Below are positions 1 through 64,000 of a stretch of 64,000 nt of DNA, one piece after another. The stretch comes from Nocardia sp. NBC_00565 (GTDB lineage Bacteria > Actinomycetota > Actinomycetes > Mycobacteriales > Mycobacteriaceae), in the NCBI RefSeq assembly GCF_036345915.1, contig NZ_CP107785.1, forward strand, positions 6,696,001-6,760,000, in the 5' to 3' direction. The notes under the pieces were generated by a model, which saw nothing but the letters and a program-made list of their open reading frames with translations, searched no databases and was not told the DNA's origin. The stretch's first letter is position 1; the number at the start of each line of letters is the position of its first letter. Both the position numbers and the translations under genes were made by a program.

Positions 1-460
1 CGCCGGTCTCACCTCGCCCGCCAAGGCCTATACGCCGATCGCCGGCGCGGACGTGCGCCTCGAGCCGGGCACCGACACCACCATCGCCCTCGACCCCACC
101 TTCGAGCACGCGCTCATGGTGATCGAAGGCGCGGTAACCGCCGCTGATACCGAAATCGCCGCGGGCCCACTGCTCTACCTGGGCACCGGCCGCGACGAAC
201 TGCGGCTCGCCAGCACCGAGGGCGCCCACTTCGCACTGATCGGCGGCGAACCGTTCGGCGAGGAACTGGTGATGTGGTGGAACTTCGTCGGCCGCAGCCA
301 CGAGGACATCGTCGCGGCCCGAAACGATTGGGAGAACCACGATCTCGCCCGTTTCGCCGATATCGCGGGCCACACCCCCGACCAGCGCATCCCCGCCCCA
401 CCCCTGCCCGGCCTGCACCTCAAGCCCCGCAAACGCCGCCTCGGCCAGGCCCATTCCTGA
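1..460 (+). CDS. Pirin-like protein, C-terminal part (cut by left edge)
   Basis: The frame is open from base 2 to the TGA at 458-460, so the gene starts outside the window. Pirins are bicupin proteins, some with quercetinase activity and some acting as transcription cofactors. The visible part looks like the second cupin: a segment ending in LIGGEPFGEELVMWWNFVGR followed by an SHEDIV helix and an IPAPPLPGLHLKPR tail, which are typical of pirin C-termini. The metal-binding first cupin is not visible, so activity cannot be judged. A GTG at 53 is internal and not a credible start because the reading frame continues upstream with pirin-like sequence. Confidence 0.75.
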   Translation, partial: AGLTSPAKAYTPIAGADVRLEPGTDTTIALDPTFEHALMVIEGAVTAADTEIAAGPLLYLGTGRDELRLASTEGAHFALIGGEPFGEELVMWWNFVGRSHEDIVAARNDWENHDLARFADIAGHTPDQRIPAPPLPGLHLKPRKRRLGQAHS

Positions 461-626
461 CCCCAGGCGAATCCCCGCACTCTTTCTCGGTGTTCGCACT
501 CCCTGTGGTGCCTACATCGGGCGCGAAGCCCGACAAGGTGTGCGGCTGTGCTGGCTCGCATCGAGCCCGAGTGCTGTGCCGGGCTACAGCTTTTCCTACG
601 CGGCCACTCGTCGTGCGGCATCGCAC

Positions 627-1616
627 TCAGGCGGCGGTGCCGCGGAAGGTCCTGCGGTAGCTGTTCGGTGCGATGCCCAGTACCGAACGCATGTGCTGGC
701 GTAGGGAATTCGCGGTGCCGAAGCCCGCTCGGTGGGCGACCAGGTCGATGCTGAGGTCGCTGTTCTCCAGGAGGTCGCGAGCACGTTCGAGGCGCTGGGC
801 GGTGAGCCAGCGGCCCGGAGTGGCGCCGACTTCGTCGCGGAACTTGCGGCTGAAGGTGCGAACGCTCATGCGGGCGTGCGTTGCCATCTCCTCCAGCGAG
901 ATCTGGTCCGCCAGGCGATCCAGCAGCCAGGCGCGGGTCGCGGCCGTCGAAGCAACCGTCGGTTCGGGCACCGGGCGTTCGATGAACTGCGCCTGCCCGC
1001 CGTCACGCCAGGGCGGGACCACGCAACGTCGCGCCACGCGGTTGGCGGCGGCGGCGCCATAGTCGCGGCGGACCAGGTGCAGGCACAGATCGATGCCCGC
1101 GGCGATACCCGCCGACGTGAGCACGTCACCGTCGTCCACGAACAACACGTCCTGATCGACGCGCACCTTCGGAAAGGCCCGCCGGAACTCGTCGGCCCGC
1201 TGCCAATGGGTGGTGGCCGGACGTCCATCGAGCAGACCGGCGGCGGCGAGCACGTAGCTGCCGGTGCAGATCGAAACCATCCTGGCACCGGGGCGAACCA
1301 GGGTGAGCGCGGCGGCCAGCGGCTCGGGCAGCGCCGAGCCGACGTGCAATTCGCTGAGATCGTGGATGGGCGGGATGACGACCGTGTCGGCATCGGCCAG
1401 CGCCTGTGGTCCGTGCGCGACGGCGATGGCGAAACCGGCGTCACTCTGGACCGGCTGCCCATCGGCCGTGCACACCAGCACCTCGTACAGCGACCGTCCG
1501 GCGTCGTCGAACGCGTTCCCGAAGACGCGCGACGGAATCCCCAGCTCGAAGGGCGGCACGCCGTCGAGTGCCAGGACGACGACCCGATGCGGTCGCGATG
1601 TGGTGTCGGCAACCAT
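627..1616 (-). CDS. GlxA-family transcriptional regulator (DJ-1/PfpI plus AraC HTH)
   Basis: About 329 residues. The N-terminal half (about 10-190) is a DJ-1/PfpI-like amidase-type domain with the elbow SICTGSYVLAAAGLLDG; the C-terminal 100 residues carry a two-helix-turn-helix AraC domain (SLEEMATHARMSVRTFSRKF ... IDLVAHRAGFGTANSLRQHM). Proteins of this architecture usually act as transcriptional regulators. The frame stays open upstream to 2285, but the ATG at 1614-1616 is chosen because it begins the PfpI-like domain and leaves a normal divergent spacer to the oxidoreductase at 1728. That spacer carries a 7-bp inverted repeat, making autoregulation and control of the neighbour likely (inference). 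Confidence 0.85.
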   Translation of the reverse strand: MVADTTSRPHRVVVLALDGVPPFELGIPSRVFGNAFDDAGRSLYEVLVCTADGQPVQSDAGFAIAVAHGPQALADADTVVIPPIHDLSELHVGSALPEPLAAALTLVRPGARMVSICTGSYVLAAAGLLDGRPATTHWQRADEFRRAFPKVRVDQDVLFVDDGDVLTSAGIAAGIDLCLHLVRRDYGAAAANRVARRCVVPPWRDGGQAQFIERPVPEPTVASTAATRAWLLDRLADQISLEEMATHARMSVRTFSRKFRDEVGATPGRWLTAQRLERARDLLENSDLSIDLVAHRAGFGTANSLRQHMRSVLGIAPNSYRRTFRGTAA

Positions 1617-1635
1617 GTGGCCGAATTCTGTCAGA

Positions 1636-1655
1636 TATTGGCCATCCAGCCAATA
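1636..1655. promoter_or_regulatory. Inverted repeat in divergent promoter, candidate operator
   Basis: TATTGGC, six bases, then GCCAATA: a perfect 7-bp inverted repeat in the 111-bp spacer between the GlxA-type regulator and the divergent NADP oxidoreductase. Its centre is 20-30 bp from the regulator start and about 80 bp from the other start. This fits an operator for the neighbouring regulator, but binding is inferred. Confidence 0.45.
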
Positions 1656-1727
1656 CTGCGCACTCTCGATCGGAGGCAATCTGAGTCCGCTCGCACGCCG
1701 CCGAGCCCCGAGGAAAGGACACAGACC

Positions 1728-2666
1728 ATGAGCACCAGCACCACGATGCGCGCCATCGGCATCCGCGAATGGGGCGGCCCGGACGTTCTGACACCCGTCG
1801 AGATCGAGCGGCCCGAACCCGGCGTGACCGAGATCCTGGTGCGGGTGCACGCGGCCGGGGTGAATCCGGTCGACTGGAAGACCCGCACCAGCGGTGGCCT
1901 GATCGTGTGGGGCCCGACGCCCATCGTCGGCTGGGATGTCTCCGGCACGGTCGAGGCGGTCGGGCCCGGGGTGACGCTGTACCAGCCCGGCGACGCGGTC
2001 TTCGGCATGCCCCATTTCCCGCGCCAGGCGGGCGGCTACGCCGAATTCGTCGCCGCACCGGCCCGGCACTTCGTCCGCAAGCCCGACACGATCACCCATC
2101 TCGAGGCCGCCGCACTGCCGCTCGCGGCGCTCACCGCCTGGCAGGGGCTGATCGACACCGCGAAACTGAGTGCCGGACAACGGGTTCTGATCCACGCGGC
2201 CAGCGGCGGTGTCGGACATCTGGCCGTGCAGATCGCGAAGGCGCAGGGCGCGTATGTCATCGGAACGGCCCGGGCAGCTAAGCACGAATTCCTGCTCGCC
2301 CTCGGTGCGGACGAGGTAATCGACTACACCACCGTCGATTTCGCCGATGCGGTCCGCGATATCGACGTCGTCCTCGACACCATCGGCGGCGACTACGGCA
2401 CTCGCTCACTGCGCGTACTGCGCCCCGGCGGTCATCTGGTAACCCTCCCCGGCCCGGACGATGTACCGCCCGCCGCCGACGTGCAGACCGGATGGATCAT
2501 GGTGGAACCGGATTCGGCCGGCTTGCGCGCGATCGCCGAACTGGTCGCGGCAGGCAGACTGCGCCCCGAGCTCGATACCGTCCTCCCTCTCACCGATGCG
2601 GCCAAGGCACACACCTACGGCGAGACCGGCCGCACTCGCGGCAAAATCGTGCTGCAGGTCGTCTGA
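1728..2666 (+). CDS. NADP-dependent zinc-free alcohol dehydrogenase / quinone oxidoreductase
   Basis: 312 residues. The N-terminal GroES-like domain carries AAGVNPVDWKTR, and the Rossmann domain carries HAASGGVGHLAVQIAKAQGA, the NADP-binding signature of the quinone oxidoreductase branch of the MDR superfamily. The cysteine/histidine zinc ligands of true alcohol dehydrogenases are absent. It probably reduces quinones or enones with NADPH. The ATG at 1728 follows AGGAAAGG at 1711-1718. Longer open frames upstream run antisense to the regulator and are not real. Divergent pairing with the GlxA-type regulator suggests inducible expression. Confidence 0.85.
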   Translation: MSTSTTMRAIGIREWGGPDVLTPVEIERPEPGVTEILVRVHAAGVNPVDWKTRTSGGLIVWGPTPIVGWDVSGTVEAVGPGVTLYQPGDAVFGMPHFPRQAGGYAEFVAAPARHFVRKPDTITHLEAAALPLAALTAWQGLIDTAKLSAGQRVLIHAASGGVGHLAVQIAKAQGAYVIGTARAAKHEFLLALGADEVIDYTTVDFADAVRDIDVVLDTIGGDYGTRSLRVLRPGGHLVTLPGPDDVPPAADVQTGWIMVEPDSAGLRAIAELVAAGRLRPELDTVLPLTDAAKAHTYGETGRTRGKIVLQVV

Positions 2667-2866
2667 TGCGTAGGCCCGGAGCAGGTCTGACCGTCCGTTC
2701 CGGGCCACCGCGCCCGTTGCGCCCGAGCACTCGACGGAACCGACCGGCGGTATCGGGATTCGCCAGGAGCATACGACCGGCTATGCGCGCGGAGAAGCAT
2801 CCACATCGGCCGACAACCCCAGAAAGGGCTGATCACAAGGCATTAGGGGCATCCCGGCAGGATTAG

Positions 2867-3220
2867 CTGCCGACCGCGCTGAATATCGGCGGGCACCGGA
2901 TCGATCTGGTCCCGTCGATCGATCAGGCGGGTACGCGGCTGTCGCTGACGCCCATCAGCGAGACGGACGAGCCGGTTCGCGACGTCAGCACCCAGGAGCG
3001 TTTCTTCGGTCAGATCGAAAAGTCGATGCCGCAGGTGCTGACCGGCGCGGCCATCGGCTTCGTACTCGGCTTCCCCCTCGGCCTTTTCGTCTTCGACGTC
3101 GTCACCGCTCCGATCTTCACCGTCGTCGGTGGCGTCATCGGTGCGTTCGCGGGTCTGTCTGCCGGCGGTGGCGAGCCCGCGATCCAGGCCGCGATGGACT
3201 ACTTCAACCTCAATCCCTGA
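2867..3220 (+). pseudogene. Remnant or start-less small membrane-associated protein
   Basis: An open frame follows a TAG at 2864-2866 and ends with TGA at 3218-3220. The first half reads like a soluble domain (LNIGGHRIDLVPSIDQ ... FFGQIEKS); the second half is a glycine-rich double membrane segment (VLTGAAIGFVLGFPLGLFVF ... VVGGVIGAFAGLSAGG). No ATG, GTG or TTG precedes the soluble part, while the first ATG (3026) would leave only a 64-residue membrane piece. I read this as the 3' end of a secreted or membrane-anchored actinobacterial protein that lost its 5' end. The alternative is a real 64-residue protein starting at 3026. The 200 bp before it show no other gene. Confidence 0.45.
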
Positions 3221-3238
3221 GTAACGCGATCCAGTTAT

Positions 3239-4099
3239 TCACCCGCGGATGTCGTCATTCGCGGGCAGCAGTTTCTGAGTTCCGATGACCCGCAACAGAT
3301 CCAGCTTCTCCGCCGCATCGGTACCCGGACGTGGCAGGAAGACGAGCAGTCGCTGCGCCTCGTTCGGGGTGAGCAGGGTTTCGCAGACCGTGTCGATCAA
3401 ACCGACCTCGGGATGCAGGATCCGCTTGGTGTCGGAGATCCGCACCGCCACTTCGTGTTCGTTCCAGAGCTGCTCGAATTCCGTACTCGTGGCACGCAAT
3501 CGGCTCACGAGCTCGGTGACATCGGCGTCGCCGGATCGGCGCGCGGCGGTAGCGCGCAGGTCGGCGACGTGCTTGCGGCCCAGTCGATCCCAGTCCTGCT
3601 CCGGAAAGATCGATCGCCCGAGCGGGTCGGTAAACCAGCGCCATGCGTAGAACCGGTCCAACCCACGACGGTGCGCGTGATCGCCGACGAGCAACGTGTG
3701 CATCCGGTTCTGCACCAAAACCTCGCCGAGGTCGGTGATGACGGTGGCCGCGGTGTCGTCCAGCTTCGCCAGCACATGCATGATCCCCGGACCGACGTGC
3801 TTATCGCCGAACTCGCGCACGGGCGGGGCGTGGTCGCACAGGTGGTAGAGGTGGTCGCGTTCATCGTTGCTGAAGCGCAGCGCCCGCGCCAGCGAGGCGA
3901 GCACCTGGATGGACGGCCGCGGGCCCCGCGACTGCTCCAGGCGGGTGTAGTAGTCGGTCGACATGCCCGCGAGCAGGGCCACCTCGTCCCGGCGCAGGCC
4001 GGGCGTGCGGCGGCGGACCCCTGGCGGCAGCCCGACATCCGCGGGCGTCAACTGCGCACGGCGCCGGCGCAGGAAATCTGCCAGTTCGGATCGGTCCAT
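3239..4099 (-). CDS. Helix-turn-helix regulator with MmyB-like ligand-binding domain
   Basis: 286 residues from the ATG at 4097-4099, where MDRSELADFLRRRRAQ begins the usual N-terminus of this family; a start 18 bases upstream is possible. Residues 1-80 are an XRE-type HTH with the characteristic GVRRRTPGLRRDEVALLAG and DYYTRLEQSRGP motifs. The remainder is a PAS-like MmyB domain thought to bind a fatty-acid-like ligand. In actinobacteria these regulators are typically divergent from oxidoreductases that they control, as here with the aldo/keto reductase at 4201. Confidence 0.88.
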   Translation of the reverse strand: MDRSELADFLRRRRAQLTPADVGLPPGVRRRTPGLRRDEVALLAGMSTDYYTRLEQSRGPRPSIQVLASLARALRFSNDERDHLYHLCDHAPPVREFGDKHVGPGIMHVLAKLDDTAATVITDLGEVLVQNRMHTLLVGDHAHRRGLDRFYAWRWFTDPLGRSIFPEQDWDRLGRKHVADLRATAARRSGDADVTELVSRLRATSTEFEQLWNEHEVAVRISDTKRILHPEVGLIDTVCETLLTPNEAQRLLVFLPRPGTDAAEKLDLLRVIGTQKLLPANDDIRG

Positions 4100-4200
4100 A
4101 TCACCACTGTCCCGCAAGAGGCCGGGGCAAGCCAGGGATCGGCGATCCCCCGATAAGCGATCTCTGCCGCAACCCCGGATAAAGGTTCAGGCTTGATCCC

Positions 4201-5214
4201 ATGACGACATCGAAGATCACCACCAGCACCGAACTCGGCAAGACCGGCCCCGCGGTCAGCCGCATCGGTCTCGGCGCAATGGGCATGTCCGGCATGTACG
4301 GCGCCAGCGATGACGCCGAATCGATCGCCACCATCCACGCCGCGCTGGACTCCGGCGCCAACCTCATCGACACCGGCGACTTCTACGGCGCGGGTCATAA
4401 CGAGATGCTGATCGGCAAGGCCATCGCCGAGCGTCCCCGGGAGGACGTCGTGCTGAGCGTGAAGTTCGGCGCGCTGCGCGGACCGGGCGGCACCTGGGGC
4501 GGCACCGACAGCCGACCCGTCGCGCTGCGCAACTTCCTCACCTACAGCCTGCAGCGACTCGGCGTCGACTACATCGATATCTACCGGCCCGCGCGGCTGG
4601 ACCCGAACGTCGGGATCGAGGAGACCGTCGGTGCCATGGCCGAGTTGGTCGAGGCGGGCTACATCCGGCACATCGGGCTGTCCGAGGTCGGCGTCGACAC
4701 CATCCGCCGCGCCGCGGCCGTGCACCCGATCGTGGATCTGCAGATCGAGTACTCGCTGATCTCGCGCGGCATCGAAGCCGAAATCCTGCCCGTGGTACGG
4801 GAACTCGGCATCGGCATCACCGCCTACGGCGTACTCTCCCGCGGTCTGCTCAGCGACTCCGTTCGCTCCCGAGCGGCCTTCGCACCTGACGATTTCCGTG
4901 CGCACAGCCCGCGGTTCCAGGGCGAAAACCTCGATCAGAACCTGAAACTGGTCGACGCGCTCGCGAAAATCGCTGCGGACAAGGATGTTTCGGTGGCGCA
5001 GCTGGCCATTGCCTGGGTGCTGACCCGTGGCGCGGATATCGTGCCGATCCTCGGCGCCCGCCGCCGCGAACGCTGGTCGGAATCCCTTGGCGCACTGGAT
5101 ATCCAGCTCAGCACCGAGGAGCTGGCCACCATCGAGGCCGCGGTGCCCGCCGACCAGATCGCCGGCGAACGTTACGCGGCCGCGCAGATGGCGCTGCTGG
5201 ACAGCGAACGCTGA
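4201..5214 (+). CDS. Aldo/keto reductase, catalytic histidine replaced
   Basis: 337 residues forming a TIM-barrel AKR. The tetrad positions Asp57, Tyr62 (DTGDFYG) and Lys88 (SVKFG) are present, but the usual His in the QHRVDP motif is Ala131 (YRPARLDP). This replacement suggests altered proton relay; many such proteins still reduce carbonyls, so function is not excluded. The C-terminal NADPH-binding part is intact (DIVPILGARRRERWSESLG). It is divergent from the MmyB-type regulator across a 101-bp spacer, and a hairpin follows the stop. Confidence 0.85.
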   Translation: MTTSKITTSTELGKTGPAVSRIGLGAMGMSGMYGASDDAESIATIHAALDSGANLIDTGDFYGAGHNEMLIGKAIAERPREDVVLSVKFGALRGPGGTWGGTDSRPVALRNFLTYSLQRLGVDYIDIYRPARLDPNVGIEETVGAMAELVEAGYIRHIGLSEVGVDTIRRAAAVHPIVDLQIEYSLISRGIEAEILPVVRELGIGITAYGVLSRGLLSDSVRSRAAFAPDDFRAHSPRFQGENLDQNLKLVDALAKIAADKDVSVAQLAIAWVLTRGADIVPILGARRRERWSESLGALDIQLSTEELATIEAAVPADQIAGERYAAAQMALLDSER

Positions 5215-5221
5215 TATGGCA

Positions 5222-5249
5222 GGGAGGGCGCGCGATCGGCCGCCCTCCC
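5222..5249. terminator. Hairpin between convergent genes
   Basis: GGGAGGGCG at 5222-5230 pairs perfectly with CGCCCTCCC at 5241-5249 around a 10-base loop. It lies just after the aldo/keto reductase stop and before the 3' end of the convergent thioesterase gene. There is no clear U-tract, which is common in actinobacterial terminators. Confidence 0.6.
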
Positions 5250-5287
5250 AACCGCTACCGCCATGTCCGGGTGTTCGACGAGCGTGG

Positions 5288-5770
5288 TCACTTCCTCCTG
5301 GGGCGGATGACCGCGGTGAAAGCCGATGCGGCGACCGACTTTCCGGTGTTGTCGGTAATGTCCACCGGGACCGCCAACTCGACATCGACCCGCGCCGCGA
5401 TATCGGAGCGCGCCTGCTCGAGCGTTTCGGCAGACAGCTCGGATGTCGCGAGGAACGGGCCCGCCGCGCCCTTGGCCCGCGCCAGATATTCGATCCGGCC
5501 GTCGCGAGCCACGATGAACGTCTCCCCCATTAGATCGACGATGCCCGAGATCGACGCGCCCATCGCCGCGGTCTCGGCCAGGCCGAACAGCACCGCGGCG
5601 TGCAGATCACCGTTGTGGTTGAGATGTTCGGGTTTGGGCGCGATTGTCACGACATTGCGGCCCGCGCTGAACTCGACCCCTTCGATCCCGGCGTACTGGA
5701 TGAACCCCAGCTTCTGAAAACCGGCCATCACCAGATCGCCCATGGCTGCACTGTCCATCGCATCTCCCAC
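5288..5770 (-). CDS. Hotdog-fold thioesterase-like protein (DUF4442 / YiiD-C type)
   Basis: 160 residues. The hotdog helix is recognisable in HLNHNGDLHAAVLFGLAETA, with Asn/Asp at the position where PaaI-type thioesterases bind the thioester. The family acts on acyl-CoA or acyl-carrier substrates, but the substrate here cannot be told from sequence. Two in-frame ATGs (5770 and 5758) compete for the start. It is a single gene with no operon partner visible. Confidence 0.7.
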   Translation of the reverse strand: MGDAMDSAAMGDLVMAGFQKLGFIQYAGIEGVEFSAGRNVVTIAPKPEHLNHNGDLHAAVLFGLAETAAMGASISGIVDLMGETFIVARDGRIEYLARAKGAAGPFLATSELSAETLEQARSDIAARVDVELAVPVDITDNTGKSVAASAFTAVIRPRRK

Positions 5771-5855
5771 CGAAAACTGAAACGTGTTCTATTTTCATAC
5801 CTCGGCGATGCGCGGTTGTCCACTGAATCGCGCTCCGGGCGGCGGAGTGCACCCG

Positions 5856-6221
5856 TCAGTACGAGGACGAACTCGTCAGCGTGACGACGAGATAGCCGAC
5901 GGCGAGAACCGCGCAGAGCACATTGGCAACAGTGGCGGCGATCGCCCAAGCCTTCGCCTTCTTGGACGCGTCGAACGCACCAGCGATATCTCCGCTGTGC
6001 CACTTCGAATGCACCTGCGAACCGAAGAGAATCGACACGATGCCGAGCACGGAACCCACCATGCAGGTGAGGGTCCCGAGGATGGTGGCCCCGATCGCCC
6101 AGCCCAGATGGGCAGGCGGTTCCGCCGGCGCGTAGACCGGGTATCCGTACCCCGGCGGCGGGCCGTATCCGGGCTGGTTGGCCGGGTAGCCGTAACCGCC
6201 GGGCTGTCCCCCATCAGTCAT
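5856..6221 (-). CDS. CD225/dispanin-like small membrane protein
   Basis: About 121 residues from the ATG at 6219-6221. A Gly/Tyr/Pro-rich cytoplasmic N-terminus (about 1-45, GGYGYP ... GYGPPPGYGYPVY) is followed by two membrane segments (about 50-75 and 93-115) joined by a basic loop with SGDIAGAFDASKKAKAW. This is the CD225/interferon-induced transmembrane-like pattern widespread in actinobacteria; its role there is unknown. A longer frame to 6260 adds an unconvincing basic stretch, so the inner ATG is preferred. Confidence 0.75.
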   Translation of the reverse strand: MTDGGQPGGYGYPANQPGYGPPPGYGYPVYAPAEPPAHLGWAIGATILGTLTCMVGSVLGIVSILFGSQVHSKWHSGDIAGAFDASKKAKAWAIAATVANVLCAVLAVGYLVVTLTSSSSY

Positions 6222-6349
6222 GGCAGTGATCCCGTCTCGAAGTCGGCGGCTGGGCGGCATTTCCTGCCGGCCCTGGCCGAGGCGTTACCAGCGTACGAAC
6301 CGGGCCTGCGTCCCGCACCACAGCCCCACGCCATGGGGACTAGCGGTGA

Positions 6350-6613
6350 TACGACCTCGGCAGCACCCACCAACTCCCCGCAGCCCCCGCATCACCAGCA
6401 ACAACCGCCGACGCCATCCCCCACACCCTCCTCTGGACCCTCCCCCTAGCCCTGCTCCTACTCACCCTGACCTTCCTCTTCCCCACCCGACTGACAATCC
6501 CGAGCCGCCAACACCCCGGGGACCCAGCAAGTCCAGTTGACCGATTGCGCCGGTTCGAAGGACCGCAGTACCCGTGCTCACTGAGGTCATCGGGTCCGCC
6601 CGTACAGCGGTGA
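6350..6613 (+). pseudogene. Remnant of an MFS drug transporter, last membrane helix
   Basis: An open stretch after TGA 6347-6349 and before TGA 6611-6613 encodes a segment ending in DAIPHTLLWTLPLALLLLTL, then TFLFP. This closely resembles the end of the last helix of DHA2 (EmrB/QacA) drug-proton antiporters, where a short amphipathic stretch with H-xx-LW precedes a leucine-rich helix. There is no start codon or upstream transporter sequence. The 480-bp region 6260-6740 contains nothing else convincing; other open frames there are proline-rich reading-frame noise. I infer a decayed transporter gene. Confidence 0.4.
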
Positions 6614-6740
6614 TCAACGGTCAGCTGGCGTGCCCCGGTGCACGCCACGGCGCGACAGCTGCCCGCACCAGCGTGCCGAGCATCGGGCGCAGCCGATTCG
6701 GGGCTGATGGCGCAGGATATTTCGGCTACCGTCGATACAG

Positions 6741-7457
6741 GTGTCCGAGGTCGCGATCGGGGGTGCTGAAGGAATGTTCGATCCCGGTGTCGAGATCGAT
6801 CGGCTGATCGCTGAGCAGATCGGGTGGTCGTGGTTCGACGATCACGTGCTCTACACATGCGGCGTCGTCGACTTTCTGGTCAAGAAGCAGTTAGCGCGGA
6901 TCCGGGCGCAGGCGACCAGGATTCGCCTCGAAGCCGATGAGCTGTGCCTGGCCGAGGGGCCAGCTGTCTGGTCGGTCTGGCAGGCGGTCGGCGACGGCAG
7001 TTGGGCCCCAAGGACGATGTACGCGTCCGGATCACTCTCGTTCGTAGCGGCCGCCCACCTCGGCAATGCGCTCGCCAATCAATCTCGGCGTCGGCGCGCG
7101 GCCCACGAACTTCAGCCGCGCTGGGTACCCGCACGCCCCGGCGCGGCCATGGTGTCCGAGCGGCGGGTGTTCTTCCACAACCCCGGCCACACATTCTCGA
7201 TCTACTGGTCCGGACTGGACATGGTGGATCTGATCGGACCCGATCGCGTGGAGTTCCGCTACCGCGACCTACCGGGCAAGCCACAAGCACTCCAAGTCCA
7301 AAGCCCCTGGGCAATCCTGATGTTCGCACTAGCAGCCCACACCCAGTTCCCCAACCACCCCCTCCTACTGTCCGGCAACTGGCTCCCAGCCGGATTCGAG
7401 GACAAGTGCCACATAGCAGGCAAGCCCTGCCCCCACGTCCGCTTCCCCTCCCCCTGA
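6741..7457 (+). CDS. Conserved hypothetical protein, function unknown
   Basis: Up to 238 residues, no recognised domain. It is rich in Trp and His, has no signal peptide, and carries a central motif MVSERRVFFHNPGHTFSIYWSGLDMVDL that reads as a beta-rich soluble domain, with a hydrophobic helix SPWAILMFALAAHTQ and a Cys pair near the end (DKCHIAGKPCPH). GTG 6741 and ATG 6774 are alternative starts. A TACCGT hexamer eight bases before the GTG would suit a leaderless transcript. Codon use becomes CCC-rich towards the 3' end. Confidence 0.55.
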   Translation: MSEVAIGGAEGMFDPGVEIDRLIAEQIGWSWFDDHVLYTCGVVDFLVKKQLARIRAQATRIRLEADELCLAEGPAVWSVWQAVGDGSWAPRTMYASGSLSFVAAAHLGNALANQSRRRRAAHELQPRWVPARPGAAMVSERRVFFHNPGHTFSIYWSGLDMVDLIGPDRVEFRYRDLPGKPQALQVQSPWAILMFALAAHTQFPNHPLLLSGNWLPAGFEDKCHIAGKPCPHVRFPSP

Positions 7458-7657
7458 ACCCCCTCGCCCTCCCGGAAGATCAGATCACCGGAGCTGAACA
7501 TGCATGAGAACCCTACGGGCGGTCAAAGACGTCGTCCCGCTGCAGTTCCTCACGGGTCAACGTACGAAACACTCGTGGGTCAGCGACGAACTGAGTCATC
7601 CCCGCACGCAGCGCGGCCGCAATCAGGTTCCTGCGCTCGGGAATCGGACCGGATCGC

Positions 7658-8065
7658 TCAGGGAAGAACATTGATGAAATCCAGTCCGGCGGTCTTCACC
7701 GCACGAAAGTGGTTGTCCGCGGTTGCGATGTCTCTGACTTGGAGGCGCTCGGCAACAGCAATCAAAGAAGCGTCGGCGGCACCGAGCGGAAAACTCGCGA
7801 ATTGCTTCATCAACTCGATGATGCGCGATGTATCCCCTGGATCGAACTCTTCACGAAATAGCCCATCCCGCACGGCTTCCATGAACTGGATCTCGGCCTG
7901 CGCACCTGCGTACTTCTGCAGCAAATAGGTCACTTCGGCCACAACGTATGGCGTAACAACGAACTCATCGGCACGACCTGCCAGGAAGGCACTCATCTCC
8001 GTATGCCGCTTGTCCCGCCGATTCATTACCGCTACCAAAACATTGGCATCGACGATCAGCGTCAC
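7658..8065 (-). CDS. PIN-domain ribonuclease toxin, VapC-like
   Basis: 135 residues with all four PIN acidic positions: Asp6 (IVDANVLV), Glu44 (VVAEVTYLL), Asp98 (AADASLIAVAERL) and Asp117 (DIATADNHF), which coordinate the Mg/Mn of the ribonuclease site. It starts with GTG at 8063-8065, and that codon overlaps the TGA of the upstream small gene (GTGA), so the two are translationally coupled. Upstream partner and overlap are typical of VapBC modules; the RNA target cannot be predicted. Confidence 0.85.
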   Translation of the reverse strand: MTLIVDANVLVAVMNRRDKRHTEMSAFLAGRADEFVVTPYVVAEVTYLLQKYAGAQAEIQFMEAVRDGLFREEFDPGDTSRIIELMKQFASFPLGAADASLIAVAERLQVRDIATADNHFRAVKTAGLDFINVLP

Positions 8066-8262
8066 TTGGCCTCGAAAAGTTCGGTATCCATCCGCTCGCT
8101 GAGATCTTCCGGACCGTCAAAGGACGGCAAACCGGCGAGCCGATCACCAGAGCCACCCTTGACCAGGCGTAGCAGCGCGTCGCGCGCTGCAGGCGCAACT
8201 TCCGGTGGAAGCTGCTCGACCAGACGGTGCAGTTCGGGGTAGTGGTCGTACGCCACGCTCAT
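8062..8262 (-). CDS. Putative VapB-type antitoxin
   Basis: 66 residues starting at the ATG at 8260-8262. It begins with SVAYDHYPELHRLVEQLP, a helix-rich segment, and ends with a charged tail SERMDTELFEAK of the sort that wraps a PIN toxin. No clear ribbon-helix-helix or AbrB motif can be named. Assignment rests on size, position directly before vapC and the four-base GTGA overlap. It lies 3' of the rpoC terminator, so the module should have its own promoter. Confidence 0.65.
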   Translation of the reverse strand: MSVAYDHYPELHRLVEQLPPEVAPAARDALLRLVKGGSGDRLAGLPSFDGPEDLSERMDTELFEAK

Positions 8263-8284
8263 ACCTCGACAATACGTGAAACGA

Positions 8285-8318
8285 CGATCGCCCCGCTCCT
8301 GTTGGAGCGGGGCGATCG
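8285..8318 (-). terminator. Terminator of rpoBC
   Basis: CGATCGCCCCGCTCC (8285-8299) and its perfect complement at 8304-8318 form a 15-bp stem with a TGTT loop, 22 bases after the rpoC stop. It separates rpoC from the vapBC module. Confidence 0.85.
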
Positions 8319-8339
8319 CCTGACTAAAAGAGCTACCGG

Positions 8340-11300
8340 TTACCGGTAGTCGCTGAAACCGTAATCGTCGAGCGGGACCGCGGCACCGGTGGTGGCGCCG
8401 AAGCTGTCCGGCGAGTAGTAGGTGTCGTCGTAGGACGGCACCGCGTACGCAGCGGCGCGGGCTTCTTCGGTCGGCTGGACCGTGATATTGCGGTAGCGGT
8501 TGATGCCGGTACCGGCCGGGATCAGCTTGCCGATGATCACGTTTTCCTTGAGGCCGATGAGCTTGTCCGAGCGGCAGTTGATGGCCGCGTCGGTCAGGAC
8601 TCGAGTGGTCTCCTGGAAGGATGCCGCCGACAGCCACGAATCGGTCGCCAGCGACGCCTTCGTGATACCCATCAGCACCGGGCGACCCGCCGCGGGCTCA
8701 TTGCCCTCGGCGACGACGCGACGGTTGGAGGCCTCGAACTCGGACCGCTCGGTGAGCGAGCCGGGCAGGAACTCCGTGGCACCCGAGTCGATGATCGTCA
8801 CGCGACGCAGCATCTGGCGCACGATGACCTCGATGTGCTTGTCGTGGATCGACACACCCTGCGAGCGGTAGACCTCCTGGACCTCGTGGACCAGGTGGAT
8901 CTGCACCTGACGGGGGCCCATGACACGCAGCACCTCGTGCGGATCCGCCGCGCCTTCCAGCAGCTGCTGGCCGACCTCGACGTGGTCACCGTCGGAGAGC
9001 AGACGCTCGGTACCGTCGTCGTGCTTGAAGACACGCAGACGCTGACGCTTCGAGAGCTTGTCGTAGACAACCTCTTCACCACCGTCATCCGGGATGATGG
9101 TGATCTTGTAGAAGCGATCGTCGTCCTCGAGCCGCACCCGACCCGAGACCTCCGCGATCGGCGCCTTGCCCTTCGGCACACGAGCCTCGAAGAGCTCCTG
9201 CACACGGGGCAGACCGCCGGTGATGTCATCACCCGCGACACCACCCTGGTGGAAGGTACGCATGGTCAGCTGGGTACCCGGCTCACCGATGGACTGCGCG
9301 GCGACGATGCCGACGGCCTCACCGATGTCGACCAGCTTGCCGGTCGCCATGGAGCGGCCGTAGCAGGTCGCACACACGCCGGTGCCGGTGGTGCAGGTCA
9401 GCACGGAGCGGACCTTCACCTCGGTGATACCGGCGTCGAGCAGCGCCTCGATCGCCGGGTCGCCGAGGTCGGCGCCCTTCCCGATCACGACATTGCCCTT
9501 GGCGTCCACCGCGTCCGATGCCAGTGTGCGGGCGTACGCGGAGGTCTCCACGTGCGCGTCCCGGATCAGCGATCCGGCCGCCTGCTTGTCGGCGATCGTC
9601 ACGATGATGCCGCGCTCGGTGGCGCAATCGTGCTCGCGCACGATCACGTCCTGCGAGACGTCCACCAGACGACGGGTCAGGTAACCCGAGTCGGCGGTAC
9701 GAAGCGCGGTGTCGGCCAGACCCTTACGGGCACCGTGGGTGTTGATGAAGTACTCGAGCACGGTCAGGCCCTCACGGAAGGAGGACTTGATCGGGCGCGG
9801 GATGAACTCACCCTTCGGGTTCGTCACCAGACCCTTCATGCCGGCGAGGGTACGAGTCTGCGTGAAGTTACCCGTGGCGCCCGACTCGACGATCGTGATG
9901 ATCGGGTTGTCCGGCGGGTAGTGCGCACGCAGCGCCGTACCGACCTCCTCGGTCGCTTCCTGCCAGATCTTGACCAGTGCGTTGTTGCGTTCCTGATGAT
10001 CCAGGGCGCCGCGCTGGTACTTCCTCTCGATCTGATCGGCGAGCGCCTCGTAGCGCTCCATGATCTCGGTCTTCTCCGGCGGCACGAGCACGTCGGACAT
10101 CGAGACCGTCACCCCGGATCGGGTGGCCCAGTAGAAGCCCGCGTCCTTCAGCTTGTCGACGGTCTGCGCGACCACGATCATCGGATAGCGCTCGGCCAGA
10201 TCGTTGATGATCGTCGCCTGACGCTTCTTCGGCATCTGCTCGTTGATGAACGCGTAGTCCGCCGGGAGCAGCTCGTTGAACAGCACGCGACCAAGGGTGG
10301 TCTGGGCAATCCACGCGTCGCCGCGGTTCCAGCCCTCCGGGAACAGCTCCGCCTCGATGTTCTTCGGCGGGCGCTGGTGGATGAGGCGCACCTTGATCAG
10401 CGAACGCACGGTGAGCTCACCGCGGTCCACCGCCATCTGCGCCTCGGCGGGCGAGGAGTACACACCGAACTCGGCCGAATCCTTTGCGGCCGGCTTGTAT
10501 TCGCCCTTCGCGCCCTCTTCGAGGCGAGTCAGGTAGTACAGGCCGGTCACCATGTCCAGACGCGGCATGGCCAGCGGTCGACCCGAGGCGGGCGACAGGA
10601 TGTTGTTCGAGGACAGCATCAGGATGCGAGCCTCGGCCTGCGCCTCCGCGGACAGCGGAAGGTGCACGGCCATCTGGTCACCGTCGAAGTCGGCGTTGAA
10701 CGCCTCACACACCAGCGGGTGCAGCTGGATGGCCTTGCCTTCCACCAACTGCGGCTCGAAGGCCTGGATGCCGAGGCGGTGCAGGGTGGGCGCACGGTTC
10801 AGCAGCACCGGGTGCTCGGCGATGACCTCTTCGAGGACATCCCACACCTGGGGACGCTGACGCTCGACCATCCGCTTGGCGGACTTGATGTTCTGCGCGT
10901 GGTTCAGGTCGACCAGACGCTTCATCACGAACGGCTTGAACAGCTCCAGCGCCATCAGCTTGGGCAGACCACACTGGTGCAGCTTGAGCTGCGGACCGAC
11001 GACGATGACCGAACGGCCCGAGTAGTCGACGCGCTTACCGAGCAGGTTCTGCCGGAAACGACCCTGCTTGCCCTTGAGCAGATCGCTCAGGGACTTCAGC
11101 GGGCGGTTACCCGGTCCGGTGACCGGACGGCCACGACGGCCGTTGTCGAACAGCGCGTCCACAGACTCCTGCAGCATCCGCTTCTCGTTGTTGACGATGA
11201 TCTCGGGCGCACCCAGATCGATCAGTCGCTTGAGGCGGTTGTTGCGGTTGATCACGCGGCGGTACAGGTCGTTCAGGTCGGAGGTGGCGAAACGGCCACC

Positions 11301-12293
11301 GTCGAGCTGAACCATCGGACGCAGCTCCGGCGGAATCACCGGAACGGCGTTGAGCACCATGCCCATCGGCGAGTTGCCGTTGGTCTGGAAGGCCGCGACG
11401 ACCTTGAGCCGCTTGAGCGCGCGCAGCTTCTTCTGGCCCTTACCGCTGCGGATGGTCTCCCGCAGGTTCTCGGCCTCGGCCGGGATGTCGAACTGCTCCA
11501 TCAGCTTCTGGATGGATTCGGCACCCATGGCACCGGTGAAGTACTCGCCGTAGCGGTCGACCAGCTCGCGGTAGAGGATCTCGTCCACGATGAGCTGCTT
11601 GATCGACAGCTTGGTGAAGGTCGTCCAGATCTCGTCGAGCCGGTCCAGCTCACGCTGGGAGCGGTCGCGCAGCTGACGCATCTCGCGCTCGCCGCCGTCC
11701 TTGACCTTGCGGCGCACGTCGGACTTGGCACCCTCGGCCTCGAGCTCGGCCAGATCGGCCTCGAGCTTCTGGGCGCGGGCTTCCAGGTCGGCGTCACGCT
11801 GATCGGCGACGGCCTTCTTCTCGACCTCCATCTCGGCTTCGAGCGTGGAGAGCTCATTGTGACGCAGCTCCTGGTCGACGCCGACGATGACGTAGGCGGC
11901 GAAGTAGATGATCTTTTCCAGATCCTTCGGAGCCAGGTCGAGCAGGTACCCGAGGCGCGAGGGCACGCCCTTGAAGTACCAGATGTGGGTAACGGGCGCG
12001 GCCAGCTCGATGTGGCCCATCCGCTCGCGGCGCACCTTGGCGCGAGTCACCTCGACGCCACAGCGCTCACAGATGATGCCCTTGAAGCGGACGCGCTTGT
12101 ACTTACCGCAGTAGCACTCCCAGTCCCGGGTGGGACCGAAGATCTTCTCGCAGAACAAGCCGTCCTTCTCCGGCTTGAGCGTGCGGTAGTTGATGGTCTC
12201 CGGCTTCTTGACCTCGCCGAAGGACCACTGCCGAATGTCCTCGGCGGTGGCAAGGCCGATCCGGAGTTCATCGAAGAAGTTGACGTCTAGCAC
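8340..12293 (-). CDS. rpoC: RNA polymerase beta' subunit
   Basis: 1317 residues, the length expected in mycobacteria and relatives. The N-terminal zinc ribbon has Cys60, Cys62, Cys75 and Cys78 ([21 protein letters not shown]). The catalytic [12 protein letters not shown], whose aspartates bind the active-site Mg, lies near residue 535. The second zinc site ([14 protein letters not shown]) lies near 890-960, and the trigger-loop region [16 protein letters not shown] follows. The start is GTG at 12291-12293 ([13 protein letters not shown]), as in M. tuberculosis. It is co-transcribed with rpoB across a 173-bp gap that is unusually long and filled by repeats. Confidence 0.98.
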
Positions 12294-12359
12294 GTAACTT
12301 CCTTTCCCCTATTCGGGTCGAATTCGAGCAAAAGTTCACTAGTTGGTGGAACGCGGAGC

Positions 12360-12457
12360 CGAATGCCGTTCTGATCCTTTCGAGCGACCTGCAAGCAATC
12401 GCTACGGTGATCCTTTCGAGCGACCTGCAAGCAATCGCTACGGGGAAACGGCATTCG
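12360..12457. repeat. Repeat family A, tandem pair inside an inverted repeat (rpoB-rpoC gap)
   Basis: Two perfect, directly adjacent 36-bp units occupy 12372-12407 and 12408-12443 (each starts TGATCCTTTCGAGCGACCTG and ends CAATCGCTACGG). They are bracketed by an 11-bp perfect inverted repeat, CGAATGCCGTT at 12360-12370 and AACGGCATTCG at 12447-12457. The units belong to a family found at several other places in this window. The bracket could form a long stem exposing both units in the rpoBC transcript. Confidence 0.85.
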
Positions 12458-12466
12458 ACCTACCGC

Positions 12467-15973
<3,507 letters not shown>

Positions 15974-16394
15974 CTCACGCGCGTCGCGTGGTGGTCCGCG
16001 ACCGTCGCTTGTCTGCTACGAATTCCGCTGGTTACAACCCGAACGAAACCCGAACAGGCAACAACAGAAGTAACACCGGAAGGGTGGAACTTACGTGTGC
16101 AAATCGAGGTATGGACAGGAGGCAGCCAGCGCAACGTCCAACCGTACACCAATACGCAAGGCGGTGTCAAAGTACCACCCGAACAAGCCGTCGCGTGGCG
16201 GCTCGCCGTGACCAATATGGCCGCGTGCCGTGTCCGAATCGCTGGCTGCGTCGGGAGCCACGGGGCGCTAGAAGCCACTGTGACAGCTGCCGCTGTTGTG
16301 AATAGCGTGACGGGTCTTGCGAAACTCGTCAAGTGCCAGGGCCGACCGGGTGATCGGCCAGATCCCCTGCCCCGCTGGGCTTATACCGCCCGGA
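15974..16394 (-). other. rpoB leader region, no gene
   Basis: 421 bp between the last Mce-associated gene and rpoB. Both strands contain only arginine-rich noise frames. The functional content I can support is one promoter (16141-16170) and roughly 160 nt of untranslated rpoB leader. I see no riboswitch or repeat of either family here. Confidence 0.6.
16141..16170 (-). promoter_or_regulatory. Candidate primary sigma promoter of rpoBC
   Basis: On the minus strand TTGACA (complement of 16165-16170) is followed after 18 bp by TACGGT (complement of 16141-16146). The -35 is a perfect consensus and the -10 fits TANNNT. Transcription would begin near 16133, giving a leader of about 160 nt. Confidence 0.65.
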
Positions 16395-17108
16395 TCACTG
16401 ATCGACGATGGCCGCTGCCAGCCACTTGCCGTCCACCTTCTGCATTTTCACGACGATCGGACCGGAGGCGCTCTGCTGGGCGACACCGTTCTTGTTCGCG
16501 CTGACCACGAAGTTCACCAGCAGCTCGGCCCGATCATCGGTGAGCAAGGTCACCCCGATCGGATCGGCGAGCGCATCGGCGCTGGTCTGCGCCTGTTTCA
16601 GGGCGGCGAGATTGGTATCGGCGTACTTGTCGAAATCGGCGAGCATCTGCCCGGTGACGACCGAGTGCACCGCATCCTTGTAGCCGTCGAGCTTGTTCAC
16701 GTCGTAGGCGTAGATGGTCTTCAACGCGTGCGAGGCGGCCGCGGTCACCTCCTCGGTGGCCTTGCTGTCGATATAGGCGTCGTTCGAATCGTCGATGCCG
16801 GGGCGCAATGCCGCGACCGCGGCGAAAACACCCAGCAGCACGGTGACGACGAACAGAGCCGCGACCAGGCCCCAACCGCGTCCCAGGCGCAGCCGCTGCG
16901 CCAACGGCCGCGACGGTGCGGGCTGGCGGGCGGGACGGACCGGTTCGGTGGCACCGGCGAGCTGCGCCCGGCGCTTCGTGGTCACGGTCGATTCGTCGGT
17001 CGCACGTGCGGTGCGGCGGGTGGCCGCGGATCCGGCACTGGCCGCGGTGCGGCCGACGGTGGGACGGTTACGGGGAGTGACCCGATTGACTGGTCGACGC
17101 GATGCCAT
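16395..17108 (-). CDS. Mce-associated membrane protein
   Basis: 237 residues. A basic, Ala/Arg/Thr-rich cytoplasmic N-terminus (1-80) precedes one membrane helix (about 82-102, GWGLVAALFVVTVLLGVFAA) and an extracytoplasmic domain of about 130 residues resembling a cystatin/SnoaL-like fold (ATEEVTAAASHALKTIYAYD ... VKMQKVDGKWLAAAIVDQ). This is the layout of Mam proteins encoded at the 3' ends of mce operons, where they stabilise the transporter. It follows the other Mam gene by 11 bases, and is the last gene before rpoB. Confidence 0.8.
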   Translation of the reverse strand: MASRRPVNRVTPRNRPTVGRTAASAGSAATRRTARATDESTVTTKRRAQLAGATEPVRPARQPAPSRPLAQRLRLGRGWGLVAALFVVTVLLGVFAAVAALRPGIDDSNDAYIDSKATEEVTAAASHALKTIYAYDVNKLDGYKDAVHSVVTGQMLADFDKYADTNLAALKQAQTSADALADPIGVTLLTDDRAELLVNFVVSANKNGVAQQSASGPIVVKMQKVDGKWLAAAIVDQ

Positions 17109-17119
17109 AGCGGGTTCTC

Positions 17120-17848
17120 CTACGATCCGGGCTTGGGCGCGGCGGCGCCCGCGGACGGTGCGGTCGCACCGGGCTGCCCGGCGGCCGGCTGGTTCACGGG
17201 GACGGGCTGACTGAGCGGACTCGCCTTCTCGGCCTTCCAGACCTCACCCTGTTCGACCAGGTCCAGGGCCCAGGTCTGGCGGTAGGCGTAGGGCGCGACA
17301 TCCGGGGCGGTCCGGGTGGTCTGCAGCACGATGAGCGCGGAGGCATGGTCGCGTTCGGAGTTCAGCGCGGTCAGCGAGGAGCCGACGACCTTCGACTCCA
17401 ACCTGGTCTTGGCCTCGTTGGCCTGCTGGCGGAACTGCTCCTGGGTCTTGGTGGCATCGTCGAGCAGCGATCCGGTCATCGACGACTGGATCAGCTTGAT
17501 CGAACCGTTGACATCGTTGGGATCCAGCGACATCAGGTTGATCGCGGCCTGCTTGGCATCGGCGAGCGCGGTATCACGCGCCTCGGCGCGCGGGGCGTCG
17601 GTGAAGAACGCCGCGCGCACCCAGCCGGTGCCGAACCAGGCCGCCGCGATCAACGCGATGACCAGCGGAACGGCCATGATCATCGAGGCCAGGGTGACCG
17701 GGACACGTGGTCGACCGGCCGGGACGTCAGCGGACGCGACGGTCGACGGCACGGGATGCGATGCCGGCGTCTCGGGAGCCGCGGCATCGGATTCCGCGGA
17801 ATCGGCCTCGGTAGATTCCGGCGTTTCCTTGGACATATCGACGGTCAC
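17120..17848 (-). CDS. Mce-associated membrane protein
   Basis: 242 residues starting at GTG 17848. An acidic Ala/Pro/Ser-rich cytoplasmic tail (1-50) is followed by one membrane helix (about 52-75, LASMIMAVPLVIALIAAAWF) and an outer domain with helix-rich DAKQAAINLMSLDPNDVNGS and strand segments ending QTWALDLVEQGEVWKAEKAS; the C-terminus is Pro/Ala-rich. It lies 50 bases after mceF and pairs with the next Mam gene. Sequence of the soluble domain differs from that of its neighbour, so the two are probably not a recent duplicate. Confidence 0.8.
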   Translation of the reverse strand: MTVDMSKETPESTEADSAESDAAAPETPASHPVPSTVASADVPAGRPRVPVTLASMIMAVPLVIALIAAAWFGTGWVRAAFFTDAPRAEARDTALADAKQAAINLMSLDPNDVNGSIKLIQSSMTGSLLDDATKTQEQFRQQANEAKTRLESKVVGSSLTALNSERDHASALIVLQTTRTAPDVAPYAYRQTWALDLVEQGEVWKAEKASPLSQPVPVNQPAAGQPGATAPSAGAAAPKPGS

Positions 17849-17898
17849 AGCGAGACACCCTAACTTCAGTTACTGCGGAGTAGCCGCATAGGTCCTGT

Positions 17899-19140
17899 TC
17901 ACCGCTTGGGCGTGACCCCCAGCATGGTGGCCATCTGCACGGCGATCGGGTTCAGGTTCAGCTTTTCCGGATCGGTCTTCGGGGTCGAGTCCCACGGCTG
18001 CGTGATATTCGGATCGGCCAGATCGGCGCGCGCTCCGCCCCGTACCGCCGTCGGATTACCAAACGGCACAGTGCATTTCGCGTCCTTGTTGAACGGGAAT
18101 TCATCGCGGGTGTCGTCGAAGTCCGGGTTCTCCCGCTTCATCTGCTTCAGGATGGCCTGGGTGCCCTCGTAGCCCTGGGTGCAGGCGGGTGGGTTGTTCG
18201 CTTCGAGCACCAGGCCGAAGTGGCTGGTGCCGTCGCCGGGCGCGGTGGACGAAGCGCCGATGGACAGCCCCGGAATCATCTGCAGCAGCGGGCGCAGCGC
18301 GTAGAACTTCGGCGAGATGGACACCAGCAGCTGCCGCAGGTTGGTCAGATCCTCGGTCAGCGCACCGCCGCTCTCGTTCAGCAACGCGGTGATCTGCTCG
18401 CCCGCGTCGGTGCCGGTGCCGATGAGCCGGCGGATATCCGGATCGCTGGAGCGTAGCTGCGCGGTGAGTTCGTCGAGGCCCTGGCTGAACTGCCGGATAT
18501 AGCCCGACTGATCGGCCTGGGTGCCCAGCGCGATCCGGCCGTCGCGGATCAGCTGAATCGTCTGCGGCAGTGTGTCATTGAACGTCGCGGTGAACTTGTT
18601 CAGCGAATCGATGAAGACCTTGAGATCGTCGCCCTTGCCGTCGAATGCCTTGCCGAGTTCGGTGACGGTGGTGTTCAGCGCGGTGAGGTCGACCGAACGG
18701 GTGAAGGTATCGACGCTCTGCACGAGCTGCTCCACCGAGATCGGGGTGGTCGCCGAGGTGATCACCGAACCGTCGCGCAGATACGGGCCGTGGTCGGCAT
18801 CGGGCTGCAGATCGACGTACTGCTCACCGATGGCCGAACGGTTGGCGATGACGGCGCGGGCCGACTCCGGAACCTTCGGCGCGCCCGAATCGAGTACGAG
18901 ATCGATCGCCACACCCGAATCGGTGAGTTCGAGATTGCCGACCCGGCCGACCGGAACGCCGCGGTAGGTCACCTCCGCACCTTTGTAGATGCCACCGGTC
19001 TGCTTGGCGTCGACCTTCACGTTGTACTCGCCGATGCCGAGCATGTGATCGAGCCGAACGTACTTCGCGCCGACGTAAACCACGCCGAGCACCGCGATCA
19101 CCGCGAACGCGATCAGCTGATAGCGCACCAGACGGGTCAT
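17899..19140 (-). CDS. Mce family protein, MceF position
   Basis: 413 residues. An N-terminal membrane anchor (LIAFAVIAVLGVVYVGAKYV) leads into the MlaD/MCE domain (about 40-120: YNVKVDAKQTGGIYKGAEVT, YRGVPVGRVGNLEL, SAIGEQYVDL), which forms the hexameric ring of the lipid channel. A long helical needle region follows (about 130-290) and then a C-terminal tail. It is the last of six mce genes, and its ATG overlaps the mceE stop. There is no proline-rich tail. Confidence 0.88.
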   Translation of the reverse strand: MTRLVRYQLIAFAVIAVLGVVYVGAKYVRLDHMLGIGEYNVKVDAKQTGGIYKGAEVTYRGVPVGRVGNLELTDSGVAIDLVLDSGAPKVPESARAVIANRSAIGEQYVDLQPDADHGPYLRDGSVITSATTPISVEQLVQSVDTFTRSVDLTALNTTVTELGKAFDGKGDDLKVFIDSLNKFTATFNDTLPQTIQLIRDGRIALGTQADQSGYIRQFSQGLDELTAQLRSSDPDIRRLIGTGTDAGEQITALLNESGGALTEDLTNLRQLLVSISPKFYALRPLLQMIPGLSIGASSTAPGDGTSHFGLVLEANNPPACTQGYEGTQAILKQMKRENPDFDDTRDEFPFNKDAKCTVPFGNPTAVRGGARADLADPNITQPWDSTPKTDPEKLNLNPIAVQMATMLGVTPKR

Positions 19141-20387
19141 CGCTGGCCACCTCCCGGTGCGATTTGATCGAGAATCGCCCCGAGCGGATCGGTCGGCAGC
19201 TGCGGCAGACCGGCCGGGAAGCGAGGCATATTGGGCGGCAGCGGCAGCAGCGAAACCGTCGGCCAGCCCGGGCGCGGGCCATTGCCGCCGTAGTACGGGT
19301 TGGTCGGATTCACCGGCACCTCCGGGCCGTAGGGCGGCGGAATGTAGACCGGATCACCCTTGCCGACGCCGAGATTGCTCAGCGTGACACCGATCTGCTG
19401 ATCCACCGACAGCCAGGTGTTCACCTGCCCGCCGAAAGTGCCCTCCAGCGTCGAGTCCGGGAACGGGTAGGTCGGCACCAGCGGCAGCGCGGTGACCAGA
19501 TCCGGTGCGGCCTTGCCGAGTTCCTGCAGCGTCGGGCGCAGCGAGGTCAGATCCTTGATCAGATCGTCCTTCGAGTGGTTCAGCACGTCGAAACCGGCCT
19601 GACCCACCCGATCCAGCTGCTGGAGCAGCGCAATCAGTTGCGGCCGCTGCTCGTTCAGGATCTTGATGCCCTTCGGCAGCTCATCGATGATCTTGCTGAT
19701 CTGATCGGTCTGGGTGCTCACCCGACTGCTCAGCGTGCCGAGTCCGTCGATCGCCCTGGTGATGTCGTCGACCTGCTCGTTCAGCCCGCCGATCAGTTGA
19801 TTGGCCTGATCCAGCAGTGAGCGCACCCGCTCCTCACGGCCGCCGAGGGTCTTGTTCAACTCGGTGACGATGGGCTGCAGCTGCGCGACGCCACCGCCGT
19901 TGAGCAACAGCGACATCGCGCCGAGCACCTGCTCGACCTCGGTCGCGTGCCGGGTGTGGTCGACCGGGATGACCGAGCCATTGGTCAGTTTCTTGGAGTC
20001 GGGTTCCTCGGCGGGCTTGGCGAGTTCGATGAATTTCTCGCCGAGCAGATTCGACTGCCGCACCTCGGCCCGCGCGTTCGCGGGCAGGTCGACCGAGGAG
20101 TTCACCACGGCGCGCACACTCGCGGTCCAGCCGTCCGGCGCGAGCGCGATGTCCTCGACCCGCCCGACTGCCACGCCCTCGACCTTGATCGCGGACTGGG
20201 GCACGAGATCGAGCACATCGTCGAAGTGGATATCGATGGTCATCGGGTGCGCACCGACATCGGCGCCGCCGGGCAGCGGGACCGCGTAAATACCGTCGGA
20301 GGCGCACGACGTCACCAGGACCGCGCTCATCCCGACCACCGTCGCTACGGAGAGAGTGCGTGCCACCGAACGGATTCGCTTGTTCAT
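19137..20387 (-). CDS. Mce family lipoprotein, MceE position
   Basis: 416 residues. This is the only lipoprotein of the set: a signal peptide ends in LVTSC with the lipidated Cys28, as in LprK/MceE proteins of mycobacteria. The MCE domain (about 48-125) contains [16 protein letters not shown] and LLGEKFIEL; helical segments follow and the C-terminus is rich in Pro and Gly ([20 protein letters not shown]). The start overlaps the mceD stop by four bases. Confidence 0.88.
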
Positions 20388-21655
20388 CGCTGGCCACCTC
20401 CCTGCGAGGGCGGAAGTTGATCGGACGGGGTACCCGGAACGGTCCCCGGCACCGGAGCGCGCTGTTCGTTCTCATTGCTGAGGATGCCGAAGGGCAGGAT
20501 CAACGTCGGCGTCTGCACGCCCGCGGTGATCTGATCGGTGATCTCCTTGCAGTGCTCCAGGATCGGGCGCATCTGCTTGCCGAGCGCCTCGAACTTCGGA
20601 TCGCCCGGCATCAGCTTGCTCAGATCCAGCATCTTGCACACCACGCCGAACGGGTCCTGCAGATCAGTGAAGTTGGCGCGCATATCGAGCGTGCCGGACT
20701 CCGCGTTGTGGATATTGATCAGGTTGCTCAGCGCCAGCGGCAGCACCGGCAACGTGGCGGCCAGATCATCGCGCTGCTTGGCCAGCGTCGCGGTGAGCGT
20801 GGTCAGGCCCTGCGCGTTCTGTTGGACCAGATCGCGGTTCTCATCGATGAACCGGGCGACATCGCCCAGCGCGACCGACAGCAGGTTCAGCGCCGCGCCC
20901 AGGTTCTGCCGCTCCCCCGCGAGGAAGGTGGACAGATCCGCGAGCTGGACATTGAACTGCCGCACCTGCTGGTCGTTCTGGGCCAGCATGGTGACGAAGG
21001 TCTGCAGATTTTTGACCGTGTCGAAGATATCGCCGCGGGTGTCACCCAGGTACCGCGTCGCGCGCGAGAGCTGAGTGATGGTGTTGGCCAACGCCTCTCC
21101 GTTGCCCGCCAGGTTCGCGGCCGAAGTGCGCACCAATTCGTTCACCGCGCCCTCTTTGTTGGCGCCGTTGGGGCCCAACGCATCCGAGAGTTCGGTGATG
21201 CTCTTGTACAGCTGGTCGACCTCGACCGGGGTGACCGTGCGCTCGCGCGGAATGGTCGCGGTGCGCGCCATTTTCGGCCCGCCGGTGTAGACCGGGGTCA
21301 GCTGGATGTAGCGATCGGAGACGATCGAGGGCGTGATCTGCGCGGCCTTGGCGTCCGCGGGGACGTCGAAACTGCGGTCGACGCTCATCACGACCTTGAC
21401 CTGATCACCTTGCGGCTCAACGGAATCCACACTGCCAACCGGCACGCCGAGGATCCGCACATCCGAACCCTCGTAGATGCCGACGGAGCGGTCGAAATAC
21501 GCGGTGATCTTGGTCGTGGTCATCCGGTCGAAGACCCACCAGAGCACTCCGGCCGCGACCAGCGCCGCGATCACGCCGATCACGATGGCCGCCTTGGTGC
21601 CGCGACCCGACGACCGCAGTGCGGTCAGCGGTTCCTTACGAGGCCAGTCCACCAC
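20384..21655 (-). CDS. Mce family protein, MceD position
   Basis: 423 residues. A short basic cytoplasmic tail and a helix at about 22-43 ([20 protein letters not shown]) precede the MCE domain ([41 protein letters not shown]). Long helices between about 145 and 340 form the needle. The C-terminus ends in a Pro/Gln/Gly-rich tail ([13 protein letters not shown]). It starts two bases after the mceC stop, so translation is likely coupled. Confidence 0.88.
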
Positions 21656-21656
21656 G

Positions 21657-22667
21657 TCAGTTACCTCCCATGGTGCGCACCGGCGGACGATCGCCCGGAA
21701 TCTCCGGCAGGCCGGGCGGGACCAGATTCACGATCACCGCGTCGAACCAGCGGCCGGTACCGAGCACGTTGGCGTACAGGCCGTAGAACGGGGCCGCGAG
21801 CTCCAGCGTCTTGGAGATGTTCTGCTGGTTGTCGTTCAGCAGGTCGATCGCTGCCTTCAGGTTGGTCAGCGCCGTCCCCATCTGCGCCTCGTTATCGGCG
21901 ACCAGTGCACTCAGCTCGGCCGACACCGTCCTGGCGCCGCTGAGCAGCTGTGAAATCGACTGCTGCCGAATGTTCAACTCGGCCAACAGCTGTCCGCCGT
22001 TGGCGAGCAGCCGCTCGAACTGCTGATTGCGGTCCGCGAGCACCCCGGTGGTCTGCCTGGTCGCCGCGAACAACTTCTTCAGCTCTTCATCGCGCTTGGC
22101 AAGGGTCTCCGAGAGCCGGGCCACACCGTCGATCGAGTTGCGGATCTCCGGCGGGGTCGTCTCGAACGCCTCCGACAGCACCTGCATGCTGGTGGCCAGC
22201 TGCGCGGTGTCGATCTGATCGATGCTCTTGGCCGCATCGCTGAACGCGTCCACCACGTCGTACGGCGCTACCGTGCGCGACAACGGAATCGCCTTGCTCG
22301 GATCGGCGGGCCCGGAACCCTTCGGATCCAGTGCCAGATACTTCTGCCCGAGCACGGTCTTGATCTGGATCGAAGCGGTGGTCTCGTTGCCGATCCAGGC
22401 GTCCTGGGTGCGGAAGTCGACGAGCACCTTGCTGCCGTCGAGCCGAACATCCGATACCGCACCGACTTTCACGCCCGCGATACGAACCTCATTGCCCTTC
22501 TTGATGCCAGCGGCCTCGGAGAACTCCGCGGTGTACTTGGTGCCTGCGCCGATGATCGGCAGCCGGTCCAGGAAGAACGCGGAGATCGTCACCAGCAGCA
22601 CCATGGCCAGGCCGAGCACGCCCATGAACGCGGGGCTGCGCTTACCGAGCAGGATCCGGTCGTCCAT
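21657..22667 (-). CDS. Mce family protein, MceC position
   Basis: 336 residues, compact for MceC proteins, some of which exceed 500 residues with a proline-rich tail; here the tail is short ([20 protein letters not shown]). A membrane helix ([18 protein letters not shown]) precedes the MCE domain ([41 protein letters not shown]). The helical region contains a regular string of Gln and Leu positions as expected for the channel. The start codon touches the mceB stop. Confidence 0.88.
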
Positions 22668-23746
22668 CAGTGACCACCCTTCCCTTGGCAGCGCGGCGCG
22701 GCGTTGGTGTAGAGCGGCTGGTTGACCGTCGGCAGTCCGGCGGGGAGGTTGAGCTGCGGCGCGTCCACCGCGCCCGGCCCGACCACGATGTCGATACCGC
22801 AGAGATAGAACTGGAACCAGGAGCCGTAGCTGCCGGCACGGCCGAGCTTTTCCATCTTGATCGGCAGGTTGGTCAGTGCCGTGTTCACTTCATCCTTGCG
22901 CTCGTCGAGAGTGCCGGTCAGCTGGCTGAGCCCGGCGATCGAGCCCTGCAGCGTCGGGCGGGTCGGCACGAGCAGATCCGCGGTGGCCGAGGCCAGATTG
23001 CCCAGCGAGGTGACCGAACTGCCGATCGTGTCGCGCTCGGCGGCCAGCCCGCTGACCAGCGCCTCGGTATTGACGATCAGTTGATCGAACTGGCCCTCGC
23101 GCTCGTTGACGGCGTTGAGCACCGCCGTCAGATTCCGCACCAGATCACCGATGACGGCGTCCTTGTCGGCGATCTTGTTGGTCAGGTTCGCGGTGGTCGC
23201 CACCAGATCGTGGATGGTGCCCTGCTCGCCCTGGAAGACCTGGATTATCTCGTAGGACAGCTTGTTCACATCATCGGCGGTGAGCGTCTGGAACAACGGA
23301 CGGAAGCCGTTGAACAGGGTGGTCAGATTCAGCGCGGGCCTGGTGTGCTCGAGCCCAATGGTCGCGCCCTTGTTGAGCTTGCGGCCCTGCTCGCCCGCAC
23401 CCTGCTCGAGGGCGATATAGCGCTGGCCGACCAGGTTTCGGTAGCGGATGGTCGCCGTCGTGGAGGCGGGCAGCCAATTGCGGTCGGTCAGTTCGAAACC
23501 GACCTCGGCCTGGCGCTTGTCCACGATCGAGACGCTGGTGACCTTGCCGACCCGCACACCGGCGATGCGCACCTCGTCACCCGGATTGAGCGACGTGACA
23601 TCGGTGAATCGCGCCTTGAACGCGGTGCCGCCGCCGGAGTAGTTGGCGATCGAGAGCCCGAGGATCGTCGTCGCGAAAATCGTGACGATGACAAAGATGA
23701 TGAGCTTGGTCAGCGGCGATCCGAGGCCGCGCATCCTTTCCTTCAT
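22667..23746 (-). CDS. Mce family protein, MceB position
   Basis: 359 residues. A membrane helix (LIIFVIVTIFATTILGLSIA) is followed by the MCE domain (FKARFTDVTSLNPGDEVRIA, GVRVGKVTSVSI, LVGQRYIALEQG). The coiled segment to about residue 300 ends in FQFYLCGIDIVVGPG, and two Cys residues (the other in APRCQGKGGH) may be bonded outside the membrane. It overlaps mceA by four bases. Confidence 0.88.
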   Translation of the reverse strand: MKERMRGLGSPLTKLIIFVIVTIFATTILGLSIANYSGGGTAFKARFTDVTSLNPGDEVRIAGVRVGKVTSVSIVDKRQAEVGFELTDRNWLPASTTATIRYRNLVGQRYIALEQGAGEQGRKLNKGATIGLEHTRPALNLTTLFNGFRPLFQTLTADDVNKLSYEIIQVFQGEQGTIHDLVATTANLTNKIADKDAVIGDLVRNLTAVLNAVNEREGQFDQLIVNTEALVSGLAAERDTIGSSVTSLGNLASATADLLVPTRPTLQGSIAGLSQLTGTLDERKDEVNTALTNLPIKMEKLGRAGSYGSWFQFYLCGIDIVVGPGAVDAPQLNLPAGLPTVNQPLYTNAAPRCQGKGGH

Positions 23747-25095
23747 CGCACGCTCACCTCGCTGCCACGGAATGCGGGCGCACCGATCCTGGTGACCCAG
23801 CTGGGCACCTGGTCCGGCGAAACACCGTTCGCCGCACCGTAGATCGTGCCGAGGGTCTGCTGTTCGGTCGCCGAACCCACCGTGGTCGGCACGTTCGCGG
23901 CCGGGTACACGCCGAACTGCGGCGCCTCCAACTTGCCGCTGACCTGGTCGCCAGGGTTACGGCTCGGGACGGCATAGGAGCCGTCATTACTCGGTCCGCC
24001 GGTGTACTGCCCGGGATCGGTGAAGACCGGGTACTCCGGCACGCACCAGGGCCCTCGGGTATCCAGCCAGCGCGGCTCGTCCTGGTTGGGCAGGTATTTG
24101 CCACGAGTGTTGGTCAACTCGATGCTCACCCGCGAGCCGGGCCGCGAAGTGCCCATGCCCATGAGCTGGTCGATGCGCGGCTTCATCTTGGCGAAGTTCG
24201 CCAGCGCGCAGGTGTAGGTCGGTGAGTAGGTGGCCAGCAGTTCCAGCGCGGGGCGGGAGTCGGCGGCCAGGTCGATGATGTTGTCGCGGTTGGCGATCAG
24301 GAAGTCCGCGGTGGTGGCCGCGGTCGGATTCAGCGTGGCCAACAGGGTGTCGATCTGCGGGCGGCGCTGCACGATCGTCGCGTTGGTGGTGCGCAGATTG
24401 TCGAACGCGTCGACCAGTTGCGGTAGGGCATCGGAGTAGGTCGCGGCCACATCGGCGAAACTCACCAGATCCTGCTTGATATCGGGCATGACGCCGTTGA
24501 GGTCACGGAAGATGTTGTCCAACTTGTCGACCGACTCACCGAGCGCGAGGCCCTGGCCGGACAGCGCCTGCGACAGTGCGCCGAGGGTGGAGGCCAGATC
24601 CTGCGGCGGAATCGCCTGCAGCAGCGGCATCACGTCATCGAGCAGCTTGCTGATCTCGATGGCATTGCCGCTGGTGTCCTGATGGAGGGTCACACCATCG
24701 GTCAGGTGCTGCTTGCTGGCATCGTCGGGAATGACCAGGTCCACATACCGCTCACCGAAGAGCGTCTTCGGCAGCAGCCGGGCCGTCGCGTTGACCGGGA
24801 TCTGCTCGGCCTTGCCGGGATCGATCGCCAGGTCGAGGGTCACCTTGCCGCCCTCGGACCGGCTCGACCGCACCTCGCCGACATTGACGCCACGCACCTT
24901 CACATCGGCGTTGCGGGTCAACGCATTTCCCACGCTGTCGGTGATGAGATCGACCCGAACGGTCTCGACGAACGCCTTGTTGTAGATCGCGATCGTCGTC
25001 GCCAGGAACAGCGCACAGATCACGAAGAACGCGATACCGAGCAGCCGGATGCGCAACTTCTCCGTCGCGCGCCACATTTGCGTGCCGTTACTCAT
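23743..25095 (-). CDS. Mce family protein, MceA position
   Basis: 450 residues. A membrane helix at about 18-38 (LLGIAFFVICALFLATTIAI) is followed by the MCE domain (VDLITDSVGNALTRNADVKV, RGVNVGEVRSS, TLFGERYVDLVIP) and a long helical region. A C-terminal domain typical of MceA, with TRGPWCVPEYPVFTDPGQYT, closes the protein. The ATG overlaps the TGA of a 46-residue small ORF that lies between yrbEB and mceA and is made of repeat family B. Confidence 0.9.
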   Translation of the reverse strand: MSNGTQMWRATEKLRIRLLGIAFFVICALFLATTIAIYNKAFVETVRVDLITDSVGNALTRNADVKVRGVNVGEVRSSRSEGGKVTLDLAIDPGKAEQIPVNATARLLPKTLFGERYVDLVIPDDASKQHLTDGVTLHQDTSGNAIEISKLLDDVMPLLQAIPPQDLASTLGALSQALSGQGLALGESVDKLDNIFRDLNGVMPDIKQDLVSFADVAATYSDALPQLVDAFDNLRTTNATIVQRRPQIDTLLATLNPTAATTADFLIANRDNIIDLAADSRPALELLATYSPTYTCALANFAKMKPRIDQLMGMGTSRPGSRVSIELTNTRGKYLPNQDEPRWLDTRGPWCVPEYPVFTDPGQYTGGPSNDGSYAVPSRNPGDQVSGKLEAPQFGVYPAANVPTTVGSATEQQTLGTIYGAANGVSPDQVPSWVTRIGAPAFRGSEVSVR

Positions 25096-25232
25096 GACGG
25101 CACCTCACTGGCCATGATCTGTTCAGCTGTGTCTATTGTTCGCTCGCTCATGCCTGCGCCTCGCTGGCGCTCGGCTCCGGCACGAGCGCGCTGCTCGGCT
25201 GTGTCTATTGTTCGCTCGCTACGCTCGCTCAT
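25092..25232 (-). CDS. 46-residue small ORF built from repeat family B, between yrbEB and mceA
   Basis: The ATG at 25230-25232 overlaps the yrbEB stop (ATGA), and the TGA at 25092-25094 overlaps the mceA start (ATGA), so this short frame bridges the operon with coupling at both ends. It begins MSERSERTIDTAEQ and repeats MSERTIDTAEQ at residue 28, from two DNA copies of a 23-bp sequence at 25126-25148 and 25198-25220. It looks like an inserted repeat that kept the frame and both overlaps. Whether a peptide accumulates is unknown; its job may be ribosome hand-over to mceA (inference). No similar ORF is needed in typical mce operons. Confidence 0.6.
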   Translation of the reverse strand: MSERSERTIDTAEQRARAGAERQRGAGMSERTIDTAEQIMASEVPS

Positions 25233-25235
25233 CCG
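25124..25235 (-). repeat. Repeat family B, copy 1 (internally duplicated)
   Basis: In the gene direction it reads TGAGCGAGCGTAGCGAGCGA, then ACAATAGACACAGC, a spacer, GCCGAGCGCCAGCGAGGCGC, and a second first-half (TGAGCGAGCGAACAATAGAC). Sister elements precede hadAB, grcC, menD and menE in the same orientation relative to the following gene. Confidence 0.75.
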
Positions 25236-26095
25236 GCGACCCGCACTGTCGTGGTGGTGCCCCAGATGGCGAGGCTGAGGAAGAAGTCGAGCACGTTCAC
25301 CAACACGATCGCCGCGCGCACCGCGCGGCCAACGGCGACGCCGACTCCGGCCGGTCCGCCGGTGGCGTTGAAGCCGTAATAGCAGTGCACCATGATGATC
25401 ACGAACGCGAAGACCAGCACTTTGACGAATGAATACAAGACGTCTTCGGGTGGCAGGAACAGACTGAAATAGTGGTCATAGGAGCCACTGGACTGTCCGT
25501 TGAACCAGATGCTGATCATCCGCGATGCCAGGAACGTGCCGAGCAGGCCGACGATGTAGAGCGGGATGACCGCGAGGAAGCCCGCGATCACCCGGGTGGT
25601 GACCAGGAACGGCACACCGGGCACCGCCATCACCTCGAGCGCGTCGATCTCCTCGGATATCCGCATCGCGCCGAGCTGGGCGGTGAAACCACAACCGACC
25701 GTTGCCGATAGCGCCAACGCGGCGACCAGCGGCGCGATCTCGCGAGTGTTGATGTAGGCGGTGAGGAAGCCGGTCAGCACCGAGCTGCCGAGCGAGTCCA
25801 GTGCCTTGAAGCCCTGCAGGCCGACGACGACGCCGACCGAACCGGACATGAACACGATGACGCCGATGGTGCCGCCGATGACGGCCAGCGCACCGCTGCC
25901 GAAGGTCACCTCGGCCAGCAGCCGCATGACCTCCTTGCGGTAGTGCACGGCGGTGCGCGGAATCCAGGCAATGGCCTTGGAGTAGAACGACATCTGATCG
26001 CCGGCGCGGTCGATGATGTTCACCGGCATGCGCGCGATCTCACGGACCCGGCGGGCGGACTTGGCCAGGACCGGGGGGCGATAGGGGGTGGCCAC
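25229..26095 (-). CDS. yrbEB: MlaE-family permease of the mce transporter, YrbEB
   Basis: 288 residues with five or six membrane helices. The family signature is clear: an EI(D/A)-type coupling segment MRISEEIDALEVMAVPG that contacts the ATPase, and a glycine-rich ATVGCGFTAQLGAMRISEEI stretch. It forms the membrane dimer with YrbEA beneath the Mce hexamer. It starts three bases after the yrbEA stop. Its stop lies within the first bases of repeat family B. Confidence 0.92.
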   Translation of the reverse strand: MATPYRPPVLAKSARRVREIARMPVNIIDRAGDQMSFYSKAIAWIPRTAVHYRKEVMRLLAEVTFGSGALAVIGGTIGVIVFMSGSVGVVVGLQGFKALDSLGSSVLTGFLTAYINTREIAPLVAALALSATVGCGFTAQLGAMRISEEIDALEVMAVPGVPFLVTTRVIAGFLAVIPLYIVGLLGTFLASRMISIWFNGQSSGSYDHYFSLFLPPEDVLYSFVKVLVFAFVIIMVHCYYGFNATGGPAGVGVAVGRAVRAAIVLVNVLDFFLSLAIWGTTTTVRVAG

Positions 26096-26098
26096 GGG

Positions 26099-26893
26099 TC
26101 AGGCGCCCTTGGCGGGGACGACTTGCAAATACACCAGGGTCAGGACCAAGTTCACGAAGAACAGCACCATGAACGTGATAACCACGGATTGGTTCACCGC
26201 GTCTCCGACTCCTTTCGGGCCCCCTTTGGGATGTAACCCCTTGTACGCGGCGATCACGCCGGCGAGCAGACCAAATATCAATGCCTTGATCTCGCCGATC
26301 CAAAGGTCGGGCAACTGCGCAAGTGCCGAGAACGAAGCGAGGTAGGCGCCGGGCGTGCCGCCCTGCAGCAGCACATTGAAGAAATAGCCTCCGGCGATGC
26401 CGACCACCGATACCAGGCCGTTGAGCAGCACCGCGACCAGCATCATGCCGAGTACGCGCGGCACCACCAGCCGTTGGATCGGATCGACGCCGAGTACTTC
26501 CATCGCGTCGATCTCCTCACGGATGGTGCGCGAGCCGAGATCGGCGGCGACCGCCGATCCGGCCGCGCCCGCGATGATCAACGCGGTGACAACGGGGGCG
26601 GCCTGCTGGACGGTAGCCAGCACGCTGGTAGCGCCGCTAAAGGATTCGGCGCCGAGTTGTTTGATCAAAGAGCCGGTCTGCAGCGCGACAACCGCACCGA
26701 ATGGGATGGCGACCAGTGCGCTGGGCAAGATCGAGACACTCGCGATGAACCACGACTGCTCGATGAATTCGCGCACTTGGAAAGGCCGTTTGAACGTCTT
26801 GCGCAGTACGTCGATGAACAGCGCAAAGATGTTGCCGGCCTGGCCAAACCCCGACTCCAGAGGAGTCCGCAATCGCGCCAGGGTGGAATACAC
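26099..26893 (-). CDS. yrbEA: MlaE-family permease of the mce transporter, YrbEA
   Basis: 264 residues, GTG start. The coupling motif IREEIDAMEVLGVDPIQRLV and the preceding GAAGSAVAADLGSRT are the YrbEA counterparts of the YrbEB motifs. The N-terminal helix FIEQSWFIASVSILPSALVA is amphipathic. It starts 11 bases after mceG, so permeases, substrate-binding proteins and ATPase are encoded in one unit. Confidence 0.92.
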   Translation of the reverse strand: MYSTLARLRTPLESGFGQAGNIFALFIDVLRKTFKRPFQVREFIEQSWFIASVSILPSALVAIPFGAVVALQTGSLIKQLGAESFSGATSVLATVQQAAPVVTALIIAGAAGSAVAADLGSRTIREEIDAMEVLGVDPIQRLVVPRVLGMMLVAVLLNGLVSVVGIAGGYFFNVLLQGGTPGAYLASFSALAQLPDLWIGEIKALIFGLLAGVIAAYKGLHPKGGPKGVGDAVNQSVVITFMVLFFVNLVLTLVYLQVVPAKGA

Positions 26894-26904
26894 GATCGCA
26901 GATG

Positions 26905-27981
26905 TTACCCGTTAGTTGTGTTGTGGCGCACGGTAGTGTCGAATGACCCACCCTGGTATCCACCCTGGTCGCCGTTCTGATACGCCATCACCTGCGTGTC
27001 GTCGCTCTGATCAAGTGAGTCACGGATCGCCGCCTGGGCCGCGTGCGGCAGGGTATGCATGATTTCGCGGACGCGCGCCTGCCGACGAATCACTGCCTGG
27101 CGCACCGGCATTCCGGGCGTGGCACGCATCTGCAGAATGATGCCCTCGACCTCTTCGGCGCCACCGTGGTGGTGTCCGGCGTCGACGAGCGCCTGCTCGC
27201 GCGCCATCTGCGCCTCGTCCTTCTCCTCGGACATACCGATCGGACCGATCATGCGGCCGTTGAGGAACTGCTTGACCACCGGCTCCTCGGAGGTCAGCAA
27301 GACCTCACGGGGGCCGAACATGACCAGCGAGCGACGGAACAGCATCCCGATGTTGTCAGGGACGGTACGAGCCAGGTTGATGTTGTGCGTGACGATCAGG
27401 ATCGTCGCGTCGATCTGCGCGTTGATATCGATCAACAGCTGCGACAGGTAAGAGGTACGCACCGGATCCAGACCCGAGTCCGGCTCGTCGACCAGGATGA
27501 TCTGCGGGTCCAACACCAGCGCACGGGCCAAACCGGCACGCTTGCGCATACCACCGGAGATCTCACCGGGCAGCTTGTTCTCCGCGCCCAGCAGACCGGT
27601 CAGCTCGAGCTTCTCCATCACGATCTTCTTGATGTCGGACTCGGTCTTCTTGGTGTGCTCACGCAACGGGAACGCGACATTGTCGAACAGATTCATGGAC
27701 CCGAACAGCGCACCGTCCTGGAACAGCACACCGAACAGCTTGCGGATCTCGTACAGCTCCTTATTGGAGCAAGTAGTGATATCGGTGCCATCGATAAAGA
27801 TGGAGCCGCGCTCCGGACGCAGCAAACCGATAAGAGACTTCAGAAAGACCGACTTACCGGTACCCGAGGGGCCGAGCAGCGCGCTGACCTCCCCGGAGGG
27901 CAGCGTCAGGGAGACATCCTGCCAAATACGCTGTGAACCGAAAGACTTCGTAACACCCTCGGTCCTGACCTCGACGCCCAC
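26905..27981 (-). CDS. mceG: ABC transporter ATPase of the Mce system, MceG/Mkl
   Basis: 358 residues from GTG 27979-27981, chosen because GGAGG lies six bases upstream and because mycobacterial Mkl begins at the same place (MGV...V...GLTKSFGS). Walker A is GPSGTGKS, the signature is EISGGMRKRAGLA and Walker B is ILVDEPDSGLD. The C-terminal extension with ARVREIMHTLPHAAQAAI is characteristic of MceG. In M. tuberculosis one Mkl, encoded away from its mce operons, serves all of them. Here it heads an mce operon, so it may be the dedicated or the shared ATPase. Confidence 0.95.
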   Translation of the reverse strand: MGVEVRTEGVTKSFGSQRIWQDVSLTLPSGEVSALLGPSGTGKSVFLKSLIGLLRPERGSIFIDGTDITTCSNKELYEIRKLFGVLFQDGALFGSMNLFDNVAFPLREHTKKTESDIKKIVMEKLELTGLLGAENKLPGEISGGMRKRAGLARALVLDPQIILVDEPDSGLDPVRTSYLSQLLIDINAQIDATILIVTHNINLARTVPDNIGMLFRRSLVMFGPREVLLTSEEPVVKQFLNGRMIGPIGMSEEKDEAQMAREQALVDAGHHHGGAEEVEGIILQMRATPGMPVRQAVIRRQARVREIMHTLPHAAQAAIRDSLDQSDDTQVMAYQNGDQGGYQGGSFDTTVRHNTTNG

Positions 27982-28175
27982 GCCAAACCTCCACAATTTC
28001 TCAGCGAGCAGCCCACCGGCGAACCGCGCTATTCGGTATCACGGTGTGTCGCGTCACAGTGGGTGCGGTCACTGTATCCCATGAGCTTGACGCGGCACAC
28101 CCCAACCTGACCGAAGAGTAACCCCGAATCTCTCTCAGTATTCGCGTTACCGTGGCCACGCCACGGACAAAGCAA

Positions 28176-28204
28176 ACGGGCGGCCCCCAATGGGGACCGC
28201 CCGT
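28176..28204 (-). terminator. Terminator of rplJL
   Basis: On the minus strand ACGGGCGG and CCCC pair with GGGG and CCGCCCGT around a small loop, giving a 12-bp stem with one unpaired base per side, followed by TTTGCTTTGTC. It lies about 55 bases after rplL, beyond a family A repeat. Confidence 0.85.
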
Positions 28205-28214
28205 CAGGCGTGCC

Positions 28215-28243
28215 GCGAGCGACTGCTTGCAGGTCGCTCGAAA
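28215..28243 (-). repeat. Repeat family A, copy after rplL
   Basis: The plus strand reads AGCGACTGCTTGCAGGTCGC between GCG and TCGAAA; in the rplL direction this is TTTCGAGCGACCTGC, AAGCAGTCGCTCGC. The palindrome is extended here to CGAGCGAC/GTCGCTCG. It sits 16 bases after the rplL stop and 11 bases before the terminator. Confidence 0.8.
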
Positions 28244-28258
28244 AAGCCGGCTCGCGAA

Positions 28259-28636
28259 TTACTTGACGGAGACCTTGGCGCCGGCCTCTTCCAGCTTCGC
28301 CTTGGCAGCCTCGGCCGCATCCTTGGCGACCTTCTCCAGGATCGGCTTCGGGGCGCCCTCGACCAGGTCCTTGGCTTCCTTCAGGCCCAGGCCCGAGACG
28401 ATCTCCCGGACCACCTTGATGACTTGGATCTTCTTGTCGCCCGCACCCTCGAGGATGACGTCGAACTCGTCCTGCTCCTCGACGGCCTCGGCCGGAGCGG
28501 CACCGGCGACGGCGGCGACGGCGACCGGAGCAGCCGCGGTGACCTCGAACTTCTCCTCGAACTTCTTGACGAAGTCCGACAGCTCGAGCAGGGTCATGTT
28601 GCCGAAGGTCTCGAGCAGTTCGTCAACGTTGGCCAT
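28259..28636 (-). CDS. rplL: Ribosomal protein L7/L12
   Basis: 125 residues. An N-terminal dimerisation domain ([20 protein letters not shown]), an Ala/Pro/Val hinge (about 33-50) and the globular C-terminal domain ([20 protein letters not shown] ... [14 protein letters not shown]) that recruits translation factors. It is 66 bases downstream of rplJ and co-transcribed with it. Confidence 0.97.
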
Positions 28637-28702
28637 TGTTGTTTCCTTTCGGTAGTTGGTTGTCTATGAGGGCGAGTCGCGCACGAGTCACCCGCATGGG
28701 TG

Positions 28703-29242
28703 TTACTCGGCGGCCGCGCCGCCCTCTTCGGCCTGCTTCTTCTCCTGCAGGGCGGCGGCCAGGCGGGCCACCTGCGAAGCGGGAGCGTTGAACAGACCGG
28801 CAGCCTTCGCCAGATTGCCCTTCATGGCGCCGGCCAGCTTCGCCAGCAGCACCTCGCGGGACTCCAGGTCGGCGATCTTCTCGACCTCGGCAACGGACAG
28901 CGCGGCGCCGTCCATGTACCCGCCCTTGATGATGAGCGCCTTGTTGTCCTTGGCGAAGGTCTTGATGGCCTTCGCTGCGTCGACCGGCTCACCCTTGATG
29001 AAGGCGATGGCGGTCGGTCCGACGAACAAGTCGTCCAGGCCCACGACGCCCGCTTCCGCGGCCGCACGCTTGACCAGGGTGTTCTTGGCGACGGAGTAGG
29101 TAGCGCCTTCGCCGAGCGCGCGACGCAGATCGGTGATCTTGCCGACCGACAGACCACGGTATTCCGTGATGACGGTGGCCGACGAGCTCTTGAACTGCTC
29201 CGCGATCTCCGCGACCGCGGTGACCTTCTCGGGTTTTGCCAT
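28703..29242 (-). CDS. rplJ: Ribosomal protein L10
   Basis: 179 residues from the ATG at 29240-29242 ([17 protein letters not shown]), preceded by GAGGAGGCG. The rRNA-binding part contains [20 protein letters not shown] and [12 protein letters not shown]; the C-terminal helix carries L12 dimers. A longer frame upstream reads through a family A repeat and is not coding. The L10-L12 complex usually represses its own leader; the 300-nt leader here is suitable, but I cannot identify the site. Confidence 0.96.
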
Positions 29243-29300
29243 ACTTCGCCTCCTCTCTGGATGTCGGTTCGTATTCGAACTGCCGAGTACCAGGGGGTCG

Positions 29301-29335
29301 CTAGCGACTGCTTGCAGGTCGCTCGAAAGGGTCAG
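29301..29335 (-). repeat. Repeat family A, copy before rplJ
   Basis: In the rplJ direction it reads CTGACCCTTTCGAGCGACCT, GCAAGCAGTCGCTAG. It lies about 60 bases upstream of the rplJ start, inside the leader, and carries the complete CTGACC flank that defines the family's 5' edge. Confidence 0.8.
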
Positions 29336-29346
29336 CGACAAAGCAA

Positions 29347-29375
29347 ACGCCCCGAACGCAGAGCGTTCCGGGGCG
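29347..29375 (-). terminator. Hairpin with U-rich tail in rplJ leader
   Basis: CGCCCCGGAACGC pairs with GCGTTCGGGGCG (one bulged G) around TCT, followed on the minus strand by TTTGCTTTGTC. The same 13-base tail sequence (GACAAAGCAAACG on the plus strand) follows the rplL terminator. It may end the FMN reductase transcript or attenuate rplJL. Confidence 0.7.
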
Positions 29376-29549
29376 CAATAGAATTCTCGACCCGGGCAAG
29401 CCCGGACCTAGATTCCCAGCCTCGGCTCTCCCTGCGTGGGCCGCCAGCGATATCGCCGGACCTTCGACTACACCCATACGGGCACAGCGACCAACGGTCT
29501 TCGGTAGAACGGATTGGGTAGTTATCGAACTGGTCGATTACTGCTGCCC

Positions 29550-29579
29550 AGAGTACCTGGCGTGCCCACGATCTGCCAA
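29550..29579 (-). promoter_or_regulatory. Candidate rplJ promoter
   Basis: TTGGCA (complement of 29574-29579) and TACTCT (complement of 29550-29555) with an 18-bp spacer. Only the pattern supports it. Confidence 0.3.
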
Positions 29580-29660
29580 AACGGGGTCTACTTCTCGTGG
29601 CAATGCTGGGCTGACCCAAATCCGCAGAACCCCAGGGCCACTGCCCGTCGAGGCGATGGG

Positions 29661-30215
29661 TCAGGCGGGTGCAAGTGTCGCTTGGCGGACCAGGCGGTGT
29701 AGTGCCTGTAGTGCGCCGGTGCGGAATTCGGGGGTGGTGACCAGGCCGGTCGCGTCGACGGCGTCGCGCGCTACCGGGAGGCGGGCGCAGGTGGCCGGGT
29801 CGACGATCGCACCGACGTAACCCAGCACCGTGGTCAGGGTGGCGGCGGCGCCTTCGCCGCGACCTTGGGCGGCGACATTGAGGAAGGCCGTTGGCTTTTC
29901 GTAGAGGTCGGCGGTGCCGACGGTCCAGTCGAGCAGGTTCTTGAAACTGCCGGGGAGGGTGCCCGCGTATTCGGGGGTGCAGAGCAGGACCGCGTCGGCG
30001 CGCGAAATATGTTCGTGCAGTGCGACAACCGACGGATGGCCGGTCCCGTCATCATCCGGACTGAACGCCGGAAGCTCGGCGAGGCCCTGGTACCAGAAGG
30101 TTTCGATCCCCTCGGGCGCGATCGCCGCCACGGTGCGCAGTGCGGCGGTATTGGTCGAGGCACTACGCGTGCTCCCGGATATGAGCAGAACAGCGGTCAC
30201 CTCAGGGCCAACCAT
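29661..30215 (-). CDS. NADPH-dependent FMN reductase family protein
   Basis: 184 residues with a flavodoxin-like fold. The FMN phosphate loop is ISGSTRSASTNTAALR, and the second signature CTPEYAGTLPGSFKNLLDW is typical of NAD(P)H-dependent FMN/quinone reductases. It probably reduces quinones, azo compounds or chromate. It stands alone between rplA and rplJ, a place where M. tuberculosis carries unrelated genes, so it is an accessory insertion in the ribosomal block. Confidence 0.85.
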   Translation of the reverse strand: MVGPEVTAVLLISGSTRSASTNTAALRTVAAIAPEGIETFWYQGLAELPAFSPDDDGTGHPSVVALHEHISRADAVLLCTPEYAGTLPGSFKNLLDWTVGTADLYEKPTAFLNVAAQGRGEGAAATLTTVLGYVGAIVDPATCARLPVARDAVDATGLVTTPEFRTGALQALHRLVRQATLAPA

Positions 30216-30242
30216 CGCCGCGCGCGAATTAGTCCGAATACG

Positions 30243-30283
30243 CGCACAGGGCGGGAACGCGAATCGCGTTCCCGCCCTGTGCG
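30243..30283 (-). terminator. Terminator of rplKA
   Basis: A perfect stem of up to 20 bp: CGCACAGGGCGGGAACGCGA against TCGCGTTCCCGCCCTGTGCG, with only one base between the arms. It lies 27 bases after the rplA stop. Confidence 0.85.
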
Positions 30284-30309
30284 GTGAGCTACCGAGGCTC
30301 GGGTGCTAC

Positions 30310-31023
30310 TTACGCATCCTCATCGAGGAGGTTGCGGGTGCGGTTCGGGTCCACCGGGATGCCCGGTCCGGTGTTCGTCGAGACCGTCACCTTCTTGACG
30401 TAGCGGCCCTTGGCGGTCGACGGCTTGGCGCGCAGGATCTCGTCCAGCGCGGCGCCGTAGTTCTCCACCAGCTTGGCATCGTCGAAGGACGCCTTGCCGA
30501 TGACGAAGTGCAGGTTGGCCTGCTTGTCGACGCGGAAGTTGATCTTGCCGCCCTTGATGTCGTTGACGGCCTTGGTCACATCGTTGGTGACCGTGCCCGT
30601 CTTCGGGTTCGGCATCAGGCCGCGCGGGCCGAGGACACGCGCGATCCGGCCGACCTTGGCCATCTGGTCCGGGGTGGCGATCGCGGCGTCGAAGTCCAGC
30701 CAGCCGCCCTGGATCCGCTCGATCAGATCCTCGGCGCCGACAGCGTCCGCACCGGCGGTCTCGGCCTCGGCGGCCTTCTCACCGGCCGCGAACACGATGA
30801 CGCGGGCGGTCTTACCGGTGCCGTGCGGCAGGTTGACCGTGCCGCGGACCATCTGGTCGGCCTTGCGGGGATCCACACCGAGACGAACGGCGACCTCGAC
30901 GGTCGCGTCGGTCTTGGCGGTGGCGGTCTCCTTCGCCAGGCGCGCGGCGGCCAGCGGGGAGTAGAGCTGAGTCTTGTCGACCTTCTCGGCCGCGGCGAGA
31001 TACGCCTTGCTTCGTTTTGCCAT
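30310..31023 (-). CDS. rplA: Ribosomal protein L1
   Basis: 237 residues, full length. The rRNA-binding motif region [20 protein letters not shown] and the N-terminal [15 protein letters not shown] are characteristic. It lies 96 bases after rplK in the same unit; L1 typically represses this operon through its leader. Confidence 0.97.
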
Positions 31024-31119
31024 GATTCTCTGTCCTTAAATGTTCTGGTTCAGACGTGGTTTGCGGGTCTGGCCGACCCTCCCACCTGGATCCCGGATCG
31101 AGTCCGGGACGACGGGAAC

Positions 31120-31554
31120 TCAGCCCTCGACGGTGATACCCATCGAGCGAGCGGTGCCCGCGATGATCTTGGCCGCCTGGTCGATGTCCTTGGCGTTCAG
31201 ATCTTCCTGCTTGGTCTTGGCGATCTCCCGGACCTGATCCATGGTGACCTTCGCGACCTTGGTCTTGTGCGGCTCGGCCGAGCCCTTCTGCACACCGGCG
31301 GCCTTGAGCAGCAGGCGAGCGGCGGGCGGGGTCTTCAGCTTGAAGTCGAAGGACCGGTCCTCGTACACCGAGATCTCGACCGGAATGACGTTGCCACGCT
31401 GCGACTCGGTCGCGGCGTTGTACGCCTTGCAGAACTCCATGATGTTGACGCCGTGCTGACCGAGCGCGGGGCCGACCGGAGGAGCCGGGTTCGCCTGGCC
31501 GGCCTGGATCTGAAGCTTGATGATCCCGGCGAGCTTCTTCTTCTTGGGGGGCAT
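31120..31554 (-). CDS. rplK: Ribosomal protein L11
   Basis: 144 residues. The N-terminal [20 protein letters not shown] loop, which with 23S rRNA forms the thiopeptide site, and the C-terminal [18 protein letters not shown] are intact. The proline-rich loop [10 protein letters not shown] has no substitutions known to give thiostrepton resistance. Confidence 0.97.
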
Positions 31555-31648
31555 CTTTCTTTCCTAGGTGTCTGTTTTCCTTGCTCTTTGCAAGTCCAAG
31601 GTGTTGTGATCCTCGGCAGGACAATTCACCTGCCGCTGACTGAACAGT

Positions 31649-32512
<864 letters not shown>

Positions 32513-32526
32513 CTACCGGCGTCCGG

Positions 32527-32560
32527 CTGACCGTTTCGAGCGACCCGCAAGCAGTCGCAA
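32527..32560 (+). repeat. Repeat family A, copy between secE and nusG
   Basis: Plus strand CTGACCGTTTCGAGCGACCC, GCAAGCAGTCGCAA. One central base differs from the consensus (CCTGCAAG to CCCGCAAG) and the outer end is AA instead of TAG. Relative to transcription its orientation is opposite to that of the rplJ and rplL copies. Confidence 0.8.
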
Positions 32561-32571
32561 GCGGCGTTCAG

Positions 32572-32967
32572 CTAGCCGAACAGCCAGTTGACACCCTTGA
32601 TGAACGCCAGATCCAACCCGCTGATGAACGCGACCATGAAGATCACGAACACCAGAACAACGCTCGTATAGGTGACCATCTGCTTCCGGTTGGGCCAGAT
32701 CACCTTGCGCAGTTCCGCGACTACTTCGCGCAGGAACTTGATCAAACGCTTGAACGGGTTACCCGTCTTCTTGCGCTCGGCCCGATCGGTCTTCTTGGTT
32801 GCCTTGGCCGATGAGGGCCGGTCGATCGTGGCGATCGAACCCGTATCGGCCTGCGACGCGGTGCGAGTCCGCCGAGCGGATCGCTTGCCGCTCGGACGAG
32901 CGACGGCGGAGTCGTCGTCATCCTCGGCGCCGTGCGCGCCGCGGCGAGGTTCCCGCTCGTCGACCAC
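32572..32967 (-). CDS. secE: Preprotein translocase subunit SecE
   Basis: 131 residues. A charged, Arg/Lys/Ser-rich cytoplasmic extension (1-75) precedes the conserved NPFKRLIKFLREVVAELRKV amphipathic helix with WPNRKQM and a single membrane helix (TSVVLVFVIFMVAFISGLDL). It is a core component of the SecYEG channel. It starts 29 bases after tRNA-Trp. Confidence 0.95.
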   Translation of the reverse strand: MVDEREPRRGAHGAEDDDDSAVARPSGKRSARRTRTASQADTGSIATIDRPSSAKATKKTDRAERKKTGNPFKRLIKFLREVVAELRKVIWPNRKQMVTYTSVVLVFVIFMVAFISGLDLAFIKGVNWLFG

Positions 32968-32996
32968 GTCGATCCTTTCGTCGCTGGCATCCAGGG

Positions 32997-33069
<73 letters not shown>

Positions 33070-33303
33070 TCGGCTGGACGATCACAGCTGTCCAGCCACT
33101 GTTCGGTATTCAGTTTTCGGTCTTGCTCTCTGCTGTCACACAACACGCGCGCCACCCCGGCAATCGACCGGCCCCGTTGGCGAATCCTGGCGGACTCACC
33201 TGGAACCAGCCCTTGCAGAGCAGCGCGCAGCGGCTGGTGACCCCAGAAATCTGAGTGTACGTTACCGCCCGCGGCATTTGCCAATCAGGGTCACCCGACC
33301 AGG

Positions 33304-34425
33304 TCAAGCCAGCTGCACCGTCGCGGTCGCGCGTCCGAAGATCTTCTTGCCCGCCGACTTCGCCACGATGGCGACGACCGCGGTCCGGGTCTCCGGATCC
33401 ACCGACTTCACCTTACCCGTGTACTCGACCTCGGCGGGCTCCTCGGAACCGACGTAGACCGGGCTGGTGAAGCGGACGTTGTACTCCTTGACCGCACCGG
33501 GATCGCCGAGCCAGGAGGTGACGAAACCGCCGCCGAGGCCCATCGTGAGCATGCCGTGCGCGACCACATTGTCCAGGCCGACCAGCTTGACGACCTCGTC
33601 ACTCCAGTGGATCGGATTCGCGTCGCCGGAGACGCCCGCGTAGTTCACCAGATCGCCGCGGGTCAGCCGGACGGTGCGCGCAGGCAGCTCGTCGCCGACG
33701 GTGACGTCCTCGAAGTTCAATGCGTGCTTGCTCGGCGCGATCTCGAGCACCGTGCTGACCGGCACCGGCGGCACACCGGCGGTCAGTGGCGTACGCGGGT
33801 GATGACTGGGGGCGTCCTCGTCGATACCGTGCATGAGCACGTTGCGGACCGCACCCTGCAGATTCGGGTCGATATCGCCGCCGCTGCGGCCGATCAGCGT
33901 GGTGTAGGTGGTGAGCACCAGCTCGTCGTTCGAAGTGACGATGTTCTTGGTGACGATGATGTCGCCACCGAAGGCCTGCCGGAACGAGTGCAGGTAGACA
34001 TCGCAGACCAGCTGATCGCCGACCTTGATCGGCCGGTGGAACTCCAGGATCTGATCGGTCTGCATGATCTGGCTGAGGTCGTAACCGGTGACGATCTGCT
34101 CGAAGAGCTTGCGCTGGGCCAGGATGCCGACCAGGGAGATGAACGTCAGCGGGGCGAGCAGGCTGTCGTGACCGAACTCCTGGGCGGAGTCCTCATCCCA
34201 GTGCAGCGGGTGGTAGTCCTGCACGGCGCGGGCGTATTCACGCACCTTCTCGCGGCCGACCTCGTAGTAGTCGTCGACGCGGTAGTGATGACCGACCATC
34301 GCCGCGGCATGCGCCGCCGGGTCGAACGCTTCGTCCGTTGCGACCGCTTCGTCTGTACCGGTGTTGATTGTCACGGGAGGACTGTACCTATCTGACCCCG
34401 CACCTGGGAGTCGACGAGCGGTCAC
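33304..34425 (-). CDS. hadAB: Fused (3R)-hydroxyacyl-ACP dehydratase subunits HadA/HadB
   Basis: 373 residues in the longest form. Residues about 40-185 resemble HadA (MVGHHYRVDDYYEVGREKVR, DYHPLHWDEDSAQ), the structural non-catalytic hotdog. Residues about 220-373 are HadB with the catalytic MaoC signature NYAGVSGDANPIHWSDEVVK (Asp and His of the hydratase dyad). In mycobacteria these are separate hadA and hadB genes followed by hadC; here A and B are fused and no hadC follows. The enzyme dehydrates beta-hydroxyacyl-AcpM in FAS-II elongation of mycolates. Start GTG 34425 overlaps the TGA of a repeat-derived small ORF; GTG 34374, with TACAGT six bases before it, could be a leaderless alternative. 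Confidence 0.9.
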   Translation of the reverse strand: MTARRLPGAGSDRYSPPVTINTGTDEAVATDEAFDPAAHAAAMVGHHYRVDDYYEVGREKVREYARAVQDYHPLHWDEDSAQEFGHDSLLAPLTFISLVGILAQRKLFEQIVTGYDLSQIMQTDQILEFHRPIKVGDQLVCDVYLHSFRQAFGGDIIVTKNIVTSNDELVLTTYTTLIGRSGGDIDPNLQGAVRNVLMHGIDEDAPSHHPRTPLTAGVPPVPVSTVLEIAPSKHALNFEDVTVGDELPARTVRLTRGDLVNYAGVSGDANPIHWSDEVVKLVGLDNVVAHGMLTMGLGGGFVTSWLGDPGAVKEYNVRFTSPVYVGSEEPAEVEYTGKVKSVDPETRTAVVAIVAKSAGKKIFGRATATVQLA

Positions 34426-34511
34426 GACTGCACCTCGCTAGCGCTCGGCTCCGTCGTGACCGCATGGGCGGCTGTGCCTGATCGCTCTCTCGCTATCGCT
34501 CGTTCGCCCAC
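34422..34511 (-). CDS. 29-residue small ORF from repeat family B, before hadAB
   Basis: GTG at 34509-34511 opens a frame (start VGERAIARERSGTA, end EPSASEVQS) whose TGA (34422-34424) overlaps the first hadAB GTG as GTGA. The same DNA element precedes mceA, menD and menE with the same overlap. The reading frame through the first half differs slightly from the SERSER version, so conservation appears to be of DNA and of the terminal overlap rather than of the peptide. Confidence 0.45.
   Translation of the reverse strand: MGERAIARERSGTAAHAVTTEPSASEVQS
34424..34511 (-). repeat. Repeat family B, copy 2 (before hadAB)
   Basis: In the gene direction it reads GGGCGAACGAGCGATAGCGA, GAGAGCGATCAGGCACAGCC, then a spacer and GGAGCCGAGCGCTAGCGAGG. 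Its second half matches the other copies almost exactly; the first half is degenerate. Confidence 0.65.
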
Positions 34512-34536
34512 CGCACTCGTAACCCGTGAAATGCGT

Positions 34537-34564
34537 CAGGGCCGGACATGACTGTCCGGCCCTG
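34537..34564 (-). terminator. Terminator/attenuator between rpmG and hadAB
   Basis: CAGGGCCGGACA, loop TGAC, TGTCCGGCCCTG: a perfect 12-bp stem. It lies after rpmG and only 26 bases before the small ORF preceding hadAB, leaving little room for a separate promoter. Confidence 0.75.
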
Positions 34565-34637
34565 GCAAGTGTCACGAACCGAGAACCCGGGACGCAACCC
34601 GGAAGTCAATCAACGCGGCAGCGGCACGCGTGGTGGA

Positions 34638-34808
34638 CTAGCGGGATTCTTTGTGCCCCCGGTGCGTGCCGCAGTTCGGGCAGAACTTCTTCAGTTCCAG
34701 CCGATCCGGGTCGTTGCGCCGGTTCTTCTTGGTGATGTAGTTGCGGTGCTTGCACTGCTCGCAGGCCAAGGTGATCTTTGGCCGGACATCGGTGGACTTC
34801 GCGGCCAC
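34638..34808 (-). CDS. rpmG: Ribosomal protein L33, zinc-binding form
   Basis: 56 residues starting with GTG 34806-34808 ([19 protein letters not shown]). Cys16, Cys19, Cys43 and Cys46 (CEQC, CPNC) make it the zinc-containing C+ type, as opposed to the zinc-free paralogue induced under zinc starvation. GAAGGAATA lies upstream. It is located between tRNA-Met and hadAB as in mycobacteria. Confidence 0.95.
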
Positions 34809-34854
34809 GATATTCCTTCTTTCGGGTCAACCAGATGGTCTGATCGGTCTTTGG

Positions 34855-34927
34855 TAGCGATGGCCGGACTTGAACCGGCGACACAACGATTATGAGTCGT
34901 TTGCTCTACCGACTGAGCTACACCGCC
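34855..34927 (-). tRNA. tRNA-Met (CAT), elongator
   Basis: 73 nt. GGCGGTG pairs with CATCGCT (with G-U at two positions), discriminator A. The anticodon loop reads CTCATAA, and the TPsiC arm is GGTTCAAGTCC. The 1-72 G-U pair and lack of three consecutive G-C pairs at the anticodon stem argue for elongator rather than initiator. Confidence 0.93.
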
Positions 34928-35001
34928 ACGGGGTCGCATTGCCTTGGTGTGCCGCGCCCAACCTTGGAGATGCCGAGTCGGTCACCACCGGCAATCCGGC
35001 G

Positions 35002-35074
35002 AGCCCCCTAACGGAATCGAACCGTTGACCTTTTCCTTACCATGGAAACGCTCTGCCGACTGAGCTAAGGGGGC
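35002..35074 (-). tRNA. tRNA-Thr (GGT)
   Basis: 73 nt. GCCCCCT pairs with AGGGGGC, discriminator U. The anticodon loop ATGGTAA contains GGT, and the TPsiC arm is GGTTCGATTCC. It is the first of a tRNA-Thr, tRNA-Met, rpmG series. Confidence 0.95.
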
Positions 35075-35208
35075 ATGACTAGCTCCGCACCGCGATCTTC
35101 GAACTCGACCCCGGCGCGGCGAAGTCTTGAACGAGGTTACACACTCACCGGTCGCACTTCCAAACCGGGTGGTCAGAGCAGTTTTCCGACCACCCTTCAG
35201 CCGCCACC

Positions 35209-35700
35209 CTACCGGTAATTGACGAACTGCAGCGCAATGCCGAAGTCCTCACCCTTCAACAGGGCGATAATCGCCTGCAGATCGTCGCGCTTCTTGCTGG
35301 AGACGCGTAGTTCCTCGCCCTGGATCTGCGCCTTGACGCCCTTGGGTCCTTCGTCGCGGATCTTCTTGGAGATCTTCTTCGCATGCTCGGTATCGATGCC
35401 CTGCACCAGCGTGCCGGTGATCTTGTAGGTCTTGCCCGAGGCCGCGGGTTCGCCGGCATCGAATGCCTTGAGCGAAATATCGCGGCGGATCAACTTTTCC
35501 TTGAACACATCCAGCGCCGCCTTGACTCGCTCTTCGGCCTCGGCGGTCAGCACGATCTTGTCCTCACCGGACCATTCGATGGTCGCGCCGGTGCCACGGA
35601 AGTCGTAGCGGGTGTTCAGCTCCTTCTCCGCCTGATGCAGAGCGTTGTCGACCTCCTGACGGTCGACCTTGCTGACAACATCGAAAGACGAATCGGCCAC
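35209..35700 (-). CDS. yajQ: YajQ family nucleotide-binding protein
   Basis: 163 residues from GTG 35698-35700 ([21 protein letters not shown]), the conserved YajQ N-terminus. The double ferredoxin-like fold is seen in [20 protein letters not shown] and [20 protein letters not shown]. YajQ proteins bind cyclic di-GMP in Xanthomonas and have been linked to ribosome-associated roles elsewhere; function here is unproven. Longer frames upstream have no conserved sequence. Confidence 0.92.
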
Positions 35701-35737
35701 ACTTCGCTCCTGTCCTGGCGGGTCCAACGGGTTCTGG

Positions 35738-35776
35738 CTGACCTTTTCCAGCGATCCGCAGTCACTACGGATCGAA
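35738..35776 (+). repeat. Degenerate family A repeat before yajQ
   Basis: It starts CTGACCTTTTCCAGCGATCC, matching the family's CTGACC flank and first arm; the rest differs but restores a hairpin, CGATCCG (35752-35758) with CGGATCG (35768-35774) around nine bases. It lies about 40 bp upstream of yajQ. Membership is plausible, not certain. Confidence 0.4.
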
Positions 35777-35845
35777 AATCGGTCACCGTCAGTTCTACCC
35801 CGGAGCGCGACCGTAGTCCTGTCGCATGGCCGATGGCCAGCCGGT

Positions 35846-35876
35846 TTGCATTCTGGGTGCGGGTTCGTTGTAAGCT
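35846..35876 (+). promoter_or_regulatory. Candidate promoter of tRNA-Tyr
   Basis: TTGCAT and TAAGCT separated by 19 bp, ending 24 bases before the mature tRNA. An upstream TG adjoining the -10 (TGTAAGCT) may compensate for the long spacer. Confidence 0.4.
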
Positions 35877-35900
35877 GCTCTGCGCGCCGAGAAGCGCGAC

Positions 35901-35983
35901 GGCAGGTTGCCCGAGCGGCCAATGGGAGCAGACTGTAAATCTGTCGGTGAAAGCCTACGTAGGTTCGAATCCTACACCTGCCA
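35901..35983 (+). tRNA. tRNA-Tyr (GTA)
   Basis: 83 nt with a long variable arm. GGCAGGT pairs with ACCTGCC, discriminator A. The anticodon arm is CAGACTGTAAATCTG, and the TPsiC arm is GGTTCGAATCC. A strong terminator follows directly. Confidence 0.96.
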
Positions 35984-35987
35984 CCGA

Positions 35988-36022
35988 AAACCCCCGTCGA
36001 TCATGATGATCGGCGGGGGTTT
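35988..36022 (+). terminator. Terminator of tRNA-Tyr
   Basis: AAACCCCCGTCGATCA pairs with TGATCGGCGGGGGTTT (one G-U) around TGA: a 16-bp stem ending in TTTCTC, a near-ideal intrinsic terminator and bidirectional in form. Confidence 0.92.
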
Positions 36023-36036
36023 CTCATTCAACGGCT

Positions 36037-36528
36037 ATGTCGGAGGTGCCGGAGATGTCGACGAGCGAGCGGGCCGGCGCGGGGATGGCGGTCGAGGAGA
36101 GCATCCGGAGCCTGTTGTTGCTCATGCCCCGGGTGGTGGGGCGGGCGAAGAAAATGCGCGTTCCCGAAGAGTTGCAATCGTTTTCGCTCGCGCCGCGACA
36201 TCTGTCGCTGCTCGCGAATCTGGTGTTCGAGGGGCCGATGACGGTCAACGATCTCGCGGCGCGGCTCGAGGTGGCGCCGACCACGGTCAGCCTGATGGTC
36301 GGCGATTTGAGCCGCCAGGGGGTATTGGAACGGCGCTCGGATGCGGCGGATCGACGACGCACCATCGTGGGTATCGCCGCAGCGCATGAGAGTTCGGTCA
36401 ATGCGTGGCTCGGCGGCAGCGCGCGGGCGTGGCGAAAGGTGCTCGCACCGTTGGACGCCGAGCAGCGGCAGCTGTTCGTGGCGACGCTGCGCGCCTATGA
36501 ACACGAACTGGCGGCCGAACTCGACTGA
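36037..36528 (+). CDS. MarR family transcriptional regulator
   Basis: 163 residues (ATG 36037; ATG 36055 also possible). The winged helix is clear: LAPRHLSLLANLVFEGPMTV, DLAARLEVAPTTVSLMVGDL as recognition region and the wing RRSDAADRRRTIVGI. N- and C-terminal helices for dimerisation are complete. It lies 15 bases after the tRNA terminator and is convergent with htpX; no obvious target is adjacent. Confidence 0.85.
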   Translation: MSEVPEMSTSERAGAGMAVEESIRSLLLLMPRVVGRAKKMRVPEELQSFSLAPRHLSLLANLVFEGPMTVNDLAARLEVAPTTVSLMVGDLSRQGVLERRSDAADRRRTIVGIAAAHESSVNAWLGGSARAWRKVLAPLDAEQRQLFVATLRAYEHELAAELD

Positions 36529-36547
36529 GCGCCAGCGGTTCTCGGCA

Positions 36548-37423
36548 TCAGTAGTTGCGGGGTCCGCCGGCCATTTCCTCGAGGCGGGCGATCCGTTCGG
36601 CCATGGGCGGGTGCGTCGAGAACAACCGGGCCGCGCGCTCACCGGCACGGAAGGGGTTGGCGATCATCAGATGCGACTGGGCCGTCAACTGGGGCTCAGG
36701 GGGCAGCGGGGCGGCCTGCACGCCGCGCTCCAGTTTGCGCAGGGCCGAGGCCAGCGCGAGCGGGTCGCCGGTCAGCTCGGCGCCGGACTGGTCGGCTTGG
36801 TATTCGCGGGAGCGGGAGACGGCCAGTTTGACCAGGGTCGCGGCGATCGGGCCGAGCAGCGTGATCAGGATGACGCCCAATATGTTGGGACCCGCACCGT
36901 TGCGGTTGCCGCCGAACATGGAGGCGAAGAAGGCCAGGTTGGCCAGGCCGGAGATGACCGCGGCCAGTGCGCCGGCGATCGAGGAGATGAGGATGTCGCG
37001 GTTGTAGACGTGCGATAGCTCATGGCCGAGTACGGCGCGCAGCTCCCGCTCGTCGAGAATCTGCAGGATGCCGCTGGTACAACAGACGGCCGCGTGCCGG
37101 GGACTGCGTCCGGTCGCGAAGGCGTTGGGAGCGTTGGTCGGACTGATGTAGAGCCGCGGCATCGGCTGGCGCGCGGTGGTCGCGAGCTCACGCACGATGC
37201 GGTAGATGACCGGCGCCTCCAGCTCGCTGACGGGCTGCGCGTGCATCGCCTTCAGCGCGATCTTGTCGCTGTTGAAGTAGGCGTAGGCATTCATGCCCAC
37301 CGCGAGCAGGATCGCCAGGAACAGGATCGTCGGACTGCGGAACATCGCCCCGGCCAACACGATCAAGGCCGAGAGCCCGATCATGAGCCCGAAGGTCTTC
37401 AACCCATTCGCATACCCGTGCAT
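36548..37423 (-). CDS. htpX: Membrane zinc metalloprotease HtpX
   Basis: 291 residues. Two N-terminal membrane helices (about 11-50), the zinc motif His134-Glu135-Leu-Ser-His138 in [13 protein letters not shown], two more helices and the third ligand region [14 protein letters not shown]. It degrades damaged membrane proteins under envelope stress. As in M. tuberculosis (Rv0563) it follows the polyprenyl synthase gene, here with a 217-bp gap that shows no feature. Confidence 0.95.
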
Positions 37424-37640
37424 GTCCGCCTCTCCGCGTATTCAGGCCATACCAGTCGGTGCCGCGAGACATGGTCACAGGTCCTGCGTCGAGTGCCTGG
37501 TCGGGTTCTGGACGTACCCGGCGAGTTACCCATGTGCTCACGAAATCAGTTGTCGCCTCCCCTATTGCATTACACGAGGTCAACGATGTGGCCCGGGCAA
37601 AGGTTCCTGATCGAATGTGAGCTCGACGGGTGCGACTCGA

Positions 37641-38741
37641 TTACCCGACGCGTTCGATGGTGTAGCGGACCAGGCGCTCCAGCGCGTCGTTGGCCGGGCC
37701 CGACGGCAGCGCGGAGAGTTCGGCATGCGCGATATCCGCGTAGCCCTGCAGCTTCTCCTTGGCCAGCACCATGCCCCGCGAATGGGCGAGCAGGGCGAGC
37801 GCCTCGTCGACCTCGTCGTCGGTCTGCAGCGGATGCGCCAGTAGCTTGCGCAGGCGGTCGCCCTCGGTGCCCTCGTCGCGCAGTGCGTACAGCACCGGCA
37901 GGGTATGCACGCCCTCGCGCAGGTCGGTACCCGGTGTCTTACCGGACTGTTCGGTGGCCGAGGAGATGTCGATGATGTCGTCGGAGATCTGGAAGGCGGT
38001 GCCGACCGCGTCGCCGAGCCGGGCCAGTCGTTCGACGTGCTCGGTGTCGGCTCCGGAGAAGGTGCCGCCGAAGCGTCCGGCGGCCGCGATCAGCGAACCG
38101 GTCTTCTCCCAGACCACGCGGAGATAGTGCTCCACCGGATCCTGGGATTCGCGCGCGCCCATGGTTTCGCGCATCTGGCCGGTGACCAGTTCGGCGAAGG
38201 TCTCGGCGATGATCCGCACCGCGTCCGGACCGAGGGTCGAGGTGAGCCGGGACGCGTGCGCGAAGAGATAGTCGCCGGCGAGGATGGCGATGCTGTTGCC
38301 CCAGCGCGAATTCACGCTCGGGGCGCCGCGGCGCATCGGGGCCTCGTCCATCACGTCGTCGTGGTAGAGGGTTGCCAGGTGCACCAGCTCGACCACGGTG
38401 CCGGCGGTGATCAGCTCGGGATCGGTCGGGCGCGGCCCGAGTTGGCCGGTGAGGATGGTGAACAGGGGACGGAATCGCTTACCGCCGGCCTTTGCCAGAT
38501 GCAGCGCCGCTTCCTGTAGGAAGTCCTCGCCGTCGGAAAGCTCGTCGATCAGGAGTTTTTCGACATCGATGAGTCCATTGCGCACAGTCACGGCGAGCTC
38601 GGTGTCACCGAGATCGACCCCGGCCACCACAGTGCTCTCGTCACTCCCGTCTGCGGCTCGCTGGCGCTCACCTCCGCCGGGAGCGGCGCACGCTGTGTCC
38701 ATGATTCGCTCGCTCCGCTCGCTCATAGCCGATGTGCTCAT
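37641..38741 (-). CDS. grcC: Polyprenyl diphosphate synthase, GrcC type
   Basis: 366 residues from ATG 38739-38741, preceded by GGAGAAGAA. Both aspartate-rich motifs are present: YHDDVMDEAPMRRG (first) and SDDIIDISS (second), which bind Mg-diphosphate of the allylic and growing chains. It probably makes the long isoprenoid side chain of menaquinone, fitting its place beside menJ. The first 35 residues are odd: after five codons the sequence runs MSERSERIMDTA and GGERQRAADG, which is repeat family B fused in frame before the conserved VVAGVDLGD start. Without the repeat a start at GTG near VVAGVD would be expected. Confidence 0.9.
   Translation of the reverse strand: MSTSAMSERSERIMDTACAAPGGGERQRAADGSDESTVVAGVDLGDTELAVTVRNGLIDVEKLLIDELSDGEDFLQEAALHLAKAGGKRFRPLFTILTGQLGPRPTDPELITAGTVVELVHLATLYHDDVMDEAPMRRGAPSVNSRWGNSIAILAGDYLFAHASRLTSTLGPDAVRIIAETFAELVTGQMRETMGARESQDPVEHYLRVVWEKTGSLIAAAGRFGGTFSGADTEHVERLARLGDAVGTAFQISDDIIDISSATEQSGKTPGTDLREGVHTLPVLYALRDEGTEGDRLRKLLAHPLQTDDEVDEALALLAHSRGMVLAKEKLQGYADIAHAELSALPSGPANDALERLVRYTIERVG
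38642..38726 (-). repeat. Repeat family B, copy 3 (inside grcC 5' end)
   Basis: In the gene direction ATGAGCGAGCGGAGCGAGCG, AATCATGGACACAGC, a spacer, then GGTGAGCGCCAGCGAGCCGC. It lies within the grcC reading frame rather than before it. Confidence 0.7.
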
Positions 38742-38859
38742 TTCTTCTCCCAGCGATGCGTCCGACCCCACGGTAGAGAACCTAGCGTGTCCCCGCCGCG
38801 GGTCCCATGAACACCGTCACTATGCGGTGTATCAGACACTTTTCCATAGATCGTCATGA

Positions 38860-38878
38860 GTGACCTACAAGCAGTCAC
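38860..38878 (+). repeat. Repeat family A, compensated copy before menJ
   Basis: GTGACCTACAAGCAGTCAC against the consensus GCGACCTGCAAGCAGTCGC. The outer C-to-T change and the matching G-to-A change on the other arm keep the palindrome, which suggests the paired form matters. It lacks the CTGACC flank. Confidence 0.55.
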
Positions 38879-38970
38879 CGGTGGTGTTTTCCGAGCTCAT
38901 CGATCACAAGGTCGGTGCCGCGAGCGGGCACCGTCGACATGAACGGAACCGCCCTGCGAGTATTGAGCGC

Positions 38971-40251
38971 ATGGGTTCACCGGAAGTCACACCCGAGGGC
39001 GGGGACGGGCCGACGCAGAGCGCGCTTCCCGTGCGGACCGAAGTGCTCGTGGTCGGTGCCGGGCCGGCCGGATCGGCGACCGCCGCGTGGGCCGCGCGGG
39101 CCGGCCGCGACGTCGTGCTCACCGATTCCGCCGTCTTCCCACGTGACAAGACCTGCGGTGACGGACTGACCCCGCGCGCGACGGCCGAGTTGGAACACCT
39201 CGGGCTCGGTGACTGGCTGCGCGCGCACACCGTGAACCACGGCCTGCGGATGACCGGCTTCGGCCGCGAGGCGCTGCTGCCCTGGCCGGGCGGTTCCTTC
39301 CCGACCTACGGAAGTGCCGTTCCCCGAACCGAACTCGACGACAAACTGCGTGAGACAGCCGTGAAGTCCGGCGCGCGAATGCTCGACGGGACCAAGGTGA
39401 TTGATGTCATCCGCGAGGGTGACCGGGTCACCGGTGTGACGGTGAAGACAGCGGCGGGCACCCGCGATATCGGCTGCGAGATCCTTGTCGTCGCCGATGG
39501 CGTGCGCTCCCCGATCGGCAAACTGCTCGGGCGCACCTGGCATCGGCAGTACGCCTACGGCACCGCCGCCCGCGCCTACATCAAATCCGCGCGCAGTGAC
39601 GACCAGTGGATCACCTCGCATCTGGAACTGCGCAATGCCGACGGCGAGTTGGTGCCGGGCTATGGCTGGGTGTTCCCGCTGGGCAATGGCGAGGTGAATA
39701 TCGGTGTCGGCTCGCTGGCCACCGAGAAACGGCCCTCGCATATCGCGCTGAAACCGCTACTGGAGCACTACACCACACTGCGCCGCGCGGAGTGGCAGTT
39801 CGAGGGTTCGCTGCGGGCGGTCGCATCCGCGCTGCTGCCGATGGGTGGCGCGGTCTCGAATGTCGCGGGGCGCAACTGGGTGCTGATCGGTGACGCCGCG
39901 GGCTGTGTGAATCCACTCAATGGCGAAGGCATCGATTACGGCCTGGAGGGCGGGCATATGCTCGCCGGGCTGCTGGACGAACCGGATCTCACCACGGTGT
40001 GGCCGGAGCTGCTGCGCGCCCGCTACGGGCGGACCTTCTCGGTGGCGCGGCGGATCGCTGGTTTGGCGACCCATCCGCGGATGGTGCCGCTGGGCGGGCC
40101 GCCGGTGATGCGGTCGAAGTATCTGCAGCGCACCGCGGTTCGGGTGATGGGCAATCTGGTCACCGATGAGGACCTGGATCTGACGGCAAGGGCATGGCGG
40201 GCCGCGGGCCGGGCGTCCTACCGTTTCGACGAACTCGCGCCGTTCACCTGA
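38971..40251 (+). CDS. menJ: Menaquinone reductase MenJ (geranylgeranyl reductase family)
   Basis: 426 residues from ATG 38971; a longer frame to 38860 runs through a repeat. FAD-binding VVGAGPAGSATAAWAARAG near the start, DKTCGDGLTPRA (the family's substrate-side cysteine motif) and the second FAD signature VLIGDAAGCVNPLNGEGIDY. MenJ saturates one isoprene unit of menaquinone in mycobacteria. It is divergent from grcC and overlaps the next gene's start region by two bases' distance. Confidence 0.92.
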   Translation: MGSPEVTPEGGDGPTQSALPVRTEVLVVGAGPAGSATAAWAARAGRDVVLTDSAVFPRDKTCGDGLTPRATAELEHLGLGDWLRAHTVNHGLRMTGFGREALLPWPGGSFPTYGSAVPRTELDDKLRETAVKSGARMLDGTKVIDVIREGDRVTGVTVKTAAGTRDIGCEILVVADGVRSPIGKLLGRTWHRQYAYGTAARAYIKSARSDDQWITSHLELRNADGELVPGYGWVFPLGNGEVNIGVGSLATEKRPSHIALKPLLEHYTTLRRAEWQFEGSLRAVASALLPMGGAVSNVAGRNWVLIGDAAGCVNPLNGEGIDYGLEGGHMLAGLLDEPDLTTVWPELLRARYGRTFSVARRIAGLATHPRMVPLGGPPVMRSKYLQRTAVRVMGNLVTDEDLDLTARAWRAAGRASYRFDELAPFT

Positions 40252-40252
40252 G

Positions 40253-40666
40253 ATGACGGGACTGCCTGCGCTCTACCTGCTTCCACACCTGCGGCGGGCG
40301 CGCGATCTTGCCGATCGCCACTATGCCGAGCCCTTGAATCTGGATGAATTGGCCGCTGCCGCAGGGGTTTCCAAGTACCACTTCCTGCGCGCGTTCACGG
40401 CGGTCTACCGCGTCACGCCAGCGGCGTATCTCGCGGAGCGGCGGATCGAACGGGCGCAAGATTATCTGCGGGCCACCAATCTCACCGTGACCGAGATCTG
40501 CATGATGGTCGGATACAGCAGTCTCGGATCGTTCAGCAGTAAGTTCCGGCAGCTGGTCGGGGTGACGCCGTCGGAGTATCAAGCCAAATTCGCCGACGGG
40601 GCGCCGCGGATTCCCGGCTGCTATGTGTTCATGCACGGACTGTCGGACCGTAAACCGCCGAGTTGA
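40253..40666 (+). CDS. AraC family regulator, DNA-binding domain only
   Basis: 137 residues consisting of the double HTH (LDELAAAAGVSKYHFLRAFT and VTEICMMVGYSSLGSFSSKF, ending VGVTPSEYQAKF) with a short C-terminal tail; there is no sensory domain. The ATG is one base after the menJ TGA, so it may be co-translated with menJ, although functional linkage to menaquinone is not known. The VOC gene 80 bases downstream is a frequent partner of such small AraC proteins. Confidence 0.85.
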   Translation: MTGLPALYLLPHLRRARDLADRHYAEPLNLDELAAAAGVSKYHFLRAFTAVYRVTPAAYLAERRIERAQDYLRATNLTVTEICMMVGYSSLGSFSSKFRQLVGVTPSEYQAKFADGAPRIPGCYVFMHGLSDRKPPS

Positions 40667-40745
40667 GTCGCCCGGGTCCGGATGCTGAGCACAGGTCAGC
40701 AATTTCGGAGAAGCGCCCAGGTCGGTGCGTTTCTAGCCTTAGGGC

Positions 40746-41186
40746 ATGACTATTACGAATGTTTCCCTGGTCACCGTGTACGTCACCGACCAGGACGCCG
40801 CGAAGCAGTGGTACATCGATAAGCTGGGATTCGTCGAGACCAGCGATGTGACGATGGGCGACAACGGGTTCCGCTGGGTCAGCGTCGCGCAACCGGATCA
40901 TCGCGAACTCGAGATCACCCTGATGATTCCGGGACCGCCGCTGGATGAGAACGTCGCCGAGGCCATCCGGCGGGCACTGGCCAATGGCACCAACGGCTCG
41001 CTCGGATTGCGAACCGACAACTGCCAGAAGACCTTCGAGGAGCTGACCGCCAAGGGCGTCGAATTCATCCAACCGCCCGCCGAACGCCCCTACGGCACCG
41101 AGGCGATCATCCGCGACAATTCCGGCAACTGGCTGGTGCTGGTGGAGCCGAAGGAATTCAGCCCGGAAGACTTCGCCGAGCAGTGA
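40746..41186 (+). CDS. VOC family (glyoxalase/bleomycin-resistance fold) protein
   Basis: 146 residues: two beta-alpha-beta-beta-beta units, starting SLVTVYVTDQDAAKQWYIDK LGF and ending NWLVLVEPKEF. It probably binds a metal through His and Glu of the paired units (HRELEITL, WLVLVEP). Substrate unknown. Likely regulated by the upstream AraC gene. Confidence 0.8.
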   Translation: MTITNVSLVTVYVTDQDAAKQWYIDKLGFVETSDVTMGDNGFRWVSVAQPDHRELEITLMIPGPPLDENVAEAIRRALANGTNGSLGLRTDNCQKTFEELTAKGVEFIQPPAERPYGTEAIIRDNSGNWLVLVEPKEFSPEDFAEQ

Positions 41187-41198
41187 GCGACCCCCGCA

Positions 41199-41220
41199 CG
41201 CCCCGGCTTGCGCCGGGGCG
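41199..41220. terminator. Bidirectional terminator
   Basis: CGCCCCGGC, loop TTGC, GCCGGGGCG: a perfect 9-bp stem between the convergent VOC and DUF2505 genes. Confidence 0.8.
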
Positions 41221-41237
41221 ACGGGCGGACAGCCGAG

Positions 41238-41744
41238 TCAGGCGGTCGCCTGGGTGGCGAACCACTCCTCGATATGTTTGCGTTCGCTCTTGAGTACCCG
41301 GTGATGCAGCTGCTCGGCGAGCGGTTCGATGGCGCCGCCGACCAGCGGGACCTTCACCTGCACGGTGCCGACGACCTCGATCTCCGAGCCCTCGGCGGTC
41401 GGGCGCAGTTCGTAGGTGCCCGACATCTCGGTGGTGATGCCGCCGGTAGCGCCCTCGAAGGTGCCCTTGGCGATCTCGCCGTCCAGCGCCTGCCAGTTGT
41501 CGGTGCGCGAAAGCACCAGATCGTTCTTGAGCACCTTGCGCACGATGCCCGGAACCTTGTCCTCGTTTGCCTTCTCGGTCATATGAATACGAATGGTGTC
41601 CGCACCATCGGGGTGGGATAGATCGAGTGTGGCCGTCTCGGCACGGGCGAACCGGGACCGCCAGACGTCATCGGTGGTGAGTGCCCGGTGAAGATCTTCG
41701 ACCGGGACGGTGTAGGGCACGGTGAAGCTGAATTTTCGGGACAT
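41238..41744 (-). CDS. DUF2505 family protein (SRPBCC-like)
   Basis: 168 residues, no membrane segment or signal. MSRKFSFTVPYTVPVEDLHR and a C-terminal long helix (IEPLAEQLHHRVLKSERKHI) with a hydrophobic-cavity strand pattern in between match the DUF2505 family of actinobacteria, thought to share the START/SRPBCC fold. Ligand unknown. It is divergent from the next gene across 40 bases. Confidence 0.8.
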   Translation of the reverse strand: MSRKFSFTVPYTVPVEDLHRALTTDDVWRSRFARAETATLDLSHPDGADTIRIHMTEKANEDKVPGIVRKVLKNDLVLSRTDNWQALDGEIAKGTFEGATGGITTEMSGTYELRPTAEGSEIEVVGTVQVKVPLVGGAIEPLAEQLHHRVLKSERKHIEEWFATQATA

Positions 41745-41784
41745 GGCCGCTCACGCTAGCGGAGGCGGCAAGTAGCCTGTTGCG

Positions 41785-42273
41785 GTGTCGGAAACCAGCC
41801 AGTCTGATCGGCGGTCGAACCGCTTGCGGCGGGCCAGGATCGCGGTCCTGACAGCGGCGACGGTTATCAGCGCGCTGGTCGGGCTGCTGGTGCTCGCTGC
41901 CTGGCGCAACGACTATCTGATCAGCTCCGATAAGGGCGTGACCTCGGCGGAGGTGCTCTCGGCCGGGCGGCTGCGCTCGGCGGTCATCTATGTCACGCCC
42001 GACGGGAAGACGCACAATCCGAAGGTCGGGGTGCTGTATCCGACCAATCTCACCGCGGGTGAGCGGATCAATGTGGAATACAAACGCAGCGATCCGGATC
42101 TGGTGCGGGTGGCCGGGCGTGATGTGCGGGTGGCGATTGCGCCCGCGCTGTCGGTGATCGTGGTGGTGTGGGGCGTCGCGTTGCCCACGCTCTGGATCCT
42201 GGTTCGGGCGCGCCGCCGCGGGCCCGGCCCCGACAGTTCGCCGGATCTTTCCGTGCCGGTCACGTCGACGTGA
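41785..42273 (+). CDS. DUF3592-type membrane protein (Rv0556-like)
   Basis: 162 residues with two membrane helices (about 19-42 and 131-153) flanking an extracytoplasmic domain ([20 protein letters not shown] ... [20 protein letters not shown]) of DUF3592 type. The M. tuberculosis homologue lies directly before mgtA as here. Function unknown; possible cell-envelope role from context. Confidence 0.8.
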
Positions 42274-42304
42274 CGGTGCGGCGCGATGCGCCGGTCAATC
42301 TGGG

Positions 42305-43450
42305 ATGGTGCGAGTAGCCATCGTTTCGGAGTCGTTCCTGCCGAATATGAACGGCGTCGTCAATTCCGTGCTCCGGGTGCTGGATCACCTGGACAAGCAC
42401 GGTCACGAGGCGCTGGTGATCGCGCCGGATACGCTGCGCGGGCTGCCCGCGGCCCCGCGCTTCCACGGTCGGTTCCCGGTGCACCGGGTGCCCGCCATCA
42501 TGGTGCCGAAGGTCAGTTCGCTGCCGGTCGGTCTGCCGCAACCGGGGATCACCGCCGCGATCGACGACTTCGACGCCGATGTGGTGCATCTGGCCTCGCC
42601 GTTCCTGCTCGGCGCCGGCGGCCTCGGCGCGGCCATGCGGTTGGACCTGCCGACGGTGGCGATCTATCAGACCGATGTCGCCGGGTTCGCGAAGAGCTAC
42701 GGGCTCGGCCTGGCCAGCCGCGCGGCCTGGGCCTGGACGCGGCGCATCCACGAGGGCGCGACGCGAACGCTGGCGCCCTCGCGGGCGGCCGCCGAGGATT
42801 TGGCGCGGCACGGCATTCCGCGGGTGCATCGCTGGGGTCGCGGGGTGGATATCGCCCGGTTCACGCCATCGGCGAAGCGCCCGGAGCTGCGGGCCGCCTG
42901 GTTGCGCGGGCAGACCAAGTTGATTGTCGGGTTCGTCGGCCGGCTGGCTCCGGAGAAGCATGTCGAGCGGCTCGCGGTGCTGGCGAGCGATCCGGAGATC
43001 CGACTGGTGATCGTCGGCGACGGGCCGGAACGCGACCGGTTGGCGCGGATGATGCCCACCGCGATCTTCACCGGCGAGCTCGGTGGTGACGAGCTGGCGC
43101 AGGCCTACGCGAGCCTGGATGTCATGGTGCACGCGGGCGAGCACGAGACGTTCTGCCAGGGCGTGCAGGAGGCGCTGGCCGCCGGGGTTCCGGTGATCGG
43201 GCCGGATGCGGGCGGACCGCGGGATCTGATCGCGCACTGCCGCAACGGCTATCTGCTACCGGTGGATCGGTTCACCGAGCTGCTGCCCAGTGCGGTTGGG
43301 GCGCTTCGTGATCCGGTACTCCAGGCGCGATTCGCCGGCGCCGCCCGCAAGTCGGTGCTGCACCGGACCTGGCCGGCCATCTGCACCGAGTTGATGGGGC
43401 ACTACGCCGACGTCACCGGCATCCGGATGCAGTTACCGCACTCTGCTTGA
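42305..43450 (+). CDS. mgtA: GDP-mannose-dependent alpha-mannosyltransferase MgtA
   Basis: 381 residues, GT-B fold of family GT4. N-terminal [20 protein letters not shown], central [16 protein letters not shown] and the C-terminal nucleotide-sugar motif [20 protein letters not shown]. In related genera MgtA adds mannose to glucuronosyl-diacylglycerol, priming a lipomannan-like glycolipid. The TGA stop (43448-43450) lies inside the first unit of a 17-bp tandem repeat. Confidence 0.92.
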
Positions 43451-43539
43451 TCCAATACCGGGCTTGATCCAATACCGGGCTTGATCCAATACCGGGCTTG
43501 ATGCAATACCGGGCGTGATGCAATACCGGGCGTGATGCA
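43446..43539. repeat. 17-bp minisatellite, 5.5 units
   Basis: Units CTTGATCCAATACCGGG at 43446, 43463 and 43480 are identical; units at 43497 and 43514 carry C-to-G and T-to-G changes, and a half unit ends at 43539. The array starts inside the mgtA stop codon and fills most of the gap to menG. It is probably variable in copy number between strains. Confidence 0.95.
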
Positions 43540-43612
43540 GGTAACGGATTGTCTGGGCCAGCTCGGTGTGGGAGCGTCGCCGGGCCACAGCTACGCGCGG
43601 TAGGTTCACACA

Positions 43613-44326
43613 GTGGCGAAAACAGAGCAGCGGGAGTCGGTTCGGGCCTCGCTGGACAAGCAGCCGCACGAGGTCGCGTCGATGTTCGACGGGGTCGCGA
43701 AGCGGTACGATCTGACCAACACCGTCATCTCGCTCGGACAGGACCGATATTGGCGCCGGGCGGTGCGCAAGGCGCTGGCGCCGCGACCGGGTGAGCGGGT
43801 GCTCGACCTCGCCGCCGGTACCGGCATTTCCACGCTCGACCTGGCGAAATCCGGCGCGTGGTGCCTGGCGGCCGACTTCTCCCAGGGCATGCTCGCCGCG
43901 GGCAAATTCCGCAATGTGCCGATGGTGGCGGCCGATGCGACCGCACTGCCCTTCGCCGACGATTCGTTCGACGCGGTGACCATCTCCTACGGGCTGCGCA
44001 ATATCTCCGAAACCGATCAGGCGCTGCGCGAGATGCTGCGGGTCACCAAGCCGGGCGGGCGATTGGTGGTGTGTGAGTTCTCCACGCCGATCGTGCCGGT
44101 TTTCAGCACCATCTACATGGAGTACCTGATGAAGGCGCTGCCGAAGGTCGCGCGTGCGGTGAGCAGCAATCCGGATGCCTACGTCTACCTGGCCGAATCC
44201 GTCCGCGCCTGGCCGAATCAGCGGCGGCTGGCGGCGCGGATCACCGACGCGGGCTGGTCGTCGGTGAAGTGGCGCAATCTGACCGGCGGCATCGTCGCGC
44301 TGCACCGCGGGTACAAATTGGGCTGA
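43613..44326 (+). CDS. menG: Demethylmenaquinone methyltransferase
   Basis: 237 residues, GTG start. SAM motif [20 protein letters not shown], UbiE/MenG signatures [20 protein letters not shown] near the start and [20 protein letters not shown] at the end. It methylates demethylmenaquinone as the last step before MenJ. It lies after the minisatellite, 163 bp from mgtA. Confidence 0.95.
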
Positions 44327-44400
44327 TGGCGCACCTCGCGCACCTCGCGAGTGGCGCGAACCACACCTCACCAGCACACTCTGCCGTGGTGAGGAAAATT

Positions 44401-44416
44401 GTCACCTGCCGATAAC
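44401..44416 (+). promoter_or_regulatory. Possible GlnR half-site before the nitrate reductase
   Basis: GTCAC, six bases, ATAAC resembles one GTnAC-n6-GAAAC unit of the nitrogen regulator GlnR. Only a single unit with one mismatch pattern is visible, about 35-50 bp before the start. Confidence 0.25.
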
Positions 44417-44448
44417 GTTGGGTAAATCCCGCGCAATCGACGATCAGC

Positions 44449-47400
44449 ATGATCGGTGACATGTCGGATGCAGATGCGAGTAATACCGCGCGGACCGCGT
44501 GCTCGTACTGCGGCGTCGGCTGCGGCATCACCGTCCGGACCCGCGCCGACGAAAACGGCGCTCGGGTCATCGCCAAGGTCAGCGGTGACAAACTGCATCC
44601 GACGAACGCGGGCCGACTGTGCACCAAGGGCGCCACCCACCTGGAGTTGATGCGGACGCCCGGGCGAATGGAGAGCGCATACCGTCGACCCGAGCGCGGC
44701 CAGGTGCCGGTGCCGGTTCCGGTCGACGAGGCGGTGCGCGAGGCGGCGACCCGGCTGCGGTCGATCCTGGACGAATACGGACCCGACGCGATCGCGCTGT
44801 ACGTCTCCGGGCAGATGTCACTGGAAGCGCAGTATCTGGCGACCAAGCTGGCCAAGGGCTACCTGCGGACCAAGCACATCGAGGCCAACTCGCGGCTGTG
44901 CATGGCCAGCGCAGGCACCGGGTACAAGCAGTCGCTCGGCGCGGACGGGCCGCCCGGATCCTATGACGATTTCGAACATGCCGATCTGTTCTTCGTGTCC
45001 GGCGCGAATATGGCCGACTGCCATCCGATTCTGTATCTGCGGATGGCCGACCGGCTCAAGGCGGGCGCGAAGTTGATCGTGGTGGATCCGCGACGCACCG
45101 ATACGGCCGAGCGCGCCGATCTATTCCTGCAGATCGCGCCGGGAACCGATCTGGCGCTATTGAACGGGCTGCTACATCTGCTGGTCGAAAACGATGATAT
45201 CGACAAGGAATTCATCGCCGAGCACACCGAGGGCTGGGCAGCTATGCCCGAATTCCTCGCGGATTACGCACCGGATCGGGTCGCCGAGATCACGGGCCTG
45301 GCGCCGGACGATATCCGTACCGCCGCACGCTGGATCGGCGAAGCGGGCGAATGGATGTCGCTGTGGACGATGGGACTCAACCAGTCCACGCACGGCACCT
45401 GGAATACCAACGCGATCTGCAATCTGCACCTGGTCACCGGGGCCATCTGCCGCCCAGGCAGTGGGCCGTTCTCGCTGACCGGTCAGCCGAATGCCATGGG
45501 CGGGCGCGAAATGGGCTATATGGGGCCGGGCCTGCCGGGCCAGCGCAGCCTGCTCTCCGCCGCCGACCGCACCTTCGTGGAGACCGCGTGGGGTGTCGAG
45601 CCCGGCACGCTGCGTACCGAGGCCGGTCCCGGCACCATCGAGATGTTCCGCGAACTGTCCGAGGGGCAGATCAAGGCGGCCTGGATCATCTGCACCAACC
45701 CCGTTGCCACCGTGGCCAATCGGAAGACGGTCATCGCGGGTCTGGAGGCGGCCGAGCTGGTCATCGTCCAGGACACCTACACCGAGACCGCCACCAACGC
45801 CTACGCTGATCTGCTGCTGCCCGCCACGCTGTGGGCCGAAGCCGATGCGGTGATGGTGAATTCGGAGCGCAACGTCACCCTGTTGCAGCGCTCGGTCGAT
45901 CCGGTCGGCGAGGCCCGCCCGGACTGGCTGCTGATCGCGCAGATCGCCACCGCGATGGGTTTCGAGGGTTTCGACTTCGAGTCCAGCGCGGCGGTTTTCG
46001 ACGAGATCAAGCAGTTCGCCAATCCGGCCACCGGATACGACTTGCGCGGTATGAGCTATGACCTGCTGCGCGAAGGCCCGATGCAGTGGCCGTGTGCCGA
46101 GCCCGACCAGGTGCGTAACCCGATCCGCTACCTCAATGAGGGTGTCAGCCAGGAGCTTTTCGTCGATGACACCGGGCAGCGGCCCCGGCTGGCGTTCGCG
46201 ACGCCGAGCCGCCGTGCGGTGTTCTGGCCGCGTCCGCATATGGCGCCGGCGGAGATGCCCGATGACGACTACCCGTACGTGCTGAATACCGGCCGACTGC
46301 AGCATCAATGGCACACGATGACCAAGACCGGCAAGATCGACAAGCTGACCAAGTTGAACGGGCGGCCGTTCGTCGAGGTGCATCCCGAGGATGCGGCGCG
46401 GCTCGGGGTCGTGGACGACGATCAGCTCGAAATCGCTTCGCGACGTGGGCGGGCCGTACTGCCGGTGCTGGTCAGCGATCGGGTGCGGCCGGGAGATTGC
46501 TTCGCACCGTTCCATTGGAATGACGAGCAGGGCGAATATCTGACCATCAACGCGGTGACCAATGACGCCGTGGATCCGGCGTCGCTGCAGCCGGAGTTCA
46601 AGGCGTGCGCGGTGTCGTTGCGGCGGGTCGCGGTGGTGCCCGCGCCCACTGACGTCGTATCGGTACCGGAGTCGACGCCCGCGGCGCATCCGTTGGCGGC
46701 AATGCTCGGGCTCGACACGAATACGGCTCCGACGCTCAGCGAGGTCGAGCGGATCTACCTGGGCGGATATCTCGCCGCGCTGCAATCACTTCCGGTGACG
46801 GGACAGCCGGTGCTGCCCGAGTCCGCCCCCGTGACGCCACACAGCAGACTGTGGATCGATGGGCTGCTGGCGGGAATGTACTCCCGTGGCGGTTCGGTTC
46901 CCGTGGCGGCCGACGCGGCCCCCGTCGATCTGCCCACGCGTCCGATCACCGTGGTATGGGCCTCGCAAACCGGCACCGCGGAGGAATTCGCGGCGACAGC
47001 GGCCGCGCGGTTGGCCGAATCCGGTTTCGCCCCACGGCTGCTCGATATGAATTCCTGCGAACTGGCTGAGCTGACCAGCGATGTGCTGGTGATCAGCAGC
47101 ACCTTCGGCGATGGCGGGCCGCCGGATAACGGCGCCGACTTCTGGGATCGACTCGACGACAGCGCGCTCCGGTTGACCGGTATGCGGTACGCGGTGTTCG
47201 CGCTCGGCGACTCCTCCTATGACGATTTCTGCGGGCACGGTCGCAAGCTGGATACGAAACTGGCCGAACGCGGGGCGAGCCGACTGCTGCCGCGGGTGGA
47301 CAGCGAACCCGACTACGAGGATGCGGCAGCACGCTGGCTCGACGAAGTCCTTGCGGCACTGGACGGACCGGAAAGCGGTGCGCCGCAGACACCTCCGGAT

Positions 47401-48639
47401 GGCCCCGGTGGTGGCCGAACGGCGCGTACGGCCGTCGGTGGCAGCACAATGGTGCTGACCCGCCCCGCCGCACCCGCCTTGGGCCGCACCCAGCGCGCCG
47501 AACCGGCGCCGTTCACCCGCAACGCGCCGTTATCCGCGGCGCTGGTCCGCAATGAGGCGCTCTCGCTGGCCGGATCGCCGAAGGAAGTGCGGCAATTCGG
47601 TTTCGACCTGAGCGGTGCGGAAGCCGCTTACGAGGTCGGCGATTCGCTGGGGGTGTGGCCCGCGAACTGCGAGTCGATGGTCGCCGAATGGCTCGCGGCC
47701 ACCGGCTTGGACGGACGTCGCGTCATCGAAATCGATGACCGGGAACTGCCGTTGGCACAGGCGTTGCGGACTCGCTACGACATCACCAAGGTCAGCCACG
47801 ACCTGCTGACGTTCATCGCCGAACACAATCCGAACAACCGGCTCGCGAAACTGCTGCGCCGCGATAACCGCAACGAACTCGACAACTACCTCTGGGACCG
47901 GCAGGCCGTCGATGTGCTGCGCGACTTTCCGGTGCGGGCCGATCTCGTCGAATGGCTCGGCACGCTGAAAAAGCTACAGCCGCGCCAGTATTCGATTTCG
48001 TCGAGCCCATTGGTCAGCCCGGATGAGGTGCAGCTCACGGTCGGCGTGGTTCGCTACGGCGATCCGGCCGCGACCGGATCCGCGGCCCGGCGCGGCGGCG
48101 TGTGCTCGACCTTCCTCGCCGACCGGGCCGATGCGGACGAGGTGCCGATTTTCCTCCAGCGCGCACCGCATTTCCGGCCGCCGCTCGATCCGACCGCACC
48201 GATGATCATGGTCGGTCCAGGCACCGGGATCGCGCCCTTCCGCGGCTTCCTGCAGGAGCGCCGCGCCCTCGGCTGCACCGGTCGCAACTGGCTGTTGTTC
48301 GGCGAGCAGCACGCCGCCCAGAACTTCTACTACCGAGCCGAATTGGAGGATATGTTCCGCTCGGGCTTCCTCACCCGGCTCGATCTGGCCTTCTCCCGGG
48401 ACCAGCGCGAGCGGATCTACGTGCAGCACCGGATGATCGAGCACGGTGCGGAGCTGTGGTCCTGGTTGCGCGACGGCGCGCACATCTATGTGTGCGGTGA
48501 CGCCGCGCGAATGGCCAAGGATGTCGACGACACTCTGCTCGCCATCGCCAGGATCCACGGCAAGCTGGACGAGGACGGTGCGTTGGCGTTCAAGAAGCAG
48601 TTGGTCGCCGAAAAGCGTTACGTCCGCGACGTTTACTGA
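44449..48639 (+). CDS. Assimilatory nitrate reductase fused to a CysJ-like flavoprotein
   Basis: 1396 residues (start ATG 44449 or 44461). N-terminal 4Fe-4S site Cys18, Cys21, Cys25, Cys58 ([19 protein letters not shown]), then the molybdenum bis-MGD body to about 740 ([20 protein letters not shown]; molybdopterin-dinucleotide domain [16 protein letters not shown]). A flavodoxin domain at about 830-975 ([23 protein letters not shown]), FAD-binding ferredoxin reductase part at about 1020-1240 ([10 protein letters not shown]), and an NADPH part with [20 protein letters not shown] ending [15 protein letters not shown]. The fusion should pass electrons from NADPH through FAD and FMN to the Mo site in one chain, making a separate NasB unnecessary. 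No nitrite reductase lies nearby. Confidence 0.93.
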
Positions 48640-48655
48640 GCGGGGTCGGACCCAG

Positions 48656-49690
48656 CTACACCGCGGGTGCGTTCAGCCGCGCGAAGTCCGGCAGTCGGTA
48701 GTACGGATAGTAAGGGTACGGCGGGGTGGCGGCGCTGGCCTTGTCCAGGCGCGCGACCTGCTCGGCGTCGAGTTCCCAGCCGATCGCACCGAGATTCTGG
48801 CGCAGCTGTTCCTCATTGCGCGCGCCGACGATGACGGTCGAGACGGTCGGGCGGCGCAACAGCCAGTTGAGGGCGATCTGCGGGACGGTCTTGCCGGTCT
48901 CGGCGGCGAGTTCGTCGAGGATATCGACCACGTCGTACAGCTTCTCGTCGTCGACCGGCGGACCCGCCTCGGCGGTTCGGTGCAGGCGGCTGCCCGCCGG
49001 AAGTGGTTGGCCGCGACGGATTTTGCCGGTCAGGCGGCCCCAGCCGAGCGGGCTCCACACCACCGCGCCGACGCCCTGATCCTGACCGAGCGGCATCAGT
49101 TCCCACTCGTAATCGCGGCCGACGAGCGAGTAGTAGACCTGATGGGCGACGTAGCGGGGCAGGCCGTGCCGGTCGGCCGCCGCGAGGGATTTCATCAGCT
49201 GCCAGCCCGCGAAGTTGGATGCCCCGAGGTAGCGGATCTTGCCGGCGCGCACCAGATCATCCAGTGCCGCAAGGACTTCCTCGACCGGGGTGTGCGCATC
49301 GAAGGCGTGCAGCTGGAACAGGTCGAGGTAGTCGGTGCCGAGCCTGCGCAGCGAGCCCTCCACCGCCTTGATGAGCCGCGAACGCCCGGAGCCCGCCTCG
49401 AACGGACCCGGACCCGTCGGCAGGCTCGCCTTGGTGGACAGCAGCAGTTGGTCGCGCCTGCCCTTGATGGCCGCACCGAGCACCTCCTCCGAGGCACCGT
49501 CGGAATAGACATCGGCCGTATCGAACATGGTGACACCTGCTTCCAGGCTGATGTCGACCAGTCGCCGGGCCTGCTCGGCGTCGGTATCGCCCCAGGCGCT
49601 GAATAGTTCGCCCCGCCCGCCGAAGGTGCCCGCGCCGAAGCTCAGGGCCGGGACGAGCAGACCTGACGCACCGAGCCGCCGGTACTCCAT
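48656..49690 (-). CDS. Aldo/keto reductase (YhdN/Kvbeta type)
   Basis: 344 residues from ATG 49688-49690. The complete tetrad is present: Asp57 and Tyr62 (FDTADVY), Lys87 (STKAS), His128 (LFQLHAFD). The longer frame upstream runs antisense to the TetR gene. The C-terminal NADPH site is intact (STVIVGARNEEQLRQNLG) and the end is a Tyr/Pro-rich PPYPYYPYYRLPDF. It is divergent from a TetR regulator across 82 bp carrying direct repeats. Confidence 0.88.
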   Translation of the reverse strand: MEYRRLGASGLLVPALSFGAGTFGGRGELFSAWGDTDAEQARRLVDISLEAGVTMFDTADVYSDGASEEVLGAAIKGRRDQLLLSTKASLPTGPGPFEAGSGRSRLIKAVEGSLRRLGTDYLDLFQLHAFDAHTPVEEVLAALDDLVRAGKIRYLGASNFAGWQLMKSLAAADRHGLPRYVAHQVYYSLVGRDYEWELMPLGQDQGVGAVVWSPLGWGRLTGKIRRGQPLPAGSRLHRTAEAGPPVDDEKLYDVVDILDELAAETGKTVPQIALNWLLRRPTVSTVIVGARNEEQLRQNLGAIGWELDAEQVARLDKASAATPPYPYYPYYRLPDFARLNAPAV

Positions 49691-49711
49691 AATGACTCCT
49701 AAAGGGTCTAT

Positions 49712-49773
49712 AGTTCCGTTAACATGTCGAACCATACACTCGTCGAGCCATAAATGAAACTGGAGTTCCGTTA
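49712..49773. promoter_or_regulatory. Direct repeats in TetR/AKR divergent promoter
   Basis: AGTTCCGTTA occurs at 49712-49721 and 49764-49773, 52 bp apart (about five helical turns), one copy touching the TetR start codon. They could be paired sites for the TetR protein; TetR operators are more often palindromic, so this is tentative. Confidence 0.4.
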
Positions 49774-50417
49774 TGGAGTCTGATAGTGCCACCCCCGGCT
49801 CGGTTCGCCCTGGTGGGCGCACCGCTCGCGTCCGCGAGGCTGTGCTGCGGGCGGCGGGCGATCTACTCGCCGAACGCGGTTTCGCGCATTTGGATCTGAC
49901 CGAGGTCGCGGCGCGGGCGGAGGTCGGCAAGACCACGGCCTACCGACGCTGGCGCAACTCCACCGGACTCGTCGCCGACCTCCTCGTCGAGATGGCCGAA
50001 CAATCGCTGCCGCACGCCGACACCGGTTCACTGCTCGGCGATCTCACCGCCAACGCCCAACTGGTGGCCAAAACTCTCACCGACCCGCGCCAAGGCAAGC
50101 TCTTCCAAGCCGTCATCGCCGCGGCCACCTGCGACCAGACCGCGGCGACCGCCCTGCGCCGCTTCTACGACATCCGCCTCACCGAATGGTCGCCCTGCGT
50201 CGAGGCCGCCATCGCTCGCGGCGAGATTCCGGCGGGCACCGATGCCCGCGCCGTCCTCTCCGCGGTCTCGGCCCCGCTCTACTACCGACTCCTCGCAAGC
50301 GGCGACCCGATCGACGATGCGGCCGCGGTCACCGCGGCCACGGCCGCTGCCGAAGCAGCCGTAGCGGGCATCTTCGCAACGCAGCCCGAAACTGCTGCCG
50401 CCCCGAAGGATGCATGA
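49773..50417 (+). CDS. TetR family regulator
   Basis: 214 residues, ATG at 49773 with GGAG eight bases upstream. HTH LDLTEVAARAEVGKTTAYRR followed by the conserved WRNSTGLVADLL; the C-terminal domain is of the TetR_C_11-like kind (LFQAVIAAATCDQTAATALR). Divergent location points to control of the aldo/keto reductase. Confidence 0.88.
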   Translation: MESDSATPGSVRPGGRTARVREAVLRAAGDLLAERGFAHLDLTEVAARAEVGKTTAYRRWRNSTGLVADLLVEMAEQSLPHADTGSLLGDLTANAQLVAKTLTDPRQGKLFQAVIAAATCDQTAATALRRFYDIRLTEWSPCVEAAIARGEIPAGTDARAVLSAVSAPLYYRLLASGDPIDDAAAVTAATAAAEAAVAGIFATQPETAAAPKDA

Positions 50418-50631
50418 CGTCAGCGATACGGACTTCGATACCCGCCCCCAATGGGGATTGCAGGCCTACTGGTTGCGGCAGACTCGTTTGTGGCGGCCAA
50501 TGGCCGAGTACTTCAGCACCCGACGTCGGCACCCGCAAGGAATGCCTACCAGCGCGGCCGACGGGCGAGGGCGTCAGGTGCGGGGGCGCGACTTCGGGGC
50601 GGGATTGCCGGACAGGGCGGCTACCTGGTGA
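50410..50631 (+). CDS. Possible small protein overlapping the TetR 3' end
   Basis: 73 residues, starting MHDVSDTDFDTRPQWGLQAY. The ATG overlaps the TetR stop. The first 40 residues look protein-like (Trp/Tyr-rich), the last 30 run antisense to the MarR remnant and look random. It may be a decayed gene or chance frame. Confidence 0.25.
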   Translation: MHDVSDTDFDTRPQWGLQAYWLRQTRLWRPMAEYFSTRRRHPQGMPTSAADGRGRQVRGRDFGAGLPDRAATW

Positions 50632-51008
50632 TCGGTTTGAGCGCGGTGGACTTCCAACGCGGTGCGCAAGAAGTCGAGGATCACCGCCAGCTGTTCGGAG
50701 TTGTAGCGAGCCAAGGCTTTTGCACCTGCCCGACCTACCGGGCCGAAGATTTCATCGGCCGTTGCCTGTGCGGCTTCGGTGGCCGCGACCAAGACGCGGC
50801 GGCGATTGGCCTGGTCCTGGGTGCGGGTGACGAATCCGGCGCGGACGAGTCGGTCGATCACCGTGGTAGTGGCGGCGGGGCTCAACTCGAGCTGGGCGCT
50901 CAGCTCTCCGGCCGCGAGCGGGCCGCGACCGAGCACGACATCGAGGCAGCGAGTGTCGGTGCGATTCAGCCCGAGTCGGGCGGCGACGGCCTCGTCGAAG
51001 GCATCGAA
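50574..51008 (-). pseudogene. MarR family regulator lacking its 5' end
   Basis: Conserved MarR sequence runs from about 51008 (FDAFDEAVAARLGLNRTDTR) through the recognition helix (ELSAQLELSPAATTTVIDRL), the wing (RTQDQANRRRVLVAATEA) and dimerisation helix to the stop at 50574. No ATG, GTG or TTG exists in frame between the upstream TAG and this segment; the first GTG (50936) is well inside the protein and would delete the N-terminal helix. The start has evidently been lost at a junction with the gene on the other strand. Residual function from GTG 50936 cannot be excluded. Confidence 0.65.
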
Positions 51009-51318
51009 GCTCTTTCGCGGCGTGCTCGCCGGATCGGCCCTGGTGGGCCAGCTGGAGTCGATCCGCTACGTGACACCGGACGTGGCGATCCTGCACGGCA
51101 CCGCATCGGTTTTGATGCCGTGGCGCTCGCAGCTGCCCGAGCGCCGCCTGTCACGCCAGACCGTGGTGCTGGTGCGGACGCCCGAAGGCTGGCGGATCAC
51201 CGCGATTCACAACGGCCGCGTGCGCCCGGTCACCGTTCCGGAGCCGGATTCGTTCCCCGCCAAGATGTCTCAGCTGATGGGGCGCATCGCGCGCAAGCTC
51301 GGTCTCGGCCGCAAGTAG
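51009..51318 (+). pseudogene. SnoaL/SgcJ-like protein lacking its 5' half
   Basis: The sequence KLFRGVLAGSALVGQLESIR ... YVTPDVAILHGTASVL ... GWRITAIHNGRVRPVTVPEP is the C-terminal half of an SgcJ/EcaC-type SnoaL-like protein. Upstream of about 51005 the frame continues only as antisense of the MarR gene. The two truncated genes face away from each other, so one deletion over a divergent promoter explains both. Confidence 0.65.
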
Positions 51319-51337
51319 CGCTCGACCGGATCGGTGA

Positions 51338-51916
51338 TCACCGCGTCCACCACGGATCGCGTCCGGTGAGCCCGATGACGCGATCCAGGTCCGGCGCGGT
51401 GGCGGCCACCGGCACGACCGGACCGAACAAGCCCGGTGTGCCCTCGGCCGGTGTCTCCCTGTGGAATTCGAGCAGGACGGCCAGATGGGACGGATCGGCG
51501 GCGGGTTGCTGACCGGTCGCCAGGGCCAGATCCCAACTGTGCACGACGGTTTCGTTCAATGCGATCATCGCCATCACCACCGCAGGGGCGCACACGCCGC
51601 CCGCCTCGGTCTCGCCGTCCCAGGCCGCAGGTTCGCGCCAGGCCTCGACCAACGCCTTCAGTTGGGCCGGAATCCGCGAACGCCAGTCATCGGGCAGCGC
51701 GGTCTCCGGCCCGACCGCCGGCGGGACGGAACGGCCGACGGCCTCCTTGGTCGCGGCCTGCCGGAATGCTTCGGTGAGCCCGATGACATGGGCGAGCAGG
51801 TCACGCACGGAGGTGTCGACGCAAGGCGTCGACGCGGTGAGCTGTTCGTCGGTAATGCCATCGACCACCGTTTCCATGGCGGACGCGGCGGGTTCGAGAT
51901 CGAAATTCGGGTGCAT
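51338..51916 (-). CDS. TIGR03086-type metal-binding protein (DinB / maleylpyruvate isomerase fold)
   Basis: 192 residues from ATG 51914-51916, with GAGGAGA upstream. The four-helix DinB-type bundle shows LAHVIGLTEAFRQAA and the later His in NETVVHSWDLALATGQ, two of the three metal His positions; TPCVDTSVRDLLAHVIG matches the first family motif. Mycothiol-dependent isomerase or transferase activity is typical of relatives; substrate unknown. Confidence 0.8.
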   Translation of the reverse strand: MHPNFDLEPAASAMETVVDGITDEQLTASTPCVDTSVRDLLAHVIGLTEAFRQAATKEAVGRSVPPAVGPETALPDDWRSRIPAQLKALVEAWREPAAWDGETEAGGVCAPAVVMAMIALNETVVHSWDLALATGQQPAADPSHLAVLLEFHRETPAEGTPGLFGPVVPVAATAPDLDRVIGLTGRDPWWTR

Positions 51917-52193
51917 CGGGTCTCCTCGGCAGCGGACATCACGCACTGATGGAGACGGGGCATGCCGGCGAAATTCATCGGTGCGCCGAACCGCGTAGCG
52001 ATCCGCACGCGTCCGAGGCGATCCGACGTATCGAGGAGCCCGAGTAGCAAGGAGGTTGCCGTGCAGCGCGACTAGGAGCATTCTCGACAGTGTTGGACTG
52101 TTGTCCGCCTGCGCTGTGATTTCCACAGCACCGGGTATTCGCTCCGCGAGACCGGGTACCCGTCCGAAAAGCATGCGCGGAGAGGAGTGAACG

Positions 52194-52436
52194 ATGACCG
52201 ATCACAGCACGTCCCGCACTCTGGACGAGGTTCCGGAAGCCGATCTCGTCGAGCAGTCCGTCCCCGCCTACCCCGAGGATCCCGCATACGCCGAAGACAC
52301 GGCGGACGACGGCGTCGAAAGCGATCTCGCGGCGGCGGTCGACCGGGACGCATTCAGCGCCGATCCGGCCGATGTCGTCGAACAGTCGATCGCGGTGCCC
52401 CTCGACGACGATCACGAACCTGGGCCTGGGTACTGA
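52194..52436 (+). CDS. Small acidic protein with internal repeat
   Basis: 80 residues, net strongly acidic, no Cys or membrane segment. A motif occurs twice: EADLVEQSVPAYPED (about 15-29) and PADVVEQSIAVPLDDD (about 58-73). GGAG precedes the ATG. Similar small acidic proteins with VEQ...PLDDD endings occur in mycobacteria and relatives, function unknown. It is convergent with menD. Confidence 0.6.
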   Translation: MTDHSTSRTLDEVPEADLVEQSVPAYPEDPAYAEDTADDGVESDLAAAVDRDAFSADPADVVEQSIAVPLDDDHEPGPGY

Positions 52437-52496
52437 CCCCTGCGTCGATCACACGACGCCGGCCATTGCCGAACTCGCGTCCGGCCGGATACGACC

Positions 52497-54131
52497 TCAC
52501 GGCGCGATCTTGGCGCGCACCGTCGCGTGTAGCTCGCGCAGGCTGGAGCGTTCGGTTGCCACTTCGAGCACGCGCAAACCGTGTGCGTGTCCGGCCAATT
52601 CGACCGCCAACTGCTCGGTATCGACCTGCTTGTGCGGGATGCGATACGCGGCGCACAGCGCGGCCAGGTCCATGCCGTGCGGTGTGCCGAAAACGCGCTC
52701 GAAGACACCCGCGTACTGCGGATCGCCCTGTTCGAGGAGTTCGAAGATGCCGCCGCCGTCGTCATTGGCGACCACGATGGTCAGATCGGCGGGGCGGGGT
52801 TCGCCGCGGCCGATGAGCAGACCGGCGGCGTCGTGCAGGAAGGTGAGGTCACCGATCAGCGCGATGGTGCGGCCGGTGTGGTGCAGTGCCGCGCCGACGG
52901 CCGTGGAGACGGTGCCGTCGATGCCTGCGACGCCACGGTTGGAGAGCACGTGGATGCCGGGACGCGGATGGGAGACCAGCGCCGCGTCCCGGACCGGGTT
53001 GGACGCGCCGAGCAGTAACTGGTCGCCCTCGTGTAGTGCGTCCATCACCACGGCGGCCACATGCAGGCCCGTCTGTTTCGGATGCCGGGCGAGTTCGGCG
53101 TGCACCACCTGGGTGGCCTTCGCATCCAGTTCCCGGCAGTACTCGAGCCACTCGGCGCGCGGCGCTCCCGTGGTGACCGCCCGGGTTCCGGTGCCGACCA
53201 CATTGCCGGAAACATCGGGCCAGCGCGGCCCGGTGGTGAGCGCGTAGACGGTGACGGCCGGATCCGCGAGCACCTTCGCGACCTGACGATGCAGGGTGGG
53301 ACGCCCGGTGATGATCGCCTGACGCGGCTTCAGCAGCGGCAACGCGAGCGGATGCAAGGCCGGGCCGTGCATGGGGGCGGTAGGTTCGGCGACCGTCGGC
53401 AGCGCGGCGAGCTCCGGACGCAGCCCCGCGCCATGGCCGGAGATGACCACGGTGTCGGGCGTCAGATCCAGGTCGAGCGGCACATCGAGCGTCGCGTACT
53501 GGGTGCAGGTCCAAGCCTCGCCGCTGACGCGTCCCGCGGGGGCGGATTCGCCCGGCGCGAGGTCGGGGACCAGCGGCTCACGCAATGGAATATCGAAATG
53601 CACCGGGCCGGCATTGCCGGAGCGGGTGCCGCGGGCCGCGGCGAGCACTCGGCAGACCGCCGAGCGCCACTGGCTGTTCTGCTGGCTGTAGGGCTCGGAT
53701 TCGGATTCCTGCTCGGCCAGCCCGAGGCTGATCGAAGCCCGGACCTGACTACCGAATAGGCCGAACTGTTCCACGGTCTGATTGGCACCGGAGCCGAGCA
53801 TTTCGTAGGGCCGGTTGGCGCTGAGCACCACCAGTGGAATCCGTGCGTAGTTGGCCTCCAGCACGGCGGGACCGAGATTGGCGACGGCGGTCCCTGAGGT
53901 CATCACGACCGGTACGGGCAGCCGACTGGCAACCGCCAGTCCAATGGCGAGAAACCCCGCGGTCCGTTCGTCGATGCGCATATGCAGCCGGAGTCGGCCC
54001 GCCGCGTCGGCCGCCTGGAGCGCGAAGGCCAGCGGCGCGTTCCTCGACCCCGGACACAGCACGACATCGCGCACACCACCGCGCGCGAGTTCGTCGACGA
54101 CCACCTGCGCCTGCGCTGTAGACGGATTCAC
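52497..54131 (-). CDS. menD: 2-succinyl-5-enolpyruvyl-6-hydroxy-3-cyclohexene-1-carboxylate synthase
   Basis: 544 residues, GTG start ([19 protein letters not shown]). ThDP enzyme: the catalytic glutamate segment [18 protein letters not shown], the [12 protein letters not shown] loop and the Mg-ThDP motif [11 protein letters not shown] ... [15 protein letters not shown]. It joins isochorismate and 2-oxoglutarate. The start overlaps the TGA of a 17-residue small ORF, which itself overlaps a repeat-derived small ORF, giving a chain of GTGA junctions. Confidence 0.95.
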
Positions 54132-54181
54132 GCCTCCAGCCTCTCAGACAGTTGCCTCGCCGTCTCCGTCACCCTGGTCAC
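54128..54181 (-). CDS. 17-residue small ORF coupling the menD leader to menD
   Basis: GTG 54179-54181 ([17 protein letters not shown]) overlaps the TGA of the preceding small ORF; its own TGA (54128-54130) overlaps the menD GTG. The sequence would form an amphipathic helix and may be the last helix of a lost upstream gene. Evidence is positional only. Confidence 0.35.
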
Positions 54182-54273
54182 ACTGGCACCTCGCCAGCGC
54201 TCGGCACCCTAGCGCTCGGCACCATTGTGCCCGAGGGGCCTGCGCCGATGGTTCGCTCGCTGCGCTCCCTCAC
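54178..54273 (-). CDS. 31-residue small ORF from repeat family B, upstream of menD
   Basis: GTG 54271-54273 opens VRERSERTIGAGPSGTMVPS, ending VPSAGEVPV. The TGA at 54178-54180 overlaps the next GTG. It has the SERSER start of the mceA, menE and grcC copies. Confidence 0.45.
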   Translation of the reverse strand: MRERSERTIGAGPSGTMVPSARVPSAGEVPV

Positions 54274-54275
54274 AC
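54182..54275 (-). repeat. Repeat family B, copy 4 (before menD)
   Basis: In the gene direction GTGAGGGAGCGCAGCGAGCG, AACCATCGGCGCAGG, a spacer, then two near-identical units GGTGCCGAGCGCTAGGG and GGTGCCGAGCGCTGGCGAGG. The second-half motif is duplicated here, while the first half is duplicated in the mceA copy. Confidence 0.7.
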
Positions 54276-54467
54276 ACAGGTGTTCGACTGGGATTTTGCC
54301 GCCCGCGCCCACCACCGGACGCGGGCGGCCGGAATGCGCCGCAGACCGAAATTCCACCTCACCGAAGTGGATTGGTATGCGGCGCAAACGATCACTGCTC
54401 ACGCGCCCACCACGGAGCGAGTCCTACAAGCGACCGTTCGCAGCGCCGCAGGCGCTGCAAATTCAAC

Positions 54468-54911
54468 TCAAGCGTGGCGCTGAACAAGGTCGCCCAGCCG
54501 GGGCAGGGCTTCGATGACGTTCTTCTTGGCCGAGGAGCGCATCGACGAGTAGACCTTCCTCAGCGCTGGCCGCGTCGAGGCTTCGGCACGCGCGTCGGTC
54601 ACCGCGAGCAAAGCCTCGGCGACCTCATCGGACTTGGCGACCAGCAGGTCGGCGAACTTGCCGGATCCCGTCGCCGTGTATTCCTGCCAGAACGGCTCCA
54701 GTTGCGATACGAGCTTGGGCGCCAAGGACTCCAGCGCGTCCGGCACGATGGACGGACTGATCTTCTTGACCGCCGCGTACCCACCCTTGACGGCCAGGCC
54801 CGACGCACCACCCTTGTCCGACACCTCGGCGTCCAGAACCTCCTTGGCATCGGCAAGGAAGGCCGTGCGCTTTGCGTCGTCGAGCAGGGATTCAGACAGT
54901 GCTGCAACCAC
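54468..54911 (-). CDS. DUF6918-like helical protein
   Basis: 147 residues from GTG 54909-54911, with GGAGG eight bases before it. All-helical: DDAKRTAFLADAKEVLDAEV, SDKGGASGLAVKGGYAAVKK and SIVPDALESLAPKLVSQLEP form the conserved DAEVxDKxGxSGxAVKxxYxxVK core of a family widespread in mycobacteria and Nocardia. No membrane segments, function unknown. Confidence 0.75.
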   Translation of the reverse strand: MVAALSESLLDDAKRTAFLADAKEVLDAEVSDKGGASGLAVKGGYAAVKKISPSIVPDALESLAPKLVSQLEPFWQEYTATGSGKFADLLVAKSDEVAEALLAVTDARAEASTRPALRKVYSSMRSSAKKNVIEALPRLGDLVQRHA

Positions 54912-55064
54912 TTTCAGGTTCCTCCGGATTGATGTCGATGAACGAGCGCACGCCACTATACGCACTGGTGCGCGTAGTCACACGGCGCTCTTGCGCAAAT
55001 GGGGCGCAGCCGGACGAAGTCCGCCGTCAGTCCTTGCGCGTGGCGAGCGGAGGCGGAGCCCCGC

Positions 55065-55802
55065 CTAAGGCTGCCACGGGAGCAATTGGATCATTAATCC
55101 TTCACAATCCGCAAGGACATTGCCCTGCTCATCGGCCAATTCCGCGGTGATGAAGGTCTTGCGCCCTTCGATGCGATCGACGCGACCGCGGACCGTCAGC
55201 GACTGTTCCAGCGGAGTGATCTTGCGATAGTTCACATGCAGATACGCGGTGCGGCTGATCGGTCGCCCGGCGTAGTGCACGATCATGCCGAGCAGGTCGT
55301 CGAAGAGCAGCGGCAGCACGCCGCCATGCGCCGCGCCATTGCCGCCGAGATGGTAGCGGCGGAACTCACCGGTCATCTCGATGCCGTCGGGCCCGGCCTC
55401 GACCACCCGCCACGGCAGCAGCAAAAGGCTGCCGCGCCCGGGCAATTCGACGGCGCGCCCCGCGGGGCCCTGGAGTTCGGGCGCGCGGTAGGGCTCGAGC
55501 AGTTCGTTCAACTCGCGCACCTTCGCGAGCGCGTCACCGAAGACCTCGTCCGGGGCATCGACAGAGACGGCCAGATCCTGCAGCGTGCGCATGGCCTCGA
55601 CGAACGGCGCGAAGTTCGCCCCGATCCGCGCGCGGGAGACCTTGGGGAAGCCGCCGTGCCGCTCGTACCGGGATTCGTCCACCGCGCTGTGGTCGATGCG
55701 CGGACCGGCCGATCGCCCATCCGGAACCTGTTTCACTGCCTCACGCCCACCCGTCTCCCGACCGCCACCCCTTATGGAATCGCTACCCGATGCTGCACTC
55801 AT
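55065..55802 (-). CDS. PaaI-type acyl-CoA thioesterase
   Basis: 245 residues. The C-terminal hotdog domain (about 145-240) contains the active-site region YHLGGNGAAHGGVLPLLFDD and HVNYRKITPLEQSLTVRGRV; a long N-terminal helical part (about 45-115) is typical of the mycobacterial paralogues. Divergent from menB, whose open frame overlaps its start by a few bases. In this location it could hydrolyse DHNA-CoA, the MenB product, but that is inference from position only. Confidence 0.8.
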   Translation of the reverse strand: MSAASGSDSIRGGGRETGGREAVKQVPDGRSAGPRIDHSAVDESRYERHGGFPKVSRARIGANFAPFVEAMRTLQDLAVSVDAPDEVFGDALAKVRELNELLEPYRAPELQGPAGRAVELPGRGSLLLLPWRVVEAGPDGIEMTGEFRRYHLGGNGAAHGGVLPLLFDDLLGMIVHYAGRPISRTAYLHVNYRKITPLEQSLTVRGRVDRIEGRKTFITAELADEQGNVLADCEGLMIQLLPWQP

Positions 55803-55927
55803 ACCTGCACGGTATCGCGTTGTTTTACACCGTCAAGTCGAACTCGTCGGTAACCGGATCGGCGCCAGCGCAGTTTGCCGGGAAGTCGCTGACCACTTGT
55901 GCACGGACGCGGGCAATAATCACTCGG

Positions 55928-56821
55928 GTGACGTTCAACCCGAAGCTATGGCGGCCCGTTCCAGGGTTCGAGAATCTGACCGACATCACCTACCACCGGC
56001 ATATCGACCAGGGCACCGTCCGCGTGGCCTTCGATCGGCCGGAGGTGCGCAACGCATTCCGCCCCCATACGGTCGATGAGCTCTATCGCGCACTCGATCA
56101 CGCCAGGATGTCCGCCGACGTGGGCGCGGTCCTGATCACCGGCAACGGCCCGAGTCCCAAAGACGGCGGCTGGGCCTTCTGCTCCGGCGGCGACCAGCGC
56201 ATCCGCGGTCGCAGCGGCTATCAGTACGCCGAGGGCGAGACCGCCGACACCGTCGACCAGGCCCGTGCGGGACGGCTGCACATCCTCGAGGTGCAGCGGC
56301 TGATCCGGTTCATGCCGAAGGTGGTCATCGCGCTGGTGAACGGCTGGGCCGCGGGTGGCGGGCACAGCCTGCATGTGGTCTGCGATCTGACCCTGGCCAG
56401 CCGCGAGCAGGCCCGGTTCAAGCAGACCGACGCCGACGTCGGCAGCTTCGACGGCGGTTACGGCAGCGCCTATCTCGCGAAAATGGTCGGCCAGAAATTC
56501 GCGCGCGAAATCTTCTTCCTCGGCCGCCCCTACACCGCCGAGGAAATGCATCAGATGGGCGCGGTGAACAAGGTTGTCGATCACGCCGAACTGGAGGATG
56601 TCGCGCTGGAGTGGACCGCCGATATCAACGGCAAATCCCCGCAGGCCCAGCGCATGCTGAAGTACGCGTTCAACCTGCTCGACGACGGCCTGGTCGGCCA
56701 GCAGCTCTTCGCGGGCGAGGCCACCCGGATGGCCTATATGACCGATGAAGCGGTCGAGGGCCGCGACGCCTTCCTGGAGAAGCGCAAGCCGGACTGGGCG
56801 CCCTACCCCTGGTATTTCTGA
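55928..56821 (+). CDS. menB: 1,4-dihydroxy-2-naphthoyl-CoA synthase
   Basis: 297 residues from GTG 55928-55930. Crotonase fold with the MenB signatures GGWAFCSGGDQRIRGRSGYQ and NGWAAGGGHSLHVVCDLTLA (oxyanion hole), QTDADVGSFDGGYGSAYLA, and the C-terminal VEGRDAFLEKRKPDWAPYPW. The aspartate of FCSGGDQR belongs to the active-site loop. A longer frame to ATG 55790 is possible but overlaps the divergent thioesterase and lacks conservation. AATAAT eight bases before the GTG would suit a leaderless mRNA. Confidence 0.95.
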   Translation: MTFNPKLWRPVPGFENLTDITYHRHIDQGTVRVAFDRPEVRNAFRPHTVDELYRALDHARMSADVGAVLITGNGPSPKDGGWAFCSGGDQRIRGRSGYQYAEGETADTVDQARAGRLHILEVQRLIRFMPKVVIALVNGWAAGGGHSLHVVCDLTLASREQARFKQTDADVGSFDGGYGSAYLAKMVGQKFAREIFFLGRPYTAEEMHQMGAVNKVVDHAELEDVALEWTADINGKSPQAQRMLKYAFNLLDDGLVGQQLFAGEATRMAYMTDEAVEGRDAFLEKRKPDWAPYPWYF

Positions 56822-56822
56822 G

Positions 56823-57215
56823 ATGGACATCCTGAGCAGCCGGGTCATTCTGCGGCCGGCCGACTACCGAACGACTCTCGCGTTCTACCGCGATGGACTC
56901 GGGTTGGCGATCGCGCGGGAGTATCCGGGCGGCACGGTTTTCTTCGCTGGACAGTCGCTGGTCGAGGTGGCCGCGCACGGTGGATCGGGCAATTCCACGG
57001 CCTTCGAAGGCGCGCTCTGGCTGCAGGTACGCGACATTTCGGACGCGGCGGCCGAGCTCGCTCTGCGGGGCATTCGCATCGATCGGCCGCCGGTTCAGGA
57101 GCCGTGGGGACTGATCGAAATGTGGGTGCGCGATCCGGACGGGGTGCCGATCGTTTTGGTCGAGGTGCCTGCCGAGCATCCGATTCGGCGGGATTCGCGC
57201 TGGTCACCGGATTGA
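56823..57215 (+). CDS. VOC family protein
   Basis: 130 residues. The ATG lies one base after the menB TGA, so translation is probably coupled. Paired beta-alpha-beta units are seen in RVILRPADYRTTLAFYRDGL and PWGLIEMWVRDPDGVPIVLV; Glu residues (SLVEVAAHG, LVEVPAEHP) could bind metal. Its tie to the men genes is positional; substrate unknown. Confidence 0.8.
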   Translation: MDILSSRVILRPADYRTTLAFYRDGLGLAIAREYPGGTVFFAGQSLVEVAAHGGSGNSTAFEGALWLQVRDISDAAAELALRGIRIDRPPVQEPWGLIEMWVRDPDGVPIVLVEVPAEHPIRRDSRWSPD

Positions 57216-57472
57216 TCGCGGCGGCAGCGGCGGCTCGGGCGAACGGCCCGAGTTGCCAATGCCGACCCCGGCGAGGACGATAACGCACGGATGGCCACCC
57301 GACCGCCGACGTCCGGGTGACCGCCACTGAGTACCGTCCTCCGAGTGAATCGCAGTCTCGATGTCTGGCGTACCCGAGTTCCGTTCCCCTGACGCGGCAC
57401 AAGCTTCACGGCGCCGCCCCAGCAACCGACCCGTTCCACCCGAGGCGGCGGCGACATGACACGATCAGCGTC

Positions 57473-57549
57473 GTGAGGGAGCGCAGCGAGCGAACCACAG
57501 GCACAACGCCTCTGGGCACAACGGAGACAAGCGACAGCGAGGCGAAGTT
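57473..57549 (+). repeat. Repeat family B, copy 5 (before menE)
   Basis: GTGAGGGAGCGCAGCGAGCG, AACCACAGGCACAAC, a spacer, then ACAAGCGACAGCGAGGCGAA. The first 22 bases are identical to the menD copy, although the two copies are on opposite strands and 3.2 kb apart. The 257 bp before it, after the VOC gene, show nothing else. Confidence 0.7.
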
Positions 57550-57553
57550 GTGA
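57473..57553 (+). CDS. 26-residue small ORF from repeat family B, before menE
   Basis: GTG 57473-57475 opens VRERSERTTGTTPLGTTETS, ending SDSEAKL. Its TGA (57551-57553) overlaps the menE GTG as GTGA. This copy is the shortest and closest to the downstream start. The frame remains open further upstream, so the real start is uncertain. Confidence 0.45.
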   Translation: MRERSERTTGTTPLGTTETSDSEAKL

Positions 57554-58710
57554 GTAAAAGTCTGCGGACGCTGCCGATGCCCACCGGATCGAGACTCGGC
57601 GATGTAGTGCCACATTTGCGCGAAGTGCTGGAGGGCAACGGCCCCGCATGGTTGCCGATACCCGCCAGCGACCGCCGGGAAGCCCAGCGCCTGAGCGATG
57701 CGCTATCCCCGGGCGAGCCGATCGATGACGAGGTGGCGCTCGTGGTGTCCACCTCGGGCACCACAGGTGTCCCGAAGGGCGCCATGCTCAGCTCCGCGGC
57801 GCTGCGGGCCAGCGGGACCGCGACGCATGATCGACTCGGCGGTCCCGGCACCTGGCTGCTTGCCCTGCCGATCCACCACATCGCGGGTATTCAGGTGCTG
57901 TTGCGCAGCATCCTCGCCGATACCGAACCCACTGTGCTCGACGTCTCGGGCGGCTTCCTACCCGAGGCGCTCGCCGGTGCCATCTCCGGGATGCGCGGTG
58001 AGCGCCGGTACACGGCACTGGTCCCGACCCAGCTCATCAAGGCCCTGGACGCACCCGTCGCCGCGGCGGCGCTGACCCAGTTGGACGGCGTGCTCGTCGG
58101 CGGCGCGGCCACCCCGGCACCGGTCTACGAACGCGCGAAAGCAGCCGGTATCAACGTCGTTCGCACCTATGGCATGAGCGAGACCTGCGGCGGCTGCGTG
58201 TACGACGGTGTCGCGCTGGACGGCACCGAGATTCGCATCGAGGACGGCCGCGTAGTGCTCGGCGGTGCGATGATCGCATCCGGCTACCGCGGCCAGCCGG
58301 ACCATCCGGCGTTCGCCGAACCCGGCTGGTTCCGGACCGAGGACGCGGGCACCTATGAGAACGGTGTGCTCAGCATCAGCGGACGACTCGACGAGGCGAT
58401 CTTGACCGGCGGGCTGCTGGTGATCCCGCAGGTGGTGGAGGCCGTGCTGATCACGCATCCCGGGATCAGCGAATGCGTGGTGCTCGGACTGCCGGACGAC
58501 CGGCTCGGTCAGCGGGTCGCGGTCGCGGTGGTACCCACCGCCGGGGCCGCCCCGACACTCGAGCAATTGCGTGAACATGTTGTACGGGAGCTCGGCTCGT
58601 TCGCCGCGCCCCGCGAACTGGCACTGTTGGATGAGCTCCCGCTGCGCGGTCCCGGTAAGCCGGATCGCGCCAAGCTCCGCGAACACCTGTCCGCCTCTAC
58701 GCGTCTTTAA
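57550..58710 (+). CDS. menE: o-Succinylbenzoate-CoA ligase
   Basis: 386 residues, GTG start. Adenylate-forming enzyme: P-loop STSGTTGVPKGAM, TYGMSETCGGCVYDG (A5 motif), GRLDEAILTGGLLV hinge and the C-terminal GPGKPDRAKL lysine for the first half reaction. Compared with other acyl-CoA ligases it lacks about 100 N-terminal residues, which is normal for mycobacterial MenE. It acts just before MenB. Confidence 0.93.
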   Translation: MSKSLRTLPMPTGSRLGDVVPHLREVLEGNGPAWLPIPASDRREAQRLSDALSPGEPIDDEVALVVSTSGTTGVPKGAMLSSAALRASGTATHDRLGGPGTWLLALPIHHIAGIQVLLRSILADTEPTVLDVSGGFLPEALAGAISGMRGERRYTALVPTQLIKALDAPVAAAALTQLDGVLVGGAATPAPVYERAKAAGINVVRTYGMSETCGGCVYDGVALDGTEIRIEDGRVVLGGAMIASGYRGQPDHPAFAEPGWFRTEDAGTYENGVLSISGRLDEAILTGGLLVIPQVVEAVLITHPGISECVVLGLPDDRLGQRVAVAVVPTAGAAPTLEQLREHVVRELGSFAAPRELALLDELPLRGPGKPDRAKLREHLSASTRL

Positions 58711-58820
58711 GCGCCGGACCTAGGTGCGTCGGCCGGAGCAAGAGCGCGCGATCGCGGTGCAAGGATGCGCGACATCGCGGTGCAAGTGCCGTGCAAGACG
58801 CGGGCCGCAAAGTCTTGGGC

Positions 58821-59810
58821 ATGACTTCTTTCGCACCAACTTCAGCGCTCGCCGTAGAGGCGGACGGCCTGGTCAAGGTGTTCGGGGAACAGCGCGCCGT
58901 CGACGGTGTGAGCCTGGCGGTTCCGCAGGGCTCGGTCTACGGCGTGCTCGGACCGAACGGCGCAGGCAAGACCACGACCATCCGCATGCTGGCCACCCTG
59001 CTCCGTCCCGACGGCGGCAGTGCCCGCATCTTCGGCCGTGACGTCGTTCAGGAACCGACGGCCGTCCGTTCCCTGGTCGGCGTCACCGGACAGTATGCCT
59101 CGGTCGACGAGGACCTCTCCGCCACCGAAAACCTGATCATCTTCTCCCGCCTGCTCGGCCTGAGCCGGATCGACTCCCGGCGCAAAGCGGTCGAACTGCT
59201 CGAGGAGTTCGACCTCACCGAGGCGGCGAACAAGCCGCTCAAGAACTTCTCCGGCGGTATGCGGCGTCGCCTCGATCTGGCCGCCAGCTTGATCGCGACA
59301 CCGCCGCTGCTGTTCCTCGACGAGCCGACCACCGGTCTCGACCCGCGCACCCGCGCCCAGATGTGGGAGACCATCCGCCGTCTGGTCCGCGAGGGCGCGA
59401 CGGTGCTGCTCACCACGCAGTACCTGGACGAGGCCGATCAGCTCGCCGACCGGATCGCCGTCATCGACCACGGCAAGGTGATCGCCGACGGCACCGCCGA
59501 CGAACTCAAGTCCTCGGTCGGCGGCTCGGCACTGCATCTGACCCTGGTCGATCGGGCCCAGCTCGACGAGGCCCGCCGCGTTGTCGGCGACTTCCTCGGT
59601 GTCGAGGCCCAGATCACGCCGGAGGCCGGTCGCTTGACGGCACCGCTCAAGGACGCGGGCATGACCGCAGATCTGCTGATCCGCCTGCGCGAGTGGGAGA
59701 TCGCGATCGACGAGATCACCGTCAGCAAGCCGAGCCTCGACGAGGTCTTCCTCACCATTACCGGCCACCCGGCCGACGACGACAACGATTCGGAACGGAG
59801 CGCGGCATGA
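58821..59810 (+). CDS. ABC transporter ATPase, DrrA type
   Basis: 329 residues from ATG 58821. Walker [21 protein letters not shown], signature [16 protein letters not shown], Walker [22 protein letters not shown]-loop replaced by the usual [14 protein letters not shown] with Gln, typical of DrrA. The C-terminal DUF4162-like part ([20 protein letters not shown]) is complete. Drug or lipid export is expected. It overlaps the permease gene by four bases. Confidence 0.9.
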
Positions 59811-60643
59811 CAACCATCACCGCACCAAACCCGGCGCGGCACGCCGCGCCCACCGCGATCCCGGAAGCCAGCAACAACATCGGCCTCCGCAAGACCGTCG
59901 AGACCTCGATCACAATGGCCTACCGCGGCATCTTGAAAATCAAGCACAATCCGGAACAACTGTTCGATGTGACGATTCAACCGATCCTGTTCACCGCGCT
60001 GTTCGCCTACATCTTCGGCGGGGCCATCGGCGGCAACGTGCACGACTACCTGCCGATCCTGATCCCCGGCATCCTGGTGCAGACGGTCATCCTGACCTCG
60101 GTGGTGACCGGCACCCAGTTGCGCGAGGATATGGACAGGGGCGTCTTCGACCGGTTCAAATCCCTGCCCATTTCCCGCATTTCGGCGCTGGCGGGCGCAC
60201 TGATCGCCGATATGGTGCGCTACAGTCTCGCGACCGTGCTCACCGTGGTCGTCGGGCTGTGCCTCGGCTACCGTCCCGGCGGCGGATTCGTCGGTGTCGT
60301 GGTCGCCGGTCTGGTGGTGATCTTCTGCTCGTTCGCGGTCAGCTGGATCTGGGCGCTGGTCGGCGTCACCGGTAAGAGCGCCGCTGGCGTGCAAGGCATC
60401 TCGATGATGATCATGTTCCCGCTGACCTTCATGTCCGGCGCGTTCGCACAGGTCAGCACCATGCCGGGCTGGCTGCAGGGGATCAACCACGCGAACCCGA
60501 TCTACTACATGGTCAACGCGGCCCGAGAGTTGATGAACGGCAATATCTACAGCAGCGATCTGATCTGGTCGCTGGTGGGCTCGGTGATCGTGATCGCGAT
60601 CTTCGCGCCGCTCGCGGTCCGGGCGTACATGCGCCGGGCGTAA
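59807..60643 (+). CDS. ABC-2 type permease, DrrB type
   Basis: 278 residues from ATG 59807-59809 (ATGA overlap with the ATPase). Six membrane helices are seen, with the ABC-2 motif region LREDMDRGVFDRFKSLPISR and MMIMFPLTFMSGAFAQVSTM, then GINHANPIYYMVNAARELMN. One ATPase and one permease suggest a homodimeric exporter. No resistance or biosynthesis genes adjoin, so the substrate cannot be told. Confidence 0.9.
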   Translation: MTTITAPNPARHAAPTAIPEASNNIGLRKTVETSITMAYRGILKIKHNPEQLFDVTIQPILFTALFAYIFGGAIGGNVHDYLPILIPGILVQTVILTSVVTGTQLREDMDRGVFDRFKSLPISRISALAGALIADMVRYSLATVLTVVVGLCLGYRPGGGFVGVVVAGLVVIFCSFAVSWIWALVGVTGKSAAGVQGISMMIMFPLTFMSGAFAQVSTMPGWLQGINHANPIYYMVNAARELMNGNIYSSDLIWSLVGSVIVIAIFAPLAVRAYMRRA

Positions 60644-60664
60644 CGCTCGGGTTCGACCGTTATG

Positions 60665-60709
60665 CGAAAGTCGCGGTGGGAGACGCTAAGTCACCCATCG
60701 CGACTTTCG
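60665..60709. terminator. Bidirectional terminator
   Basis: CGAAAGTCGCG at 60665-60675 pairs with CGCGACTTTCG at 60699-60709, with further pairing GTGGG/CACCC inside. It ends the DrrB gene and overlaps the stop of the convergent regulator. Confidence 0.75.
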
Positions 60710-63700
60710 TCGTCACTGGCCAATTCCTGCAGGAGTTCGAGGATCCGGGACGCCGCTTGCCGACGCCGCAGCCCTGCGGCTCGACGCAACGCCGCATCGA
60801 TCCGCTCATCCCCCACCGTCGGTCGATGCAGTTCCAGGTGCCGCCGTACCTCGGCCGACGGATTGTCCTGTCGCGCCATCACCTTGGTGGCCAGCGACAG
60901 CAGTTCCAGGCCGATCTCCGAGTCGGATTCGAGCGCGAGATGAAAGGTGCCGATCGCATTGCCGACCGCACCGATCTGCGGCAGATCGTAGAACTGCGCG
61001 AGTCGGCCCGCCGCGAGGCGAATCAGCGTGCGCGCGATATCTTCCGCCACCGCCGGCCGACCGTGCAGCACATACGCGTTCAGCGCTCCGCTGGCGGTCA
61101 TCAGGACGCCCGGTCCCGGCACCGGCTCGTCATCGGGCCAGCCGTATAGCTCGAGCGCCCGCCGATAGTGGCGGAAGCCGGCATCGATATCGCCCTCGGC
61201 CAGTTCGAGTTCCGCTACCCCGATCACCACCGGCGCCAGACGATGGTTGCGCCGGATATGCGGGTCGTCGATCGAAGATCCGTGTGCCGGATCACCATCC
61301 GGGGCGCCGAGCGCGTAACCCAACTCCCGCCGCGCCTCGTCGAGCCGCCCCGCGCCGATCAGCGATAACGCCAGATAGCTGCGTATCTCCACGGCTTCTT
61401 CGTGAGCGCGCAACTCGCGCAACAGCTCCCCGGCGAGGCGGTAGTTCTCCACCGCGTCGGCGTAGTGCGCGGTCTGTCCGGCGAGCTGCCCGAGATGCTG
61501 GGTCGCCATCGCCCTGCCCCAGACATCCTTGCCAACGATCAGCCGCAAGGCGGCCTGTGCGTCCCTGGTGGAGCCGTAGACGTGGCCGGAGTTCTCCCGG
61601 ACATTCGCGCGCATGAACAGCGCCGCGGCGCGCACCACAGGGTCCGGCGAACGAGCGCCATCAGCGAACAACCTCGCCATGCCCGCACCCGTGGGATCGC
61701 TGCAGGCCATGACGCCGAGAAAGCGCGCTCCGCCATTGAGATCGATGGCGGTACCCAGCAATCGACGTATCCGCGCCCGCGGGGTCGCCACATCACGCAG
61801 GTCGCCGCCCAGGTACACCATGTGCATACCGATCTGCAGATGCGCGAGCATCTGCAGATCGGCGACCGTACCGCGCACCGGGCCGGGTTCCGGTGCCAAG
61901 CCGACGATCCGACGTGCCCAACTGCTGAGCTCCATATGCGCGCCGCGCATCACCCACAGCGTCCCGACCACCGGGAAGACGCGATACACCGTGCGGGCGT
62001 CCCTGCGCTCCAGCGCGTATCGAAGCACCGCGGTCAGATTGTCGAGATCCGCGCCCACCGACAGCACGGTGGCCACCTGCGCATCGGAGACGTACCGGTG
62101 CACCGCGGCGATCGAGAAGTCGCGAGCCCAGCGTGACATTCGATCCATCACCACGGGGCGCTCGTCGACCGCACCCGGAATCCCCGCCGCCGCTTCGGAC
62201 CCGGTCTTGGCGAGCTGTTCCTCACCGAATTCACGGACCGTTTCCAGCATCCGGTAGCGGGTGCCGATCAGACCCTCGTCATCGTCCAAGACGGTGAGCA
62301 GGGACTGGCTCACCAGACCGTCCACGGCCGTGGCGACGTCGTCGATATCCGGACCGCCGGCAACCACTTCGGCCGCGTCGAGGGTGAATCCGGCCGGAAA
62401 CCGGCACAGCCTGCGCAAAGCGATCTGTTGCGGCTCCTCGAGCAGATTCCAGCTCCACGCGATCACGGCATGCAAGGTGCGGTGCCGTTCCGGCGATGAG
62501 CGATCTCCGCTGCGCAGCAAGGCGAATCGGTGTTCGAGCCGGGTTTCGATCTCTTCGACGCTCATAGTTCGCACTCGCGCGGCGGCGAGTTCGATGGCCA
62601 GTGGCAAACCGTCGAGCGTGCCGCACAATCGGGCCACCACGTCGGGATCCAGTCGCACGGTCGGGCGCACGGCACGCGCTCTGGCCATGAACAGATCGGT
62701 GGCCGGCGATCCGGCCGCATCGATCGCCAAGGGCGACAACGGATATACCGTCTCGGCGGTGATCGCCAACGGCGCTCGACTGGTGGTGAGCACGCTGAGC
62801 TGGTCACAGCCGCCGACCAGATCGGCGACCACTTCGGCCACCGCATCGATCAGATGCTCACAGTTGTCCAGTATCAACAGCATGGGTCGGGCAGCGAGCG
62901 CATCGCGCAGTCGGCGTCCGGCATCGCTGTAGCCGGTGGAGCGCCGCCACCCCGTCTCCCGGACGATCTCGCCCAACTCGCCCAAGCCGAGCGTCGTGCT
63001 GATCGCGGCCTCGATATCGGAGCGTGGATCGGCGTCGGCGCCCGTGTCGGCCTGCACCGAGGCCAGCTCCACCATCACCACCGATTCGCCGCGCGCCACC
63101 CGCGCGCCCAATTCGTTGGCCACCCTGGTCTTTCCGGTGCCGCCGGGACCGAGCACCGTCGTCACCCTGGACTGCCGCAGCAGCTGCTCGAGCGCGTCCA
63201 GATCATCGGCACGCCCGAGCAATGCGTTCGGAGCCGCGCGCAAGCCGATCGCCGAGAGGACACCCTGGGGCGCGGCGACGGTCGACTCCGGCACTGGTCC
63301 AGCCGAATTGCGCCCAGCCGAATCCCGCACGACCGTATCCCGCACGGCCAAGACCGATGGAGCGGCCGAATCCGTTGGCGGCGTCGGTGCCGCGGCGGTA
63401 TTCGAAACCGGCGCAGCGCGATCCGAGCGCGGCGCGAAGCCGGGCAGCGGGTCACCGCGCAGGATGGTGGTATTCAGCTCCACCAATGCCGGACCGGGAT
63501 CGGCGCCGAGTTCCTCGATCAGCCGCCCGCGGATCGATGCGAAGACATCCAAGGCCTCGTTGGGCCGCCCGGCCGCGGCCAGCAACCGCATCAAGGTGGC
63601 ATGGGCGGCCTCGTCCAACGGGTTGGCCGTGGCGGTCCGGCGGGTGATCGCCACCGCACCGTCGAGGTCGCCGCTCGCGACCCGGGCAGCGACCTCGATC

Positions 63701-64000
63701 GCCTCGAGTTCGGCCAACCGGTGTGCGGCCGCGGTGCGCAGTTCGTCGGCGAGTTGGCCCGCGGGCAGATCGGCGCCGGGCTCGCCGCGCCACAGCGACC
63801 TGGCCTGCGCCACCACGCTCAGCGAGCCGGTGTGGTCACCACCGGCCTGTCGGGCGCGGGCCACGCGCACCAGTTCGTCCGCCAGGGTCAGATCGACCTG
63901 ATCCGCGGTCAGCGTGAGCCGGTAACCCGCCGGGCCGATCTCCAGCGCCGCGTCCGGCAGCGCGGACCGCAGCCGTGACACCTGGGTGTGCAGCGCGTTC
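60691..64000 (-). CDS. SARP/AfsR-like regulator with NB-ARC-type ATPase (5' end outside window)
   Basis: At least 1100 residues; the frame runs off the right edge. The visible N-terminus is the end of the winged-helix (NALHTQVSRLRSALPD) followed by the BTAD domain (about 30-170: LADELVRVARARQAGGDHTG ... YxxLxxxG-like repeats). An STAND/NB-ARC ATPase follows (Walker A GPGGTGKT at about 275, LLILDNCEHLIDAV as Walker B, LPLAIELAAARVR as GLPL motif), and then about 450 residues of TPR-like helices. Such proteins activate secondary-metabolite genes on sensing a ligand. No cluster is visible within the window apart from the convergent exporter genes. Confidence 0.9.
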   Translation of the reverse strand, partial: NALHTQVSRLRSALPDAALEIGPAGYRLTLTADQVDLTLADELVRVARARQAGGDHTGSLSVVAQARSLWRGEPGADLPAGQLADELRTAAAHRLAELEAIEVAARVASGDLDGAVAITRRTATANPLDEAAHATLMRLLAAAGRPNEALDVFASIRGRLIEELGADPGPALVELNTTILRGDPLPGFAPRSDRAAPVSNTAAAPTPPTDSAAPSVLAVRDTVVRDSAGRNSAGPVPESTVAAPQGVLSAIGLRAAPNALLGRADDLDALEQLLRQSRVTTVLGPGGTGKTRVANELGARVARGESVVMVELASVQADTGADADPRSDIEAAISTTLGLGELGEIVRETGWRRSTGYSDAGRRLRDALAARPMLLILDNCEHLIDAVAEVVADLVGGCDQLSVLTTSRAPLAITAETVYPLSPLAIDAAGSPATDLFMARARAVRPTVRLDPDVVARLCGTLDGLPLAIELAAARVRTMSVEEIETRLEHRFALLRSGDRSSPERHRTLHAVIAWSWNLLEEPQQIALRRLCRFPAGFTLDAAEVVAGGPDIDDVATAVDGLVSQSLLTVLDDDEGLIGTRYRMLETVREFGEEQLAKTGSEAAAGIPGAVDERPVVMDRMSRWARDFSIAAVHRYVSDAQVATVLSVGADLDNLTAVLRYALERRDARTVYRVFPVVGTLWVMRGAHMELSSWARRIVGLAPEPGPVRGTVADLQMLAHLQIGMHMVYLGGDLRDVATPRARIRRLLGTAIDLNGGARFLGVMACSDPTGAGMARLFADGARSPDPVVRAAALFMRANVRENSGHVYGSTRDAQAALRLIVGKDVWGRAMATQHLGQLAGQTAHYADAVENYRLAGELLRELRAHEEAVEIRSYLALSLIGAGRLDEARRELGYALGAPDGDPAHGSSIDDPHIRRNHRLAPVVIGVAELELAEGDIDAGFRHYRRALELYGWPDDEPVPGPGVLMTASGALNAYVLHGRPAVAEDIARTLIRLAAGRLAQFYDLPQIGAVGNAIGTFHLALESDSEIGLELLSLATKVMARQDNPSAEVRRHLELHRPTVGDERIDAALRRAAGLRRRQAASRILELLQELASDDESRDG

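Follow-up and report, generated by a model that had tools for sequence, protein, structure and literature searches.

An apparently mobile, MIRU-like repeat at Nocardia start codons carries an arm complementary to the beginning of its host gene

Mycobacterial interspersed repetitive units (MIRUs), reportedly described by Supply et al. in 1997, form arrays that serve the strain typing of tuberculosis. In classical cases of translational coupling through mRNA structure, an upstream open reading frame (ORF) ends on the next start codon, which a hairpin has been proposed to hide. Leader-peptide attenuators (e.g. the erm leaders) place a small ORF ahead of arms with two mutually exclusive pairings, one of which hides a start; group II introns and IS200/IS605 elements recognize their targets through pairing with a short inner segment. 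According to the accessible text of three papers (PMC12548453, PMC4213456, PMC2734929), MIRUs are repeats of 40–100 bp (77-bp and 53-bp units), single or in tandem and seemingly mobile, which lie at start codons and contain an internal ORF, coupled at −4 spacing to the gene that hosts them. What exactly such repeats do is called not well understood in the part of PMC2734929 available, and coupling enforced by mRNA structure is reviewed in the corresponding part of PMC12548453.

The window analysed here is a stretch of 64,000 nt from Nocardia sp. NBC_00565 (NZ_CP107785.1, 6,696,001–6,760,000); coordinates below are window positions. A first-pass annotation of it had noted one repeat at five loci, always in the same orientation relative to the following gene, and had known of no named system for it; MIRUs are in fact described in the same terms in the accessible text of PMC12548453. 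A full-length sequence model of the repeat (R1), run over the whole genome, matches all five loci (mce gene, hadAB, polyprenyl synthase gene, menD and menE), and the common orientation holds at each. The wider search that had been suggested yields 122 matches with E ≤ 0.1, of which 104 have E < 1e-5 (about 104 copies), and the element is present in 51 of 56 sampled Nocardia genomes. One Nocardia genome lacks matches in a first survey and five lack them under stricter filters, and matches also occur in two Kribbella genomes. Rfam has no match at the elements, and a literature search for the MSERSER leader peptide gave unrelated work only. An 18-mer of the repeat, allowing three mismatches at most, occurs seven times in the window against 1.71 expected (none of 100 shuffles reaches seven), four of the seven inside elements. 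As a genome-wide marker the bare 18-mer is weak: up to two mismatches give 86 matches, against 64 for the reversed pattern.

Four of the 122 matches were without a fetched sequence, and 14 of 118 were dropped for having no RTGA at the 3′ end. Further exclusions concerned 8 of 104 with an unlike loop and 18 of 104 without a clear RTGA at the 5′ end. Both ends have RTGA in 86 copies; in 40 of these the two RTGA are 77 nt apart and in 22 they are 80 nt apart, the range across copies being 55–82 nt. The motif GAGCG-N-AGCGAG adjoins each RTGA. Singles and tandems occur, 17 copies in the genome having another copy as their next downstream neighbour. The second half of the element had been thought to be read in two frames, which is mostly wrong: the spacing keeps one frame in 75 of the 86 copies, and 73 contain a clean small ORF whose TGA overlaps the next RTG (−4 spacing). 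Frames of at least 100 codons are open from 75 of 87 gene-facing RTGA, against 251 of the 910 RTGA of the window. At the other end, the 5′ TGA closes an upstream open frame in 37 of 71 first copies, forming overlapping stop-start sites. The units of the window are listed in table 1.

Table 1. Repeat units, predicted start hairpins and host genes in the window.
Feature	Position	Strand	Basis
Upstream unit of tandem pair before mce gene	25147..25231	-	R1 match and frames
Second, shortened unit (56 nt) before mce gene	25092..25146	-	R1 match at E=0.008 only, and frames
MCE family protein, host gene	23743..25095	-	Pfam Mce4_CUP1 and MlaD; TIGR00996 above cut-off
Copy before hadAB	34422..34511	-	R1 match 34422-34505; frames
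Predicted start hairpin, hadAB copy	34417..34464	-	34453-34464 opposite 34417-34428
Fused HadA/HadB dehydratase, host frame	33304..34425	-	NF040620 above cut-off, match from residue 44
Copy fused in frame to polyprenyl synthase gene	38645..38725	-	R1 match; 82-nt spacing, no stop
Polyprenyl synthase, host gene with element-encoded N-terminus	37641..38726	-	Pfam polyprenyl_synt; 361-codon frame from ATG 38726
Copy before menD, second half altered	54178..54273	-	R1 match 54209-54273, model positions 1-68 only
Second small frame before menD, 17 codons	54128..54181	-	Overlaps first leader and menD GTG 54131
menD, host gene	52497..54131	-	TIGR00173 above cut-off
Copy before menE	57473..57553	+	R1 match; frame
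Predicted start hairpin, menE copy	57511..57558	+	57511-57522 opposite 57547-57558
menE, host gene	57550..58710	+	NF005877 above cut-off; Pfam AMP-binding

Two of the six units in the window are altered copies. The upstream mce unit measures 81 nt from its ATG (25232) to the next (25151); its 46-codon frame continues into the second unit as far as 25092. The second unit adds a 19-codon frame that opens at ATG 25151 and closes with a TGA overlapping the mce ATG (25095). The hadAB copy, diverged at its 5′ end, has a 29-codon leader running from GTG 34511 to a TGA that overlaps GTG 34425, and its predicted start hairpin contains an unbroken 11-nt exact complementarity (GTCGTGACCGC). The native hadAB start may nevertheless be the inner GTG at 34374, since the HadA match starts only at residue 44 and a leaderless-promoter-like stretch precedes this GTG. 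The menE copy has 77-nt spacing and a 26-codon leader with its TGA over GTG 57550; its hairpin has one run of pairs only, GTTGTG (−3 to +2).

The four-base stop/start overlaps described earlier are thus found before the mce gene (25092/25095), hadAB (34422/34425) and menE (57553/57550). The second small ORF held responsible for the overlap at menD is also there, the 31-codon leader (GTG 54273 to TGA 54178) being followed by the frame 54181-54128 and this by GTG 54131. The in-frame fusion at the gene then called grcC stands as well: the frame is open from ATG 38726 and no stop lies in the element. NCBIfam models above cut-off bear out the names menD, menE, fused HadA/HadB and MCE family; grcC is a polyprenyl synthase by Pfam only, since the NCBIfam model that fits it best, nonaprenyl diphosphate synthase, is below cut-off.

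Orthologous loci with and without the element, a comparison already proposed in the first-pass annotation, were collected by protein searches (best 30 of 59 loci per gene at most) for menE, hemA, lysA and metG. Empty and filled sites of menE place the insertion exactly at the start codon, and those of lysA likewise. The element is absent from 18 of 30 hemA loci among the matches listed, and from about 18 of 25 relatives at metG, as judged by eye. Gene 3537129 is little informative, with the element in 1 of 25 relatives. Some relatives have a MetG with an element-encoded N-terminus; because the gene start of metG varies among the relatives compared, the order of change, gene or element first, is not readable from them. 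These comparisons show that the element goes in precisely at the start codon (RTGA): the native start context stays to the left of the insert, where it now opens the element's own ORF (about 26 codons), and the right end of the element gives the gene a new RTGA, overlapped by the element's TGA. Since presence and absence differ between species at orthologous sites, the element appears to be mobile.

The middle of the element (arm 2) is variable, and covariation among the copies supports its predicted pairing with a stretch of about 12 nt that spans the new start (−3 to +8) and takes in gene-specific bases of codons 2 and 3. An RNA hairpin is consequently predicted to enclose the new start codon. 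When partners are exchanged among 79 copies, the z values are 11.5 at −3..−1, 8.0 at 0, 11.2 at 5..8 and −0.1 at 10..13, and shuffling within equal NNN-RTGA strata still gives 8.9. Registers slid by −1 and +1 have z of about 0, against 11.8, and slides of +2, +3 and +6 keep 2.4, 5.0 and 2.5. The covariation of arm 2 with the start is repeated in 97 distinct copies from relatives. It extends to the bases at −3..−1, which are part of the element, and the fixed anchor, GGTCATG, reads as an anti-start-codon. At −2 and +1 the paired fraction rises with G-U pairs. In an alignment of 29 hand-picked rows 84.8% of positions are paired, against 23–49% in slid versions; the pairs changed on both sides in this alignment (8, against 6.4) are not unusual, as 51 of 500 shuffles reach 8.

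A pattern that leaves the tested bases free gave 69 matches, from which 3 (cut off or without RTGA), 14 facing another copy and 1 duplicate were removed. Of the 51 distinct copies left, several of which are mutual orthologs (the MSAPVxGKSYDR gene makes up six rows), 40 match all three bases of host codon 3, against a mean of 4.9 and a maximum of 14 in shuffled controls. Codon 3 is clearly matched in the 80-nt subfamily, where a G-G mismatch at +4 is common, and weakly in the 77-nt class (all three bases in 1/18 and 0/10).

Changes within orthologous sets point the same way. Twenty of 22 sets were used; two sets and the row L211 were removed by eye, their proteins beginning differently. A fully compensated change is found in 7 of the 20, and of 119 site-pairs that differ, 58 keep their pairing on both sides, where exchanged partners give 12. 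Compensation in place, seen for instance between L119 and L121, includes ATG/GTG with CAT/CAC; some orthologs have an uncompensated gene change, e.g. lysA in G193. The earlier suggestion that nucleic acid rather than peptide is conserved can be put more sharply: what limits the variable middle is its pairing with the start of the host gene.

An upstream arm (arm 1) is a second pairing partner of the middle; the two hairpins are mutually exclusive, and both covary. Classes of 72, 28 and 41 among 194 distinct copies were used for arm 1, with the register of the 77-nt class being the best of eight tried. Predicted pairing of the start codon is 0.865 over 79 copies and 0.56 over 12 ordinary starts. 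Matched gene starts gain modestly over exchanged ones (0.858 against 0.799), and 55 of the 79 copies are higher with arm 2. Folding of menE orthologs shows no difference (0.40 in filled and 0.40 in other loci; 9 of 30 listed loci usable); the rule used there for calling a locus filled is loose for lysA.

The reading we favour, and hold to be probable, is that of a MIRU-like mobile repeat which imposes translational coupling by means of a hairpin that hides the start and is fitted to the host gene. In the mRNA the hairpin would hide the start codon, with GAGG in its loop, so that free ribosomes would rarely start there. A ribosome ending the small ORF would open the hairpin and re-initiate at the host start, and the host gene would thereby be forced into coupling with the start captured by the element; the hairpin of arms 1 and 2 would be the alternative, open state. 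Such coupling would let the element occupy housekeeping genes (hemA, lysA, metG, menD and menE are among its hosts) with little harm. The first-pass annotation had proposed a spreading element that hands ribosomes onward. Start-codon insertion, empty sites, orientation and the 73 overlaps fit this proposal; the delivery of ribosomes itself is a conjecture from sequence.

How the match arises is a further question. We tentatively suggest, at a little under even chance, a target-tailored insertion, in which the 80-nt subfamily either locates the host start by pairing or writes the inverted host codon 3 into itself at each insertion; the anchor GGTCATG would recognize start codons and the matched bases would complete a hairpin that places translation of the gene under the leader ORF. 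If so, this would be a mobile element that tailors its regulatory RNA to every gene it enters.

The main rival explanation, compatible with the coupling reading, is that the insertion process creates the match, the inner arm being a guide that finds start codons through base pairing or a segment rewritten from the target with every insertion, and coupling a by-product or second use. Pairing at +5..+8 is highest in near-consensus copies (3.05 of 4, n=61) and at chance level in the most decayed ones (1.58 of 4, n=12; chance 1.70), which counts for this explanation because slow adaptation after insertion predicts the opposite, although decayed copies may simply be non-functional. The two closest same-genome backbone pairs (3 and 4 differences of 62) have middles that disagree at 8 and 6 of 11 bases, every copy suiting the gene it sits on, and 28 pairs with at most 6 backbone differences show a mean of 5.6 differing bases out of 11 in the middle, with an own fit of 3.6 of 4 and an exchanged fit of 2.3; some close-backbone pairs, however, have an identical middle. 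The anti-start-codon nature of the fixed anchor also suits a guide. A mobilizing enzyme is not among the findings, and 55–82 nt leaves no room for a gene in the element. Covariation of the element's own −3..−1 bases, together with compensated changes in place (L119/L121), requires selection on the hairpin as well. We regard this explanation as a serious possibility, short of what we would expect to hold.

It is unlikely that the palindromic arms act only on DNA (as transposition ends, protein-binding sites or single-stranded hairpins), with no effect on translation and a small ORF that merely limits damage. Known small mobile repeats often do depend on DNA hairpins, a motif (GAGCG-N-AGCGAG) stands beside each RTGA, and the fit is best in consensus-like copies; but compensation in place, including ATG/GTG with CAT/CAC, has gone on long after insertion, and the G-U contribution at −2 and +1 suits RNA. 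That the complementarity is merely produced by subfamily structure, base composition or hit selection is very improbable: subfamilies have linked features, the genome is G+C-rich, orthologous rows are not independent and the slides of +2, +3 and +6 retain some signal, but the stratified shuffles, the −1/+1 slides and the slid 29-row alignment speak against it, as do hits found by sequence alone and the scan with tested bases free.

The gene-matched arm implies that start codons are read during insertion or, alternatively, that selection strongly favours a mobile leader ORF before housekeeping starts. The empty sites and orthologous series of the Nocardia set make movement and function testable. 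For annotation, some host proteins bear element-encoded N-termini (the polyprenyl synthase of the window, MetG in some relatives).

The Nocardia repeat resembles leader-peptide attenuators in having a small ORF and two covarying exclusive hairpins, but no effector or stalling peptide is known for it. Like group II introns and IS200/IS605 it has, in one reading of the data, an inner segment that pairs with the target; here the segment varies by copy, and no ribozyme or transposase is seen with the repeat. The enterobacterial RU-1/2/3 repeats, as given in the abstract of PMC2759123, are likewise small, mobile and intergenic and are proposed to carry ORFs, but they are longer (103–168 bp), MITE-like and not described there as sitting at start codons. 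Structure-enforced coupling shares the small ORF ending on the host start and the proposed start-hiding hairpin, but the Nocardia version is a dispersed mobile unit whose hairpin varies from gene to gene. One published MIRU typing primer, printed in PMC2657100 and PMC3004912 and used as a probe of sequence kinship, has no match in the genome contigs. By description the likeness to MIRUs is the closest, since both are short, dispersed, single or tandem, seemingly mobile, inserted at start codons, oriented with the gene and coupled at −4. Compared on the same descriptive basis, the Nocardia repeat appears to differ in its host-fitted middle, its second exclusive hairpin and its genus-wide spread in Nocardia, and what appears to be new is the variable middle predicted to pair with the start codon and codons 2 and 3 of the host gene.

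The repeat that the first-pass annotation had placed at five sites in the window is present at all five. The window spans positions 6,696,001-6,760,000 of a single-contig genome of 9.71 Mb. A search of this whole genome with R1, a model built from sequence alone on 23 copies, gave 122 matches at E<=0.1, 104 of them below 1e-5; the sequence was used for 118 of the 122, and RTGA stands at the end of 104 of these 118. Read 5' to 3', the element opens with RTGA and GCGAGCGNAGCGAGCGAA; a less conserved stretch leads to CACAGC and a variable middle, after which come GGAGCCGAGCGNCAGCGAGGNGNAG, three variable bases and the RTGA of the host gene. The GAGG within GGAGCCGAGCGNCAGCGAGGNGNAG ends 7 bases upstream of the host start. 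Both ends carry RTGA in 86 copies; in these, the start-to-start spacing is 77 nt in 40 and 80 nt in 22, and the frame is kept in 75. The small ORF whose stop overlaps the next start, earlier described at window sites, recurs genome-wide: 73 of these 86 copies carry a clean small ORF with its TGA over the next RTG. At least 100 codons are open from 75 of 87 gene-facing RTGA, compared with 251 of 910 RTGA in the window. On the other side, an upstream frame open for 100 codons or more closes with the 5' TGA in 37 of 71 first copies (128 of 910 for window RTGA), which indicates that about half of the insertions are in overlapping stop-start sites; the remaining copies are at starts without such an overlap.

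The middle of the element is complementary to the new start of the host gene. With the first base of the start codon numbered 0, gene-side position t faces element base -31-t. Exchange of partners among 79 gene-facing copies lowers the pairing (z 11.5 at -3..-1, 8.0 at 0, 11.2 at 5..8 and -0.1 at 10..13), and z is 8.9 at 4..8 when exchange is confined to copies of equal NNN-RTGA. The register test gives z 11.8 in register and about 0 at slides -1 and +1; slides +2, +3 and +6 retain 2.4, 5.0 and 2.5. The same start pairing, extending to +10, is found in 97 distinct copies from relatives. A hand-picked alignment of 29 rows from three genera pairs at 84.8% (67.2% shuffled, 23-49% slid) and has 72 both-side changes against 29.1 shuffled; its number of pairs with both-side change, 8, is not unusual, being reached by 51 of 500 shuffles. 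Within the window, a long match (11 nt) occurs only at the 34422 copy, and the pairing of the menE copy spans -3..+2.

A pattern with a fixed GGTCATG anchor and loop, leaving the bases facing codon 3 free, found 57 stretches in the named genomes, of which 55 come from Nocardia records and 2 from Kribbella. The host third codon was matched at all three bases in 40 of 51 distinct gene-facing copies, including some orthologous to each other, at two bases in 10 and at none in 1; over 2000 shuffles, full matches averaged 4.9 and never exceeded 14. Without Nocardia anaemiae, N. pseudovaccinii and N. pneumoniae, all three used in the earlier tests, 33 of 43 copies match fully; the other genomes scanned may overlap with further relatives used there. 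Full element copies outside Nocardia are found in Kribbella antibiotica and Kribbella sandramycini (L374, L406); one fits its host third codon at 3/3 bases and the other at 0/3. The fit differs between subfamilies: in copies whose loop is well kept, codon 3 is matched in full in 12/20 (this genome) and 31/35 (relatives) for the 80-nt class and in 1/18 and 0/10 for the 77-nt class, the remaining classes being intermediate.

The middle, or arm 2, has a second pairing partner further upstream in the element, arm 1. For the 80-nt class z is 11.1 (72 copies), with 3.1, -0.3, 1.0 and 1.0 at slides -2, -1, +1 and +2; it is 7.2 for the 77-nt class (41 copies; best of eight registers) and 4.4 for a third class (28 copies). 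Arm 2 can thus pair with the new start or with arm 1, forming two exclusive hairpins. It follows from this double pairing that arm 1 approximates a direct copy of codons 2-3, and arm 2 an inverted copy.

The search of Nocardia and relatives proposed in the first-pass annotation recovered the repeat widely within the genus. R1 found 2 to 101 copies in 19 of 20 chosen relatives and none in one; with strict filters it matched 12/151 family genomes and 3/30 genera. R2, a structure model, matched 56/401 genomes and 6/30 genera, comprising 51/56 Nocardia genomes and one genome in each of five other genera. Genera g13 and g15, also matched by R1, are the clear non-Nocardia cases, and the R2 training set included four copies from them; three other genera have one weak match each.

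Comparison of orthologous loci with and without the element, likewise suggested there, places the insertion at the native start codon. Among the matches listed (59 genomes), hemA, named by NCBIfam, lies directly 3' of a conserved GGTGGTCACACC-ATGAG or close variant in 18/30 loci; in genome G158 the left flank CACC-ATGA is retained, the element follows and the gene picks up at GTC-ATGAGC. By eye, metG lacks the element in about 18/25 relatives, where it stands behind a common upstream stretch, TTACAGTAGACACACC-ATG, which resembles a leaderless promoter; it has the element in this genome, G165, G203 and G046, with element-like N-termini in three more. The menE site is empty in G193, filled in this genome and G199, and carries shortened or other inserts in several relatives. 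For lysA the element is present in about 8/30 loci (by eye, among the matches listed). These empty and filled sites show that the element takes the native start for its leader ORF and supplies the gene with a new one.

Some MetG N-termini start with MSERSER or similar element-like codons (L357-L360, in G046, G162, G190 and G176), as if the 5' end of the element had fused to the gene. Shortened or different inserts occur at the menE start codon in L149, L153 (about 27 bp), L155, L169 and others; this site seems to have been hit or eroded repeatedly.

Start codons are predicted to be paired at 0.865 for 79 element-preceded starts and 0.56 for 12 ordinary window starts. The corresponding values with and without the element are 0.81 (n=9) and 0.58 (n=21) for hemA orthologues and 0.74 (n=11) and 0.48 (n=18) for lysA; menE orthologues show no difference, 0.40 (n=3) and 0.40 (n=6). 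The hairpin would block free initiation at the new start, and ribosomes ending the leader ORF would open it and then re-initiate on the host gene. We lean towards this coupling with some reserve, since folding differs only modestly when gene starts are exchanged between copies, and in view of the menE result. At hadAB, the late start of the HadA match and an inner GTG that follows a leaderless-promoter-like stretch suggest that the native start may be found downstream of the element.

Table. Features near hadAB (window positions) and individual element copies (genome positions).
Feature	Position	Strand
Start region of the HadAB frame, whose HadA match begins at residue 44	34360-34425	
Inner GTG of the HadAB frame	34374	
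tRNA gene	32997-33069	-
tRNA gene	34855-34927	-
tRNA gene	35002-35074	-
tRNA gene	35901-35983	+
Upstream copy, middle CCGAGCACTCGCTCGTGCC	G000:C1:4975243-4975328	
Upstream copy, middle CCGAGCACTCGCTCGTGCC	G000:C1:8606739-8606823	
Copy facing a terminator-like palindrome (L018, L060)	G000:C1:7855568-7855652	

The fit could be kept by selection in place, which would hold the middle and the gene start paired. Orthologous gene sides differ at 119 site-pairs; both of them are paired (WC+GU) in 58, against 12 with exchanged partners, or 39 against 0 with WC only, pairs inside a set not being independent. Of 20 orthologous sets, 15 have target differences and 7 contain a change that is fully compensated: ATG with CAT is replaced by GTG with CAC between L119 and L121, and codon 3 of hemA is GTT facing AAC in this genome and ATT facing AAT in G158. 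Since bases -3..-1 are the element's own, their covariation cannot stem from target copying. Upkeep is, however, imperfect by eye: the fit is partial in hemA of G157, G205 and G187, and lysA of G193 has changed without compensation. Alternatively, the fit may have been there from insertion onward. Pairing at 5..8 is 3.05/4 in 61 near-consensus copies and 1.58/4 in the 12 most decayed (chance 1.70); slow adaptation after insertion would give the opposite trend. In the two copy pairs with the most similar backbones, 3 and 4 of 62 backbone positions are changed but 8 and 6 of 11 in the middle, and each copy fits its own gene; other close-backbone pairs have one common middle.

In tandem arrays, upstream copies mostly retain the gene-fitting middle, in line with tandem duplication. 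Two upstream copies at different loci have identical middles, which fit the start of the next element copy; such cases are few. One further copy faces the left arm of a terminator-like palindrome, not a long gene, and its middle resembles the right arm.

The first-pass annotation knew of no named system for the repeat, but descriptions of mycobacterial interspersed repetitive units (MIRUs) match its site, orientation, ORF and overlap. In the literature consulted, MIRUs include 77-bp units, found in tandem arrays and gene-oriented at start codons, with an inner ORF and a -4 overlap (PMC12548453, PMC4213456, PMC2734929). The element shares all of these features by description, including the 77-bp units. 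The open-licence literature, as far as it was covered, yielded no account of this element from Nocardia and none of MIRUs with a gene-matched arm. We therefore file the element as MIRU-like, a class assigned by descriptions rather than sequence homology, and the gene-matched two-hairpin arm as its new part relative to MIRUs.
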